Assembly (NCBI GenBank): GCA_001632435.1
Contig: KV423929.1
Coordinates: 186,001-250,000, forward strand
DNA: 64,000 nt
Direction: 5' to 3'
From: Calocera cornea HHB12733
Taxonomy: Eukaryota > Basidiomycota > Dacrymycetes > Dacrymycetales > Dacrymycetaceae
A program made the translations under genes and the position numbers. The notes beneath the pieces were generated by a model that was not told where the DNA came from, made no database searches, and worked only from the letters and a program-made list of their open reading frames with translations. This document shows, one piece after another, positions 1 to 64,000 of this stretch (position 1 is the first letter of the stretch; each line of letters opens with the position of its first letter).

Positions 1-987
1 GCCAGGGGTGCCGACCGTCAGCGCTTACGACTGGCGGTCACCCTTTCATGTCTCGGGTCGAGAACATCATTTCCAAGACCTTGCGGCACTTCCTGGAAAT
101 TCAGGACTGGGGCCTTCTGCACGACCCCAAGACAACAACAAAAGCGGTGGGGCGAGGAGAGAAGATACACCTCCGCCTGTTGCTACTACTGAGCCCGTCC
201 ACATGCCGTATTGTAGAATATCGGTGCTGTTGCAAATTGCCACAGTTCCGTCGGAGCTGAGAAGCCCCTTCTGCAACTAGTGTCCAAACATGGGAGTCTG
301 CTGGTGATGGGAGGGCAAGATTGCCGTAAAGTACGTGGCAAAACTCCGTGTATGCTATGTGATAGTATGTCCATTCAGTCCTATTGAGGCGGGTAGAAAC
401 GCGCGGGACAGGTAAGAGCAAGCGATGGGACAAGTAGGCGGGGAGACAGACAGAGTACGGGGATGCTGCACACCACGCTGGTCCTAACGCCGAGAGAGAA
501 ACATGTGCGGAATGGAATTATTTGACTTGCATTCTTAGAGTGACATCTAATCCCGACCCACGCGACTCATGGGACATCCTCACCTGAGTGCATCCAGGTA
601 AGCGTCTGGATACCTGGCTACACACCTTTCATAGTAGCAGGCCGCTGATCTCGGCTTCTGCAGAGTCTCTCTTGAGACGGTATGTACTCATGATCAATTG
701 ACAATGATCCTTGTCGCCGCTACAAACCCTCCATTCCGAAATCCGAATGCAGCAGGCAGAACGGTGTCTTTTCCTGTCCTTGCTGCGGCGGCGAAACTTG
801 CGCTTCTTCCGGTCCGGATGCGACCGCCAAACATGGGAAAGCGTGGCCAAGGTTTTCTTCTGAGGCGACGCAGCTCTGACGACCCGAGAAGGTATATGAT
901 GCACCGCGACAAACATGAGTTGCACCCGACATCAGCATACCCGTGCAGCCGCAGCAGAGCCTAAACCACACACCGTACACCAACAGC
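1..987. other. No recognisable gene
   Basis: Only short overlapping open frames on both strands, none with a domain, signal peptide or splice pattern I recognise. A TATATG sequence near 892 lies about 95 bp upstream of the first peptide gene and may be its TATA element. Confidence 0.5.
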
Positions 988-1146
988 ATGCACTTGTTCG
1001 CCGTCGCGGTCTTTCTGGCCCTCGCCACCTACGCAGTGGCCAGTTCCAACCCACTCGCACCGCGACAGACCCTCGACGCGTGGTGCAATGGCGCGCCCTG
1101 CTTGGGATACAGAGGCGAGCCCGGGTTGGAACAGCGACGAGATTGA
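988..1146 (+). CDS. Putative secreted DAWC-motif peptide 1
   Basis: Single-exon frame of 52 residues. Residues 1-19 form a good signal peptide (M-H then a hydrophobic FAVAVFLALATYAVA core ending in an A-S cleavage context). The predicted mature peptide is about 33 residues and carries the core LDAWCNGAPC with cysteines at positions 33 and 38, so a C-x4-C pair that could form one disulphide. Two more genes in this window (2517-2666 and, on the minus strand, 20855-21052) have the same plan. A candidate 48-nt intron (GTAAGT...CCCTAG, 1158-1205) follows the stop in the 3' UTR. Function unknown. The W-C...G-x-P-C core loosely recalls ascomycete alpha-pheromones, but the loop is shorter and this is inference. 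I chose this start because an upstream in-frame one would bury the signal peptide. Confidence 0.6.
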   Translation: MHLFAVAVFLALATYAVASSNPLAPRQTLDAWCNGAPCLGYRGEPGLEQRRD

Positions 1147-2516
1147 CATACCGTGTGGTAAGTACGAATCGATCGGATGAGGTGAGCCGGATGCCGCACC
1201 CCTAGAAGCATGGGAAAACTGACGACCAACGCGGGGGGGGGGTGCTAGGTCTTTCCTCGGTCAGGGGCATGTTCGTTCGGAAAAAGTACGGTCGTTTTCG
1301 CCGGAGGGGTGTTGGCTGTGATCCACGAAGGTTGGTGATATGAGACCATATTTATTGTGGGGGGCAGTAGGACCTCGTGTAATCAAGTCGTTATAGTGAA
1401 ACAATCCGTCGCAGTCCGAGGTCTTGGATAGGCGAAATGGCGAGGGCGGGGTCTCCGCAAGTGCGCTCATTGTAGGCAATTCCCGAAGGAGCGTTGCAAC
1501 AGATAGGACAGAAGAGACCAGCCCCGGGCTGTCCCTTGATCACTGATCGCCGAAGGTCTGTATCAAGGTGCCTGGCACGCTGCCATGGGCGTCCAGGCAT
1601 GGTGCGTGCGGGTGAAAACTGCCGAGAGATGCAGGAAGCGTCATGGTAGCCGCAATCCCGTTCGTTCTGCCGTAACCCTCCGGGATGTAGGCCACTTTAG
1701 CCGCATTCGCGCAGCTGTTTCTTTCGGTACTACTGATCGAGCTTTTTGTTCCGCTGACGGGAGAACAGCACCGTTGGAGGCCGCGTCTGGGAATGAATGG
1801 TCGACGTTGACGTGCCTGGGCTGATCCTGCGACCGGCCGCATGACCGCATCTGGCTGCAGGACGTACCAAGAGAACATCACGGAGGAGGAGCCTCACCTG
1901 TGCAACGACAAGAAGCCCCCAGTCCCGGAAGCGTGTTTCGGAAACACGGCAATCCCGCCCGCACGTCGTTTTCGGACGATCCGACCCTCTTTCCGGCCTG
2001 TTGAGCTCGGCGCAGCGCGGGCGAGCAAGAATCCCGCTCATTTCGCTGCGTGCTGCTAGAGCCAGAGTGTATGGGCGCGCTCTTGCCGTATAGAGACATC
2101 GCCCCTCCAGAACTGCCACGTCGGTGCGCGATTGTCAGGTAGACAACCTAGTATGGAGAGTGTTGTCCGTAGGCGGTACATAGGGGCGCCGGACGGTTCT
2201 GATCGTCGTCCAGCGGGATGATCGCCAAGGCCCAAGCGAGGGACGTCATGGTGGAGAAGAGAGGTCCATTCAGGCAGAGAGATTTACCCTTTGGCAGCGA
2301 GTAGAACAGGAACGAACACAATATGGTCGACGAGTTCGGAGTCACGCACGTACGAAAATAGTCATCGGGTTGACAGCGCAGACGGCAGACGGCTGTCCGC
2401 CGTCCGGTTGTATAAAGGCTGGATGGAGGCTCGCGAGCGGGGCCGCAGCATCAATCAGCCTTTCGCGTCCAGCTCCAGCGCACAAGCAACGTTGACCTTA
2501 CGGCCCCGGTACATCT
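1147..2516. other. Intergenic, no gene seen
   Basis: Contains the putative 3' UTR intron of the upstream peptide gene (1158-1205) and a TATA box (2411-2416) for the downstream one. The open frames between, mostly on the minus strand at 1540-2119, are arginine- and serine-rich and look like GC-rich noise. Confidence 0.5.
2411..2416 (+). promoter_or_regulatory. TATA box of DAWC peptide 2
   Basis: TATAAA followed by GG, 101 bp upstream of the ATG at 2517. Spacing fits a fungal TATA promoter with a short leader and supports the tiny downstream frame being transcribed. Confidence 0.45.
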
Positions 2517-2666
2517 ATGCGCCTCGCCCTCCCCCTCCAGCTCCTGCTCGTCGCCCTCGCAGCTTCAGCCCCGGTACTAGGACGCGCCGTACCGCCCCAG
2601 CCGGACGCATGGTGTGGCGGCCGGCCGTGCGACGTGCCGCACGTCGAGGGCGGGGCGACGTCGTAG
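2517..2666 (+). CDS. Putative secreted DAWC-motif peptide 2
   Basis: Single-exon frame of 49 residues. A strong signal peptide (residues 1-22, leucine-rich core LALPLQLLLVALAASA) is followed by RAVPPQP and the core PDAWCGGRPC. Cysteines are at 33 and 38, the same positions as in the gene at 988. The nine-residue core DAWCGGRPC is identical to that of the minus-strand gene at 20855-21052, but five of its nine codons differ silently (GCA/GCG, TGT/TGC, GGC/GGG, CGG/CGC and the wobble of the following acidic residue differs as Asp/Glu). This suggests selection on the peptide. A TATA box lies 101 bp upstream, and a 66-nt candidate intron (2729-2794, GTGAGT...ACAG) lies in the 3' UTR. Function unknown; possibly a signalling peptide or small effector. 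An alternative spliced form running past the stop is conceivable but weakly supported. Confidence 0.6.
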   Translation: MRLALPLQLLLVALAASAPVLGRAVPPQPDAWCGGRPCDVPHVEGGATS

Positions 2667-4472
2667 CTCCTGTTCTGCTCCTGTCCCTAGTGGCTATCTT
2701 CAACGGCGCATGATTGCCGCCCGCAAAGGTGAGTTCGGCGCTTTCCCTTTCGGGGGGAGGACGCTGACTCTGACGCTGACTCATTGTGCAACAGCGATAA
2801 CGTGGCGCACAAGGGCGACCGTGATCGATGCCATCGAGCCGGAGCCGGAGCCGGATTGGAATTGTGCACGAGGCGATCAGAGGGTTGTGAACCACAGGGC
2901 CGGATTGGGAAGGTGTGAATTGGAGGGCCGGGATGCCGCGTGGGCGGAGCGGATTTAATTAAGTTAGCGTCTGTGATGGGGGCATAAAGAAAGGGGCCGG
3001 TTGTTGTCATCATTTGCCGGGGAGCATGACGCTGGTCCCGTCCCGTCTCGGGAAGACGCGCGAGTTGGGGTGGGAAGAAGGAGTCATTTTGGAGAACTGG
3101 GTGAGGATGGGAATGGCTGCGCCTGGGCTGTGGATTTGCCAGCGGGCTGGAGGGGCGATCATCAGTGATTTGCCTGGCTGGAGAATGGGGGGATGATCGG
3201 TGGGTGTACAAGTCCGAGGTTCAGCCCGAGCTGCCAGCGGGGGTGGCTCATGCTGCTCGACTGAGTTGGCCGGTGAGGAGCGATGCACTGGCATCGATCG
3301 TACTGTACAGTACTGACTGTTGGTTGCTACAATCTGGGCTGAAGCAGCGGGAGGGCGCCATTCAGCAACTCGAGTTGCAGGAGGGCGACACAAGGGGGGC
3401 CCGTTGTCACCCGAGGGCGTAAGAGCGGTGTCATGCATGCATGATACGGCGAGTGAAGAGCAGCTGGGTTCGGAGCGTTCCCAATTGGAACGGTGCATGG
3501 TGAGCGCATCACGGGCACGGCGGGAAAAGCGGGAGCAACTCGGGGGGCGATGCCGAGCTGTGATTGGACCGGGCGCGCAAGGTCAGCGGGAGGGATTCTG
3601 CCAGCGCAGCATTTTCGATGTGTCACGCCGCTTCACGCCGAGGCCGGCACGCCGAAAGGGGCCACGCCGGCTGACACCCATCCCCCATCCAGTAGAGTAC
3701 AGGCGCATCGCCACCCCACGCAGAGTTGAGTCACCGACCGCGGGTTTGCCCCTGCTCACTTGGTGGCCCCCCCCCCTTCTTCCCCAAGCTCCCCCAGTCA
3801 GCTCTCTGCGGCTCTCTCTTCGGCTAGTCACACACTGGCCATAAACCCCCCTCTCTCCGTCCCTCACCCCTCCCTCTCCTCGTCGCACCCCCCCCGAAGA
3901 AGCGGGCTGCGATATAACTAGGCCAGGCCTCTGCCCCCCGCCCGCTCCCCCTTGAGGCTCAAGAGGGTCAGCCCGCGCGCAGACCGATCCTCGCCCCCCT
4001 CTCCCGCCTCGCCGCCCTCCAGCACAACACTGCCTGCCTCTGCTCTCTCTCTGCTTCTCACGAGTTCACATCCACTAATGCTGCGAGCCACGCCCTCGAG
4101 GGCGCACACGCGTCCATCTGATCCATCCCACCTGCACCCCAGTCCCTACTCGCTCTCCGCCCAAGCCCCGCCCTGCCCTGCTTTGTGATCCACTCTGCTA
4201 GCCTTGCACGCACCACCCAACCAACCCATCCCCCGATCTTGCTCGCTTCACTGCCGAACCGGAGATCATCAGCATCTGTTCTGTACCCACGTTTTACTGC
4301 CGAACTATCACCGAACTCCTTCCTCGACTCTCCTCAGCTCGAACCACCCATTCTCTCCTCCTAGGCGATCGACGGATTCATCCAGACCCCTACTCTACTT
4401 CACCACCCCGAATTTCATATCTCCCTCCCCGACCACCAGAATCCATCCCCTCCCACCCCTCTCCATTTTCCC
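2667..4472. other. Intergenic; pyrimidine-rich leader before the cyclin gene
   Basis: The first part holds the 3' UTR intron of the peptide gene (2729-2794) and no other gene. From about 3760 to 4472 the plus strand is markedly C/T-rich (many CCCCTCTCC-like runs). This is typical of core promoters and 5' leaders of highly transcribed basidiomycete genes and probably serves the cyclin at 4473. A palindromic GTACTGTACAGTAC-like stretch near 3300 is probably chance. Confidence 0.45.
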
Positions 4473-6340
4473 ATGCCGAACCACGCCTCCTTGCCCTCGG
4501 GCGGGCTGCGCGCGGCCCGCCACGAGCGCGGCGGCAGCACGACGATGACCGTCGATAAGGCTGCAGAGGTGCTCGCGAGCGCAGGGGGCGGCTACCCGAC
4601 CCTGCTCCTCAAGGGCAGCTCCATCGGCGAAAAGGAGCCCTCGGCCTCGCCTGAGGCCGAGCGGCGCAAACACGCGCTGGAGAAAGCCATCAGCGCCATG
4701 GTTGTCGACTTTGCTGCCGAGGCGAGCCCGGCCCAAAGACACGCTTCTGTGGTGACTGTGGACGACGCGCCCGGCGCGAGCGCCGAGCCGGCCGTCGCTG
4801 GCAGCAGCGACGACAATGTTGGCGGCCCTAGCCGCATATATGCGGATCAAACACACGACATCTACCTCCCCCAGATGGACCCTAGCCTGCCCGACCCCGC
4901 CGCCGTGCCCGCCACGCCGCGCGAGGCGGAGCTGTATGCGCGGGCTCTCTTCGCCCTCGAGGCAGCCGCAATGTCCCCGCGCATGCGGGGCAAGCAGCGC
5001 GCTACCGACGACGGCGAGAATGCACAGCATGACCAGCGGTTACGCGGCTTGGCGGAGGCGGCCGCGAGCGCGGCTGCGAGTCAGGCGGAGAGGGAGCGGA
5101 CCGAACTCATCGGTGAGTCAGGTGCCATGTCTTACCCCCGCAGTATTTATATCGGAGCATAGGCGAGGTCGCAAAAGTGCTTCGCAAGATGTACCACCTT
5201 GCATGGGAGCGCGACGCGGAGGACGGTGCGCGGCCCCAGGCGGACCCCATCCAAAAGGTGCAGGATATCTGCCAGATCTCCCAGGCCAGTGGCAGCCTCA
5301 GTGACAACCACGCCATCTCGACCGAGACGCTGCCGCGGGTTGCAGAGTCAAAGTCGGAGGGCATCCTCAGCTGGCTCGAGGACATGCACGCGCAACTCGG
5401 CGGCTCCGCTGGCCTGCCCGCGCCCGCTTGGGCGTCCAAGATCGGCGTGGCGCCGGAAGGCGAGAACCTGTACGAGAAGACCCTGGTCGGCGACGCGTTC
5501 GAGCTGCCGACGAAGCTGCCCGCGGACGATAACCCGGAGGACGAGGTTGACCGGGTCTCCCTGACCGCCGAGCTCCCCATCCGCGCGTGGGTCCGCGAGC
5601 TGCTCCGCCGCACCGACGTCTCCTCCTCCCAGGTCAAGGTCGCCGCGTGCTACATGATCGCGCTCCGGCCGCATGTCGCCGCGGCGCTGCAAAAGCGCCA
5701 GGAGGCCGCGCACTCGATCGCGACCAACCAGCCGCTACTGCACTACCACGCCTCGCCGCTCACCTGCCCGCGCCGCACCCTCGTCGGCACGCTCATCCTC
5801 GCGTCCAAGTTCCTTGGCGAGAAGGTGTACAGCATGAAGGCCTGGGCGCGCATGACGGGCCTGGAAGCGCCCGACCTCGTCCAGAGCGAGCAGCTCATCG
5901 GCACTGCGCTCAAGTGGGACCTCTGGGTCGGCGCGAACGTCCAGAGCCTCCGGAGCGACGTGTTCATCCGCACGCTGCTGCAGCAAGTTTCCGCGCCCGG
6001 CGCGCGTCAGCTGGCAAGGCCGTACCCGCAGGAGTTGCTGAACCCTGCGCTGGTTGTGCCGCCCGCTGACCGCGCCCCGCCGGCCCTAGCTCAGCAGCCG
6101 GCCATACCTGCAGTGTACGGCCCGGAACACGCCGCCCCGGAGCAGAAGGACGTTCCCGTCAGCCGGAAGCGTGCGCTTGCCGCTGTCGATGTCGATGCCG
6201 ATGTCGCTGGCTCGAGCCGCCGCGCGCAGAAGCGCAAGGCCGTCGATCGCGGCTCTGGCTCCAATGGTGGGGCCGGTTGTGCCGTCATGATCAAAGCCGA
6301 ACCCATGGACGAGCAACGTCTCTTAACGGAAGCGTACTAA
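4473..6340 (+). CDS. PCL/PHO80-type cyclin
   Basis: Predicted join(4473-5112, 5163-6340), 605 residues, with one 50-nt intron (GTGAGT...ATAG) restoring frame as ELIG|EVAKV. The N-terminal 350 residues are low-complexity. A single cyclin box lies at about residues 350-470, with the hallmark LILASKFLGEKVYSMKAW and ALKWDLW helices. The spacing and 'LASKFL...YSMKAW' signature resemble fungal Pho85-associated (PCL/PHO80) cyclins, which bind a CDK and direct it in the cell cycle or in nutrient responses. The C-terminus is Pro/Ala-rich with a basic RKRALAA-like stretch that may be a nuclear signal. A related cyclin follows at 11750-13841. Which CDK it partners cannot be told from sequence. Confidence 0.8.
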
Positions 6341-7833
6341 CGCAAGTAGCTCTTTTTTCTCGCACCTTCTTCCACTTTCTTCGAATCTCTGTATAACTGC
6401 TGATACCCAGCTCTCGTCTCGTCCCCGTCCATTCCGCATTCCGGTTGGCCACGGCGTTTCGTGTCGCGGCCGCTGTAAAATAACCCCCTTTCCCGTAAAG
6501 ACTGCTCTTTCCCTCAGGTGTCCAACCAAGTAGCCGTACCTACCCCAGTTTGTCGCTTCTCCTTTTCCGTGCAAACCCAAACGAATATGTGTTCTTCTGG
6601 ATGCGTTCGTTCCGGCCTACCTTGTGCCCGGGTTGTTGGACTATGCCGTGCTTGTGGATTTACGTGTAATAACAGATTCAGTCTCAGTCATCCATTCATC
6701 CAAATCAAGCTTAGTTTTTACCGCATACAGTACTAGTGCGTGTATTCGTAGCCTTACGCGTGGAATCACAATACACGGTCTCTGTTGACCAGAGCGTTGT
6801 GTTGAATAGAACAATTGTGCTTTGCTGGCTGTGTATGATGTTGCTGTTGACAATACGATGTGCTGACGTGGCCCTCGCCCAATCACGACCGGGACACGTC
6901 GTGCGGCGTCATGACTAGGCTCGCTTACGGGCCGGGATCGCCGGGATGCACGGGAAATCCGAGCCTCCTTCTGTTCCTGGTAACCACGGCGTCTGCCAAC
7001 ATCTCGCCAAGTCGCCAACAACTGCTGGAAGGTGCCACCCCTGAGCCTCCACGTCCCGTTGCGGAGGGCACTTGCGTGTCAGTTCATTGTTAGCCCGGCG
7101 CAGGCGCTGCGTAGACCACCATCGTACCTTCCAGCGGGGCGCACGGTCCTCTGGTGGGGGCCGCGCACGCCCGCGCGGAAGCTGCGAGCGCGTGGCAGGC
7201 CGGGAATGGGCGCGGCACAGCGTGTGCCGCAGGGCGCTGACTCGACGCGCGTCAGGACCGGGGGCGATGTGTGGCCGTCTTATTCGCCCGTCCGGGTTCG
7301 CCGGGACTCCAGACAGCGCGCCGGAGGCAGATGTGGCAATTCATGCTCGACAACGAGATGCGATAACGACTTTCCCGCCCAAGGTGCCAGGGTCCATGAA
7401 AGCAGGATGGGGCAGCGACGGTGAAAATGGTAAACCCGGTCGAGCGGTGGCCCACGGGGTCCCGCTGCATGGTCCGACCGCGCACTGCTTCCGCTACGAC
7501 GAGTAATCGGTTCATAAGCCGCGTACACGTCAAGTCATACTATCCCGTGCCCCCTCTTGCACATTTGCATCCCCCCCAAGCAGCATCACCCTCTGTCTCG
7601 CCGTGCTCGACGTCAGCAGCGACAGAGAGTTACTCACAAGCAAGCGGACACAGACTCGCATACCGTTTGAACGGTCTGTCGAGTTTTACACCCTTAGCCA
7701 ATCTGTGAGTTGCTGTCTTGTCTCTCTCCCACCTCGGCTAGCGACAGCAAGTCGGGTGTGGAGCGCTGCTGCGGACGACCTGCACATGTCGGCTAGCCGA
7801 GCCACTTGACAGCGAGCAGCCTTCTGAGGCGGG
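6341..7833. other. Intergenic, no gene seen
   Basis: 3' flank of the cyclin and 5' flank of the bZIP gene. Small open frames here overlap each other on opposite strands and show no family resemblance. Confidence 0.5.
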
Positions 7834-9078
7834 ATGTCCGCCGCTTCGATCAATGGCTACGGCCTGAGAGCGATGTCGGCAGCATCTGGCATGGTCTACC
7901 TTGCACCCGGCCCGAGATCACCAGTGCTTACTCGTGGCGGCAGTCCCCGGTCGTCTTCTCGGCCGGCATACTCAGCAGCAATTCAGCCACTCACCACCAC
8001 CTCTTCCCTCACCCCAAGAGCCAATGGCATTCTCCTCGAGTCCAAACGGAACGCAGTAAATCAGTCCGTCCCGAAAATCAGCATACACCCCGCCTACACC
8101 AACACCCAGAACGGTCATATCACCCATGTCCCACGGTCAGCAGTCACAACAAACTCTCTCGGTCTCTATGGGGCCGGGAACACTCCACCCCCCTATGCCG
8201 CCATGATGGATACACACACCATTAACAACACCCCAAGCACCCCAGCAGCCACTGGTCACGCCAACAACGACGGCTCATACATCCTCCGTACTCCGGTACC
8301 CGCATACAAGGTACCATCTACCGATCTCAACCAGTCCCTTGAGAGTCTCGCGTCCGAATACACCCAGCGCCTTGGTCAATCTACGCCCACGATGTTCCCC
8401 AACTTTGCAGCAGCCGAGTGGTTCCCGTCCGAATACGCTTCGACCGAGAACACCACCGAGCCAGCTAGCAGCGTTTGTCCCGCCTCGCCGCCATCCTCCA
8501 CCGCTACGCAAACACTCGTCGACACCTTCGCATTCCCTACGATGTACGCTCCCGACAGCGGCTTCGACCCGTCCGCATTCTTCGATCCCCAATCCGCATC
8601 CTCCTCTACCGCTCCTGCCTGCATCTTCACCGACGCAGACCTCGCCTTCCTCACCGGCTTCGGATACCCCGCCGCCGATCTCCCTTCTGCTCCCACCACT
8701 GTCTCCGTCGAGCTGCCCCAGATGATGCCTTTCGAGGACATCGTTGGCAAGGGCAAGGCGCGGGAGCAGACACCCGTTGCGCCGCCGGCGCCGCGTAAGC
8801 TCGCACCCGCCCCTGTGGCTGGTCTGAAGCGCGCCGCGTCCGAGATGGACGGAGCGGAGGAGGAAGACGACCGCCCGGTCAACTCTACACGCGTGATGTC
8901 AAAGCGCGAGCAGAACAGGCTCGCCGCGCAACGCAGCCGGGCGAAGAAGCTGGAGGAGCGCGAGACGCTGGAGTCGGAGGTGAACGAGTTGAAGGAGAAG
9001 ATCCGTCTCCTGGAGACGGAGCTGCAGACGAAGAACGCGGAGAACCGGGTACTGCGTGAGTACATGGGACGCAAGTAA
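7834..9078 (+). CDS. bZIP transcription factor
   Basis: Uninterrupted frame of 414 residues. The first 340 are Ser/Thr/Pro-rich with acidic and aromatic patches typical of activation regions. The last 60 form a bZIP: a basic region with KREQNRLAAQRSRAKK (invariant N-x7-R present), then leucine heptads in LESEVNELKEKIRLLETELQ. Proteins of this type bind DNA as dimers in the nucleus. The basic region is of the general AP-1/CREB kind and no specific orthologue is recognised. The start at 7834 is the first ATG; a second in-frame ATG at 7873 is possible. It lies between two cyclin genes, and a second, Gcn4-like bZIP is 6.5 kb downstream on the other strand. Confidence 0.8.
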   Translation: MSAASINGYGLRAMSAASGMVYLAPGPRSPVLTRGGSPRSSSRPAYSAAIQPLTTTSSLTPRANGILLESKRNAVNQSVPKISIHPAYTNTQNGHITHVPRSAVTTNSLGLYGAGNTPPPYAAMMDTHTINNTPSTPAATGHANNDGSYILRTPVPAYKVPSTDLNQSLESLASEYTQRLGQSTPTMFPNFAAAEWFPSEYASTENTTEPASSVCPASPPSSTATQTLVDTFAFPTMYAPDSGFDPSAFFDPQSASSSTAPACIFTDADLAFLTGFGYPAADLPSAPTTVSVELPQMMPFEDIVGKGKAREQTPVAPPAPRKLAPAPVAGLKRAASEMDGAEEEDDRPVNSTRVMSKREQNRLAAQRSRAKKLEERETLESEVNELKEKIRLLETELQTKNAENRVLREYMGRK

Positions 9079-11749
9079 AGACGAAAGGACACGACCGGTA
9101 CATCCGGCAAAGATCACCCCCACCACGGACTGAAGGCTAGAGACTAGACTCTTCACGCCCAAAGGACCCAAAGCGGCTCAGCAACCAGCGGTGGCACCTC
9201 CACCCTGGGCACCGCACCACTGTCGGCGCAAAGCGTGCGCACGACCACCATTTCCAGCTAAGGAACTACTACCCCCAACCACGTCCACTATTCCTGTGCG
9301 CCTCGCGCCTCGTTCCACTGTGTACATATCAGCCATTTAGCTGTCTCTTCGATTTTCGTCTAAGGGTTCGACTGCCACGACAACCACTCCCAGAGCCGGC
9401 CCCTCCCCTCCCTCACTCCCTACTCCCCGACACACCACTAACCGCGGCCGGCGCCGAGTCACTAGTCTAGTACGCTCGTGACATGATTCGTTAATGGACC
9501 AACGGGTCATGTTGTATCTCTAGTAGTCTGTAGCATTCGCAGGGGGGAGTCGTAGTAGTGCAAATGCATCTTTTGGTCCTTCTCATTCAAGTGCCACACT
9601 GCGAGTCTGACGGCTGTCCGCAACCAGGGTCAAACCCCGTAGCCCTGGAGGGTGCCATTGGGCGAAGCCTGCGAAATAACTATTGGAATCGTATTACCCT
9701 TCGGGACAGCTCTTGGAGTACTTCCCGCCGATCCGGGTTTTCAACCTCCTCCAACAATGGCATTGCCTTCATATCAGACCGCCCGCCCTGCCTCCTTTGC
9801 AGCCTAACATCCCAAAGCGGTGCATGCGCAGTGAGCAGTGAGCAGTGCGTGCCCTCCCGGCACAGTCAGGCAGTGTGCCAGAGCACGGTGTTTCCTCGCC
9901 CCCAGGAGTCGTCACGTCTCGCGGGTCACATCTCGCCCCCTGGGTGGCATAAATAAAAAGCATCGTTGGGGAACAGCAACTCGGTTTCCCGTCTCCTGCC
10001 CCGGCTGCTCTTGTACAGTTCTGCTCGGGAATGCCTGCGTGCGACTGTACAACTCGACTGGGGCTGAGGCAGCCCGATCGGCGGACGCCCGCTCTGTCGA
10101 TCCATTGATCTGGATCTGGGCTGACGCCTGTCCGACCACTCGCATCTCCCGTATCCTGGCCCGATCCTGTCGCACCTCGCTCGAAGCTCGGCGTCTGCTA
10201 TTCAACGCCCGCCGATGGTCGCTGATGAGACTGTGGATGCTCGGCCTCCCGCGCTGCGTGGCCGACCGTCGCGGAGCGCACTGGCGCCAAGCAAATCCAG
10301 AGAAGACGGGACGACGAGCTGGAAGGCTGGAATGATCCCAGCACCAGTACTACTGTGTCCTCGTTATTCTGGCGCTCGCGAGTGGCCGCCGTTTCGCCCT
10401 GCCTCGGGGAGCGCTCGGGCTCGGTCTGCGCGCGGGCCCGGGCAGGGTGCGAGTGGGAGAGCTCTCCGGTGCTTCTCCTCACATCGCGGAATGCGCTCAC
10501 ACTGGCCCCCTCCCCTGCCTGCTGCGGTTCGACTTTCGGAATTTGTTTCACGGCTGCGGAATACCACCGCAGCCCAGGGCTCTGCGCTCCGTGCTCGTGG
10601 GAACTGCTCGACCAAAGGAGCCGAAGCTTCTCTTGTGCGCTCGCACGAGCAAGCCGAGCTAGATGTCGACATGATGCACAAAGTGCAGGAGTTGTGCAGC
10701 CATACGCGGACTAGCTGACGCCGCTTGCTTGCATGGCCGCTAAGCGAGTTAGTATTTGGAAGCGGGCCTTCCCCAGAGGGGCCGCATGGGCGGCACTTGC
10801 AAGCGGCCCTGATTGCGATCAAGGGCTTCGCCGATATCAATATCACAAAGCTGCAAGACGATTGCAGTTTAGAGGTGGTATTCCGAACGATGACGAAACG
10901 CCACGCATCGAAATATTCGGGGTTCGCCAGGACGCCGATTGTCATTGCTGATGCAATGTATGCCGACATGGGGAAACACGAGCGGGTGTCCGATCTGGTC
11001 CTGTATAATCCACGCTGACACGGGCCCCGCGGGTTGTGCTGCGCAGAGCCGAGGACACGGCTGCCGCGCTCGGCACGTGATGACACAGAGGTATTCAGTC
11101 CGCCGCCTACCGCCTATGTCCCTATGCTTGCTGTCGGGCCAAGTCACGGCACGCCCCTTTATCGCGCTGTAAACCCCTCTCCCCCGCGCCAGCGGACATG
11201 ATTCGCTCTCTCTCTCTCTGGTTCTCGTCTTTGGTCGGCCTACTTCGTGCCTGACCTAGTCATCGCATTCGCATATCGGAACTTTGACAATGGCGGCTAC
11301 CGGCGGCAACCTCTGCGGGCTTCTGGAAAATCTGTAGCTCTGACCGCACATCATCCAGCAAAACACCCGCCCGTGCACTCACAGCAATCGTTTCACCGCT
11401 ACTCCATCGATCCCTCGGACGACGACCGAGCGCTGCACGCCCTCCCTAGCGCGTGCCTAGCTAGCTGCTGCTTGTGCCATCACCGGCTGTCCGAGTGAAT
11501 TGTATACCGGCCCTAGCTCGGCGCTGGCTTCGTGGCTTGCATATAGCTCGGACGCTTTTATAACTGTCTACAAAATATTTTGATGCTTGTGAATTTTCTC
11601 GAACGACGTGAAACTCTCCCGAGACCCTCCGACCTCCAGACGGCTGGCATCCACCTCTCCTCACCCTCTGTCCTCTTCACCGCTCACGATCGGTTCGTCT
11701 GGTCGCGTCTGGCGCCATCGATACGGGATCGGCTCATCGATTACAGAAC
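9079..11749. other. Long intergenic region, no gene recognised
   Basis: 2.7 kb without a convincing gene. A 240-codon minus frame (10364-11086) and a 97-codon plus frame (10725-11018) overlap antisense, and neither resembles a family I know. A TATAA sequence near 11560 (in TTTTATAACTG) sits about 190 bp upstream of the next cyclin ATG. A CT dinucleotide run lies near 11208-11220. Confidence 0.45.
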
Positions 11750-13841
11750 ATGCCGAGGGGCCAAAGGTCCAAGGAGGCGCCGTTCCCATCGCCAGAGACG
11801 AGCTCGAGGCGCAGGAGCGCGACGAACAGCGCGTTTACCGAAGAGCGCGTCTCGTACGCAAGAGTCGACGACGATATGGTCATTTCCCCTCCTCCCGGCC
11901 CGTCTAAACCATCGATCCAGTCTCAACCCGCAAATGGGCACTCTCCATACGTTGGCGCCCGACCGACCGACCGGATATCGGTGCCTGAAACGAGCTCGAC
12001 GTCGCGCGCCTACGAGCCCAGCTTAACTCCTGCCTTATCCGCAAGTCGAGGCTTGGCATATCCCAACGCATCTCCGCCCACCTCGTTTTCCTCCCCAAGT
12101 CGCAATGTATCTCAAGCATATCAGAGTCGATCTATACCCCAACAGCAATTTCCAAATCAGCCATATGTACAACACCGTCGATCGACTCCTTCAACGCCAC
12201 CGGTTCGACTGCCATATCTTCCACCTAGTTCCCGCGGTTCCACTAGTCCCTCTGCAGCACACTCCGTCTTGCCCGGTCCGTCGCGATATGGGGCTACCTC
12301 ATCATCCGACGCTGGGGGTCGACCCGGACATACTCGTTTCTCTGGCCCCGAACTTGCGCCGTTGACTGGACGTGGACCAGCCTCCGCTGGACCGTCCAGG
12401 CCTCGCGACTCCAGTACTCGACTTCCTCCCATCACAACACTGCTGTATTCCAACGACTATACTCCTCCGTCTGTGCCTCCTTCGCTCCCTCGGAAACGTG
12501 TTTCCATCCCGGAGCTCATGAACGATCCACCCACCGCCTCAACCGATTCTCCCTTACAGCCTGTTACCCCAGCATCTGCGCGCCCTGCTCAGCATCAATC
12601 CTCTAAAAAGGATCCCATACGGCCAGAATTCCGGCCCCATGATCCATTCGCGAAGAAGGTTCTTGAAACGGAATTCGAGGATGGCCCACCGGCTCGGTTG
12701 TGGCCACCGATAACAGAAGAAGAACGTCAACATTGGCGTGCCACACGGAGTCAGAAACCGCGCCGATCTAGTACCGCAGCACCTGTTGAACCGCCGATTC
12801 CCGATGAAGGCAATGTATTACCACCTGAAACACCCTCTGCGCCCCCGCGACTAGCCCGGAATATACCATCCATTCCATGGCATCGCGTTGAATACGACTC
12901 CGAATTCCTCCAAGTGGTCAAGCAACGTTTGGCCCTCACCTGGAGACGATTCAAACGACCATCAGAAGACTTCCCACACTTGAGGACTACAGATGGCCTG
13001 CGGTGTGAGTCTCTCGTCCTCTCTGAGAGGTTGAGTAATGGTGGAACCACGTTGCTGATCGTACTCTCCAGTCACGGTCCTGGATGTTTTGCACTATCTG
13101 TACTTCGCACAAAGACATCCCAAGAGTTCAGGTGCTGCGCCACCTCCGCAGGCAGAACCCGGCACCCGAATGCCGTACATCAAACCCGAACCCGATCTCG
13201 ACGATGATCATACCCTCCTGCATTCCCATGATCCTCCGAGACCGCCGAATAAAGACGAATACTTTTTCTGGCTTGGTGCACTCGTTTACCTTCCGCGCGA
13301 CGCAAGACGTCAGCTTGACTTAGCAACATATCCGACTTCGACCCGAAACCTTCAGTACAACCCTGCTCAGCGACGGCAACCACATGAGCTCCTCCGCGAA
13401 TCATTACTGATGTGGTGTTTTGACATCCTGGTCAGAGCAGATCTCAGTGATAGAGCTCTTACCGCGATAATCGTATACTTGGTTTGCCTGGAGCCTGCGA
13501 TTCGGGAAGATCTTGCTCAAGCGGTGCACACGAAAGCAATGCGAATTCGGTCTCCACCGCTGTCCTCTTGCCAGATCGCCTTGGTCGCATGCTGTTCCCT
13601 GGCCACCAAGTTCGAGGAGGAGAAGCCTTATTCGCTGAAAGCGTGGTCTCGTATAACGACTTTGACTCTACTTGATCTGCTCGAATGCGAACAACACATC
13701 TTCAGCACGCTGAAGTGGAATGCCTGGTCGCTGTCACTCGTGAAGGGCATTTTTGGCATAACGTTGCAGTATCCGACCGACGACCTGCCTCCTCTTCCTT
13801 CGGACATTCCTCCAGTGAAGCAGGAAGAGCCGGCTCAATGA
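11750..13841 (+). CDS. Second PCL/PHO80-type cyclin
   Basis: Predicted join(11750-13004, 13072-13841), 674 residues, with a 67-nt intron (GTGAGT...CCAG) joining LRTTDGLR to FTVLDVLHY in frame. Residues 1-400 are a long Ser/Pro/Arg-rich region with many SP and TP sites, expected CDK or MAP-kinase targets. The cyclin box is at about residues 520-645, with LVACCSLATKFEEEKPYSLK and STLKWNAW. These match the same positions in the cyclin at 4473 (LASKFLGEKVYSMKAW, ALKWDLW), so the two genes are paralogues. It probably binds a Pho85- or Cdk5-like kinase. The long tail and the intron placed ahead of the box distinguish it from the first copy. Confidence 0.8.
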
Positions 13842-15576
13842 CCATACTCACAACGATCTGCCGAGCATCGGCCGATCAACAGCTCTGGATCATTGCTAGT
13901 GGCGGTGGTGTTTGGAACCCTCTTTAGTTCTCCCGGAAGTGATGCATGAGTGGTTCTCCACATCACGCCCTTTGGGCTGTCTTCCCTTGTATTCTGTCAG
14001 AATCTACTGCGATACGTACTGGCACCACGGTGATTTATCGACCTGGTCAAAACGGTTGTCTGCTGCATCATTCGTCATTACGCATCATCGAACTTGCAGC
14101 CCCCGCATCAGATACTGAATACAGCAATTTCAGCTGCGTACAGACAGTCCTGATGGTGCCCTATCCTTCTGCCGTGGGAAACATAGCGAGCACTCATTGA
14201 GGGGGGGGTTACCAGTTCATCGACGAAAGCTCGAATTGTAAGCTGCTTCCGTGGTAGTGCGTGTGACTACTCTACTCCAGGGGAGTTGACAATCATGTTG
14301 TTGTCCAGGACGAATGAAAAAGTGTATTGCCTACCACGGTTGACAAGACACAGTACAGTGCATCAGTAATCGACGCCACGCACCGGGCCGCTTGCCCAGC
14401 AGCGCACATCACCAATTTCGACGGGCGCTACGGCTAAGTCATCCTCCGCCCCCCGGCCGTCCGCGAGGTTAAATCTCGCACCTTTCCTTTGTCGCGCACA
14501 CGTATTAATGCGCAAGCGAGCGGAAGCATGATCCCACGCGACTCGGGAGTCAGGAGCGGGTGGTGGAGGGAGGGAGCCTGACGTGTGGAACTGTTCACGC
14601 CCCGGCCCTTGCGTTCACGTGGTGAAGCGAGCTCACCGGGGGGGCATACTGTGTAAGAAACCCAGGGGCGTGACTTTCAGTACATTAACAATGCTCAACT
14701 CCTCGTGCCAGATCGCCGCCACGACCAGCCGAATTCCGTCAACGAATACACACGGTGTTACTAAATGGCTGACAAAGTCCCCACGCACGCGAATGCACGC
14801 ACGAACAGACACAGCCTGATTCTTCAAAGCGATTTCATTGTTATTATATAAACATCACGATTCACGCCAAGGAATTTTTTTGGGGTTTAATCATTTTAAA
14901 GACTTTCCAGTTGCGCCTTCGTGGCGATCAACCGCTGGACGGAGGTGTGGTGCGCGAGACGCTAGTCCCGTTCATCGGCCGGCTTGCAGTCCCCATCCGC
15001 CTTTGGCGGTTCTGGGCGCCAAGCGCTGTCTGGCCTGGGAGACTATCTACAAATACAATTACAAGCCTCGGCCCTTTCCTCCCTGGACCCGCGGCGCGCT
15101 GCTGCACACGGAGTTTGGGACGGGCACGAGAGGCACATTCGATCTTTCGAGGCAGAAGTAGCAGAACGCAAAAGATGAGAACGCGGTCATCGAGGAGAAA
15201 GAGAAGCAGGCAGGAGTAGCAACAAAGAATATTAGGACTACATTGTAGTGCTTGACGCGGCGCGTCGTGAGCTGGAGTGGATTCGATTTGGGTTTGGATT
15301 TGATTGTGGTGTGTGGTGCCGTCGCAGTCGTGATGTGGTGCTGGTGTGGTGCGTCGAAGTGGTGCGGGTGCAGGGGCAGTGGAGGAGGTGGCGTCGAGAG
15401 ACTTTTAGAATCGGAGACCGATAGACCAGAAATAATAGGGAAATTGGGAACAGGCGAGAAGGCGCGCGAGTGGGGCGTCCGCGGCATTCGTCATCGTCGT
15501 CTTGGGTCTCCATCGTCAACCCTGCGCTCCGCTTCGTACGTGCTGCGGCACGGGACTGGGCATGCGAGTTGCGCAT
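13842..15576. other. Intergenic between convergent genes, no gene seen
   Basis: Lies between the 3' ends of the cyclin (plus) and the bZIP (minus). It holds both 3' UTRs and no recognisable gene. A lower-GC patch with TTATTATATAAAC lies near 14840. Confidence 0.5.
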
Positions 15577-16827
15577 TTACAGCCCGTCGGGGTACCTGAG
15601 CTCCTTGAGGAGGCGGATCTCGACATCGCGTTCGCGGATCTGGCGTTCCAGATCGGCGATGCGGCTTTCGCGATCGGCGATGGTGTGCTCGAGCTCGTCG
15701 GTGTATGCGGCCTTCCTCGCGCGGCTCTTGCGCGCGGCGAGGGTGTTCTTGGCACGCTTGAGCGCGACCTTGTCCTTGATGTTCTTGACGAGCTCGGCGA
15801 TCTCCTCATCGTCTCCGCTCTCCTCCTCCTCTTCGTCGTCGGCCTCGAGCTTGCGCTTGAGGCTCGTCGCCTTCGCAGCCGGGAGGACCTTCTCGAAGCC
15901 CTTAGGCAGGGGCTTGGCGGCGGTGCGGCTGGGCCCGTTGTAGTTGCGGGGCTGGATGGGCGCGTCGAGCGGGATGCGGCGGCGGGACTTGGCCGCGCGG
16001 TTGGGCAGCGCGCGGATCGGACGACCGTCCTCGTCCTCGAGGTCGGGCTCCGTCTTGATCTCGATGTCAAGGGCCGGGGAGGCGGAGGAGTCGTCCTCCG
16101 GCGGGCCGGGGGCAGCGTTGCCCATCATAGGCGTGCCGGTGGATGTCGGGTTCGCGGTGGGTTCAGCCGACGGCTGGACGGAGGGGTTGCTGGCGGAGGA
16201 GTAATTGCCGCCTCCGGCGAGCTCGCTCGTGATGGGGGATGGGACGGGTAGGTCGAACGCGCTGGGCGGGACGTAGGTAGGGGTGCTGTCCCTCCAGATC
16301 TCGTCGGGGGTAATAGTGACTGGCTGTTCGATGGATTCGAGCGTCGCACCAGACGGGTACAACTGGGAGAGATACAGTTGAAGTTGCGAGGCGAGGGAGG
16401 ACGAGTCAGTGACACCTGGAATGTAAGGGAGCCAGGGGCCCCCGAGGTGAGTCATACTGTCGTCTGAAGAGCATCCGCTCTCGCACGGCGACGTACCCTG
16501 GCCCGCGCTTGTTCCAGAAGCATCCACGATGCCCGTGCTCTCCGAATCGCTCAAAAACGACAGGTCGAAGATGTCGTCGAGCGTCATCTCCCCCGCTTGC
16601 GGGGCCTCGTGGCCAGCGCGCATGTCGGCGTACGACCCGAACAGGCTGGCCAGCTCCGACTTGACGGCCGTGCTGGCTGGCGCCTGCTCATCTGGCGAGG
16701 TCGGGGAGGATGTTTGCTGCTGTTGCTGACCGAATCCGCCGAGGGTGATGCCCGCCTGAGCCCATTGTGCCGTCGAGTGCGTGAGGGTGTTGTTGTAGTT
16801 GAAGAACGAGTTGGCGTATTGCGACAT
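15577..16827 (-). CDS. Gcn4/Cpc1-like bZIP transcription factor
   Basis: Intronless frame of 416 residues. The C-terminal 64 residues are a bZIP. The basic region LKRAKNTLAARKSRARK closely follows the yeast Gcn4 pattern (KRA+NT-AAR+SRARK), with N-x7-R intact and a zipper in DELEHTIADRESRIADLERQI. An acidic DDEEEEESGDDEE tract precedes it, and hydrophobic-acidic patches (MTLDDIFDLSFLSD) resemble an activation domain. By homology it would activate amino-acid biosynthesis genes under starvation. It is transcribed toward the second cyclin. The leader has upstream ATGs and a TGACTC site (see the regulatory entry). The Gcn4 assignment rests on the basic region only. Confidence 0.75.
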   Translation of the reverse strand: MSQYANSFFNYNNTLTHSTAQWAQAGITLGGFGQQQQQTSSPTSPDEQAPASTAVKSELASLFGSYADMRAGHEAPQAGEMTLDDIFDLSFLSDSESTGIVDASGTSAGQGTSPCESGCSSDDSMTHLGGPWLPYIPGVTDSSSLASQLQLYLSQLYPSGATLESIEQPVTITPDEIWRDSTPTYVPPSAFDLPVPSPITSELAGGGNYSSASNPSVQPSAEPTANPTSTGTPMMGNAAPGPPEDDSSASPALDIEIKTEPDLEDEDGRPIRALPNRAAKSRRRIPLDAPIQPRNYNGPSRTAAKPLPKGFEKVLPAAKATSLKRKLEADDEEEEESGDDEEIAELVKNIKDKVALKRAKNTLAARKSRARKAAYTDELEHTIADRESRIADLERQIRERDVEIRLLKELRYPDGL

Positions 16828-17273
16828 CCAATGAGTCGGGGCTGGCTGTGTGCGCGGCTGCGAGTGCGTGTGGGATGAGTCGAGCGATGTCGATCGACGA
16901 TGTGTGGCACTCGAGGGGTATAGGGGGAGGAGTCAGAGGGCGGCGGGGGGGGATGGGATGGTGGTCGAGCAAAACGCTCCTGAGGGCCTGACGGGGCCGC
17001 GTCGCGGCTTTCATGTAGTCAGCCGCGCGCCCTCGGCCCAGATGACTCCCCAGTAACCCTGGCGGACCCAGTTCTGCACCGCCCCACTACCATCGGTAAA
17101 ACCCTCCCGCTATGGTAGCAGGGGTCCCTGTGACTGCTATGGCGGCTATGGACATGTTGGCAAGGTCCGTTCTAGCTGCAAAGAGTAATGAAGTCAAGGC
17201 TGATGGATGATCACAGGGTGGTCATGTGGTTCTTGGGGCAGTGTGCAGACATCTAAGCCCTTCTTAAAGTCAT
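16828..17273 (-). promoter_or_regulatory. Leader/promoter of the Gcn4-like gene with upstream ORFs and a GCRE
   Basis: On the minus strand an ATG at 17014 opens a 108-codon frame ending at 16688, inside and out of frame with the main CDS, so it would hinder initiation at 16827. Further up, an ATG at 17273 opens a six-codon uORF ending at 17253. A TGACTC core (Gcn4-type response element) is at 17043-17048. Upstream-ORF control and autoregulation are known for GCN4 and cpc-1. Whether this leader reaches 17273 is unknown, and a 6-bp site can occur by chance. Confidence 0.35.
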
Positions 17274-18798
17274 GAATAGTGTGCATGGCGGCGCTATGTA
17301 GAGGGGGGGAAGGCTATGAGTGCTAGGACCCCTATGAGTGCTACATAGCCACATATAGCTAGGTGTGCTTTTACCGATGACGCTTGCGTAAGCTGCAAAG
17401 CCCCCCCCCCCCGCGCATGCGCCCGTCCACGCGCCCGCCCTACCGCCGCCGCCGTCATTTTCCCGCTGGCTTTGGGCGCGCATGGTTCTTACGGCCTGGT
17501 CGTGCAGCGAAATTTATCGCCGAGGTGCGCACTCGCCGCGTGGACCCTGCCAGCACGCCGGCCGGAGCCGAGCAGACTTAGTCCGTGCCGCGCCGCAGCA
17601 GTCGCGGCTTCGCGGCTGCGGCTGCCAGCACTCACTCGATCGACGCCGCGCCTGTACCAGTACCATTGCTGTCATTTAATGAACCTCCTGTCTTGATTGT
17701 CTTCTGCTGTCTTTCTCCTAGTGCATCACAGGCAATAGTTGCAGGAGATGCTGACTAGCTTACCGTGACCTTCACACAGGTCTTCCAAAAAGAGCCGCCC
17801 AAACAAACAAGCAGCCACCCAAACAAACGCCCCTTATGCCCCAGCCATATGTGTGTAGGCTTGTCTGGTCGGTTGCTAGACCTGACTGGCAGCAAGCACG
17901 CTTCCTTCGCATCCATGCTGGACACAATAAAGCACATCTGTGGCGCCCCAGCACTGTACATGCTCACTGCTCGGCGGTCCGACCCCGCAGGCCCAAGTTC
18001 TTGTCGGTGCCGCAGTGTGCCACTCCTTGGCTGAGCCGCCCCCGCCGCCGAGGCCCTTCGCCTTTTGTCCTCTTGGGACATATTTGCCCGCGCCTATGGG
18101 CATGCGTGTCCCTCGGCAGCAATGCCGGAGTCCGGCCAGTGCTGGCCGAGACGCGTGAGGCAGCCTCGAGGTGGCCGAGACGCATGTCGATGATATTGTT
18201 AGCGGCGAGCTTGCTATCGGGGACAGAAGGCGGGAATGCGGAAGCGCCGCGGGGCAAGGGCCGGAAGCGAGGCGGCCGCAGGGGATCGATCTCGCGCGGC
18301 AGCCTGGGATGCGATAACGTGCACTGTGTGCATCACCGCCCGTGAATCCCTTCCCGAAATAGCGTGGTAATGTTCTGTTCTCCGCCGCTCCCCGCGCACA
18401 TGAGCGTCGTCAAAAGTGTCCAATGCACTCCCGATGCCACGGGCTGCAGAGGGCGGATGGGGGATGACGCCCGCCCCGCGCATCACGCCCCCACGCGGGA
18501 CACGCGGATGACGTAGCGCTTTCGTCAGGGCGCATGTTTACGCCCCGGCACTGAATGAGACCCCTACGGCACGAATGCTGAGCACTTTGCACCCTGGCAG
18601 CGGCGGGCGATGGGACGGGGAGCGAACAAGACGCATCGGGCAGCGACGAAGCCCGCTTAGCGTCTCTTAAAAAGGGAGACCGGCCCCCCACCCCGCCGCC
18701 GCCGCTCCAGGGACATATAAGCCCAAGCCCGCCCGCCCCCTGCACCCTTCCCTCCGTTCACGACCCACGAACCCCCCCGCAACAGCACCACATCGACA
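17274..18798. other. Intergenic, no gene seen
   Basis: Upstream flanks of the bZIP (minus) and SUR7-like gene (plus). A 12-bp direct repeat CTATGAGTGCTA occurs at 17314-17325 and 17332-17343. The largest open frame (17836-18345) has no recognisable features. Confidence 0.45.
18716..18721 (+). promoter_or_regulatory. TATA-like element of the SUR7/PalI gene
   Basis: CATATAAG, with TATAAG 78 bp before the ATG at 18799, followed by a C-rich leader. Confidence 0.4.
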
Positions 18799-19614
18799 AT
18801 GGCACGGTGAGCCCTACAGCGTCCCCCTCCCCCCGCGCCCATGCTGACGTAGCACCCCCGCAGCGTATTCTGCATCCCAGGGATCATCCTCCTCCTCTTC
18901 GCCCTCGCCCTCTCCATCCTCGTCACAATCTCCCTCCCCTCCATCCACCCATTCGACATCGCCCGCGTCGACTTCCACGACGGTCTCGGCACAATCTCCA
19001 ACGCACCCAACAATGTACAGGGCGAGTTCAGGTTCGGCATATGGGGTTACTGCTACCAGACCGCCACCACATCCGGCTTCAACTGCCTCCACACAGGCCA
19101 CGCCTACTCGGTCACCTTCGCTAACCAGGCCGGCGGGAGCGAGACCGTCGGCGCGAGCTGGACACGCGGGCTCGCAGTGCACGCCGTAGCCTGCGTCGTC
19201 GTCGGCATCGCCTTCCTCCTCTCCTTCAGCGAGCACGTTACGGTCACCTTGTGAGTGCCTCCCGTACCTCTAGGGCCTGTCCGTCTTGCTAACGTCCCAC
19301 ACAGGATCGCCTCCCTGGTCTCCTTCCTCGCCGCGCTCCTGACGCTCATCGCCTTCGCCTGCGACATTGCCCTCTTCGCGTGGGTCAAGCACCAGATGTC
19401 CAACCTCGACATCTCCGAGTCCACCTACCCAGGGCCGGCCTTCTGGATGACCCTCGTCACCTTCATCCTCCTCCTCCTCGCCGGGTGCACAGTCTGCTTC
19501 GGACACCGCAGGGAGCGATCCGCCCGTGGGGGCGGCGACCCGGGGTACACGATGGGCCGCGTGCCGTGGTGGCGCAGGCAGCAGACAAAGATCCGCCCTA
19601 CCGCGGTGGCCTAA
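18799..19614 (+). CDS. SUR7/PalI family tetraspan membrane protein
   Basis: Predicted join(18799-18806, 18864-19250, 19305-19614), 234 residues. The first exon is only 8 nt (ATG GCA CG), followed by introns of 57 and 54 nt with good GT/AG borders. Four hydrophobic segments are visible: residues 4-27, about 105-130, about 133-155 and about 175-195. The loop after the first segment has the family signature around RFGIWGYCYQTATTSGFNC, with two spaced cysteines. SUR7/PalI/Rim9 proteins sit in the plasma membrane, in eisosome patches or in the pH-sensing Rim pathway. Sequence alone does not separate these roles. The C-terminus is short and basic. A MITE-like element lies 104 bp downstream. Confidence 0.75.
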
Positions 19615-19718
19615 GCCCGCTTCCCGCCCTGCCCCGGCGTTCCCGTGGCCTGCTACCGGCGCCGCTCGCTCTTCCCTTGCCCGCCTGCTTCCGTCCCGAG
19701 AGGACACGATATCACATA

Positions 19719-19812
19719 ACGTAGATTATCACCTCACGGATCAACTCAGCTCGCGGATCACCCGCATAGCCACACATGCTCGTTATTTTGTGCGCGCAAT
19801 TTCTCCGTCAAC
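19719..19812 (+). repeat. Left terminal inverted repeat of the MITE
   Basis: Begins ACGTAGATTATCACCTCACG directly after a TA, and matches the reverse complement of 20389-20482 at 90 of 94 bases with no gaps. Confidence 0.9.
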
Positions 19813-20388
19813 ACAATGCCTGGTGCATTCCAGAAAAAGCAAGGGCTTTAGGAGGGCCAGATGCTTCATTTTGATGTTTTGATCCATTGCTTTTGTGTTG
19901 TTCCTAAGGCCTGTATGACTCCAGTTATGACTGCACAGCCGCAATTGTAGAATCTCGCTTCTATGGCAGATATCTCATGCAACAATGCCAATCTATCCTA
20001 TTCAGAGTACAAGGTACTTATTTAGTGCATGATCAAGCTGGGTGCTGCAGGGATTTTGATGGATCAGCCTGGTTGTGGAGATCTGCCAATCAGGGGTGGG
20101 CAGGGGTCATTTTTAGTCATAACTCCAATACCAGGTCTCTCCAGCCAAATCCCTCTTGCACATAGCTAATCCATATACTGAACAGCTGCCTTGCACTCTG
20201 GAGTAGCCAGATCAGCAGTGTTGCACCAGCTATCAGTCTTAGAAGCAAGATTGCACATATGTGGCTGTGTAGCACACAACAGGTCATAAAAGCCTTAGGA
20301 GTAAGATAAAGGGCTAGCCTAAAAGATAAACTCAATGCCTCTAGTCCCTCTGCAGCCCTTGGTACTTTCTGGGAAGCATTTGCATCAT

Positions 20389-20482
20389 GTTGACAGAGAA
20401 ATTGCGCGCACAAAATAACGAGCATGTGTGGCTGTGCGGGTGATCCGCAAGGTGAGTTGATCCGTGAGGTGATAATCTACGT
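20389..20482 (-). repeat. Right terminal inverted repeat of the MITE
   Basis: Ends GGTGATAATCTACGT directly before a TA. It is the inverted partner of 19719-19812; three of the four differences are transitions. Confidence 0.9.
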
Positions 20483-20854
20483 TAGCATACACGGCGTTTT
20501 ACCACTTCTACACTTACTCGCCTCCCGCTCGTCGTCATAATGTACTGCCCACCTCCTGGCAGCAGGCCGGCGAGCGGGGCGTACGACCGACACTCTTAAT
20601 GACGAAATGCCATTGTCATGGTTTTCATTTTACATAATGCGCCGTACCCCGTTCCTGCGTGAGCTTCAGCATCAGCTTCCCTCAGAGACAGGCTCCAGCC
20701 TAGAGAGGGTGGAACTCACCTGCGCCTACTGTACGGCCGGCAAGTACCCATGCGTGTTCAACTGCTGTCGAAGAGCCCCACCCGCCTGAGTACAGTACCC
20801 AGGAGTCGAGCCCGGCAGGCCCGCGCCAAGCAGTAGGTCGAATGCCCTCCAGCT

Positions 20855-21052
20855 TCAGCGGACTGCGGAATGCCACGGCTCGCACGGGCGCCCGCCGCAC
20901 CACGCGTCCGGGGGCCCCGGCGGCGGCGGGGGCGGCACGACCGCGGCAGGCTGAGCTGAAGCGGGCCCGGGGAGCGCGACGGCGACGAGCGTGAGCGTGA
21001 GCGTGAGCGTGACGGGGAGGGCGAGGGCGATGACTCGGAAGTGCCAGTGCAT
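20855..21052 (-). CDS. Putative secreted DAWC-motif peptide 3
   Basis: Single-exon minus-strand frame of 65 residues. The hydrophobic segment (residues 6-27) contains a LTLTLTLT run encoded by a CTCACG hexamer repeat and ends in an A-S-A cleavage context near residue 33. A proline-rich linker (PPPPPPGPP) precedes the core DAWCGGRPC, with cysteines 52 and 57, and the protein ends EPWHSAVR. The core is residue-for-residue the same as that of the gene at 2517 but uses different codons. A candidate 65-nt 3' UTR intron (20719-20655, GTGAGTTC...GCAG) parallels the 66-nt one of the gene at 2517, which also starts GTGAGTTC. A degenerate second copy of the core-coding DNA may lie at 20731-20760. Function unknown. 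Confidence 0.6.
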   Translation of the reverse strand: MHWHFRVIALALPVTLTLTLTLVAVALPGPASAQPAAVVPPPPPPGPPDAWCGGRPCEPWHSAVR

Positions 21053-22004
21053 GCTATACGGTACTGTACTGTCGTAGTGTCTCGTCTCGACTCGTCCACT
21101 TGGTGTGGCGCTAAGTTGCTGAGTGAGTCACGGTCGTGCACGTGCCGGGCGCTGGGTGTGCGGATTGTGAATTGCGAAAAGGCGCAGTGATGGTTCCACT
21201 GGTAGGCTGCCAACCGCCGTCTTTGTGTAGTAGTATTACAGGCTCTGGCAGTGGCCTTTATCTACCGCCGCCCGCCGGCGATGGCCAGGAATCAGCCTGA
21301 GGACGGGCGTTCAAGCTCGTGATGTCATCATTCGCGTCCTCGAGTCGCATTCGGGCCCGGGGGTGTCACGGTTCTACGGCCACTGAGTCGCAGAGCTGGT
21401 GGATCCCGGCGCTCCTCGGATGGATCCTTGTTCTCCATATACTCCATAGGCTGATCTTACTGGACGATCAGCGGAGTTGACGACTCGCGCTCGGACGCTC
21501 GTTTCCAACCGCAGTAGGGCACTTGCCAGCTGCTCTGACAATCGGATCCGGACCGCAAGCCTCAGCGCTGCGGTTCTGGCGGCGCGAGGGCAATATACGG
21601 CTACGGCAACTAACGGCAGGACATCATGATGCCCAGATTCAGAGTGTGCCCAACAGTACTTCTGATGCATCATTTCCTTTGCTCCGCTCGCCCGCACTCC
21701 ATACTGCACTGGCATAGCCTGTTCAGCATATAGTACGTATTGCATGGTCACAGTGTAACGTCACTTAGCGTACTGCATTTGGGTCGCCGCGCCGGGTTCT
21801 CCCCACGCGGGCGATGGCGTCGTCACAGGCTGGCAGCTGAGCTGAGCTGACTGACGGCGTGCACGCTCAGGCTGGTCAGCAGCCAAGCGGCGCAGACCGT
21901 CCTCGCTCATACAGTACATGCGCATCTCATTCTCCTTCATATCCCATCTCTTTCCCATCCGGCCACCCACCCCCGTTCTCCGACCACTGCAGCAGTACCG
22001 AGCC
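21053..22004. other. Intergenic, no gene seen
   Basis: Shared upstream region of the peptide gene (minus) and the CinA-like gene (plus). Short frames only. Confidence 0.5.
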
Positions 22005-22553
22005 ATGTCCACCCCCCCCGCCGCGGACATCCCCCTCCCGCGGCTCAAAGCCGTGACCTCGCAGCTCGCCTCGCTGCTCGCCGCGCACTCCCAGACGCTC
22101 TCGACGGTCGAGACGGCGTGCGGGGGGACGATCTCCTCCTCCCTTCTCTCCACGCCCGGCGCAAGCCGCTTCTTCCGCGGTGGGCTCGCGCTGTACTCCC
22201 TCCCCTCGCGGCTCGCCCTCGGCGGGTGGACGGCGGAGACGCTCGACAGCTACCGCGGGCCGACGAAGGACGTCGTGCTCGGCCTGGCGCGGCACAACCG
22301 GCTCGTGCTGGGTGCCGACTGGGTCGTCGCTGAGTCCGGAACGGCAGGGCCGAGCAGGAGCGTCAAGGGGGTGAATGGGACCCCCGGCTACCTCGCGCTC
22401 GCTGTGGTCGGGCCCGGCGGGTTCGAGAGGGCGGTGGAGCATCACCTGGAGAGCGAGGACAGGGCGGGGAACATGGTCGAGTTTGCCAGGCTCGCCATGG
22501 AGCTCGTTGTGCAGAGCGTCGAGGAGTGGCTCAGGCAGGAGGGAAAGCTGTAG
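22005..22553 (+). CDS. CinA C-terminal domain (PncC-type amidase) protein
   Basis: Single exon, 182 residues, essentially just the CinA-C domain. The conserved segment is TVETACGGTISSSLLSTPGA, then GGLALYS and a C-terminal LAVVGPGGFERAVEHHLE. In bacteria this domain is nicotinamide-mononucleotide deamidase (PncC), whose motif AESCTGG carries the catalytic serine. Here that serine is threonine (T37 in VETACGG), which I recall is common in fungal members. Activity is plausible but unproven. I chose the ATG at 22005 because the upstream in-frame extension from 21918 is unrelated to the family. A diverged paralogue is at 26021-26614. Confidence 0.75.
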   Translation: MSTPPAADIPLPRLKAVTSQLASLLAAHSQTLSTVETACGGTISSSLLSTPGASRFFRGGLALYSLPSRLALGGWTAETLDSYRGPTKDVVLGLARHNRLVLGADWVVAESGTAGPSRSVKGVNGTPGYLALAVVGPGGFERAVEHHLESEDRAGNMVEFARLAMELVVQSVEEWLRQEGKL

Positions 22554-22647
22554 CTTACTACCTCGCTCCCCGATGAAGTTTGTAAGGATAGATTACAGAG
22601 ATGTAGGATACAGAACATCAAGGACGAGTACACCCTCCTCGCGTGGC

Positions 22648-24338
22648 CTACTCCATAGCCACATCCTCCCCCTCCTTTCTCCCCCCCTCCTCCGCAGCAT
22701 CAGCCCTCCCCTCCTTCCCCACCGCCGCCAGCAGCGCCCTCGCCCAAGCGGGCTGCGCCCCGACCAGCCTCGCAACGTAGCCGCCGAGCACCTCCTCCAG
22801 CGTGCCGACCTCGGCATCGCTCAGCGGCGAGCCATCCACCACCACCACCACCGCGTCCTCCGCTGTCCCTGGCACTGGCACTGGGGCTGGAACTGGAGCT
22901 GGAGCTTGAGAGCCAAGCTGGGGCGCAAGCCGCTGCAGCGCGTCCAGCACGGCCTGCACGAGCTCGGCGACCTCCGCCCGGTCCCCCGCCTCCCCAGCAA
23001 CCGCCTCCTCGCACTCCCTCCCGAGCGCCTCCGCCCCTCGGCTCTCGACCAAGCCCCTCCGCACGCCCTCCGCCCCCAGCGCAGACAAGCCGCGCACGGC
23101 GCCCGCGCGCGTGCCGAGCGGGCGCTCGGGCTCCAGGAGCGCGCGGAGGAGCGTCTTGAGCAGGCGGGAGGCGAGGGTGGTGTATTTTGGGGAGTAGAGG
23201 GAGATGAGCTGGGAGAGGGTTGAGCTGGTCCGGAGGCGCAGGGCGGGGGACGGGTGCGGGGAGACGAGCAGGAGGGAGAGCAGGGGCGGGAGGATCTGGT
23301 GCAGCTGCATAAGAATACCCCCACGATCCGACCGGTCAATTAGCATCTGCCCAGCGGGGGTGGAACGGAAACGGCGCACGTAGGGCTCCAGGAAGATATT
23401 CTCGTTCTTGGCCATGCTCCCGATCATCCCCAGCGCCACCTCGAGCACCTCCGCATCGCCCTCCTCGCCCTTGGCCAGCTCCCTAGTCACCCGCTCCCCG
23501 ACCCAGTTCACAAGATTAGGAACAAGCAGCTGCAGCCCCGCGTCCGCCGCGAGGCTGGCGAGCGCCGCAGCGCGCTTGGCGTCGTCCGGCGAGAGGAGGG
23601 CGGAGAGCAGGCGGGTGTGGTACAGCTGGAGGGGGAGGGGGAGGGAGGAGGGCAGCGGGTCGGTGGTGCTGGTGGGGGAGGAGGCGCGCTCGGGGTGCGA
23701 GGGCTGCGGCGGCGGGTTCTCGGGGATGAGCGGCTGGACACCTTCAACTGCCAGCCAGTGTGCTGCCGGAACGGTGCGTGAGCCGTCCGTCTAGGGTATG
23801 GAGGAGAGGGGACACGCACGCTTCACGCCGATCTCCCTGGGCACCTTGACCCTCCTCTCCCTGACCACGCGCTCCAGATCGATCTCCTCGTCCTCGACGG
23901 TGTACACGAACGCCTTCTGCTCGCCATGCGCCGGCTGGAACCTGCGGAACGCGACGGGCACGGTGGGCGAGTGGCCGTAGAGCGGCTCGATGTTGAGGTT
24001 TCGGAGGGCGAGGTCGATGTCGGCCGGTGTGAGCGTCGTGCGCTTGCCGTGCTTCATGTACCGCACGGCTTCCTCAAGCACCTGGTTGAGCCGGTACTCG
24101 ACGTCCGACGCGAGCGCGCTGGCGATCGGCTCGGAGAGGCTGGTGATGCCCAGCGAGTCGGCGACGTCCTGCCCCGATTCGTTAGCCCCCCGTGGCGGAT
24201 GTGGGAAGGAGGACGCACCTTTACGGAGTCACTCTGGTACACGCCGCTTGCAAACGCTGGCCGTGCCTTGCTCTGTGGCGCGGAGGGCGGTTTGGGCGCA
24301 TGTACGCCGTTCGGCTTTGCGACGGTGAGGCCGTTCAT
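22648..24338 (-). CDS. TAF6: TFIID/SAGA-family subunit TAF6
   Basis: Predicted complement(join(22648-23304, 23380-23762, 23820-24168, 24219-24338)), 502 residues. The N-terminal histone fold (about residues 33-100) starts GVYQSDSVKDVADSLGI and includes EEAVRYMKHGKRTTLTPADI and LNIEPLYGH. A linker with HWLAVEGVQPLIPENPP follows, the TAF6 signature after the fold, then the TAF6C HEAT-like domain with FLEPYLHQILPPLLS. Introns are 50, 57 and 75 nt. The 75-nt one (23305-23379) has no stop and keeps frame, so an automatic call could leave it in; removing it restores the conserved EPYLHQ. TAF6 pairs with TAF9 in the core of TFIID. The start at 24338 is the only ATG ahead of the fold. It shares a 168-bp promoter with the Pet8 gene. 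Confidence 0.9.
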
Positions 24339-24506
24339 GCCTCGTTGAGCGTACAACAACAGTGTACGACCGCGGGGTCAAGTGAAGGAGGGCGAGTGGC
24401 GGCGCGCCCTGTCGGCGTTTAGTGCGTCCCTGAGGATGTTACAGCCGACAGGCGGGACGGGCGCATGGGAGTGAGCTGCAGCGCCTCCCGCACGACCATC
24501 CCACCG
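24339..24506. promoter_or_regulatory. Shared divergent promoter, TAF6 / SAM carrier
   Basis: Only 168 bp separate the two start codons, so both core promoters must lie here. No TATA box is evident. Confidence 0.5.
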
Positions 24507-25685
24507 ATGGACAGCGCGGCCCACCGCCCACCGCCCGCGTTCACACAGGCACTCGTTGTATGCCCTCGTTCATGCGTCAAGCGTGTATGCAGCTGACCCC
24601 GCACAGGCAGGAGCAGCAGCAGGCACATCCGTCGACATCCTCTTCTTCCCCATCGACACCCTCAAGACTCGCCTCCAGTCCCAACAGGGCTTCTGGAAGG
24701 CAGGCGCCTTCACAGGCATATACAGGGGCGTCGGAAGCGTCGTCGTCGGCAGCGCACCGGGAGGTGCGCATGCCCGCTCCCAGCTCGGGCAGGCGGTTGA
24801 CTGACCGCAGCTGGGGGGGACGCATAGCCGCCGCATTCTTCACAACATACGAATACATCAAGCACTCCCTCTCCACGCTCCCCGCCCTCTCCTCGGACAG
24901 TGCAGCCCCAGCACGCCACATCCTCGCCGCCTCGCTAGGCGAGGTCGCCGCGTGCCTCGTGCGCGTGCCCACCGAGGTCGTCAAGAGCGCCGCGCAGACG
25001 GGGGCGTACGCGCGCCCTGGGCTCGGCGGCGCCGTAGGGAGCTTGGCGAGCGCGACGAGCCTGTGGAGGAGCGAGGGCCTGCGCGGGTTCTACAAGGGGT
25101 TCGGCATCACTGTTGCGCGCGAGGTGGGTCCCGCATGCTGCGCGGAAGCAGCACCGCTGACCCCCGCGCAGATCCCGTTCACCTCGATCCAATTCCCGCT
25201 GTACGAGTACCTCAAGCTCCAGGTCTTCCACTACACAGGCCGCCGTGCCCACTCGGGCGAGGCCGCTCTCTGCGGGAGCCTCGCCGGCGGGGTCGCTGCG
25301 GCGCTCACGACCCCACTGGATGTGGCCAAGACGCGGGTGATGTTGGAGCTGCGGGTGCGTCCGGCCCTCTCCTAACAACTCGCAGCGTGCCCTGTCTTCC
25401 TTTCCCGCGCGCCCTTCTCTCTCTGTGCTGTTGTTTCCCCGCTGGCGCCCGCCTCCCTCGACTCTCCTCCCCTGACCTCCACGGTACTAACCTCCCCCCT
25501 AGACCGCAGCCTCCGCCACCGCCCGCCCCTCGATCTACGCCCGCCTCCTCCAGATCCAGTCCACGGAAGGCACCCGCGCCCTCTTCGCCGGCGTCCTCCC
25601 GCGCACGCTCTGGATCTCCGCGGGCGGCGCCGTCTTCCTGGGCGTGTATGAGTGGGTGGTGGAGCTGCAGATGGGGAGGCGGTAG
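24507..25685 (+). CDS. PET8: Mitochondrial S-adenosylmethionine carrier (Pet8/SLC25A26)
   Basis: Predicted join(24507-24557, 24607-24763, 24828-25123, 25172-25354, 25503-25685), 289 residues, with introns of 49, 64, 48 and 148 nt. The three tandem carrier repeats each show the P-x-[DE]-x-x-[KR] signature: [29 protein letters not shown] and [11 protein letters not shown]. The sequence [18 protein letters not shown] is characteristic of the SAM carrier subfamily, which exchanges cytosolic S-adenosylmethionine for S-adenosylhomocysteine across the inner mitochondrial membrane. Length matches the family. The first exon ([17 protein letters not shown]) was chosen because it splices in phase to AGAAAGTS. 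The 48-nt intron (25124-25171) has no stop and keeps frame. Confidence 0.9.
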
Positions 25686-26020
25686 TGGGCCTGGCTAAGA
25701 GTCTAGAGGATCAGCGCTTGCAGTGTTGCAGAAAGAGAGAGAGAGTAATGTATAGGCTTGGCTCGCCAGTAATCTAACTCGTGCGCATGTATGCCTCGGG
25801 CCGGCCGTCGCTACCTTCCCTGAACTGGTGAATGTTCAGATATGGACCAGCGTGCAGGCTGGCAGCGCGGAACGAGGGCTGCTTGCTCCGAGGGAGAACC
25901 CTGCGGAGTGCGCCCTTGGAAGAACAAGAGCCGACCAAGAAGAACAGCACAAGTTAGCATCGGAGAGTAAACATGAGTTTCGCTTGCTCGCTGTGTCCCG
26001 TAAGTACATGCTTCCAGAAG
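25686..26020. other. Intergenic between convergent genes
   Basis: 3' regions of the SAM carrier and the CinA paralogue. A GA-repeat (about 25731-25746) is the only feature noted. Confidence 0.5.
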
Positions 26021-26614
26021 TCACGCCTTCGCTACTTTCCCTTTTGCCTCGACAGCCATATGTATTCGCGCGCGAATATTGCCCCATCGATCGTCCGCTT
26101 GGCGAAGGAACGCCGCATGAATGTACTCCGCCCTGCTGTAGTTGTCGGCGCGAGTCACGTGGTGCGACATCTGGCGTAAGAACCCGTCAGGGCCGGCTAT
26201 TTCAAAAGCCATAAACCTAACCTGGTTCTCCTTCCAACTCGAGTCCGCCTCCGCCTCCACCTCCTCGGCGATACTGAGCTCAACAGTTGCAGAGTCGGAG
26301 CCGAACCTGTCCCGGGTCGGCGCGGCCGTCCCCGCTCGGGCCTTTTTACTCTCGCACTTCATTCTGCTTGTTCCACCCGGCGAAGGCGGTATACGACCCC
26401 GGACACCTGTTGAGCATGAGCCTACGAGGACGCCGTAGCAGAGTGAAGGATTTGCGCGACTCGGGAGGAGAATCGACGACGAGATGAGCCCCGCACAGCC
26501 CGTTTCGACGATCGAGATGGTGAGGTCCTGGGATCGGAGAGCGGCATAGAGCAACTTGATGGGATTCCCCAGACTGGAAAAGGGTATGTCGCTAGGTACG
26601 CCTTCGCAAGCCAT
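26021..26614 (-). CDS. Diverged CinA-like paralogue, probably decaying
   Basis: Open frame of 197 residues from the ATG at 26614. Its start (VPSDIPFSSL...SIVETGCAGLISSSIL) and end (FEIAGPDGFLRQMSHHV) align with the CinA-type protein at 22005 (DIPLPRL...STVETACGGTISSSLL and VVGPGGFERAVEHHL). The middle does not align in this frame. A neighbouring frame there reads SYTAFAGWNKQNEVRE, then a TAA, then KGPS, resembling the expected GGW...SYRGPT stretch with the tyrosine codon turned into a stop. That pattern suggests two compensating frameshifts or an unusual intron arrangement, so this may be a pseudogene. A longer in-frame extension to 26986 looks non-coding. Confidence 0.5.
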   Translation of the reverse strand: MACEGVPSDIPFSSLGNPIKLLYAALRSQDLTISIVETGCAGLISSSILLPSRANPSLCYGVLVGSCSTGVRGRIPPSPGGTSRMKCESKKARAGTAAPTRDRFGSDSATVELSIAEEVEAEADSSWKENQVRFMAFEIAGPDGFLRQMSHHVTRADNYSRAEYIHAAFLRQADDRWGNIRARIHMAVEAKGKVAKA

Positions 26615-27076
26615 TGAGTGCAAGGACGCGGGTGTTGTTGTCGCGCGGTGAACGATGAGGGACACCGGGGAGGATGCTTCCACAGAGTCGGACGTGCTCA
26701 GGTTTAAATCGGTAGAAACATCGTTCTTATAATGCTCCAACATAGGTGGGGCCGCAAGCAGGGCGTTGCTAGCTGACAAGAAAGAAGTCTTGCCACCGGT
26801 CCCGCACGAAGGAGCAGCTTGCTTCCAGCGCCGGGTATGCGACTGGCGTTCATGCAGCGATGATTCTCCGCAGTGCGGCGCGCCGCGACGTTGGGCTGCT
26901 TTGTGAGGTCTTATCCTTCGGATGGCCAGCTCATAGCGTATGCAGCGACTGGACATGCGCAAGCGGAGGATCGACTTTCGTGGCATGAGACGGCACGAGG
27001 ACTACGAGATGAATATGCGCCTCGGCTGGAAAACACACTACTTAGTAGAGCCCCTCGTCGTGCCCCTGCACCCCCC
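26615..27076. other. Intergenic, no gene seen
   Basis: Between two minus-strand genes. The open frame continuing through it lacks family resemblance and is probably the 5' flank of the CinA paralogue. Confidence 0.45.
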
Positions 27077-30000
27077 TTACGCCCCATTTGGTACGGCTTT
27101 CTCCCCTCCACTCGGCAGTGGATCCCGCACAACGACCGTCATGACCTGCCTGAATCAACGTCAACCACAACCACATCACCCACCCTTAGCAGAGATGCGT
27201 ACCTGAGGGTCAGGGTATATCCAGTGTCCGGGTCATGCAGCTCCAGGGTATCGATCGTATGCACGCCGGTCCTGAGTGCCAGGAAGGGCATCTGTATGCT
27301 CTGGCACGTTCCGGGCAGGAGGGGCCCGATCGTCTTCTGGTTCTCGAGCGGGAGGAACCCGGACCGGTCTTTCTGCACTTTCTCCGCGTCCTCTGCACCA
27401 ACCCGTCAGAGTGGATGTTGGCCTTGCGGGGGATCACCTACCCAGCCCAGTACCGTCCGTGCTCCCCGCGCGTGCCCTGGCCGTCGGGTAGCTGACGACG
27501 AGCTTGCGCGGCGCAGTCGACTGGTTAAACACGAAGATCTCCAAGCTGAACGTATCCAGCGGCTCGATACTCGCCTTATCCTCCCGGTCCGCCGCCCGGC
27601 CTTTCCCGCGCTGCGGATACTGCAGTGCGACGCTGACGAGCACAGGCTCGCTCTCCACGCGCATCCCTTCGAGCGCCGCGGTCGGCGGCGCGGGCCCGGG
27701 GAGGCTCGGCCCCGGGCTGGCGGCGGCGGGGAAGGACACCCGGTTGCGCCGCGGCTCGACGGCCGCGCCTGTCCCTCCTGCCGGGGCCGCAGCGGGCAGC
27801 TGCTGGAACATGGGTGTCCTAGGCCTGCTCACCGCGGAGTAGGGTGGGAACGCGGGCGTTGGCGGCTGATGCTGGGGCTGGGGCTGGGGCTGGGGCAGGG
27901 GGTCCGACCGCCTGTTCGTCTGCGCAGCCGAAACAGCAGCCGTGGGCCGGCCGGGCGAGGGCACCGTGACGGGCACGGGCACGCCGTTCGGGCCGCTGAC
28001 GCTCAGCATGCTGCTTGGCTTTGTGGGGGCGAAGCGGGGCGGGCTGAGCGGCGGGTGCGGGAGGGCGGTGTTGAGCGCCGAGAGGGCGGGGAGGGTCGCG
28101 CTCCGGGTTGGCGCGCGCGGGGGGAGGGTGCTGGGCTGGCGAGGGCTGGCGCCGAGCGTGAGCGTGGAGAAGGCCGCGCGCTTGTCGGAGGCCGCGGCGC
28201 GCTTTGCCGCGAGAGGCGAGGCGATCGGCGAGAGGTGGTGGCTGGGCATCGGCCCTCCTAGCCCGCCCGGAGGGAGCGGGGAGCGGAAGGGCGCCGCCGA
28301 TGCCGGGTTGGGGCTGGGGAGCACCTCCCCCTCCCCCAGCGCGCGCGTCCGTGTCCGCTCGGCCGCATCCGCCACAGGAGGCGTCACGTCTATGGTGCAG
28401 TTCCACGTGGAGGGGAAGCTCGCCGTCACGTACTCCACCTCCTGCTTATCATGACCGTTGGACTGCGGCCTTGGCCTGCCCGGCGTAGGCGTCGAGGGAA
28501 GGGGGAGGAACGGCCGCCCGTGCACGGTGATGACGACTGTGCGCTGGCCCAGGCTGGTGCTGGCGCGCTTCGACGCTGCGCCGGGGGGAGCACGCGCGGG
28601 GGAAGCGGCAGCGGCAGCGGCGGCGGAGGCCAGCCAGCGCGTGAACACCACGTTGTAGAGGAGGTTGTACTGGTCCTGCGCCTTCAGGCGGAGGGGGAAG
28701 ATGCTCATGCTCTCCTGCGCCTGCGCCTGCGGTTCCTGGGGGGTGCCGCGGAGGTCCCACGCGATGAGAGAAGTGCGCGAGTCCTCGCCGCTCACCCGGA
28801 GCGCGATCCGCTCCAGCTCGAACCCGTAGCCCTCCCCCGCGTTCTCCACTTCGACCGAGAGCACACAGCGCTTCCCCTGCGGCGCGGTCCCGGCCTCCTC
28901 CTCCCCGTCCCCGTCCTCGTCCTCGTCCTCGTCTGGCAGGCCGGAGCGCGGCAGGAAGGAGGCGCGCATGCGCACCTTGAGCCCGCTCACGACGGGCAGC
29001 ACGCGCCGGAACGCCTTGCGCATTATGGCGGGGACGGAGCGGGCGCGGCCGTGGCCGAACGGGTGGGTGTGCGCCGTCTGCGGCGTGGGCAAGGGGGTGG
29101 GCGTGCCCGTTGTCGGGGCGGCCGAGGAGGGGGGCGAGGCGAGGGTGGGGAGGGAGAAGAGCTCGCGGCGCAGTGTGTGCGAGAGGCGGGTGGAGGGAAG
29201 CTCCAGCTGCGGCTCGCCATCCTCCCCGTCCCTCTCGCCTTCTCCGCCGCCGCCATAGACGGGCCCCACAAGCCCATCGAGCAGGTTAACCTCCTCGAAC
29301 CTCGCCATATCCTCCTCCCCGTCCTCGTCCTCATCGTCAAACTCGCTCGTCAGCGCCGTACTGGCCGTATATGGCGTCTGGGGCACGTCGGGTGTGGCAC
29401 TGGCACTGCTGCTGATGTTGTACTGCTGGAGGAGGGCGTGCAGAGGGCTGCGCGCGGCGGTGGGGGGCAGCGGCTTGTCCCGGAGTGTTGCGGAGCAGGT
29501 GAGGCAGAGGAGGGGGTGGGGCGTGCGGGTGCGGAGGTAGGCTGCGGTGTGCGTGAGCCACTGAGTATCTACCGAGGGGGGTGAGGACTCACCGACAGTG
29601 ACGTCCATCCTGAACAAGGCTGTCCACGCGCGCTCGCGCTCGCCCCACACGAGGGCGAACTTGGCCTCCCCGTCGTGGTCCTGGCCCAGCGGCTCCTCGC
29701 CCCAGACAAAGCTGCCGAGGAGGAGGCCGTCGGCCCTGGAGTACTTCCTGTCCCAGTCTGCGGTGCCCGGGGTGGGGACGGGCGTCTGCGGGGGCTGGAG
29801 GCTGCCCGGGAGGGTGTGCTGGGCGGGGCGGAGGGAGGCGCTGCGGCCTGGTGGTGCGAGGGTGAGGGTGGAGGCTGGGCGGGCGGAGGGCGGGCCGCCT
29901 GGGGTGAGGGGTGTGGATGGGTTGGGGTTGGGGTTGGGGTTTATGTAGGAGGCTTCGAGTGTGAGCTGGGTGCGGGCGAGGAGGGAGAGGACGGCGGGTG

Positions 30001-30290
30001 GGGGCAGGGCGGCGTCGGCAGTGGCGGGTGAGGATGCAGGGGCGAGGGGGAGCTTGAGCGTGAGGAGGATGGGCAGCCGCTCGTCTGCTCTCCACGTCAG
30101 CACCGACGTCACTGCAAGGCCAGGCGAGGCGACCGCATGACGTACCGTAGAACGCCTGCGTCCGGCCCTGCGCCGTGAGCGACTCGCGCCACGCCTCCCA
30201 CTCCCCGCCCGCACCGGACAGGGAGAAGGGCGAGGAGGGGAGCAGGATGTCGACCGTCGCACGGCCGAAGAGCGCCTCGATCGCGGACAT
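27077..30290 (-). CDS. TRS65: TRAPPII complex subunit Trs65-like
   Basis: Predicted complement(join(27077-27149, 27203-27392, 27442-29541, 29593-30084, 30146-30290)), 999 residues. The family-typical parts are VAYLRTRTPHPLLCLT near residue 210, AQDQYNLLYNVVF in the middle, and the C-terminal SGFLPLENQKTIGPLLPGTC followed by MPFLALRTGV and LRQVMTVVVRDP. Trs65 joins Trs120/Trs130 in TRAPPII, the exchange factor for Rab11-type GTPases at the late Golgi. The protein is longer than yeast Trs65 (about 560) because of proline/serine-rich inserts. The 51-nt intron at 29542-29592 keeps frame. The first intron could be 61 nt (30085-30145, preferred) or 34 nt (30112-30145). The last exon was chosen because it restores the conserved C-terminus; reading through would end at 27139. 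Confidence 0.75.
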
Positions 30291-30732
30291 GTTATGGGTG
30301 CGGCGGCATCGTGCGTCTGCGGGAGGGACGTCGCGACGGTCGGGAGGTGCAGTCTGAGGGACGAATCGGGCGACAGACGATTGTAGCCTTCGCGGGGCGG
30401 GCACGCTTCTTCATCGCCACACCAAGGACGGTCAGCATACCCACCACCTCCGACATCAAGGAGGCAACAACAATGACAGGAACAAGTCATCCCACTCCGG
30501 GGCTGCGCGATCGTGTGGCTAGTTTGGGTAAGGACGGGTCACATTACACGCTTCAGCACCACTCAGACATCATTCGCCGACTCTATGCCCGGCGCACACA
30601 ACTCCCGCATCTCACGTGCATCCTCATGCATCAAACCGAATGCATCATCACACACCCAACGTCCTCATCTCCCCAAACATGACAGAGGGTAGACAGCAGG
30701 CCCTCTAAACAAGCAGCCCCGAAGCCGGGCAG
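30291..30732. other. Intergenic, no gene seen
   Basis: Upstream of Trs65 and downstream of the uS12m gene, both on the minus strand. Confidence 0.5.
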
Positions 30733-31458
30733 CTACGGCTTCTTCGGCTTCTTGACTGCGGATCCTTGTCAGCCGGGGGGGGCAACGGGCATGAATGAAT
30801 GGATGGAGGAGGGGAAGCGCACCTCCGTACTTGCTCCGCGCCGTGACCCGGTTCGGCACGGCGCTGAAATCCAGCGCGCCGCGGACGACCTTGTACCTGG
30901 GCACAAGTCAGCGCACACTCGCACGTGCTCTCGTCCCCGCAAAACCCACTTGACACCGGGCAGGTCCTGCGTCCTGCCCCCCCTGACCAAGACGGCGCTG
31001 TGTTCCTGCAGGTTGTGGCCCTCGCCCATGATGTACGCCATGACGCTCTTGCCCGTCGTGAGCCTGACGCGCGCGACCTTGCGCTTGGAGGAATTGGGCT
31101 TCTTCGGCTTGACCTCGGAGAAGATCTTGCTGCACACGGCCTTGCGCTGCGGGCAGTTGAGCAGCTGCGGCGAGCCGGGCGTCGGGCGCGGCTTGCGCTT
31201 GCGCAGCCCGCGCCGCACTTGGTTCAGCGTCATTTGTGCCGGGGCGGACGTCGAGAAGGCGCAGCGGGAGCGGGGGAGGAGCGCGCTGGGCCGACTGCCG
31301 AGTGGCACGGGCCCGGGACGGGCGAGGGCGCGGAATGCGGATACGGATACGGATGCTGTGAGCCGTGGGGCGGCGTAGGAGGAGGCGGGGGTCGCCAACG
31401 AGCGGGAGCACACGCCGGCCGTCCGCATACACCTCCGGAGTAGTGATAGTGCCGCCAT
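30733..31458 (-). CDS. MRPS12: Mitochondrial ribosomal protein uS12m
   Basis: Predicted complement(join(30733-30755, 30823-30896, 30950-31458)), 201 residues, with introns of 67 and 53 nt. A basic, Ser/Ala-rich N-terminal stretch of about 75 residues looks like a mitochondrial presequence. The uS12 core follows: [19 protein letters not shown], the decoding-site loop [33 protein letters not shown], and [15 protein letters not shown]...RSKYGVKKPKKP. This is the bacterial-type S12 that lines the decoding centre of the mitochondrial small subunit. The last exon is only 23 nt but is required for the conserved YGVKKPK tail. It is divergent from Nse2 across 222 bp. Confidence 0.92.
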
Positions 31459-31680
31459 GTTGCCGGCGTAGAGTGTCGGTTGCAGCCTTCAGCCAGGACG
31501 ACGAGGAGAAGGGCGCCTTCGCAAAAAAAGCTCCGCTCAGCGACACCTCACAGCCACCCACACGTCCCTACCCGCGACGGTGCGACACGTCCTAACGCCG
31601 ACGGCTCGACGCGTCCCTTCCTGTCGCGGCTACGGCTACGCCTGCGCGCATACATCTGCTACCTCCTGTACACGACGACC
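31459..31680. promoter_or_regulatory. Shared divergent promoter, uS12m / Nse2
   Basis: 222 bp between opposing start codons, containing an AAAAAAA run (near 31525). No clear TATA box. Confidence 0.45.
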
Positions 31681-32891
31681 ATGGCCCCCCGCTCACAGCG
31701 TCCGGCCGCTGCGCGCTCCTCGCAAGCGGGCCCCTCTCGCACGCGCACCCGCACGCGCACCCACTCGCACTCGCACCGCGACTCGGCAGACGAGGCCGAG
31801 GCCGAGGCGGACCCGCCGCTGCCCCAGGCGCTGCAGCCGTTCTCCCGCGCCGGGTGGGCAGACCGGCCCGTCGACCCGTCCAGCGAGCGGCAGGTCAAGA
31901 GCTTCCTCGTCAACTGGTCTATGCCCGCCGGGGACGCGGAGGAGAAGGCTACGGGCTTGCTGGCGGACACGGCGCGCGCGCTGCAGGAGGCTGGGGGGGA
32001 CGACGAGGTGCGTTCGGCTGCTTCTTCTGCTCTTATCTTTCGCCCTTCCTCGATACGCGTGTGGTGCGCTGGTGCTGACGGAACGTGCAGCTTGCCGCGC
32101 AGCTGGAAACGAGCATCCGCAGGATGATCGATGCGCAGAACCTGATCCGCGCGCACACGGACACGCTGGACGGGCTCCGCAAGCAGCTGCAGGCGCGGAA
32201 GGAGCTCGTAAGCCCTCTTTCTTGCGCGTGGGGCGTTCGGCGCTGACAGGCCGGGCAGAGCAACATCGCGGAGATGTATGCGGAGGGGGTCGAGGAGAGG
32301 TATGCGGTTTATGAGGGGAAGACGACCCGCCAGAAGTACGCCAAGGAACAGAGCTACTCGGCGTTCCGCGAGGGTGTCTGGGTAGGCGGATTTCGTGTGC
32401 TTGATGGTGCTCGTGGCTGATGCATGGGTGGGTGGGTAGGCGGGGCAGGAGGGAGACGACAATGCCATGCCGCCGGACTTCCTTGCGAAGGAGTTGGAGC
32501 GCGGTATGTCTTGCTGCCTCTCACTGCGTACGTCAGCCTGAATATGCCCGCAGAAGAAGGCGACGATGGCGGGTCTGACGAGGACGAGATCGCGGTGGGC
32601 GGGCAGACGCAGCTGCTCAAGTGCCCGCTCACCCTGCGTTTCCTGACCTCGTGCCTGACCTCGAAGAAATGCCACCACTCCTACTCGCGCGAGGCCATCC
32701 TCGACTACCTCCGCGCGGGGAACATCAACTGTCCTGCGCACGGGTGTGACCAGCAGGTCGCGCGGGAGGACCTGGAGGAGAATAAGAAGCTCGAGAGGGA
32801 CGCGCGGCGCGCGGAGCAGAGGGAGAGGGAGGCGGATCAGGGGCTGGATGAGGAGCCCGTCGAGGATGTCGATGACAGTATGGTGCTGTGA
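31681..32891 (+). CDS. NSE2: Nse2/Mms21-like SP-RING SUMO E3 ligase
   Basis: Predicted join(31681-32007, 32091-32207, 32259-32381, 32449-32503, 32554-32891), 319 residues, with introns of 83, 51, 67 and 50 nt. A disordered N-terminus with an RTRTRTRTHSHSH run is followed by a helical region (LAAQLETSIRRMIDAQNLI) that in family members binds the Smc5 coiled coil. The SP-RING lies at about residues 222-272: KCPLTLRFLTSCLTSKKCHH, YSREAILDYL and CPAHGCDQ, giving the C...C-H...C zinc ligands. It would sumoylate targets in the Smc5/6 complex during DNA repair. The tail is acidic. A 42-nt alternative for the second intron is also in frame. Confidence 0.85.
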
Positions 32892-33704
32892 TCCTTCCGT
32901 GGCTTTCACGTTGTTTCCTGTTATGGCTCGCTGCCCCCGTTATGTCAGGCACCGATGTTCGCAATGCAGTGAAGTATTGTTCGACAACAACTCGCCCTGA
33001 GGAGCGCGCTCTAACAGTAAAGCTGATCCGACCGGTCACGGACAACACACGTCCGTTCACCTTCCCTTTATGGTCTTGACGGGCACCATGCGGTCCTGGA
33101 AGAGTACAACAACTCGCCCTGGGGCGACGCCGCCCCGCGCGCATGATGACTGTAATGGAGCTTGAGCGGTCCCGCCTCCGCCCGAGCGCCTGTGGCTGCT
33201 CATCCCCCACACAATAAGCAGCCACAACCCCTTCCAGTCACTCGTTTCCCTCTTCCAGCGCGACTTACGTCTGGAACGTATCCCGCTGGCCGGCCCAGTG
33301 CGCCACGTCTCGCCGCAGGCCCTCGCAGAACCCTCGCCGCCTGCCAGATCCGGCAGCACAGGGTCCATTGTACATACAGTACTAGTAGAAGCCCGCCGCC
33401 CGCGCGTGCACGGAAAGAGCTTTTGTTCCGCCGCGCGTATTGTCCCGCCGCCTCCGAGTCAGGGCGGTAGGATGGAACATGAGGCGTGCGTCTCATGTAC
33501 CTACGGCGCGAACGGCGAGCGGCGAGGATGGGTCATTTGGTATAAGAGCACTGCTGAGCTGGGCAGGAGCGGCAGGATATCGATAGCAGACATCCAGAGT
33601 CGATTCGCTCCCCCATTCCTTCATTCCTTCACTCCTTTACTCCTTCATTCCCTCAGGCTAACAATATTCGCTCGCTCGTCCGCTTCGACACCACTGTATT
33701 AAAG
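32892..33704. other. Intergenic, no gene seen
   Basis: Contains a TATAAG near 33541, 164 bp upstream of the next ATG, and a TTCATTCC-type repeat at about 33616-33650. Confidence 0.5.
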
Positions 33705-34555
33705 ATGAAGCTGCCCGCCCGAGGCCGGTCCAAGTCCGCCCCGCCCGCCTTTGCGCAGACGATGATGGTGCGCGCCGCCCTCTTCCTACGGCTCTGCTTT
33801 GGGGCTCCGCACGAAAGCTCACGGTACTATTGCAGGGCTACGTCGACTCCACCCCGCTAATCAGCGCAGAGACGTACAACCTCTCGCCCTCTCGCGCCCG
33901 TGCGCGCGCCGCCTCCCGCGGTGCACCCTCCAGGCGTGCCTCTGTCGTCTCAGCACGCTCGGCACACGCACCGACGCTCCCCCCGACACCGCAATCTCCA
34001 CACCCGCCGCGCTCGTTCGGCCCGGAGTGGGAAGACAGCGGCAGCACGCGCTCGTCACTGACCGTCCCTTCCCTCTCCCCGCTCTCCGCCGCCTTCTCCC
34101 TCTCCTCCAGCACCAGCACCAGCACCAGCACCAGCCCCAGCCCCTCCTCCCCCTGCGCGACCTGCCCAACCTGCCGCTCCCTCGCCTCCCCGCCCCGCCG
34201 CCCGCTCCTGCACAAGCTCTCCCACCTCGTCCACCTCCCCTCCCCAGCGGCCACCGCCCCAGTATACATGGACCAAGCGCACTTCTCCTTCTTCTTCCCG
34301 CGCGCGGCGCACCCGGCCGGGGGCTGCGGCTGCGGTTCCTGCGTGCGCGCGGACCCGGCGCGGGAAGAGGGGGAGAAGGAGCGCGCGCGGCGCGTCCGCG
34401 CGTATGAGCTGCGCGGCTGGGCCACGTGGACCGCCTGGGGCAAGGTCGTGTGGAGCCAGGCGGCCAGGGAGCGCCGGCGGCTAGGGAGCGAGGGCGGCGA
34501 GGGCGGCATCGCCGGCAGCGTCAAGGTTAGCAGGGTCTATGAGGTCGAGTGGTGA
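33705..34555 (+). CDS. Conserved-looking protein of unknown function
   Basis: Predicted join(33705-33767, 33836-34555), 260 residues, with a 68-nt intron (GTGCGC...TGCAG). I do not recognise the family. The N-terminus is basic (KLPARGRSKS). The middle is Ser/Pro-rich with an STSTSTS run from a CAGCAC repeat. Two cysteine pairs occur, in CATCPTCRS and in GCGCGSC (with C-x-C-x2-C spacing), which could bind a metal. The C-terminal part, RAYELRGWATWTAWGKVVW, is tryptophan-rich and helical. No signal peptide or membrane segment is seen. A TATA-like element upstream and an in-phase intron support it being real. It converges on the unknown gene at 35047-35736. Confidence 0.55.
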
Positions 34556-35046
34556 GCTCCGCTTGGGGCCCGGGACTTTGGGTTGAGGCTTGGGCCGCCC
34601 GCCGAGGGCGGTGTACAGTAGAACACGATGAACAGCGCTGGGCGCGTGTAGCCATAGTTGCATTTTTTTCTTTTTCGCATTTTCGCATTCTCGCATCGTA
34701 CTCCACACGTTCGCATTCCGCATCTCCGCATCTCCTCATCATCCCCTTCGCATTCGCATTCGTATCCTTCCATTTCGCATTCGCCAGTCGACTCCACACA
34801 GTACAGCACAGCACAAACAGTAGGAGGGTAGAGCAGAGCACAGTTTGGCGAACCACGTGGGCCAGTGCTCGTATACCGCTTGCATAGACCTTCTCCTCGC
34901 ACCTTCCGCATCGTAGCGTGCAGTCCCTTCCGCATCCGTACATTCATCGCCGCATTACCGCATCTTGACATGAAAGAAAGCCATCAGGCATCGTGCATGC
35001 AGTATGGTACACGGCCCGAGCCGACGCAAATCAAAGGTTCAAAGGT
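34556..35046. repeat. CGCAT-rich degenerate repeat tract between convergent genes
   Basis: From 34676 to about 34964 the plus strand carries roughly 13 copies of CGCAT, often as CGCATT or CCGCATC, at irregular spacing. This is the space between two converging genes, so it likely lies in their 3' ends. A related GCATTC cluster follows RNR1 (about 39605-39645). Confidence 0.5.
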
Positions 35047-35736
35047 TCAAAGCTTCTCCGGGATCTCAGTCGGTATCGGCCCGGTGCGCAGCGCCGCCGC
35101 ATGCGGGTCCTGGTGAGCGAGCGAAGCGAGGCGCAGCAGCAGCAGCGGGTCGTCCGCGAGCCCCGTCAGGTCCTGCTCGGGCGCGGGGCAGAGCGGGTCG
35201 AACGAGGGGTCGTCGGCCCTTTCGAGGGCGAGGACGCGGGCGCGGAGGGAGGCCATTATGCGTGTGTGGAGCGCTGGGGGCGGGCGGGTTAGCATGAGGG
35301 GGAAGGGAGGGAGGGGGAGAGGGATGGAGGCAGCCGCGGGGAGCAGACGAGCGCAGAACAGGCCACGGAAGAGAAGACAAGGGAGAAGGGAGAAGGCGGA
35401 CGCACCCTCTTCCTCCGCCTTGCCCCTCACCCGGGGGAGCAGCACCTCCTCGCTCGCCTCCTCCTCCCACGGCCCGGCCCTGCCAAGCGCGCCTAGGCCG
35501 AGCCGGCGGTCCATCTCGCGCGCAAAGTCGGCGTCGGGGAGGGAGAGCAGGTCGGGAGAGGTGCGGTCGTCGGACGCCGGAGGGGCCGCGGAGGGCCGCC
35601 GGCGCGGCGCGGCGGAGGAGGGCGCCTTGGCCGGGGAGGGGCTGGGCGGCGGCGGCGTGGAGGCGGTCGTTGCCGGGGCGGGGGCGGGGGCGGGGCGCCG
35701 GGTTGGGCGCGAGGGGCGGGTGGCTACGTCGGACAT
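35047..35736 (-). CDS. Small protein of unknown function
   Basis: Predicted complement(join(35047-35273, 35406-35736)), 185 residues, after removing a 132-nt in-frame intron (GTGCGT...CCCCAG). The unspliced frame is also open (229 residues), but the intron segment would add a hydrophobic, proline-rich stretch out of character with the rest. The N-terminal 60 residues are Pro/Ala/Ser-rich. The remainder is helical with acidic-leucine patches (SPDLLSLPDADFAREMDRRL and RARVLALERADDPSF). I do not recognise the family. It is divergent from RNR1 across 411 bp. Confidence 0.5.
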   Translation of the reverse strand: MSDVATRPSRPTRRPAPAPAPATTASTPPPPSPSPAKAPSSAAPRRRPSAAPPASDDRTSPDLLSLPDADFAREMDRRLGLGALGRAGPWEEEASEEVLLPRVRGKAEEEGASAFSLLPCLLFRGLFCARLLPAAASIPLPLPPFPLMLTRPPPALHTRIMASLRARVLALERADDPSFDPLCPAPEQDLTGLADDPLLLLRLASLAHQDPHAAALRTGPIPTEIPEKL

Positions 35737-36147
35737 TGCGCGTACTGGCGGTTCGGGTTCGGCGTTCGGGGTTCGGCCGGTGGTCGGTGCTCGGTGGTCG
35801 GCGCACCGTCACGGTTGGGGAGGCACGGTCAGCGGACTGAGAGGTGAGGAGGGGCGGTGGGAAGAATCTGTGGGCCAGGGGAATGTGATGTGCAGTGATA
35901 TGCTGCACGCACGGGGGACGCCATGTCGAGCGCGTCATGTGCCCCACCGCGGGACGCGTCGCTGTTTACCTTCAGCGTGGGTGGCGCAACCGCCTTACTC
36001 ATGACAATTTGTCTCGCGTCGCGCGGCAGGGTACAAGTACGCGCCGCCCTCATTCCCCCCTCTCTGCTTCGTACCACCCACCCCCTCCTCCCCTCCCTCC
36101 TCCTTCTGTACCTCCCACCCCCTGCCCTATACCACCCATACTAAGCC
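35737..36147. promoter_or_regulatory. Divergent promoter of RNR1 with an MCB-like ACGCGT site
   Basis: An ACGCGT (MCB, the MBF/SBF-type G1/S element) is at 35954-35959, 189 bp before the RNR1 ATG. MCB elements drive RNR1 in yeast. The last 120 bp before the ATG are strongly C/T-rich, the usual core-promoter look in this genome. A single hexamer is weak evidence. Confidence 0.35.
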
Positions 36148-39100
36148 ATGGCATACGTCTTCAAGCGGGGTGAGCATCCCCCCCGCCTTCTGTAGACAGA
36201 GCTGACCAGCTGCCCGTGCTCCTGCGCGTCCTTGACTCACAGACGGGTGAGCACTCCCCCCCTTCCTGCCCCGCGCACCGTACTAACTACCTCCTCTCCA
36301 GACGGGTTAGTCTCCCCCTCATAACCCCTCACACGCGCAGATACTGACCCTAGCAAAGAAAGAGCGCGTCGCGTTCGACAAGGTACGCGCCCCCCCCTCC
36401 CCGGCACCAATCTAGCTTCATTGCACCCTGCTCACACACATTCCAGATCACAGCGCGTATACAAAAGGTTCGTTCCGCCCCCCCACCCCACTCCGTCTCG
36501 GGAGGCTGGAACGCGTGTGCTCATCGTATGTGTAGCTGTGCTATGGCCTGGACCAGGATCATGTGGATCCGTTTGAGTGAGTGCGGCGTGCCTGTGGAGC
36601 GGGACAGTGCTGAACGTGTCGGCGTAGGATCACCAAGAAGGTCATCTCCGGCGTCTACCCGGGTGTGACGACCGTCGAGCTCGACGTGCGTCCCTCCCCT
36701 CCCCTCACGCTCCACCCATCCTCATTGCTCTCTGCAGAACCTCGCCTCCGAGACCGCCGCCTACCTCACCACCAAGCACCCGGACTACGCCATCCTCGCA
36801 GCGCGCATCGCCATCTCCAACCTGCACAAGGAGACGAAGAAGGTGTTCTCGCAGGTCATCGAGGACCTCTACACGTACGTCAACCCCAAGAATGGACGTC
36901 ACTCGCCCATGATCGCCAAGGACATCTATGAGATCGTCCAGGAGAACAAGGAGCTGCTTGACTCGGCCATCATCTACGAGCGCGATTTCCATTATCAGTT
37001 GTAAGCTGCATTGTTTCCATAGGTGAAGGGTAGGACATGGCGCTGATGTGATTGGCAGCTTCGGGTTCAAGACCCTCGAGCGGTCCTACCTGCTCCGCAT
37101 CAACGGCAAGGTGGCCGAGCGCCCGCAGCAGATGCTCATGCGCGTCGCGATCGGCATCCACGGGCGGGACATCGAGCGCGCGCTCGCGACGTACACGCTC
37201 ATGTCCGAGCGCTACTTCACGCACGCCAGCCCGACCCTCTTCAACGCCGGCACGCCCCACCCGCAGCTCTCCTCCTGCTTCCTCGTCGCCATGAAGGACG
37301 ACAGCATTGAGGGCATCTACGACACGCTCAAGACGTGCGCCATGATCTCCAAGACGGCGGGCGGCATCGGCCTACACATCCACAACATTCGTGCCAAGGG
37401 GTGAGTAAGCTCGCGCGGTGTGACTCATCAGCTGCTGACCATGTCTCAGATCATACATCGCCGGCACCAACGGCTACTCCAACGGCATCGTCCCCATGCT
37501 CCGCGCGTACGACGCGACGGCGCGCTACGTTGACCAGGGCGGGAACAAGCGCCCGGGCGCGTTCGCGATCTACATCGAGCCGTGGCACGCGGACATCTTC
37601 GACTTCCTCGACCTGCGCAAGAACCACGGCAAGGAGGAGGTCCGCGCGCGCGACCTCTTCTACGCCCTCTGGATCTCGGACCTCTTCATGAAGCGCGTCG
37701 AGCAGGACGCCGAGTGGTCCCTCTTCTGCCCGAACGAGGCCCCGGGCCTGGCGGACGTGCACAGCAAGGAGTTTGAGGACCTGTACGAGCGCTATGAGCG
37801 CGAGGGCCGCGCGAGGCAGACAATCAAGGCACAGAAGCTCTGGTACGCTATCATGGACGCCCAGGTCGAGACCGGTGGGCCGTTCATGCTGTACAAGGAT
37901 GCTGCCAACTGTGCGTTCCTCCCCATCCCCTTGCCGTTGGTTGAAGGAGATACTGATGTCCACGCAGCCAAGTCCAACCAGAAGAACCTCGGGACGATCA
38001 AGTCGTCCAACCTGTGCACGGAGATCATGGAGTACTCGGCGCCGGACGAGGTCGCCGTCTGCAACCTCGCCTCCATCGCCCTGCCCTCCTTCATCCACGA
38101 CGGCCAGTACGACTTTGAGAAGCTGCACGCGGTCGCCAAGGTCGTGGCGTTCAACCTGAACCGGATCATCGACGTGAACTACTACCCCGTCCCGGAGGCG
38201 CGCAAGTCCAACATGCGCCACCGGCCCATCGGCGTCGGCGTGCAGGGGCTCGCAGACGCGTTCATGGCCCTGCGCATGCCGTTCGACTCGCCCGAGGCGC
38301 GCAGGCTCAACCAGGACATCTTCGAGACCATCTACCACGCGGCCTGCGAGGCGTCCAACGAGATGGCCGAGACGGACGGCGCGTACGAGACGTTCCAGGG
38401 CTCCCCGGCGAGCCGCGGCGAGCTCCAGTTCGACCTCTGGGGCATCGCCCCCTCCGACCGCTGGGACTGGGCCGGCCTCAAGGAGAAGATCAAGCGGACC
38501 GGCCTGCGCAACTCGCTCCTCCTCGCGCCCATGCCCACCGCCTCCACCTCCCAGATCCTCGGCTTCAACGAGTGCTTCGAGCCGTACACATCGATGATCT
38601 ACGCGCGCCGCGTGCTCGCCGGCGAGTTCCAGGTGGTCTGCCCCTGGCTCCTGCGCGACCTCGTCGACCTCGGCCTCTGGAACGACCAGATGAAGGACAT
38701 GATCATCGCCTCTGGCGGGTCGATCCAGAACATCCCCGGAATCCCCGACGACATCAAGGCGATCTACAAGACGGTGTGGGAGATCTCGCAGAAGAAGATC
38801 CTCGACCTCGCCGCCGACCGCGGCGCGTTCATCTGCCAGTCCCAGTCGCTCAACGTCCACCTCCAGAGCCCCACCCTCGGCCAGCTCACGTCCATGCACT
38901 TCTACGGCTGGAAGAAGGGCCTCAAGACGGGCATGTACTACCTCCGCACGCGCCCCGCCGCACAGGCAATCCAGTTCACCGTCGACGCAGCCGTCATCAA
39001 GCAGGCCAAGGAGAACAGCGCGGGCACCGGCCCCACACCCGCCCGCATGATCAAGCCCCGCCAGAGCAGCAGCAAGTACGCCAGCATCGCCGTCAACGAC

Positions 39101-39466
39101 GCCCTCGCCTCGGCCCGCAGCGCCACCCCGACCAGCGCCACCGCCGCCTCCTCCCCACTCGCCTCCCCCGACTCGGCACGCCCGGCCCTTGTCGCCGTCA
39201 AGGTCGAGGACCTCTCCCTCGACGCCACCGTCATGGTTGCCGAGGAGAAGCAGGCGCCCCTCCCCACCCCGGGCGCGTCGCCCTCACGCTCCGAGCAGCC
39301 GCTCGAGCCCGCCCCGCTCGAGATCAAGAAGGAGGAGAAGGAGGAGAAGCCGGTCGACCCCGAGTACGCCGCCGCGCTCGAGCGCATCAAGCTCCGCGAG
39401 CTCGAGGAGGCAAAGCTCATGTGCAGCATCGAGAACAAGGAGGCGTGCCTGATGTGCAGCGGCTGA
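36148..39466 (+). CDS. RNR1: Ribonucleotide reductase large subunit, class Ia
   Basis: Predicted 11 exons: 36148-36169, 36243-36246, 36302-36305, 36359-36382, 36447-36467, 36536-36576, 36628-36685, 36738-37000, 37059-37400, 37450-37910, 37968-39466; 912 residues. It reduces ribonucleoside diphosphates to deoxy forms together with the small subunit. The N-terminal ATP-cone reads [20 protein letters not shown]. The redox cysteine is in [12 protein letters not shown], the catalytic N-x-C-x-E is in [11 protein letters not shown], and the C-terminal shuttle CLMCSG is intact. An acidic/basic low-complexity insert (about 820-890) precedes the tail, as in other fungi. Two successive exons are only 4 nt (both ACGG) and are needed for the conserved RDGRKE. 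No alternative joining gives this sequence in frame. Confidence 0.95.
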
Positions 39467-39981
39467 GCGAGCGCGGCCTGCCCACCGTCCTCCACGTCTG
39501 CATCTATCTGCACTAGAAAACGTCTCCCTCCTGCTGTGTAAAAGTGTACTGCTGCTCGCTCCCGTTCTGGCCCCCGGATCTCATCTTGCCTCTCACTTCA
39601 TCCTCGCATTCTGCATTCCGCATTCTGCACACCTTGCATTCCTAGTTGACGTCCTCGCCTTTTTCCATACCCACCCGCTGTGGCCTATATGTATCTTCTA
39701 GTCCGACGGTTTATGCATACATGCGTTTAATGTGCACGCGTGTCCGGCGAGCTCAGCAGAAATAAGGGTGTGTTGACAGGGGAAGTCATCGTAGGAAGCG
39801 ACGCGGTTGATCCCTGTACATCTATCCACCACTGCCCCCATCGCTGGGCTTCACAGCTCACCATCCTAGCACTAGAATATGCGATGCTCGTGCTACATTA
39901 TACCTAACAGGATGATATCCTTGTCCTAGTTCCTCGAACTCTGTACATATCCGACCACGACCCAGCTTCACCCCAAGGCCC
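39467..39981. other. Intergenic, RNR1 3' flank
   Basis: Holds a GCATTC-type repeat cluster (about 39605-39645) resembling the tract at 34676-34964. No gene seen. Confidence 0.5.
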
Positions 39982-41517
39982 ATGGACCCGCTCTCGATCG
40001 TCGCCTCGGTCTGCGCGCTCGCGACCGCGCTCCAGGTCTGGCTCTCCGCCCGCGCCGAGCAGTCCGAGCTCACGCACACCCTCGGCCTGACCGTCACCCG
40101 CATACGCGCGATCATCCTCCCGTTCCAGGCGGAGGAGACGGTCGCGCGGCTCGAACCGACCGTGGTGGACACCTTCCGCGGGCTGGGGGAGGCGCTGGCG
40201 AGGACACGGGATCATCTGGTGCAGCTGGACGGGGGGGAGCCGGCAGGCCAGGAGCCGGGGAAGCAGAAAGGCGTGGGAAGGGGGAAGGGGAGGGACGTCC
40301 TGCTCAAGACGTTCAACTTCCTCCGGCCCGCGGAGGTCGCCAAGAAGCTGAGGGAGGACGAGCGGCAGCTCACGAACCAGCTCGTGCTCGTCCTGTTTGG
40401 GGTGACGATGCAGAGCTTTTTCCAGAAGGGCGAGCCTGGACGGGGAGGCGCGAGTGCGAGTGCGAGTGCGAGGGAGGCGATGGGCGGCGATGTGGTGCTG
40501 TCGGGGGTGAAGAACGAGGAGATTAGGGAGTTCTGGAGGGACTATGTGGGGGCCAAGGTGCGACTTCTGCTCCATCCGTCCTGGCGCTTTGCACTGACCA
40601 TGAACACGTCCAGGTCGTTTGCGTCCCTCCGCAGATATTCATCGTCTCCATCAAGACGTGGTTTAAGGCCGGCTTGCCCGAGTCGACATGCAGGCACCTC
40701 CTCCTGCGGCTGGACGAGTACGCCGTGGGCGGGGTCACGCCTCACAGCCTAGAGAACTTGGTTGGCGAGCAGCGGCTGAGAGATGTCATAGAGGGGTTCA
40801 AGCAGCAAAGTACGTCCTTCCGTATTCGTGCAAGGATCAGCGAACTGAATGAAGGAGCAGATGAAGCAAAGTCGCATGAGCTTGCGATCGACAGCGTGCC
40901 GCGGCCCTTCAGACATTCGAGAGATTCAGCAACCGCCTTGCCCGAATACACGGTGTACCCCAATCTGCCGCTCATCATATGGGTCGACGATATGCCCAGC
41001 AACAACATCGGCGAGGTCACATATGCACGGTCGCTGGGGATCTCCGTGATCGAGCTCACGTCTACCGCGCTTGCAAAGGCGTGGTTCGAGGACAACGAGG
41101 GTGCGTGCATCCCGCCCCTCCGATCCGATCCAGCACATATTGACGTTCTCCGTAGAGTTCGTGCGCGCCAACGACACGCCCTCGCGAATCCGTGTCATTT
41201 CCGACAATGCGCGATACGAGTCTGACAGCGTCCTCCCCGCACCTTCCCCTCCCACGGTATCGCCGTCGCAACCCCAAAGCGAGGACAGCTTCTACCTGAA
41301 CATGTCCGCCGGCGAGCACATCCTGCGCTACCTGCGCGGCAGGCAGTACCGCATGCCCGTTCTCGTGTACTGCGGGTGGAGTATCTTCACTACGCAGTAT
41401 GTGCTGCAGTACGAGGAGGCGGGCAGCACCGTCGGCACGCACGTCGTGAGGGCGTACTGCGAGGCGTTGGCCAAGCGGAAGAGTAGCGATACATTCTGGA
41501 GGAGGTTTTCCTCATAG
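39982..41517 (+). CDS. Fungal STAND-type N-terminal domain fused to a receiver-like dom.
   Basis: Predicted join(39982-40557, 40614-40809, 40861-41100, 41156-41517), 457 residues, with introns of 56, 51 and 55 nt (the 51-nt one has no stop and keeps frame). Residues 1-190 begin MDPLSIVASVCALATAL, the start typical of the fungal N-terminal helical domain found on STAND/NLR-like proteins. Residues about 290-440 look like a response-regulator fold: LPLIIWVDDMPSNNIGEVTY (acidic pair D300-D301), SLGISVIELTSTALAKAWF, IRVISDNARYE (D354 at the phosphoacceptor place), and MPVLVYCGW where REC domains have a conserved Ser/Thr (here Cys). The bacterial 'WVDD+P-NN' receiver-like domain is the nearest pattern I know. 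There is no NTPase module between. A role in signalling or cell-death control is inference. Confidence 0.6.
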
Positions 41518-43965
41518 CGCAGTAGAGGTTCGGCGATTCGCATTTCCCTTTGTGTGTACCAATTCTGACTAGGCTGCAGAGCACACCCCACGTGTAACAC
41601 CCCTTTGTATTGTCGAGTCTCGTATTGTTGAGGCTGGTCCGGATCCTGCAACGTGCACGTTTTAGGCGTGCCGCACGTTGAAACTCAGCTTTTCAGCAGG
41701 AAGGTACCTCCTTCGAGATTGCCAGGTATATCGGGCTCAAGGCAGCAGCCAGCGTGTTATCTTCGTCTCCTCTGCGGGAAAGCTGCCAAATCGGGAAGGC
41801 ATGGACGTGGTGACGAGAACACGTTTATCGGTCTGCACGGTGGGCGACATTCAGGAGGCGAGACGGAAACTGCATGTTCTCACCGTCGTGCGGCACTCTC
41901 GCGCCTTTTGTTGCCGCCCAGAAAATCCAAGACACATGGAGTTGGGCGGCACCGGGTGTCTCGGAGCTGAGCCGGATGTGCCCTACAAGGCTTACTCCCT
42001 CGAGCGCATGCGGACGCGTCCCGAATCACCGCCTTGTTCCATGCAGACAAGTCGTTCTTGACACTTTCAGCATCTCTTACTTCCCATGGTGTGCTGCAAG
42101 CTGGCGTCAGAGACTTCGTCTTTTGTCCACTGATGAAGAGGAGAAACGAGTCAACCATCTGGACCGCTCCTACAACGCATGTGATACCCTCCAGTCGCGG
42201 CTTACTCCGAACACGAGGCGACAATGCGGCCAACAAGAAGCGCCGCTGTCCATCTGCCAGCGTTTTGTACTACGTCTGAGGCAGCAGATGAACAGCACTG
42301 CATTATTGTATGTTCCTTGCCGATCGCTGTGTGATCAACAATCCCAGCACGTTGAGCAGGAGAAGTGACGGAGGCATCATTGTTGAATAGACCGCGACAA
42401 TCATCAATGCGGCCACACCACAACGTGTTCAACGGGCTTCTCCGTGCTTCTCGCCCCTTCCCTCAGCCTTGAGAGTGCGGTCTGTCTGATGTGCTGAAAC
42501 CTGCTGTGGTTTTGCCATAAGCCAAGCCGGTGACGACAGGCTAAACGCGTGTTTCCTCATCAGTACGTAATATTAACAGGACCTTGCAGTTGCCACGCCC
42601 GACCCGGAAAAGCGCGGCGAAGCCGCCCATACCAAAGGGGTCGTTAGTGCTGGCTTGGTCGCTGGGATTGTTTCCTAGGTTGGAGCATGAGATATTTTAC
42701 GGGTGTCGCGCACTGATGGCGATGCCATCGGAGTATAATTCAAGATGTCATCGCGAACCAGAAGTACAATTCTCTAAAATTTTCCCGGATCAGGTATTCT
42801 AGGCAGACCACAGGTGATATGAGATTCGGGTGGAACTTGAGCGATGAGGACGCCAACCAACGCATTGTTATTGCATGAGCTCGCCTGATGATCGGCGACG
42901 TGACCCAACTTGGATGGCGGACCATGCTGTCATGATGAGGTTATCCAAGGAGATTGTATTCCCGCACGCGACCAATGATACACGAGCTGATATCGTCAGC
43001 GGAGTGTCGTCCCCGCTACCTCACTAGCATCTCTTCGTCGGAGACGAGCCCCTATCTCACCCCATCTTCGTATATGGTCAAAAACACATGCTCCACTTGC
43101 CAGGGTCTGTCTCTTCTAGTTCCGGCCGAGCTACCGGGGTCCGAGCATGCCCGATAGCGGAGCTGAAGGCCTACAAACCCCGCCCGAAAGTCATTCACTG
43201 CCACCAGGACCTCGTGTGCGTTGATATTGTCATGGTTAGCCTGGTTCAAGGTCTGTGGCGGGGGACCATGAATGCCGGTGGAAGGTACAGGAGGAAATGA
43301 GCTCGCTGCGCAGTTACACCCGCGGAGAGACATGTCGCCGGAGGACGGATGCGCCCTGACTAATTTAGTCTCGATGGGTGGTGTGCTCAGGAAGACCGCA
43401 TTGGTTATCTTATTATAAATGGGAAAAATTCGGATCTCTTCTTTCCGGGAGCGGTGTCAGAAGACTCTCGCCGGCCCAGAAGCGAGCCAGCTCCCCCTCG
43501 TGCGGTTCCTGGAACCTTAATCGCCCCGAACAATCCCCCATCCAGCCTTTACGGACATTGTTCTTTATTCTGAAAGAAACGCGGGGAGAAGCCATCACAA
43601 TCTTCCTGGAGAAACCCAGCCGGCAAAGCGCTGCGTTGCAGCGCGGAGCGCTCCTATCCCTGTCTCTAGAATTGATAGTAGATAATAATCTGGAAGATGA
43701 CAGCCAAAACATCGCCGTCTCCAATGCCGCCTTGTGAGCCAGCACCGAGGCTCGAAGCAATAGCATGCTTCCCGATGGACCATTGGAGAAGTTCTCCAGG
43801 GATTGCGTGCTTTTCCCGAGCGCATCACTCCACCCAGCGGGCTTGCAAATAGGACGCGCCCTAGCTGGCGGTAACGCCTGTATTGGCAAGGATATGCTTT
43901 ATCCTATCGGTCTCCATCTCTCACTCGCTGTTGTACTCGATTAACTACCTGCATTCATTCAAACT
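41518..43965. other. Accessory intergenic region, no gene recognised
   Basis: 2.4 kb of lower-GC DNA with several short frames on both strands (for example 41874-42368 plus and 43413-43889 minus). None has a domain, conserved motif or consistent splice pattern I can support. Gene relics are possible. Confidence 0.4.
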
Positions 43966-45919
43966 ATGGACGTGTCAATGGATCCCGAGTCCGCCGAGGA
44001 GGTCGAGACTGGCGGTCAGCGACTGACGCCTCTTAGGCCAGTCGATAATCCCGCGACGGCCGACCATGCGTTTCACGAGAGCGGCGGACGAAGCTTCAGC
44101 CAACTCTACCACCGGTCCCTGACACCGGCCGAAACGCTGCCTTCCCAGTGGTATCGTGACGACAGGTCACTTGGCTTGGCACGTTCTACCAATTCTGGCT
44201 CATGCACTTGGTAGGATACATCAACTGGAACGGAGGGCAATATTCTCGAAGAGTTGGATTCTAGTCACGCACGTCAGTCGGTTTGCAAAAGAGGGCGATT
44301 ATGTAGCTTTCGAGATCGCAAACTTCCCGTGCGCTCACTTACGTTGGTCGTGTGGTACTCGGACTGAGCGGACCAAGATTCTTTGTCATTCGGACGAGAG
44401 ATGGAGGATATGTGAGCGCTTTTAGCTGTCGATACCAGCTGATGACTGATCGGACGGCGTAGGTTGCATATCACGTACGTTGCTCTCTCTGGCAAGCCAC
44501 CGTTGTACGTATGTTTCAACAGAATGTGTGTCGTCATCGAGGGTTTCCGCTTGTGTCCAAGCTATCTGGTTGCGCTCCAGTTATCGGGTGCGCATATCAT
44601 GGATGGTGCTACTCACCTGCAGACGGTCGACTGGTGAGGTCGACGCACACCTCCTTCCCGTCGTTCGATCCGTCCAAGTACTCCCTCTTCAAGATCCACA
44701 CTCACGTCATGGGCTCCGGGTTTATCTTTGTAAACCTGGCGGTGCAGGATCCGCCTCCGTTTCGCGGTTGGTTCGGAGATTTGGAGAATGAATGGGATAG
44801 CTTTAGGCCAGATGAGTACGAATACGCGTATAGCTGGTGAGTCGTATGCGGCCTCGGTTCGGCACTGGTTGTTGACGTAGTCAAGGACGTACGTGCTCTG
44901 GTATGAAACTGATCGAGAATCTGTGCTGAAGCCAATCAGAATCAACGGTGCATACAACTGGAAGACATGGATGGTACGTACGCTTAAACTCCTGAGTGGC
45001 CTTGACGCTGATAGATGGCACAAAGGATGGCTATCAGGTTCAAGCGGAGGTGGCCTTTGGGAAACTGAGCTAATCGCCCCAATAGGAATGTGTGCATTGC
45101 CACACCTCCCATCCCGGTTACGCGGCTTCTCTGGATCTCAGCACGTATGCCGTAGAAACCAGGACCAGGTATGCCGTCCACATCACGGCACTGAAGCCAG
45201 GGGGTGAGGAAGCGGCGTCGACTTCGACCGGCGGCGCGGAGAAAGAGGGAGCTCCGAGCTTCGCATATGTGTTTCCTTCCAATGCGGTGACGGTAACCAA
45301 CGTGTTGTGGTACATGATGAGGGTCGTGGTAAGCGGAGCATTGAGCTGGTCGAACACGTGAGCTTCTGGAAAGCTGACGGAGAAACAGCCTATCTCGGCT
45401 ACGCAGACGCGTATGGAGTACGACGTCTTTAAGCATAAATCGATATCGCTCGAGAGGCTTCGAGCCTACATGCAGTTCTACGAGAAGGTGTGCCGAAAAC
45501 TCGAATGTATAACCGAATCGAGCCGCAAGACTGAATGGGCCGACTAGGTGGAAGACGAGGACTTTCATCTGGTAACGGCAACGCAGAAGTCCCTGAACAC
45601 AGGAATCTATAGGAGAGGCTCCCTGCACCCCACGAAAGAAGTTGAGCCAGGACCCCTGCAGCAGGCAGCCGACTGATAAACAACGGTATAGAACGGCGTG
45701 ATTTATTATCAACGCCTGGTGCGGACTGCGGTTGAAGACCACCTCGCAGAGGAACAACGCCTAGGACACGAGTGGAATCCCGCGCAACCTCTCTCGCAGG
45801 GAGGGGGACGAGGAGACACCAGATTTCCAGAGACCGATGCGGTTTGCAGGGTAAGTTGCCATTCGGGGCTATTCCGTCGCGGATGACCAGCTCAGCTGAC
45901 CGCGGAACGTGTTCCGTAG
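43966..45919 (+). CDS. Rieske-type [2Fe-2S] non-haem iron oxygenase
   Basis: Predicted 13 exons: 43966-44165, 44215-44328, 44378-44411, 44463-44474, 44523-44836, 44886-44888, 44940-44973, 45026-45037, 45086-45328, 45389-45487, 45548-45640, 45692-45850, 45896-45919; 446 residues. The Rieske cluster ligands are C123/H125 (NVCRHRGFP) and C143/H146 (GCAYHGW). The catalytic domain has NWKTWMDGYQECVHCHTSHP, with H245 and H250 as mononuclear-iron ligands. The family includes choline monooxygenase and aromatic-ring oxygenases; the substrate is unknown. Introns are 45-60 nt and exons can be 3 or 12 nt. If the 45-nt last intron is not spliced, the protein ends at 45886. The 3-nt exon is the least certain point, since reading through adds 17 residues in frame. 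Confidence 0.8.
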
Positions 45920-47355
45920 TCTCTAGGGCCAGAGATGATGTGGTGACGAGGATCAGAAGACGCGTCACCTGGTAGACAGCTCGTTATTCTGGTGAGATAA
46001 GCTAGTGGGCCGAGGGGGAAAAGGTTGTTGTTAGCCATATAGGGAAGGATGTGCGATGGTGAATACACGCTAAGCGGCCGAGCACGGTCGAGGAAGGGAG
46101 GGGGAACTCAGGATGAACCCGTGCCGGTCCCATCTTGCAAGGGGGGATTTAGAGTTGCGGTCGCCACGGAGGCAGACGTGGTGGGGCATGCGGGCTCCGT
46201 GTGAGCCGCCGTGCGCTTCCGCTCTGCTTCCGGGGAGCCGTGTGCCTTTGCTGAATTCCTTCGCCATCGTGCGACTCACCGCGTTTCACGCACATATTTC
46301 CTAGGGCAGTAAAGGTGAATCCAGGCTATCTGTCCTGACTTTTCCGCTTAAGAAGCTTGAATGCGGACCTGTGATTGGCTGAGCGGATCCAAAATATTGC
46401 TTCGAATCCGATTTTATACCTTTCCCTGCCTGTCCTAGCCTAGGAAATATGCTGCTGAAACGCGGTGACTGTGAGGTTCATGCCGTGTCGTGTCCGCTGC
46501 CTTCCGGGTCCCTTCCCCTTTGGCCGCCCTCCCGCGTCCCGCCCGCATGGGTGCGCGCCCGCTCCCCTGTCTCCCTCATCTTCTCTTCCAGCTCCTTTCC
46601 TGCTCTAGTGGCGCCCAGAAGGGCCTCAGCGCTCGGGTTTTACACTTCGCTGTCCTCCCTCCAGGGAACGTGAATGTCAAAATTCGTGTGGGACTGCGAA
46701 TCTGGCCGAACGGGCGAATGGAACACGAATTCGAAGCGCGGACCGAGGTATTGACATGGGGACCCGACGGCCAGCCTTCTCGTCCCCTCCCGGCCTGTGC
46801 TGTGCGTCCAAGTGCCGCCATTTCGCCTGCGCCCCAAACCCTGCTCCGAGCCCTCCGGCCGGCCGACAGGGATTGGCTGAATGACTGGTAATCGATCAAC
46901 TGTCTCCATGCGTCTGCCGGTTCGGGCCTTGACGCCCTCTCCCCCCCTCCCCCGCCCTTGGCCCTGCTGCACGGCGCATCGCGTACACCTACCCTGTTCC
47001 TCCTGGCTTCTCCCATGGTCCTCCACTGCTGCATCGATAGCAGTGTCGGACCCCCCCGCCCATCCTTGGACACGTGTATCGTGCATCTGCGCATGCGCAT
47101 CGGACGTCAGGTTCTCGTCGGCCCATCTGTTTATTGTTAAATAGCGCCCGGGGTGTGCACCCTTCCCCCTCTACCCCCGTCCCCCGCTTCTCTCACGCCC
47201 GCACAATCCTCCCCCTCCAGCCCTGCTCTCGCCGCCGCCGCCTCTTCTGTAGTCTCCATCGTACAACCCATCGTCATATAACTGTGTACTTCTCACCCCT
47301 CTACCTCCACTCCTCCCCTGCCCAACATCCCCACTCCTCTGCTCATCGCTCAACA
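45920..47355. other. Intergenic, no gene seen
   Basis: Separates the Rieske gene and the Zn2Cys6 gene. C/T-rich leader before 47356. The longest frames (46449-47144) look like chance. Confidence 0.45.
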
Positions 47356-48632
47356 ATGCCTCCCGCATCATCCAGCCGTAGCTTCAAGAAGCGTCGGATG
47401 GCCCCCTATGCCAAGGCGACGGACGCTTCCCCAAGCCCATCGACAGTCCCATCGGGCCCATCCACGAGTGCAACAGCAAGCGGATCGCCAAGTACTGGCC
47501 CGTCCACTCTTGAGGTCATACAACACTACGCAAGTACGGTGTCTCTTGATGAGGAACTCGAAGAAGGGGCCACATCGGTCCTTGACAAGGATCATCGCAA
47601 GAACAAGCGCAACAGGTATTTCATTTTATGTTGTGCACCTGTCGTCCCGTACTTACATTTGACTCGTAGGTCTACCCTTTCTTGCTGGTACTGTCATAAG
47701 AACAAGCGTAGGTGTGATCGCGGCCGTCCTTGCGGTAGATGCCGCAGTCTCAACATCGTTCGTTGGCAATGCTTGTGATGTCGATGTATGTCCTGATAAT
47801 CGTCTTCAGAAATGTGTCTATGAACATGACAACAAGGCACCCTGCCAGTAAGCCATGCTTATCAGCTCCACATGCTCACTCATTGATCGTCTGATAGCGG
47901 GCTCGAAGATGAGAACGTCCGCTTGCGTGATCGCGTGTCTGAGCTCGAGACCATCCTTCGCCTGTATCGCGGCAAGCCGGATGTGGAGATCAGCCAAAGA
48001 GAGACGTACGATTGGGTGCTGACCATCCCCGAGGTCATCTGGCACCTCATGCAAGGCGTCGTCGACTTCGCCGCGGAGGCCGACCAGATCTTCGTACGTG
48101 ACATTCCACGAGCATCTATATAAAGCTGATTGTCCTTCAGAATCACATCTCCCCCGTCGGCGAAGCTGGCGAGGTACAACGTCGTTTACAGGAATGGCTC
48201 AGAGGTCTATCGGGAACGGTCAGCACGGCCATGCACGAGGCCAGGAAGTCTCGTCGTGATATGCCGGCTGATCTGCACAACGGCGGTCACATGCCGACAC
48301 CAGTATCGAGCCCACCGTCTCTGGCAGCAAACTTCAGTACCAGTCCCGAGCACGCAGTCCCGCCTACTTACCCTGCGATGCATTCGCCCCAGTCAATCCA
48401 TTCTCAGTCACCTGTCATTGCTCAGCCCATCCAAGAGCCGGTGTACCACTCATACGCCGGCGCTGTCGATGGCACTGTCGCGTCTTACATCGAGGAGGCG
48501 ACCGACCTCAGCGCCTTCTACGGCGACCCGAGTATCTACGAAGCCTTTGTGGCCATGCCGCAGGAACTGGGGTCGAACTTGTTCCTCGAAGGTTGGGCGT
48601 CCGAAATGAACGCCTATGTTACCGCTGGCTGA
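47356..48632 (+). CDS. Zn2Cys6 fungal transcription factor
   Basis: Predicted join(47356-47615, 47670-47757, 47810-47847, 47898-48093, 48141-48632), 357 residues, with introns of 54, 52, 50 and 47 nt. The binuclear zinc cluster is complete at C92, C95, C102, C108, C111 and C118 (CWYCHKNKRRCDRGRPC, then GRC, then KC), matching C-x2-C-x6-C-x5-C-x2-C-x6-C. The second intron falls inside the cluster. A short leucine-rich segment (ENVRLRDRVSELETILRL) follows and may dimerise. No middle-homology domain is evident, so this is a short member. It lies 1.4 kb downstream of the Rieske oxygenase in the same orientation. Regulation of that gene is a guess. Confidence 0.8.
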
Positions 48633-50828
48633 GTCTCGTCCTTGACTTGCTGCTCTACGATATACCCGTTTCCGACTCTCACGGCGTGGCAGATACAAGA
48701 GCCGCAGGTCCCGTCTTTCTCCACCCCTCATCCCTCGATCTACCTCTGGTGTCGCGATGCGCGACCATATGCCCCTCCTCAACTTCTGACTCTGTATACC
48801 CTTGACACTTGCGAGACGGCTAGCTCGGCTGGACGGTGTCAGGCATCTCTCACAATTCTCCCTGTTGTTCTCTTCTGTGGTAATCATCCGGTGTATATGG
48901 GAGATCATTCCCGTATTTCTCGATCGGCGACTTCATTGTTGTATCTTCTGTGCATATTTCTTTATAACTTTCTAACGACTCTGACAATATTCTGCTTTGT
49001 AACGTAGAAGTGGATTGAGCACTGTACACCTAACGCATTGACTGGTCAATGGAACTCGTGTTGTATCTATTACCAGGGGCCTCTTTCGCGGCATTGGGGC
49101 ATTGAACGAGGGACGGGCTGTTGGGATTGGGGGGGGGTTGTGGGACGCGTCGTTGAACCGGGATCCAACACGGAGCGACACGCGGGACAACTCGGTGGGT
49201 CGACGGAGTAAGATCGGGACATTGCCTAAAGCGGTCAATAAGAAAGCACTTGAAAAGAAGACATGACCCTGAGCATGGGTGGGTGGAGTGCGCCTCGTGT
49301 TCCGTTCTCCGCCATGCAATATCCGCTATGCCTATTGCAGCTGGATAGGACACGGGCCGGCGGAGACAACGCATGAATGTGCATATTGTCGTCGAACGTG
49401 CGATAACGCCGAGCATAGCATACATCGGTCGAGTGGCCAAGCGGTGGGGAAAGGGTGCGAGCATGCTGTTACATGAGGCGCAGTGTCGACAGAAGGAAGC
49501 CGGAAGGATTTCACCCGGATCAGTGCAGCCGCTGCCAGGTCAAAGCGATGCAACCGCAGCAAAATCAGATTGTTGGTGTCGGAAACCGAAGCTGCCCGAG
49601 ACCAAACCCCGCTCTTTCCGGTTGGCTTATTGACGAGTCACCATTGTCCATATCATCGTCGAAAAGCTTGATAGATGCGGCCAGCAGAACTTACTTGTTG
49701 CGACCTGGACAAGTAGCTCCAATCTGCATGGATACCATCAGCTAGCGATCAAGCGGACGGATCATCCACCTGATGAGTTCCGGTTAGAGACGTTCTGCCG
49801 AGCCGAATAGAAGTCCAGCGACGTAATTTGAGATAGCAATGTCATGTCTGGTAACGATATTCGCCGAGGGATTGCACAATAACAGCGGGGACGACAGACA
49901 GGGGCTCTCGGATATTCAGTCCCAAGCTGTCGGCATCATCTGCAAGATCGCGCGGCCATGCGTTGCCGCACAGCCGTGGATCCCGCAACACCTCCTATTT
50001 TCCTTTTGGCGTTATCGGACATGCCTATCTCGTTCCACTGGAACCCCGATGTCGTGCACTAGTACTTGCATGGTGGGCTGACGGGGAAGTGTGGATGTCG
50101 CCAGAAGGGATATGGTGTGCCGGATTGGGAAGCGTCCATATCTGGAGTGGAGCGAGATCTCGATGTAATCGGGAATGCGAAGGCTTGATGTCCGGTTTCT
50201 AATACGCGTCCATATTGGGAGTAATAGCGGTATCATGGGTCAGTGGGGGATGAAGCACAACAGCGTTGATGGTAGGGGGGAGAGAAAAGCACGCTGGCGA
50301 CACGGTGTTTGCCTGTGGCGAAGGGGGTTTATCTAGGCTACTACCGCGACGTCAATCAGCACGTAGGCAAACTCCGAGGTATAGAAGCGTCGATTAGAAC
50401 AGCGGAGTAGCGAAACAACGTGGAAGCGATGGTTACTATCAACACGCTGCTTACACGTGTACCCACCAGGAGGCGACAGCGGGGACCGCTGCTTTCAGAA
50501 GCCGGCATGCGGTGTACAATGAAATCCGAATGGAACGTTTATCGCGTAAGTTCGGTCCGCCGCTAGCTGGAACCCTTCTACCATATCGGTGAATAGGGGT
50601 AATAGATGTGCGGCGCAGGCCCCTTCCGATTGGAATGTGCGGAGTCATCAACCGAGACATACCCGACGTCCACCGGCTCCTCCGTAACTCTGTAATGTAT
50701 TTACTTACACTAAGCAGATGCGTGCCAGTTTCTCCAAGCTTCTGGCAAGCGAGGTACATTATCGATTCCGAATGTGTCATTGCATTGTCGTAGTGTACAT
50801 GACTGCCTCCAGATTGCCTTGATATTAC
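48633..50828. other. Accessory intergenic region, no gene recognised
   Basis: 2.2 kb of mixed composition between two 3' ends. Short frames only. A cysteine-containing frame at 49455-49745 (DQCSRCQVKAM) hints at nothing definite. Confidence 0.4.
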
Positions 50829-51960
50829 CTACGCGACCTCCAGTTTGAAGCGTGTAATCCGATCCTTGTCCGTGCCGCACCGAATAGGCTGCTGAGTGGT
50901 TGGATCCCACATCCAGATGTCGCGTTCTACAAACGTAACCTCTCCGGTCTTCTTGACGAGCAAGACCGTCGACAACCGGGTGCCGTACCATGACGCAGTC
51001 GCTTGCGTGATGGGCTCCTTCGAAGGAGGCTCAGCTCCTGCTGGCGGCCGAGGTGAGGTGATGGGTACGAGAACCGGCGGAATCATGATGGCGGTGCGCA
51101 ATTGTTGACGGGTTTGAGGTGGTTCTCGACAGGTGCTAGGGCATGTTAAGACAGTAAGACAGCAGTCGGAGACAAGACACACCCAAGGGCATCAAACACT
51201 GCTTGGATCATCCCTTCCTCGTCGAGGTTCTCCTTCAAAACAGCGTGCAGGCGGTCTCTGCCCTCAATGACCTTGGGCCATTCCCCTCCCGGAGCGCCGT
51301 CTACTCCATTCGACATCGCTCCAAATGCACGCTCGTCATCTCGCAAAGGACGGGATGTGATACGACCGCCGCCACCAGAATTGGTGATTCGGGCTACCTC
51401 GTAGCTCTGTAGCCCTGCTTTGCTGGGTGCCGCTAGCAAAAGGTTGAAGCCCGCATAGGCATCGGACGGAGGCGTCGTCAAGTGCTCGACATAGTCGTCT
51501 AGCGTCTCGAACTTGTTCGCGGGCGGTAGCAAGAAGTTATGAGGCAGGTCGCCCCGGGAAGTAGGCCAAACCTGATATTCCTCTGTGATATTGGTTCTGC
51601 GAGCGGATGAGTAAGAGTCCATGTAGCAGGACTAACGGAGCTCACAACACGGCAATGCGCCCTGTGCGACTAATCCCAAGCCACGTCCCCCCGGCAACTA
51701 AATCTCGCCCTGAGAGAACCTTACTCGCTTCTTGTGAAGTAGCTGGTTCATCTTCACCGGGTATCTTAGTCTCGAAGTTGTGGAAGCGAGCATGGGTAGT
51801 CGGCCGGTGCAGGAACTCGTCCCGGTTAGAGCAGATTATCCTGGATCAGCGGATCGCCAGGGACAAGAGCAATATATTTTAGTGATTGATTTCATTTGCT
51901 AGCAAACGATGCGTACACGGAGTACTCTGGATGATTAAACGAGAACAGAGCGATGCACAT
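50829..51960 (-). CDS. TANGO2/NRDE family protein
   Basis: Predicted complement(join(50829-51135, 51183-51596, 51646-51840, 51917-51960)), 319 residues, with introns of 47, 49 and 76 nt. It starts MCIALFSFNHPEYSVIICSN and then RDEF, giving the family hallmark MC-A-L and the NRDE motif at residues 20-23. It continues with LSGRDLVAGGTWLGISRTGR and TNITEE, and later YGTRLSTVLLV, all in the usual order. The N-terminal cysteine and NRDE are reminiscent of Ntn-hydrolases. Human TANGO2 is linked to Golgi organisation, lipid/coenzyme-A and haem handling; the biochemical activity is unsettled. Length is normal for the family. Confidence 0.85.
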
Positions 51961-52412
51961 CGTGCGGAGGGTGGTGCAGAGACGACGCTAGTGGGCGCCT
52001 AAGAGTCGAATGCTGTTCAGCGCCACTCTGACCCCGCTCCTTGTTTACAGCCTCAACACCTGCCAGTCTTATTCGGGTACTCCGCAATGCGTCCATCTTT
52101 TACCTCACCGCCAACCCCTCGCTTGACTCCAGCATTATGCTAAAGGCAATAAGGATGGGAGGAGCTATAAATCACTGCACGGACTCGTGCGCAACGCGGC
52201 TTCCTCGCGCTTTCAGCGCCTTGGCTTGGCTGCAAATGTATAAGCGATGGCACACTCAGCCTGCTCGCTCAACCGCCCCCATCCTCCCCGCTAGCGGCAT
52301 CTAGCACGCACCACCAGGCCATATGTAAACTACTGCCACGCGATGAAAGTGCGGAACAAGGCACTTCTAATATACCCGGCGATGCCGGCAAGTGCGGCGA
52401 TATAAGAACAAA
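51961..52412. other. Divergent intergenic region
   Basis: Shared upstream region of the TANGO2-like and BTB genes. A TATAAAT at 52166-52172 lies about 240 bp before the BTB start. Confidence 0.45.
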
Positions 52413-53559
52413 ATGGCTGATGAGTCCCTTCACCTCCCTTTTCCGCCTTCTCTACATCCTTTGCCTCCTTGTATGGCTGCCTCCAGCAAAGGAATGAGCA
52501 ATGTGAGCTGCTCCAGCGCGTCGTGTGGAGATCCGAGATGGCCGAGAAGGCACGACAAATACTATTGGGCGGACGGGAACGTTGTGTTTTTGGTGCGTCA
52601 CTAGCTCTAGCCACGGTATATGCCCTTATTCTTGCTCAGGTGGATGGAACTCTCTTCAAAGTACACCGGTATTTGTTTGAGCAGAGTGAAGTGTTTAGAG
52701 CCATGTTCTCCCTACCACCGCCAAAAGGGACACCTGTGGAGGGGTCGTCGGACAGCAATCCTGTGCGGTTAGAAGGAGTATCAAACATTGCATTTGAGCA
52801 TCTGCTGTGGTACATGTATCCAATGTGCGCACCATCCTTCCTGAGCTATCCTGGGTTGAGCCTTACTATATGACAGGTCGCATGGCGAGATGACGGCGGT
52901 CCCTGCGGATGCGTGGTTGCAAATTCTGAACTTGGCTACAATGTTCGACTTTGAACGGATACGCTCGAGTGCTATCAGCGTTCTGTGCCGATGCCCTGAT
53001 CCAATGTTCAAGTACGCCTGTCTCGATCTTGTTGCTTGTCCGTGCTGCTCATGCAGTGACTGTCAGACTGTCTGTCGCGGAGCGGTTTCACGTCGACGAG
53101 TGGCGCTTAGGATGCTATGTCGAGCTTTGCATGAGACCCGCGTTCTTCACCGAAGCGGAAATGCGACAGCTGGGATCGGAAACAACAGCCCGTCTTGTTG
53201 CCGCTCGGGAGCTCGTTCGATCTCACCTCTTTCGACGCGCTCACGGGCAAGGCAGTCGATGGCCTTGCCCGAACCCCAAAGACTCAAAGAAGAACAGCTG
53301 CTCTGAGCGAGTCGCACATGCAACGTGTGAAGTTCTGCTGAAGGGCGCTGAAGGAACATCGCCACTCGTCCAGGTTCTGCGGTCTATTCTTGGACAGCAA
53401 CCTGATGGTCGACCCGCAGAGAATGGTCTGTGCGGGTACTGCGTCTTGCAATGGAACAATGTCATCGATGACTGGCTCGGCACAGAGGACATTCGGAAAA
53501 TCTTGAAAGGCGTCTTTCACCGCACAGCTGATCGGAGTAGGGAGACATCGCCAACGTGA
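52413..53559 (+). CDS. BTB/POZ domain protein
   Basis: Predicted join(52413-52592, 52640-52824, 52877-53011, 53067-53559), 330 residues, with introns of 47, 52 and 55 nt. The BTB fold is at about residues 50-170: DGNVVFLVDGTLFKVHRYLF, FRAMFSLPP, FEHLLWYMYP and ILNLATMFDFERIRSSAI, then KLSVAERFHVDEWRLGCY. This is the common Agaricomycete BTB type without a recognised C-terminal partner domain. BTB proteins often act as dimers or as Cul3 adaptors; neither can be shown here. The start is uncertain: 52413 is used, but the in-frame ATG at 52473 would drop 20 proline-rich residues. Confidence 0.75.
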
Positions 53560-54329
53560 CGTTTTATTTTTGTCGTTTCTGGTAAGCGGGCTGCTGACGT
53601 TGTTCTGTTTTAGATGTGGCTTGCCAAGCGACACATTGCCCAGAGAAGACGAGCGTCAAATCACTTCTGCTCTATGACCCTCGCCGTTCTTCGTATCCAT
53701 CGCGACCGCGTCAGCATGTTGTGGTATTATTATTCCGAGCCCTTGTGCCATCGCGATACACACCTTCGCATGGTTTACCACGTAACATACTTCTGTCGCA
53801 CATATAATTACACACACGTTTGACAATCACGAGGAGAATATCAATGAGAGCTCCGCCGGCACTGCGACTTATCATCCAAATAACCTTTCAAATAACATGG
53901 CAAGCCGTAAAGCTGATTTTCTGCGTGCCTGAATGAAAAAAGCAAAGAAAGTCTCTGTGGAAACGCGGACTGGGCCGGCCGAGCCAGAAGAAGCGGGGTA
54001 AAAGCACCCGATTTGATGCCGGTCTCCTGACGTCGTCGTCGCCGGCTTCAGCTCCTCGGACACGGACGTCTTTCCCAACGACGCGTCGCCCTTGCGGAAG
54101 AGACCACTTTCTTGTCAGCCATTGTCGATTGTCGACTTGCTGAAGCGCATATACCCATTCTTCCGGCCATACTGCGCTTGTTGTACGAGCGCAGCCCTTC
54201 ATCGCGTGTCAAGTAGGGTGTACGTCACCCTGGAGCTTGTTTCGTCCGCAGAAAGAGACGGTACGCACTTGAACCCCGCATATATCCACCTTTTTCTCAT
54301 CCTGCTCGCACCCTAGACTTGCTATTGTC
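53560..54329. other. Intergenic, no gene seen
   Basis: Includes the BTB 3' flank and a leader for the Bbc1-like gene. No domain-bearing frames. Confidence 0.5.
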
Positions 54330-57300
54330 ATGTCTGATACACCCGAGACCCCTCCCAAGCCCAAGATTGGTTCGCTGCGCGACCGTATTGCGGCATTCGA
54401 GTCCAAACCGGCTCCCGCACCGGCTCCCGCGCCGGCTCCCCGTCCCCTGCGCCAATGGAAGCCCAAGCCTGCCGACCCTCCCGCGCAACCATCGACGACG
54501 AGCGAGACTAGTCCCACCGAGCATCCAACCCGTCAATGGAAGCCCAAGCCAATCGATCCCCCCTCGCACCCGTCAACGACGGGGGAGACCAGCCCAACGG
54601 CGACTGAACGCAAGACTTCCGGCATGTCCGCTACCGATGCGCGCGACAGCATCCAGCGTGCTGGAGGCAGCCTGAAGGAGAGAATGGCAGCGCTGCAAGG
54701 AAAGGGCGCGTTCGGTGCTCCCGCCCCGCCTCCGCCTGTCGCTGCTAAACCGAGGGAATGGAAGAAGCCAGTTGTCTCTCCCCCGGTCGAGGAGGAAGGC
54801 AAATCTCCGATCGAAGGAGCAACTGCTGCGCCGACTGCGCCATCGACTACCGTCCCAGCCGATGAAGCAAATGTGGAGGATGCCAAACATGCAGCACCAG
54901 GCGCAACCGCACGCGACGAAGCGCATACGGCGCCGACCGAGCATTCCGTTTCACCTCCCGCGATAGAGATTCACGAAGGCGAAGGCGACGCAGAAGGCGA
55001 GGCCCCTGAGAAGACAGAGGAGGAGCTCGAGCACGAACGCCGTGCCGCCATTGCTGCTCGGATGGCTCGTCTCGGTGGTGCCCGCGTTGGCATGGCGCCG
55101 ATATTCGGCGGTCCCAAGCCCAAGCCGCCTCCTAAGCCTGTCGTCCACGAGCACGGGCACGCACCGGAGGCCGAGACCGAGAAGGCGGCCGAGGAGCCGA
55201 AGCACGAGAGGATCGCCGTACTGCCGATGCTTCCTAAGGTCACATCACCACCAGTGGCTGAGAAGAAACATGAGCCGGAGACGGCTCCGAAGGCCGATTC
55301 GATCGAGGCGGAAGAGCACAAAGAGCATGAAGATGTACCTGAAGCGAAGCTCGCGCCTGAGGTTGTGCATACCACGACCGACGCGTCTGTTGTGTCACCG
55401 ACGGAGGACGGCCCAAAGGAATCTCCATTGTCGCTTCATGATGCCCCATCTGCAGAACACACGGCTGAGGGCAGCGAAGATGCAGTGCCCCCAAGCCCGG
55501 TGTCTCAGCCCAAGCAGCATATCGCTATGCCTTTACCGGCCGTCCCACGCCGTGCTGGTCCCCCTCGGCGCAATCGCGCCCCGCCCCCTGCACCTTCGGG
55601 AGACGAGGAGAAACTTCTTGACTCCGACCAGGTCGCTGTCAAGGAAGCTGAGGCTGTCAAGGAGGATCTAGTCGCTGCTAAGGAAGTCGATGGCCCGCAG
55701 CTTGGCCCCAGCGAGACCGAGCCGGCTGTGGATGGCGAACCGAAAGCAGCGGAGGCACCCATCCTCGAAGCTAAAGAAGAGAAACATCTTCCCCCTGCCG
55801 AACCTGCCCATGAGGAGGTCGCTGTCGAGGAGGCCGGTTTGGTCAAGAAAGACCTCAATAACGAGTATGAGACCGAGGAACCCGAAACAAACGAGCCGAC
55901 TGGTGCGCATGAGGAGGATTCTCTGGACGATCCGACGCAGGCACCTGCTGGCCTTGGTGACGAGATTAACACAGAGAAAGAGAACAAGAACATTGTTGCT
56001 GAGCCGGAGGCTCCCGTTGCTCCGGAGATTCCTGATTCTGCTATCGTCCCGGGTGGCTTCAGCACCCAAGCCCCGCCCTCTGACGAATCAGGCACAGTCG
56101 AAACCGAGACAATCAAGCCTGCCGAAGAGGAGGACGAGGATGAGGAGGCTGCCCGAAGGCACAGAATGGCCGAACGGATGCAGAAGGTTAGTTCCGACTG
56201 ATGTACGTAACGAAAGTTGTATATAACAATTGTTTCTTTTCCAGCTTGGTGGCGTCTCGTTTGGTATGCCAGTCCCGTCATTCCCGCCTAAGAGAGGATC
56301 GACTTCGTCCCCTGAGCGGAATACTTCTGTCGCGTCTCCCGTTTCAGAAGCCTCGAAGCCAACTGCGTCAACCATCGCTGACACTGTGCACGATGAAGCA
56401 GAAGAGCTGGCCGAGGAGGAGCAGGCTGCACACGCCGAGGGCGACACCCTGGATGTCAAACCTGGAAATGAAGAAAGTCCTTCTGGTGGCAAACCACTCG
56501 CACTCCCGGAGCGTGAGCAAACGCCGACCCAGGCACTCGAATACCACGAGGAGGGAGTTGGCCTCGATGAGGAGGTAGAAACACAGGAGGTTGAGGAAGT
56601 CGAATTAGCCTCACCAGCAACGTCGCTTCCCACTCGGTCTCTACCCCCACCTCCCCCACAGCAGGTTGTTAGGAAACAAGCCGACAAGGATGAAGCTGCT
56701 GCAGCTGGACCTGAAATGGATGAGACGTCAATGGACGAGGAGGTGGCCGTGGACAAGGAGGGTATGCAGCAGCAGGAGGAGGAGGAGGAGGAGGAGGAGG
56801 AGGAGGAGGAGCAACAACATCAAGAGGTGGTGGTGGAAGATGCGAACGAGAATCTGCAAGCGGTGACTGTGCCAGCTTCAGGACGACCGGGGCGTTCATT
56901 ACCACCCCCGCCGCCACCACCACCGATGCATATCACCCATGAAGACGAAGCTGAAGATGAAACTGATGAGGCGTATCACGACATACCGGAAGATGCCAAC
57001 GAGGTAGAAGTATCAAATGCGGAAGGCGATGCTCCCTCTCTGCCTGCCGGTATTTCCCAAACAATTGTGCAGAAACCACTCATAGAAGAAGAAACTGTCC
57101 ACGACCAATCTGGGAAACCTGTGGTGGCATTGGTTAACACGCAAGCCATGGTATACGATGACGATGAGCCAGGTACGTGCTATGTTAATCTGTGAAGGAC
57201 GATGGACTGACTCGCGATAGATCCTATCGATCCAACTTTCTATTCGCCGCCGAGTCGTCAAGCATCGTCGGGTAGTCTACCAAAGATCAGCCCACAAGCG

Positions 57301-59205
57301 AGTGCCGGTGTATCTCCGGTCGCAGCGACAGGTCTGTCAGCTGCAGGGGGTGATGAACCTGCTGAACCTCCGCACACTGCGGACGAGCCAGAACCTGCAG
57401 AAGAAGATGAGGGGCAGACCAGGCGTCAAACAATTGCTGCGAGAATGGCTAAGGTTAGTATCACCCATCAATTTTGTTCGCCTATACTGATGTGCCTGAC
57501 AGCTTGGCGGATTGCGGTTCGGAGCTCCACCGTCCATGCCGCCCAAACGGCACGCGCCACCAGTTCCTAGAGAGGATGAGCCAACTCTCTCTGGGGATCA
57601 GGCGGAAAACGAACCTGCTGAACAACAGCAAGACGGTGATGAGTCAGCTACGAATGAGGATACCGAGTATGCCAGGAGACAGGCGATTCTTGCCAGACTG
57701 GTCGCTGGTGGAGGACGAGGCTTCAGCATGGCGCCCCGATTGGCGCCACCCGCTCCAGCCCCGGCGTTCAATCGTTCTGTCACGGAAGACAACATTGCTG
57801 AGGCCGCTGGATCGACAGAGATACATGAGGTGGACGATGAAGCAACTGCCGATGCAGAGGAGTCTGAACACGCCCCACCTCCACCGCCCCGTCCACAGAG
57901 AGCTGCGGTGCCCCCCGCCAGGAAGTACACGTCTCCTGTGATCCCCACTAGTGCTCAGCCTGCACCAGAGAGACAACTCCCACCGGTTCAGCCTGTCAGC
58001 AGTTCCCAGGCGAGCCAAGCAGCAGTTGAACCTGAAGACGACTTTGAGAATATCACCCACGCCGAGGAAGACTCCGAGGAGGAGGAGGGGGAAGAAGAGG
58101 AAGAAGAGGAAGAGGCACCCCCGCCTCCTCCGCCTCGAGCAGGTAGGACGGCGCTGCCACCCTTGCCTTCCTCCGATGATCCGCCTCCTCTGCCACCTGG
58201 CAGAAGAACATCTTCCTCCGTTCCAGGCGGTCGTCCTCCTGTCCCACAGGCCGCCCCTCCCCGGCCGCCACCGCGTGACTCGTCTCTGCCCCAACGTGCG
58301 GGCAGTGGGCACAGCGGCTTTACGTCTGTCGATGACCACTATGGCAGTGGTAGGAGCTCCACACGATCGCCCATCTCAAACCGAGACATCTCCCGTGAAA
58401 GGACCATTTCGCCGCAGGGCAGCTTCGCCTCGCCTACCTCTACGAGTCTGTCCCAATGGGAGCTGCCAGAGATCCCGAGTGCTTCTCTGGGCTTGGGCGA
58501 GCACACCGTCACAACCCTGTCTTCCTGGAGCGAGGACGATAGCATGTATGCGGCCGTAGCCGAGCCCGCTGCGCCACCGCCTCCGCCGAAGGCTGTCTCT
58601 CTCCCGGACCTCGATAGTGATCAGCTGATGGTCCTGTGGGGCTCTGTCGGAACTCGTGTCCTGCAAGCCGCTCTGCAACTGGCAGAGCAGAGCAAGCGTG
58701 CGGTGATTGGCGACGGCTCGGGCGACGGGCTTGTGCTCGCTGCCCTTGACATGGTCCCATCCGCTATGAAGCCACTCGCCCCGCACGCTTACGGTTATCT
58801 CATCTTCGCTATGTCTGGCCAAAGCCTCCAGCGCAGAACGAGCGACATCATGGAGGGCGATGTGGCTGTCATAACCGACGCGGAGTTCAAGGGCCGCAGA
58901 GGACTTGTGCCATACCATCAGCATGTCGGCTCGGCGTCGGACCCGGTTGTCGGTGTTGTGCACGAGTTCGAACCGAAGAACAGCAAGATCAGGGTGCTGA
59001 CTGCGTCGCAGCATCCCAATCATTATCCTGTACGTTCCCTGTCTTCTATTTCAAGCGGTCATTGACCAGTTGTTACAGACCGTCGAGTCCGTGAGTTACC
59101 GTCTTGAGGACCTCAAACAGGGCTCTTTCAAAGTACGTGGTTTAGACTCGTCTTGGCCTTGTTGACTGAATGTTGTCCCAGGTCTACCGCATCGCCCAAG
59201 CTTGA
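54330..59205 (+). CDS. BBC1: Bbc1/Aim3-like actin-patch scaffold protein
   Basis: Predicted join(54330-56186, 56245-57172, 57221-57453, 57503-59029, 59079-59132, 59182-59205), 1540 residues, with introns of 58, 48, 49, 49 and 49 nt. The protein is mostly disordered and rich in Pro, Glu and polyproline (PPPPPPP, candidate SH3 ligands), with an E13 run from a GAG repeat. A motif RR..IA.RMA+LGG.+FGM.P recurs four or five times (EHERRAAIAARMARLGG, then AERMQK|LGGVSFGMP, IAARMAK|LGGLRFGAP, and a weaker AILARLVAGGGRGFSMAP). The folded C-terminus (about residues 1360-1540: LPDLDSDQLMVLWGSVGTRV to KVYRIAQA) is the conserved Bbc1/Aim3 domain. No N-terminal SH3 is present. Bbc1 restrains Arp2/3-driven actin assembly at endocytic patches in yeast. 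Confidence 0.8.
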
Positions 59206-60439
59206 TCATCCCACCACCCAGTCTGTATATATAGCATCCTTCCTCTCCTCACGCGTCCCGCGATCACTCGGAATCGGTCTATTATTCTTGCTATCCTCCA
59301 CAACCGCTCCTTCTGCTTATGGCTACACGGAATATGTTTATTCGCAATCCCTGCAAGACCACGCTCTTGTTCGCTAGTTCTCCATACTGTGCATACGGCT
59401 AGGCTCTCAATACATGTGACCCGCGTTCGTTCCTTCATCCTCTTTCTGTGGCGCTCTGCATGGGTCAGCAGCGTGCAATAAGCATCTACCGGGCTCGGAA
59501 CTGGAACCTGTCTGTCTCGGGACAGGATGAAAGAGATGATTGCAGTGGTAGCGTGGGAACGTGGGTGTCCAACTCTGTTTCGCGGTGCTGCGCCGCAATG
59601 CGGGAAGGAGAGGGTCGCGACAGGAAGGCGCGGGTTGGTCGGGCGCGAGTCGGGCTCGCGCTGATGAGCGATCGCTGCTGCGTCGCTGGTCGAGCACAAT
59701 CCCAACGTTGAACAGAGCTGTGCCGCATTCGTCAAACTCGCCTGCCTCAACAAGCCAAGGACGTGCCCGCTCTGACGCCACGGCGGAGATGACATCCTCC
59801 GAAGTCGCGCAGGCTGGTCATGCGCGCTGACTGAGAAGCGCCCAGCAATCACGTTCCCTTGCTTCCGGAAGCAATCGAGTAGACTTGCCCGCCCAGGAGG
59901 ATGCGGTGCGCGGCCTCAGCCGCGTTGACGCAGCGTGCCGACTCTCGTTACACATACCCTGCCCGCAGCCCCACTGGCCGGCGACACACCACCGGGGACG
60001 ACAACGACTCGGAGTCACCTGCCCGATTTGTACTCTCCTTGCATACCGCCTTTGTATCCCTACGGTCCCCTACCGACTGTTCTGTACAGCACCGGCAACC
60101 CCCGCGGCCCGTACACCAAAGCAGCACGGGTTCTCCCAGGCCAGCGAAGCGCCCGATCAGCACACAACTGACAGCACAGCGCCCTGCCCTTGCTCCGGCC
60201 ACGACTAGTGGCCACTGCTCCCTCGTCTTCTGACCGTATCCTGAGACCACGCCGTCCACGCTCACCCATCCCCTCATCAGCAACCTGGCACCCTTATAGA
60301 CCGACCCCTTCGCACCGCCTGCAAGCAAGGCTCTGTATCCATCCCCAACCCACAATCGACTGTACCACGACCCCGCAATCTACAATCCACGACCGACCAC
60401 CCCTTGTAGCCTTACCTCTCTGTACACCAAGGCGCCGCC
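59206..60439. other. Intergenic, no gene recognised
   Basis: A 222-codon minus frame (59184-59852) and overlapping plus frames show no family features. Confidence 0.45.
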
Positions 60440-62266
60440 ATGCGCCTTCCCTTCTCCCAGCCATTCGCGCCGTACGGCGCGAGCCCCGTGCTGGACCAGG
60501 TCTCCCTCTTTGCCGATACATGCCGCGTGGCGTGCAGGTACCTCGCGATGTGCTGCAAGGACAGCGAGGAGAAGACGGGATGTGCGTTCTATGGGCCTTC
60601 ATTCCTGGATGCGAGCTGACAGACATGGCAGGGGTGACCATCTCGCCTATACCGGCACAGACCATCAACGGGATCGGCGTGAGCGGAGCCTGGTGGCCTC
60701 TTGACCTGCATGTACGCTTGTTGATATGCGCATTTATGACGGTCACTGCTGATCGGGGGATAGCATTTCCCGCGGTCGCAACGTGAGCTGGTGGCCGAGC
60801 TTTTGTTCAGTAAGGAGACTGGGCTCGGCTTGTCCTCGTACCGGTACAACATCGGCGGCGGTGGCAAGGGTGTTGGAAACCCTTCGTGCGTCGCACCGAT
60901 TCTTCACGGGATTGTAGCTCACAGTGAAAACAGGCGCTGCCCTCCCACTCCCTACCTTGGCCCGGGCCTGTACAACTTCACCGCGGACACGGCCTCCAAC
61001 TTCTATCTGATCGCCGCGGCCGACTACGGCGTCGAGCAGCTCACGGCGTTCGTGAACTCTGCCCCGCCGGACCTGACCAGCAACGGCGACGCGTGCGGAG
61101 GGATGATGACCAAGGAGAACGTGCCGGCTTATGCGCAGTACCTGGCCGATGTGCTCAATTATTGGGAGGGGCAGCGCGTGCGGTTCGCCTATGTCAGCCC
61201 GATGAACGAGCCGGATAACGTGCGTGGCATTTTCTCGATGTGTCGGATAAGGCTGATTGTATGCGCAGAATTTTGCCAACCTCGACGGCTCTCCCTGCCG
61301 GCAAGAAGGCATGGCCGTCATGCCCGCCTTGCGCGCGTCGATGCCCTCCGTCCTGCGGAAAACCCTCGACGCGAACCGCCTCGAACATGTCGGCATCCTT
61401 GCGGACGAGACGTCCACTGTCCCTGAGTTCTTACCCGAGATCCCGCTTTGGCTCCCCCAGGCCAAGAACCACATCGCCGCCGTGGCGCACCACGACTACC
61501 TCTTCGCGGACGACCGCAGCTCGGCCATGATGGGTGTTGAGGGCCGCGGTCTCAGCGGAGGCAAGGAGATGTGGTTCACGGAAATTTGTTGCTTTAAGGC
61601 GGTGAATGACGACCAGGCCGGAGACCCATTAGCGACCTTGGGTTATGGTCAGACCTACGAGTGAGTGTTTGACTGGATGGGACATGTTGGGGATGCTGAA
61701 TCTGCCCCAGTCCGACGATGGTCGGCGCCCTGCAGCTCGGCATCGTCCTGTACAAATCGTTCGTTGTGGTCGGCGACGCGCACTTCGACTGGTGGACCGC
61801 CGTGTCCAAGGCGATGGGCTGCAACCCACAGAACAACACCATGTGCCCGTACGAGGTGAACCGGCATGGGTACAACGACGGGCTGCTGTACTACGACCCC
61901 ACGTTCCACAAGTCGCACAACTACGACATCTACACGACCAAGCGCTTCTTCCTGCTCAAGCACTTCTCACGCTTCATCCCCATCGGCGCGGTGCGCTACG
62001 ACGTGTTCGGTAGCGCGCCCAAGCAGCGCGTGCTCGCCTTCCGCCGGCCGGAGGGCGGCTGGACAGTCATCGTCATGAACATGAGCGGCGAGGAGAGCCC
62101 GTTCGAGATCGAGTATGTCGACATGGGCAAGGCGAGCGAGGCGTGGCGCACGACCGAGGACGAGGACTGGGTGCAGGTCGGCGTCCAGGGCAATGACAAG
62201 CCCGACGAGGGCAGGTTCAAGATGAACCTCCCTGGATTCAGCATCACCACCGTGCTGTTTGACTAG
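60440..62266 (+). CDS. GH30-family glycosidase, endo-beta-1,6-galactanase type
   Basis: Predicted join(60440-60581, 60632-60711, 60764-60885, 60934-61219, 61269-61660, 61711-62266), 525 residues, with introns of 48-52 nt. The (beta/alpha)8 core has VTISPIPAQTINGIGVSGAWW, SYRYNIGGGGKGVGNP, the acid/base Glu in SPMNEPDN (E207) and the nucleophile Glu in MWFTEICCF (E315). A beta-rich C-terminal domain follows. The layout is that of fungal GH30 beta-1,6-galactanases acting on plant or fungal cell-wall side chains. The expected secretion signal is missing. The modelled first exon (MRLPFSQPFAPYGAS...) is not a signal peptide, though its ATG has a strong GCCGCC context. Starting at 60580 without the first intron gives MCVLWAFIPGCE, a weak signal-like start. 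The 5' end is therefore uncertain. Confidence 0.75.
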
Positions 62267-62713
62267 TGTGTAAGTGGTGGGAATGAACCCAACCTGTAAT
62301 GTTCTTCATAGACTGTATCTGGGCGAACTGTGACGACTATCATGTGTACGTGCCGATGTGCAACACTCATTATTTCCAGTGTCTCTCCTCATCCGCTTGA
62401 GAACTCATGCATTCCATCCATATCATCCTGTATGTATGCAATCGTCTATCACGTAATAGATGCGCACACGTTGTATAAACCGAATCGAAATCGAACCGAA
62501 TACAAAAAAGAATCTCTGCGTGAGCCCGGCGAAACGCCGCGGGATAGGCTTTGCTCTTCCCCAGGCCTGCGCCACGTGCACGTGGAGAGTTCCGCGAACC
62601 CCAGCCGGCAAGGCAACGTGCCGCCCTTGCGCTTAACGGTCGGCTGCTGCATGTTTCGAGATATTAGGTACTCAACATCTTGACGCCTGACGACCGCGCC
62701 TCAGGCATCAGAC
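62267..62713. promoter_or_regulatory. Intergenic with a 14-bp double E-box palindrome
   Basis: CCACGTGCACGTGG, a perfect palindrome with two overlapping CACGTG E-boxes, is at 62572-62585, 129 bp before the F-box ATG. CACGTG is the usual bHLH-factor site. Confidence 0.35.
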
Positions 62714-64000
62714 ATGGGTCCTGACGACACCTCGGACGAGGAGGACTGGATGCCGTACTCCCACATGGACCAGCAGCTCATCTCTATCAAACTGCCCGGC
62801 AGTCAAGAGGTGTCAGTATCTCATTTCTGCAGCACTCGTCACGTCTTATATTATTATCAAGGTTCTCCGAGGACACAGCCTTCCCACCGACGAAACAGGA
62901 GCTTCGCGCGGCCGAGCGGCTAGACGATCTGAATATCCGCGTCGAGTCGCTCGAGCTCGAGCTGAAAGAAGCGCGTCGGTCGCGACGCAAGCAGAACAAC
63001 CTCCTCTTCTCTATGCGGGCCAAACGAGCGCCTATCGCACGTCTCCCTGACGACGTCCTCCTGCATATATTCACCGTCTGCCTCGCACCCGAGCAGCCGC
63101 TTGCGCTCAACTTCCGCAGGGCGCCTCACCCGTGCACCGCACATCCGACATGGTACCACCGGTCGATCCTCGTCAACTTGCCGCTGCCTGTCATCCTCTC
63201 CCACATCTGCAAGCGCTGGCGCAAGCTAGTGCTTGGCACCGGCGCGTTCTGGGCGAATATGAAGATGGATCGGGCTCCCCCTGTCGGGCATATTCAGTTC
63301 GAGACATACCTGTCCCGATCTGGGAATGCACTTCTAAACGTGGTCATCCGCCGTCCGGACGTCCTCTTATGGGGCGATGTTCACAACCCCGCCGACCGAT
63401 GTCCTCGCCTCTTTCGGCTCTTCCGTCGGGTTGCCCACCGCCTTGTCTCCCTCAGCATCGACAGCTGCGAACACACGTGCAACGAAGTCTTCCTCGAGTT
63501 CCACGACCGGATGCCTCGACTGCGATGTCTCTCACTTCAGACATCGCGATGCAACAAGGGCAGCGTGCTACCACCATCCGAGCCCAAGAAAGTCTTTCTT
63601 CCCTCACTTCAATCTGCTGCTCTCAACGGGACGCTGCTGGGACTCGATCTCTTCCGCCTTGCCCACATCAAGGAACTTCGAATAGACTTGGAGGATATGC
63701 CGTTCACCTCAGCACTGTCTGCTCTACATTCTTTATGGCAATGTGTCGACCTCCAAAAACTCTATCTCCATCACTTCTACTTCAAGAATCCACCGCCGGA
63801 GCTTTCGACATTCGAGCTACATCTACCACAACTCCGGCTTCTCGAGATCGGACATGATCATGCCGCTGTTCCGTTGCCTTGGCTGGCACGCATGGAGCTC
63901 CCCTCATTGACAAGACTTAGTCTAGGCTACATGCGGCGACGACGTACATGGCTGGACGCGCCCGACTTGAGCGCTCCATTCCGGCCAGAAGATCGCGAGC
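62714..64000 (+). CDS. F-box protein, partial (cut by window end)
   Basis: Predicted join(62714-62811, 62862->64000), open to the window end, 412 residues visible, with a 50-nt intron (GTCAGT...CAAG). A coiled-coil segment (ERLDDLNIRVESLELELKEA) precedes the F-box at about residues 85-130 (IARLPDDVLLHIFTVCLAP, then ILSHICKRWRKLVLG). Leucine-rich stretches typical of Agaricomycete F-box families continue to the edge (RLFRRVAHRLVSLSID, LQKLYLHHF). F-box proteins link substrates to Skp1-Cul1 ubiquitin ligases. The family is expanded in these fungi, so a specific role cannot be given. Confidence 0.8.

What the first reader, a model, noticed from the sequence alone, without database searches (positions are those of the whole stretch)
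988..21052. A family of tiny secreted DAWC-x-G-x-PC peptides, apparently undescribed
Three genes (988-1146 plus, 2517-2666 plus, 20855-21052 minus) encode 49-65 residue proteins with a signal peptide and the core DAWC(N/G)G(A/R)PC near the C-terminus. Two cores are identical in protein (DAWCGGRPC) yet differ at several third codon positions, as expected under purifying selection rather than recent copying. In the first two genes the cysteines sit at the same positions (33 and 38). Outside the core and the signal peptide they differ freely. W-C...G-x-P-C loosely recalls ascomycete alpha-factor pheromones, but the C-x4-C loop is shorter and basidiomycete pheromones are normally lipidated CAAX peptides. 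A short disulphide-looped signalling peptide, effector or RiPP precursor is plausible.
Basis: partly seen in the sequence, partly recalled or inferred. Interest (0 to 1): 0.9.

Follow-up and report, generated by a model that had tools for sequence, protein, structure and literature searches.

The report
Alpha-pheromone-like secreted peptides in Calocera
A jelly fungus carries at least seven tiny genes, five of them close together, for secreted peptides with a short two-cysteine loop that look built like yeast-type alpha mating pheromones, although its phylum is thought to lack the matching receptor; they may be an undescribed set of fungal hormone-like signals.

Summary
In detail: three short signal-peptide ORFs carry DAWCxGxPC, far above chance. 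The window lies in Calocera cornea HHB12733 (Dacrymycetes), not an Agaricomycete. The family is larger: two more genes lie just left of the window (four in tandem, plus one at 20.9 kb) and two on other contigs, one with two cores. That makes 7 genes and 8 cores; five of the seven gave no database protein.

My reading: DA/EA is the last Ste13-type dipeptide before the mature peptide, as in ascomycete alpha-pheromone precursors. The product would begin WC: WC-x-G-x-P-C-x-x-aromatic, often then a basic residue. Membership fails: one core in 6 of 7 genes, a dibasic site after 1 of 8 cores, no W after the second cysteine, no Ste2 found (inconclusive). They are probably not the mating pheromone: no CAAX end, and STE3 with a CAAX-type ORF lies on another contig.

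Best explanation: secreted, disulphide-looped signalling peptides of alpha-pheromone type with a non-Ste2 receptor. The family and its signal-peptide-like leaders are well supported by sequence; processing is inferred; receptor and function are unknown. No relative outside C. cornea was found, a weak negative.

The parts
988..1146 (+). gene m3: 52-aa precursor, core DAWCNGAPC at 1075-1101, then LGY-R
893..900 (+). TATA-like box of m3 (95 bases before the ATG)
   Evidence: sequence only, no expression data
1158..1248 (+). candidate 3'UTR intron of m3 (GTAAGT..CTGAC..TAG); other donors and acceptors are possible
2517..2666 (+). gene m4: 49-aa precursor, core DAWCGGRPC at 2604-2630, then DVPH
2411..2418 (+). 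TATA-like box of m4 (106 bases before the ATG)
2729..2794 (+). candidate 3'UTR intron of m4 (GTGAGT..CTGAC..CAG)
20855..21052 (-). gene m5: 65-aa precursor, core DAWCGGRPC at 20882-20908, then EPW-H; proline-rich pro-segment; signal peptide contains a coding microsatellite; no TATA-like box found
20655..20719 (-). candidate 3'UTR intron of m5 (GTGAGT..CTGAT..CAG)

Best explanation
The genes encode precursors of small secreted signalling peptides built like ascomycete alpha-pheromones. The precursor enters the secretory pathway through its signal peptide. A basic-residue protease (Kex2 type) and a dipeptidyl aminopeptidase (Ste13 type, cutting after X-A or X-P) trim the leader up to the invariant alanine. 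The peptide then begins W-C and ends a few residues after the second cysteine, often at an aromatic residue before a basic one (WCNGAPCYPY, WCNGVPCLPY, WCNGAPCLGY, WCGGEHCIDY). The two cysteines close a six-residue disulphide ring. The peptide acts on a cell-surface receptor of the same fungus, not Ste2, in vegetative or developmental signalling rather than as the mating pheromone. Shown from sequence: the family, its signal-peptide-like leaders, the conserved core, and matches to a Kex2-type P domain and a DPPIV-type domain in the genome. Inferred: cleavage sites, disulphide, receptor, function.
For: Seven genes and 8 cores in one genome. The residue before W/Y is A in 8 of 8 cores and the one before that D or E in 7 of 8, N in one. 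Ste13 sites are XA/XP with X often D or E (PMC9769878, passages; PMC10569646, passages). m1 has VP-LP-TP-EA and m7 has GA-VA-NA directly before WC. Y, W or F stands 3 residues after the second cysteine in 6 of 8 cores; in 4 of these K or R follows and in one H. The two-core gene has a dibasic RR after the first core, and the deposited protein P0001 equals my spliced model letter for letter. Ascomycete consensus is given as WCXXGXXCW, e.g. WCYRIGEPCW (PMC3068285, passages); WCTWKGQPCW in Fusarium (PMC7329813, passage). Putative single-copy alpha-factor precursors are reported in nine Erysiphaceae (PMC10569646). Alpha-type precursors are reported in basidiomycetes, including QSWGGCGGRGTPCW (PMC6339444, passages), and peptides that likely come from Ste13 trimming were detected in Agaricomycetes (PMC9769878). 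DPPIV_N and P_proprotein matches are in the genome. All 5 cluster genes (m1-m5) pass a strict 3'UTR-intron scan that 1.1% of 4000 random window segments pass.
Against: Only 1 of 8 cores is followed by a dibasic site; m4, m7 and the second core of m6 have no aromatic-plus-basic end, and m5 has only H. XA/XP in register beyond the last dipeptide is not clearly enriched: 14 of 24 against 8 of 24, Fisher p = 0.15. No STE2 match (no control rang, so inconclusive). No relative outside C. cornea. No shared promoter motif above control. No 7-TM gene recognised near the cluster, but only 27 of the 73 ORFs listed went to Pfam, with a crude hydropathy scan over C16:160001-250000. No 3'UTR intron found for m7. 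No expression or peptide data were available.
Confidence: 0.5

Rival explanations
1. Secreted peptides that are not trimmed to WC: the whole segment after the signal peptide (about 25-35 aa in most) is the product and DAWCxGxPC is its functional core, acting as a signal, adhesive or surface peptide.
For: D/E at position -2 is itself nearly invariant (7 of 8), as for a functional residue. Few dibasic Kex2 sites.
Against: Sequence outside the core varies freely in length and composition, as in cleaved leaders. DA/EA matches the known Ste13 dipeptide.
Confidence: 0.25
2. Antimicrobial or toxin-like peptides used against competitors in wood.
For: Small, secreted, probably disulphide-looped, multigene; wood-decay habit (recalled).
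Against: By eye the core is not strongly cationic or amphipathic and has only two cysteines. No curated family: Pfam gave nothing for six members and two hits below cut-off (E 0.1 and 0.14) for m3; NCBIfam nothing for the five scanned; best solved structure E 0.71, matching the leader.
Confidence: 0.1
3. Enzymatically modified RiPP of dikaritin type (UstYa-dependent ring).
For: The only UstYa match found in the genome is on the same contig, C16:276888-277109.
Against: It lies 70-93 kb away, and the 8 kb fetched around it holds no family core. No repeated Kex2-flanked tyrosine cores in the seven precursors.
Confidence: 0.05
4. Chance ORFs or recent copies without function.
For: Five of seven genes gave no database protein.
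Against: Statistics, third-position divergence within subgroups, conserved gene layout, and two members deposited as predicted proteins.
Confidence: 0.03

Closest known systems
Ascomycete alpha-pheromone precursors with two cysteines (Fusarium, Trichoderma)
   Same: Signal peptide; XA dipeptide directly before the mature peptide; mature peptide starts WC and has G-x-P-C (WCTWKGQPCW, WCYRIGEPCW)
   Different: Loop two residues shorter than in those two; no W directly after the second Cys; one core per gene in 6 of 7; dibasic site after 1 of 8 cores; Ste2 reported only in Ascomycota (PMC12842992, PMC13308352, passages)
Basidiomycete Kex2-processed repeat proteins with STE13 signature (e.g. Trichosporon oleaginosus QSWGGCGGRGTPCW; Pleurotus AADW peptides)
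   Same: Alpha-type precursor layout in a basidiomycete; G-x-P-C in the Trichosporon peptide; receptor unknown
   Different: The 2019 survey kept proteins with at least three repeats between KR/RR/KK sites; these precursors have one or two cores, so it could not list them
Basidiomycete mating pheromones (CAAX lipopeptides)
   Same: Short precursors in small multigene sets (recalled)
   Different: No aliphatic CAAX end in any of the seven (m6 ends CGDI, a cysteine at that place that is the second core cysteine); these have signal-peptide-like leaders; a CAAX-type ORF lies beside STE3 on another contig, C41
Cryptococcus Qsp1 quorum-sensing peptide
   Same: Secreted short peptide signal of another Agaricomycotina fungus
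   Different: Qsp1 is imported and acts inside the cell (PMC7537855, start of abstract in a search listing); no sequence comparison was made here

Membership tests
Ascomycete alpha-pheromone precursor | N-terminal signal peptide | tested here: met
   7 of 7 leaders with best 10-mer hydropathy 2.27-3.4; hydropathy only, no SignalP available
Ascomycete alpha-pheromone precursor | XA/XP (STE13) dipeptide directly before the mature peptide | tested here: met
   A before W/Y in 8 of 8 cores, D/E before it in 7 of 8; longer spacer not significant, p = 0.15. The start of the mature peptide is itself inferred
Ascomycete alpha-pheromone precursor | KR/RR/KK after the mature peptide | tested here: not met
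   RR after 1 of 8 cores; single K or R after an aromatic in 3 others
Ascomycete alpha-pheromone precursor | Several repeats of the mature peptide | tested here: not met
   one core in 6 of 7 genes, two in m6
Ascomycete alpha-pheromone precursor | Consensus WCXXGXXCW (PMC3068285) | tested here: not met
   W/Y-C-x-G-x-P/H-C, no W after the second Cys in 8 of 8
Ascomycete alpha-pheromone precursor | Ste2 receptor in the genome | tested here: inconclusive
   PF02116 no match, but no control genome rang; STE3 was found by the same tool
Kex2-processed repeat protein (KEP) | At least three repeats between Kex2 sites | tested here: not met
   one or two cores per gene; criterion from PMC6339444
Basidiomycete CAAX mating pheromone | C-terminal CAAX with aliphatic residues | tested here: not met
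   0 of 7; m6 has a cysteine at that place but ends CGDI
Dikaritin-type RiPP | UstYa gene in the cluster | tested here: not met
   only match 70-93 kb away; the search scores single exons, so others may be missed
Any of the above | Mature peptide and disulphide observed | not testable with these tools
   needs mass spectrometry

The most novel reading that the evidence does not exclude
A basidiomycete lineage runs a private multi-peptide hormone system: cystine-looped alpha-pheromone-type peptides, diversified by tandem duplication into several related peptides, read by a receptor class other than Ste2, possibly one of the basidiomycete seven-helix orphan families (DUF6533, one exon of which lies about 3 kb from one peptide gene). 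This would mean alpha-type peptide signalling exists in Basidiomycota without Ste2.
Probability: 0.2. Interest if true: 0.85.

Novelty: new variant of a known kind. Interest (0 to 1): 0.6.

Why it matters
Basidiomycota are held to mate with lipopeptides and to lack Ste2, yet alpha-pheromone-like precursors have been reported in them with no known receptor or role. This family is small, clustered and chemically easy (about ten residues with one disulphide), so it would make that open question directly testable. It also points to a blind spot: single-core precursors of about 50 aa can escape both gene annotation (five of seven here gave no database protein) and repeat-based surveys.

Tried and rejected
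Tried without result. STE2 in the genome (uninformative control). Three protein-database searches with family, masked-core and broadened-core profiles (1140, 72 and 2 candidates scored): only two C. cornea proteins came back (one of them). The tool needs several shared words and a matching length, and m1-m5 of C. cornea itself did not come back, so this is a weak negative. A shared promoter motif: nothing above control. UstYa association: the single match is 70-93 kb away among other genes. Solved structures: best E 0.71, unrelated. A protein search of the genome with m3 found only m3, m2 and m1.

Pattern hits dropped by inspection of the unspliced frame, splicing not explored: 3 of 8, 10 of 16, 10 of 17 and 2 of 3. 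I saw in none of them a short ORF with a signal-peptide-like start before the motif.

DUF6534, proposed elsewhere as a receptor class (PMC12842992, passages), has 6 matches, none on the peptide contigs. DUF6533 has 57 exon matches, 18 on C52, 5 on C16, 5 on C112 and none on C102. The nearest one to a peptide gene is about 3 kb from m7, but on C16 the nearest is 57 kb away, so this stays a lead noticed after the fact. A dense hydrophobic stretch at window 54-57 kb on the minus strand is antisense to long open frames on the plus strand.

I did not predict a structure; for a ten-residue peptide it would not be informative.

Full report
What is there. The three ORFs are real as described. In the window WC.G.PC occurs three times, all in these genes, against 0 in 60 Markov sequences of equal length. 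The window is G000:C16:186001-250000. A protein search returned CALCODRAFT_499931 of Calocera cornea HHB12733, whose contig length equals that of C102 and whose letters equal my spliced model of a related gene there.

The family. Pattern searches of the whole genome found 5 copies on C16. m1 (core 183556), m2 (185379), m3 (window 988) and m4 (window 2517) are head to tail over 5 kb, and m5 (window 20855) is inverted 18 kb further on. m7 is on C112 (67836) and m6 on C102 (cores between 106080 and 105921, minus). m6 carries two cores, DAWCGGEHC and DAYCNGAPC, joined by splicing a 52-base GT-AG intron. The deposited 76-aa protein has the same splice. Patterns read backwards as controls gave 7 matches against 16 for WC.G.PC and 7 against 17 for the wider pattern. 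By inspection 6 of the 16 and 7 of the 17 are true; in the rest I saw no short signal-peptide ORF in the unspliced frame. A Y/C/F variant gave 3 matches, one of them m6 again and two rejected. A protein search with m3 found only m3, m2 and m1. m1-m5 gave no database protein in any of three searches. Counts of the genome search are lower bounds by its own statement.

Are they genes? All seven leaders are hydrophobic at signal-peptide level. TATA-like boxes stand 81-106 bases before the ATG in m1, m2, m3, m4 and m6, at 149 in m7 and none in m5. m1-m5 all pass a strict 3'UTR-intron scan that 1.1% of 4000 random window segments pass; m7 does not, m6 was not given to it, and a looser scan found none for m6 or m7. 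Among six genes (m6 left out) core divergence is mainly at third positions in close pairs: m4/m5 4 against 0, m1/m3 5 against 0, m2/m3 2 against 1. The 8 pairs between the NG and GG subgroups differ about equally at both (3-5 third, 4-5 first/second). m2/m3 dN/dS is 0.05/0.52 in the core, 0.29/0.71 in the leader and 0.59/1.28 in the tail, on few sites. Apart from overlap of the fetched stretches, only short DNA similarity remains between loci: 35, 131 and 32 bases. I infer that the copies are not recent.

How it likely works. The residue before W/Y is A in 8 of 8 cores and the one before it D/E in 7 of 8. In alpha-pheromone precursors XA or XP dipeptides, X often D or E, precede the mature peptide and are removed by STE13 (PMC9769878 and PMC10569646, passages seen). 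m1 (VP-LP-TP-EA) and m7 (GA-VA-NA) have longer in-register runs. Over the family the enrichment beyond the last dipeptide is 14 of 24 against 8 of 24, p = 0.15, so it is not shown. After the second cysteine, 6 of 8 cores have Y, W or F at +3; K or R follows in m1, m2, m3 and m6 (RR in m6) and H in m5. Predicted products are about ten residues with one disulphide ring. The genome has matches to DPPIV_N (C31, two exons E 4e-42 and 3e-41, plus two weak ones elsewhere) and to the Kex2-type P domain (C88, E 5e-21); that these are the Ste13 and Kex2 homologues is inferred.

Compared with known kinds. The ascomycete consensus is given as WCXXGXXCW (PMC3068285, passages), and the Fusarium graminearum peptide is WCTWKGQPCW (PMC7329813, passage). 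These peptides share W, C, G, P, C but have a loop two residues shorter than that example and no W after the second cysteine. Alpha-type precursors in basidiomycetes were reported in a survey of 250 secretomes that required at least three repeats (PMC6339444, passages), and peptides that likely come from Ste13 trimming were detected in Agaricomycetes (PMC9769878, passages). Ste2 is reported only in Ascomycota (PMC12842992; PMC13308352; passages). So the kind is known and the family is new to the literature I could search: five core strings gave 0 papers, and a search for Dacrymycetes, C. cornea, secreted peptide and pheromone (at least three of four terms) gave one paper, the GPCR survey. Supplementary tables could not be read.

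Probably not the mating pheromone. STE3 matches lie on C41:145089-146099, and a 38-aa ORF ending CVVA lies about 0.6 kb away (L064, 4485 minus), the usual basidiomycete layout. None of the seven precursors has an aliphatic CAAX end; m6 ends CGDI, where the cysteine is the second core cysteine.

Receptor. Unknown. Of 73 ORFs of 120 codons or more listed over C16:160268-231760, 27 were put to Pfam. I recognised ABC-transporter, bZIP and cyclin domains and housekeeping genes, no 7-TM gene. A crude hydropathy scan of C16:160001-250000 showed no further dense stretch that stood up. DUF6533 is a basidiomycete family; one member, SNB1, has seven predicted helices and is needed for fruit-body patterning (PMC10949477, passages). 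C. cornea has 57 DUF6533 exon matches, one at C112:64636-64773, about 3 kb from m7; other ORFs lie between them. I give this as a lead only.

Verdict. Real family, high confidence. Secreted alpha-pheromone-like signal, moderate confidence. Not a member of the ascomycete alpha-pheromone or KEP classes by their defining features. Novelty: a new variant of a known kind.

Noticed in passing
window 5117-9075 and 11612-16932; L066 7069-8151: Three bZIP genes and at least one cyclin gene (a second cyclin-like ORF at 5117-6337 has no Pfam match at E 0.001) lie around the peptide cluster, as if a bZIP/cyclin block had been duplicated.
   Followed up: partly
G000:C16:160963-162444 (-) and C16:171978-177724 (+): ABC-transporter membrane and ATPase segments on opposite strands 6-21 kb left of the peptide cluster.
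   Followed up: partly
G000:C41 near 144485 (-) and 145089-146099 (+): STE3 receptor with a CAAX-type pheromone precursor ORF (ends CVVA) about 0.6 kb away: likely part of the mating-type locus of C. cornea.
   Followed up: partly
G000:C112:64636-64773 (+): DUF6533 membrane protein exon about 3 kb from peptide gene m7; 57 DUF6533 exon matches in the genome, 18 of them on C52.
   Followed up: partly
window 20988-21012 (-): A hexanucleotide-like microsatellite encodes the TLTLTLTL stretch of the m5 signal peptide.
   Followed up: no
window 21855-22550 (+): A CinA-type (PF02464) protein gene in a fungal genome, next to m5.
   Followed up: no
G000:C16:276888-277109 (+), L068: Only UstYa match found in the genome; beside it is a frame with repeated cysteine-rich segments and long Gly/Ala- and Ser/Thr-rich runs, 70-93 kb from the peptide genes.
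   Followed up: partly
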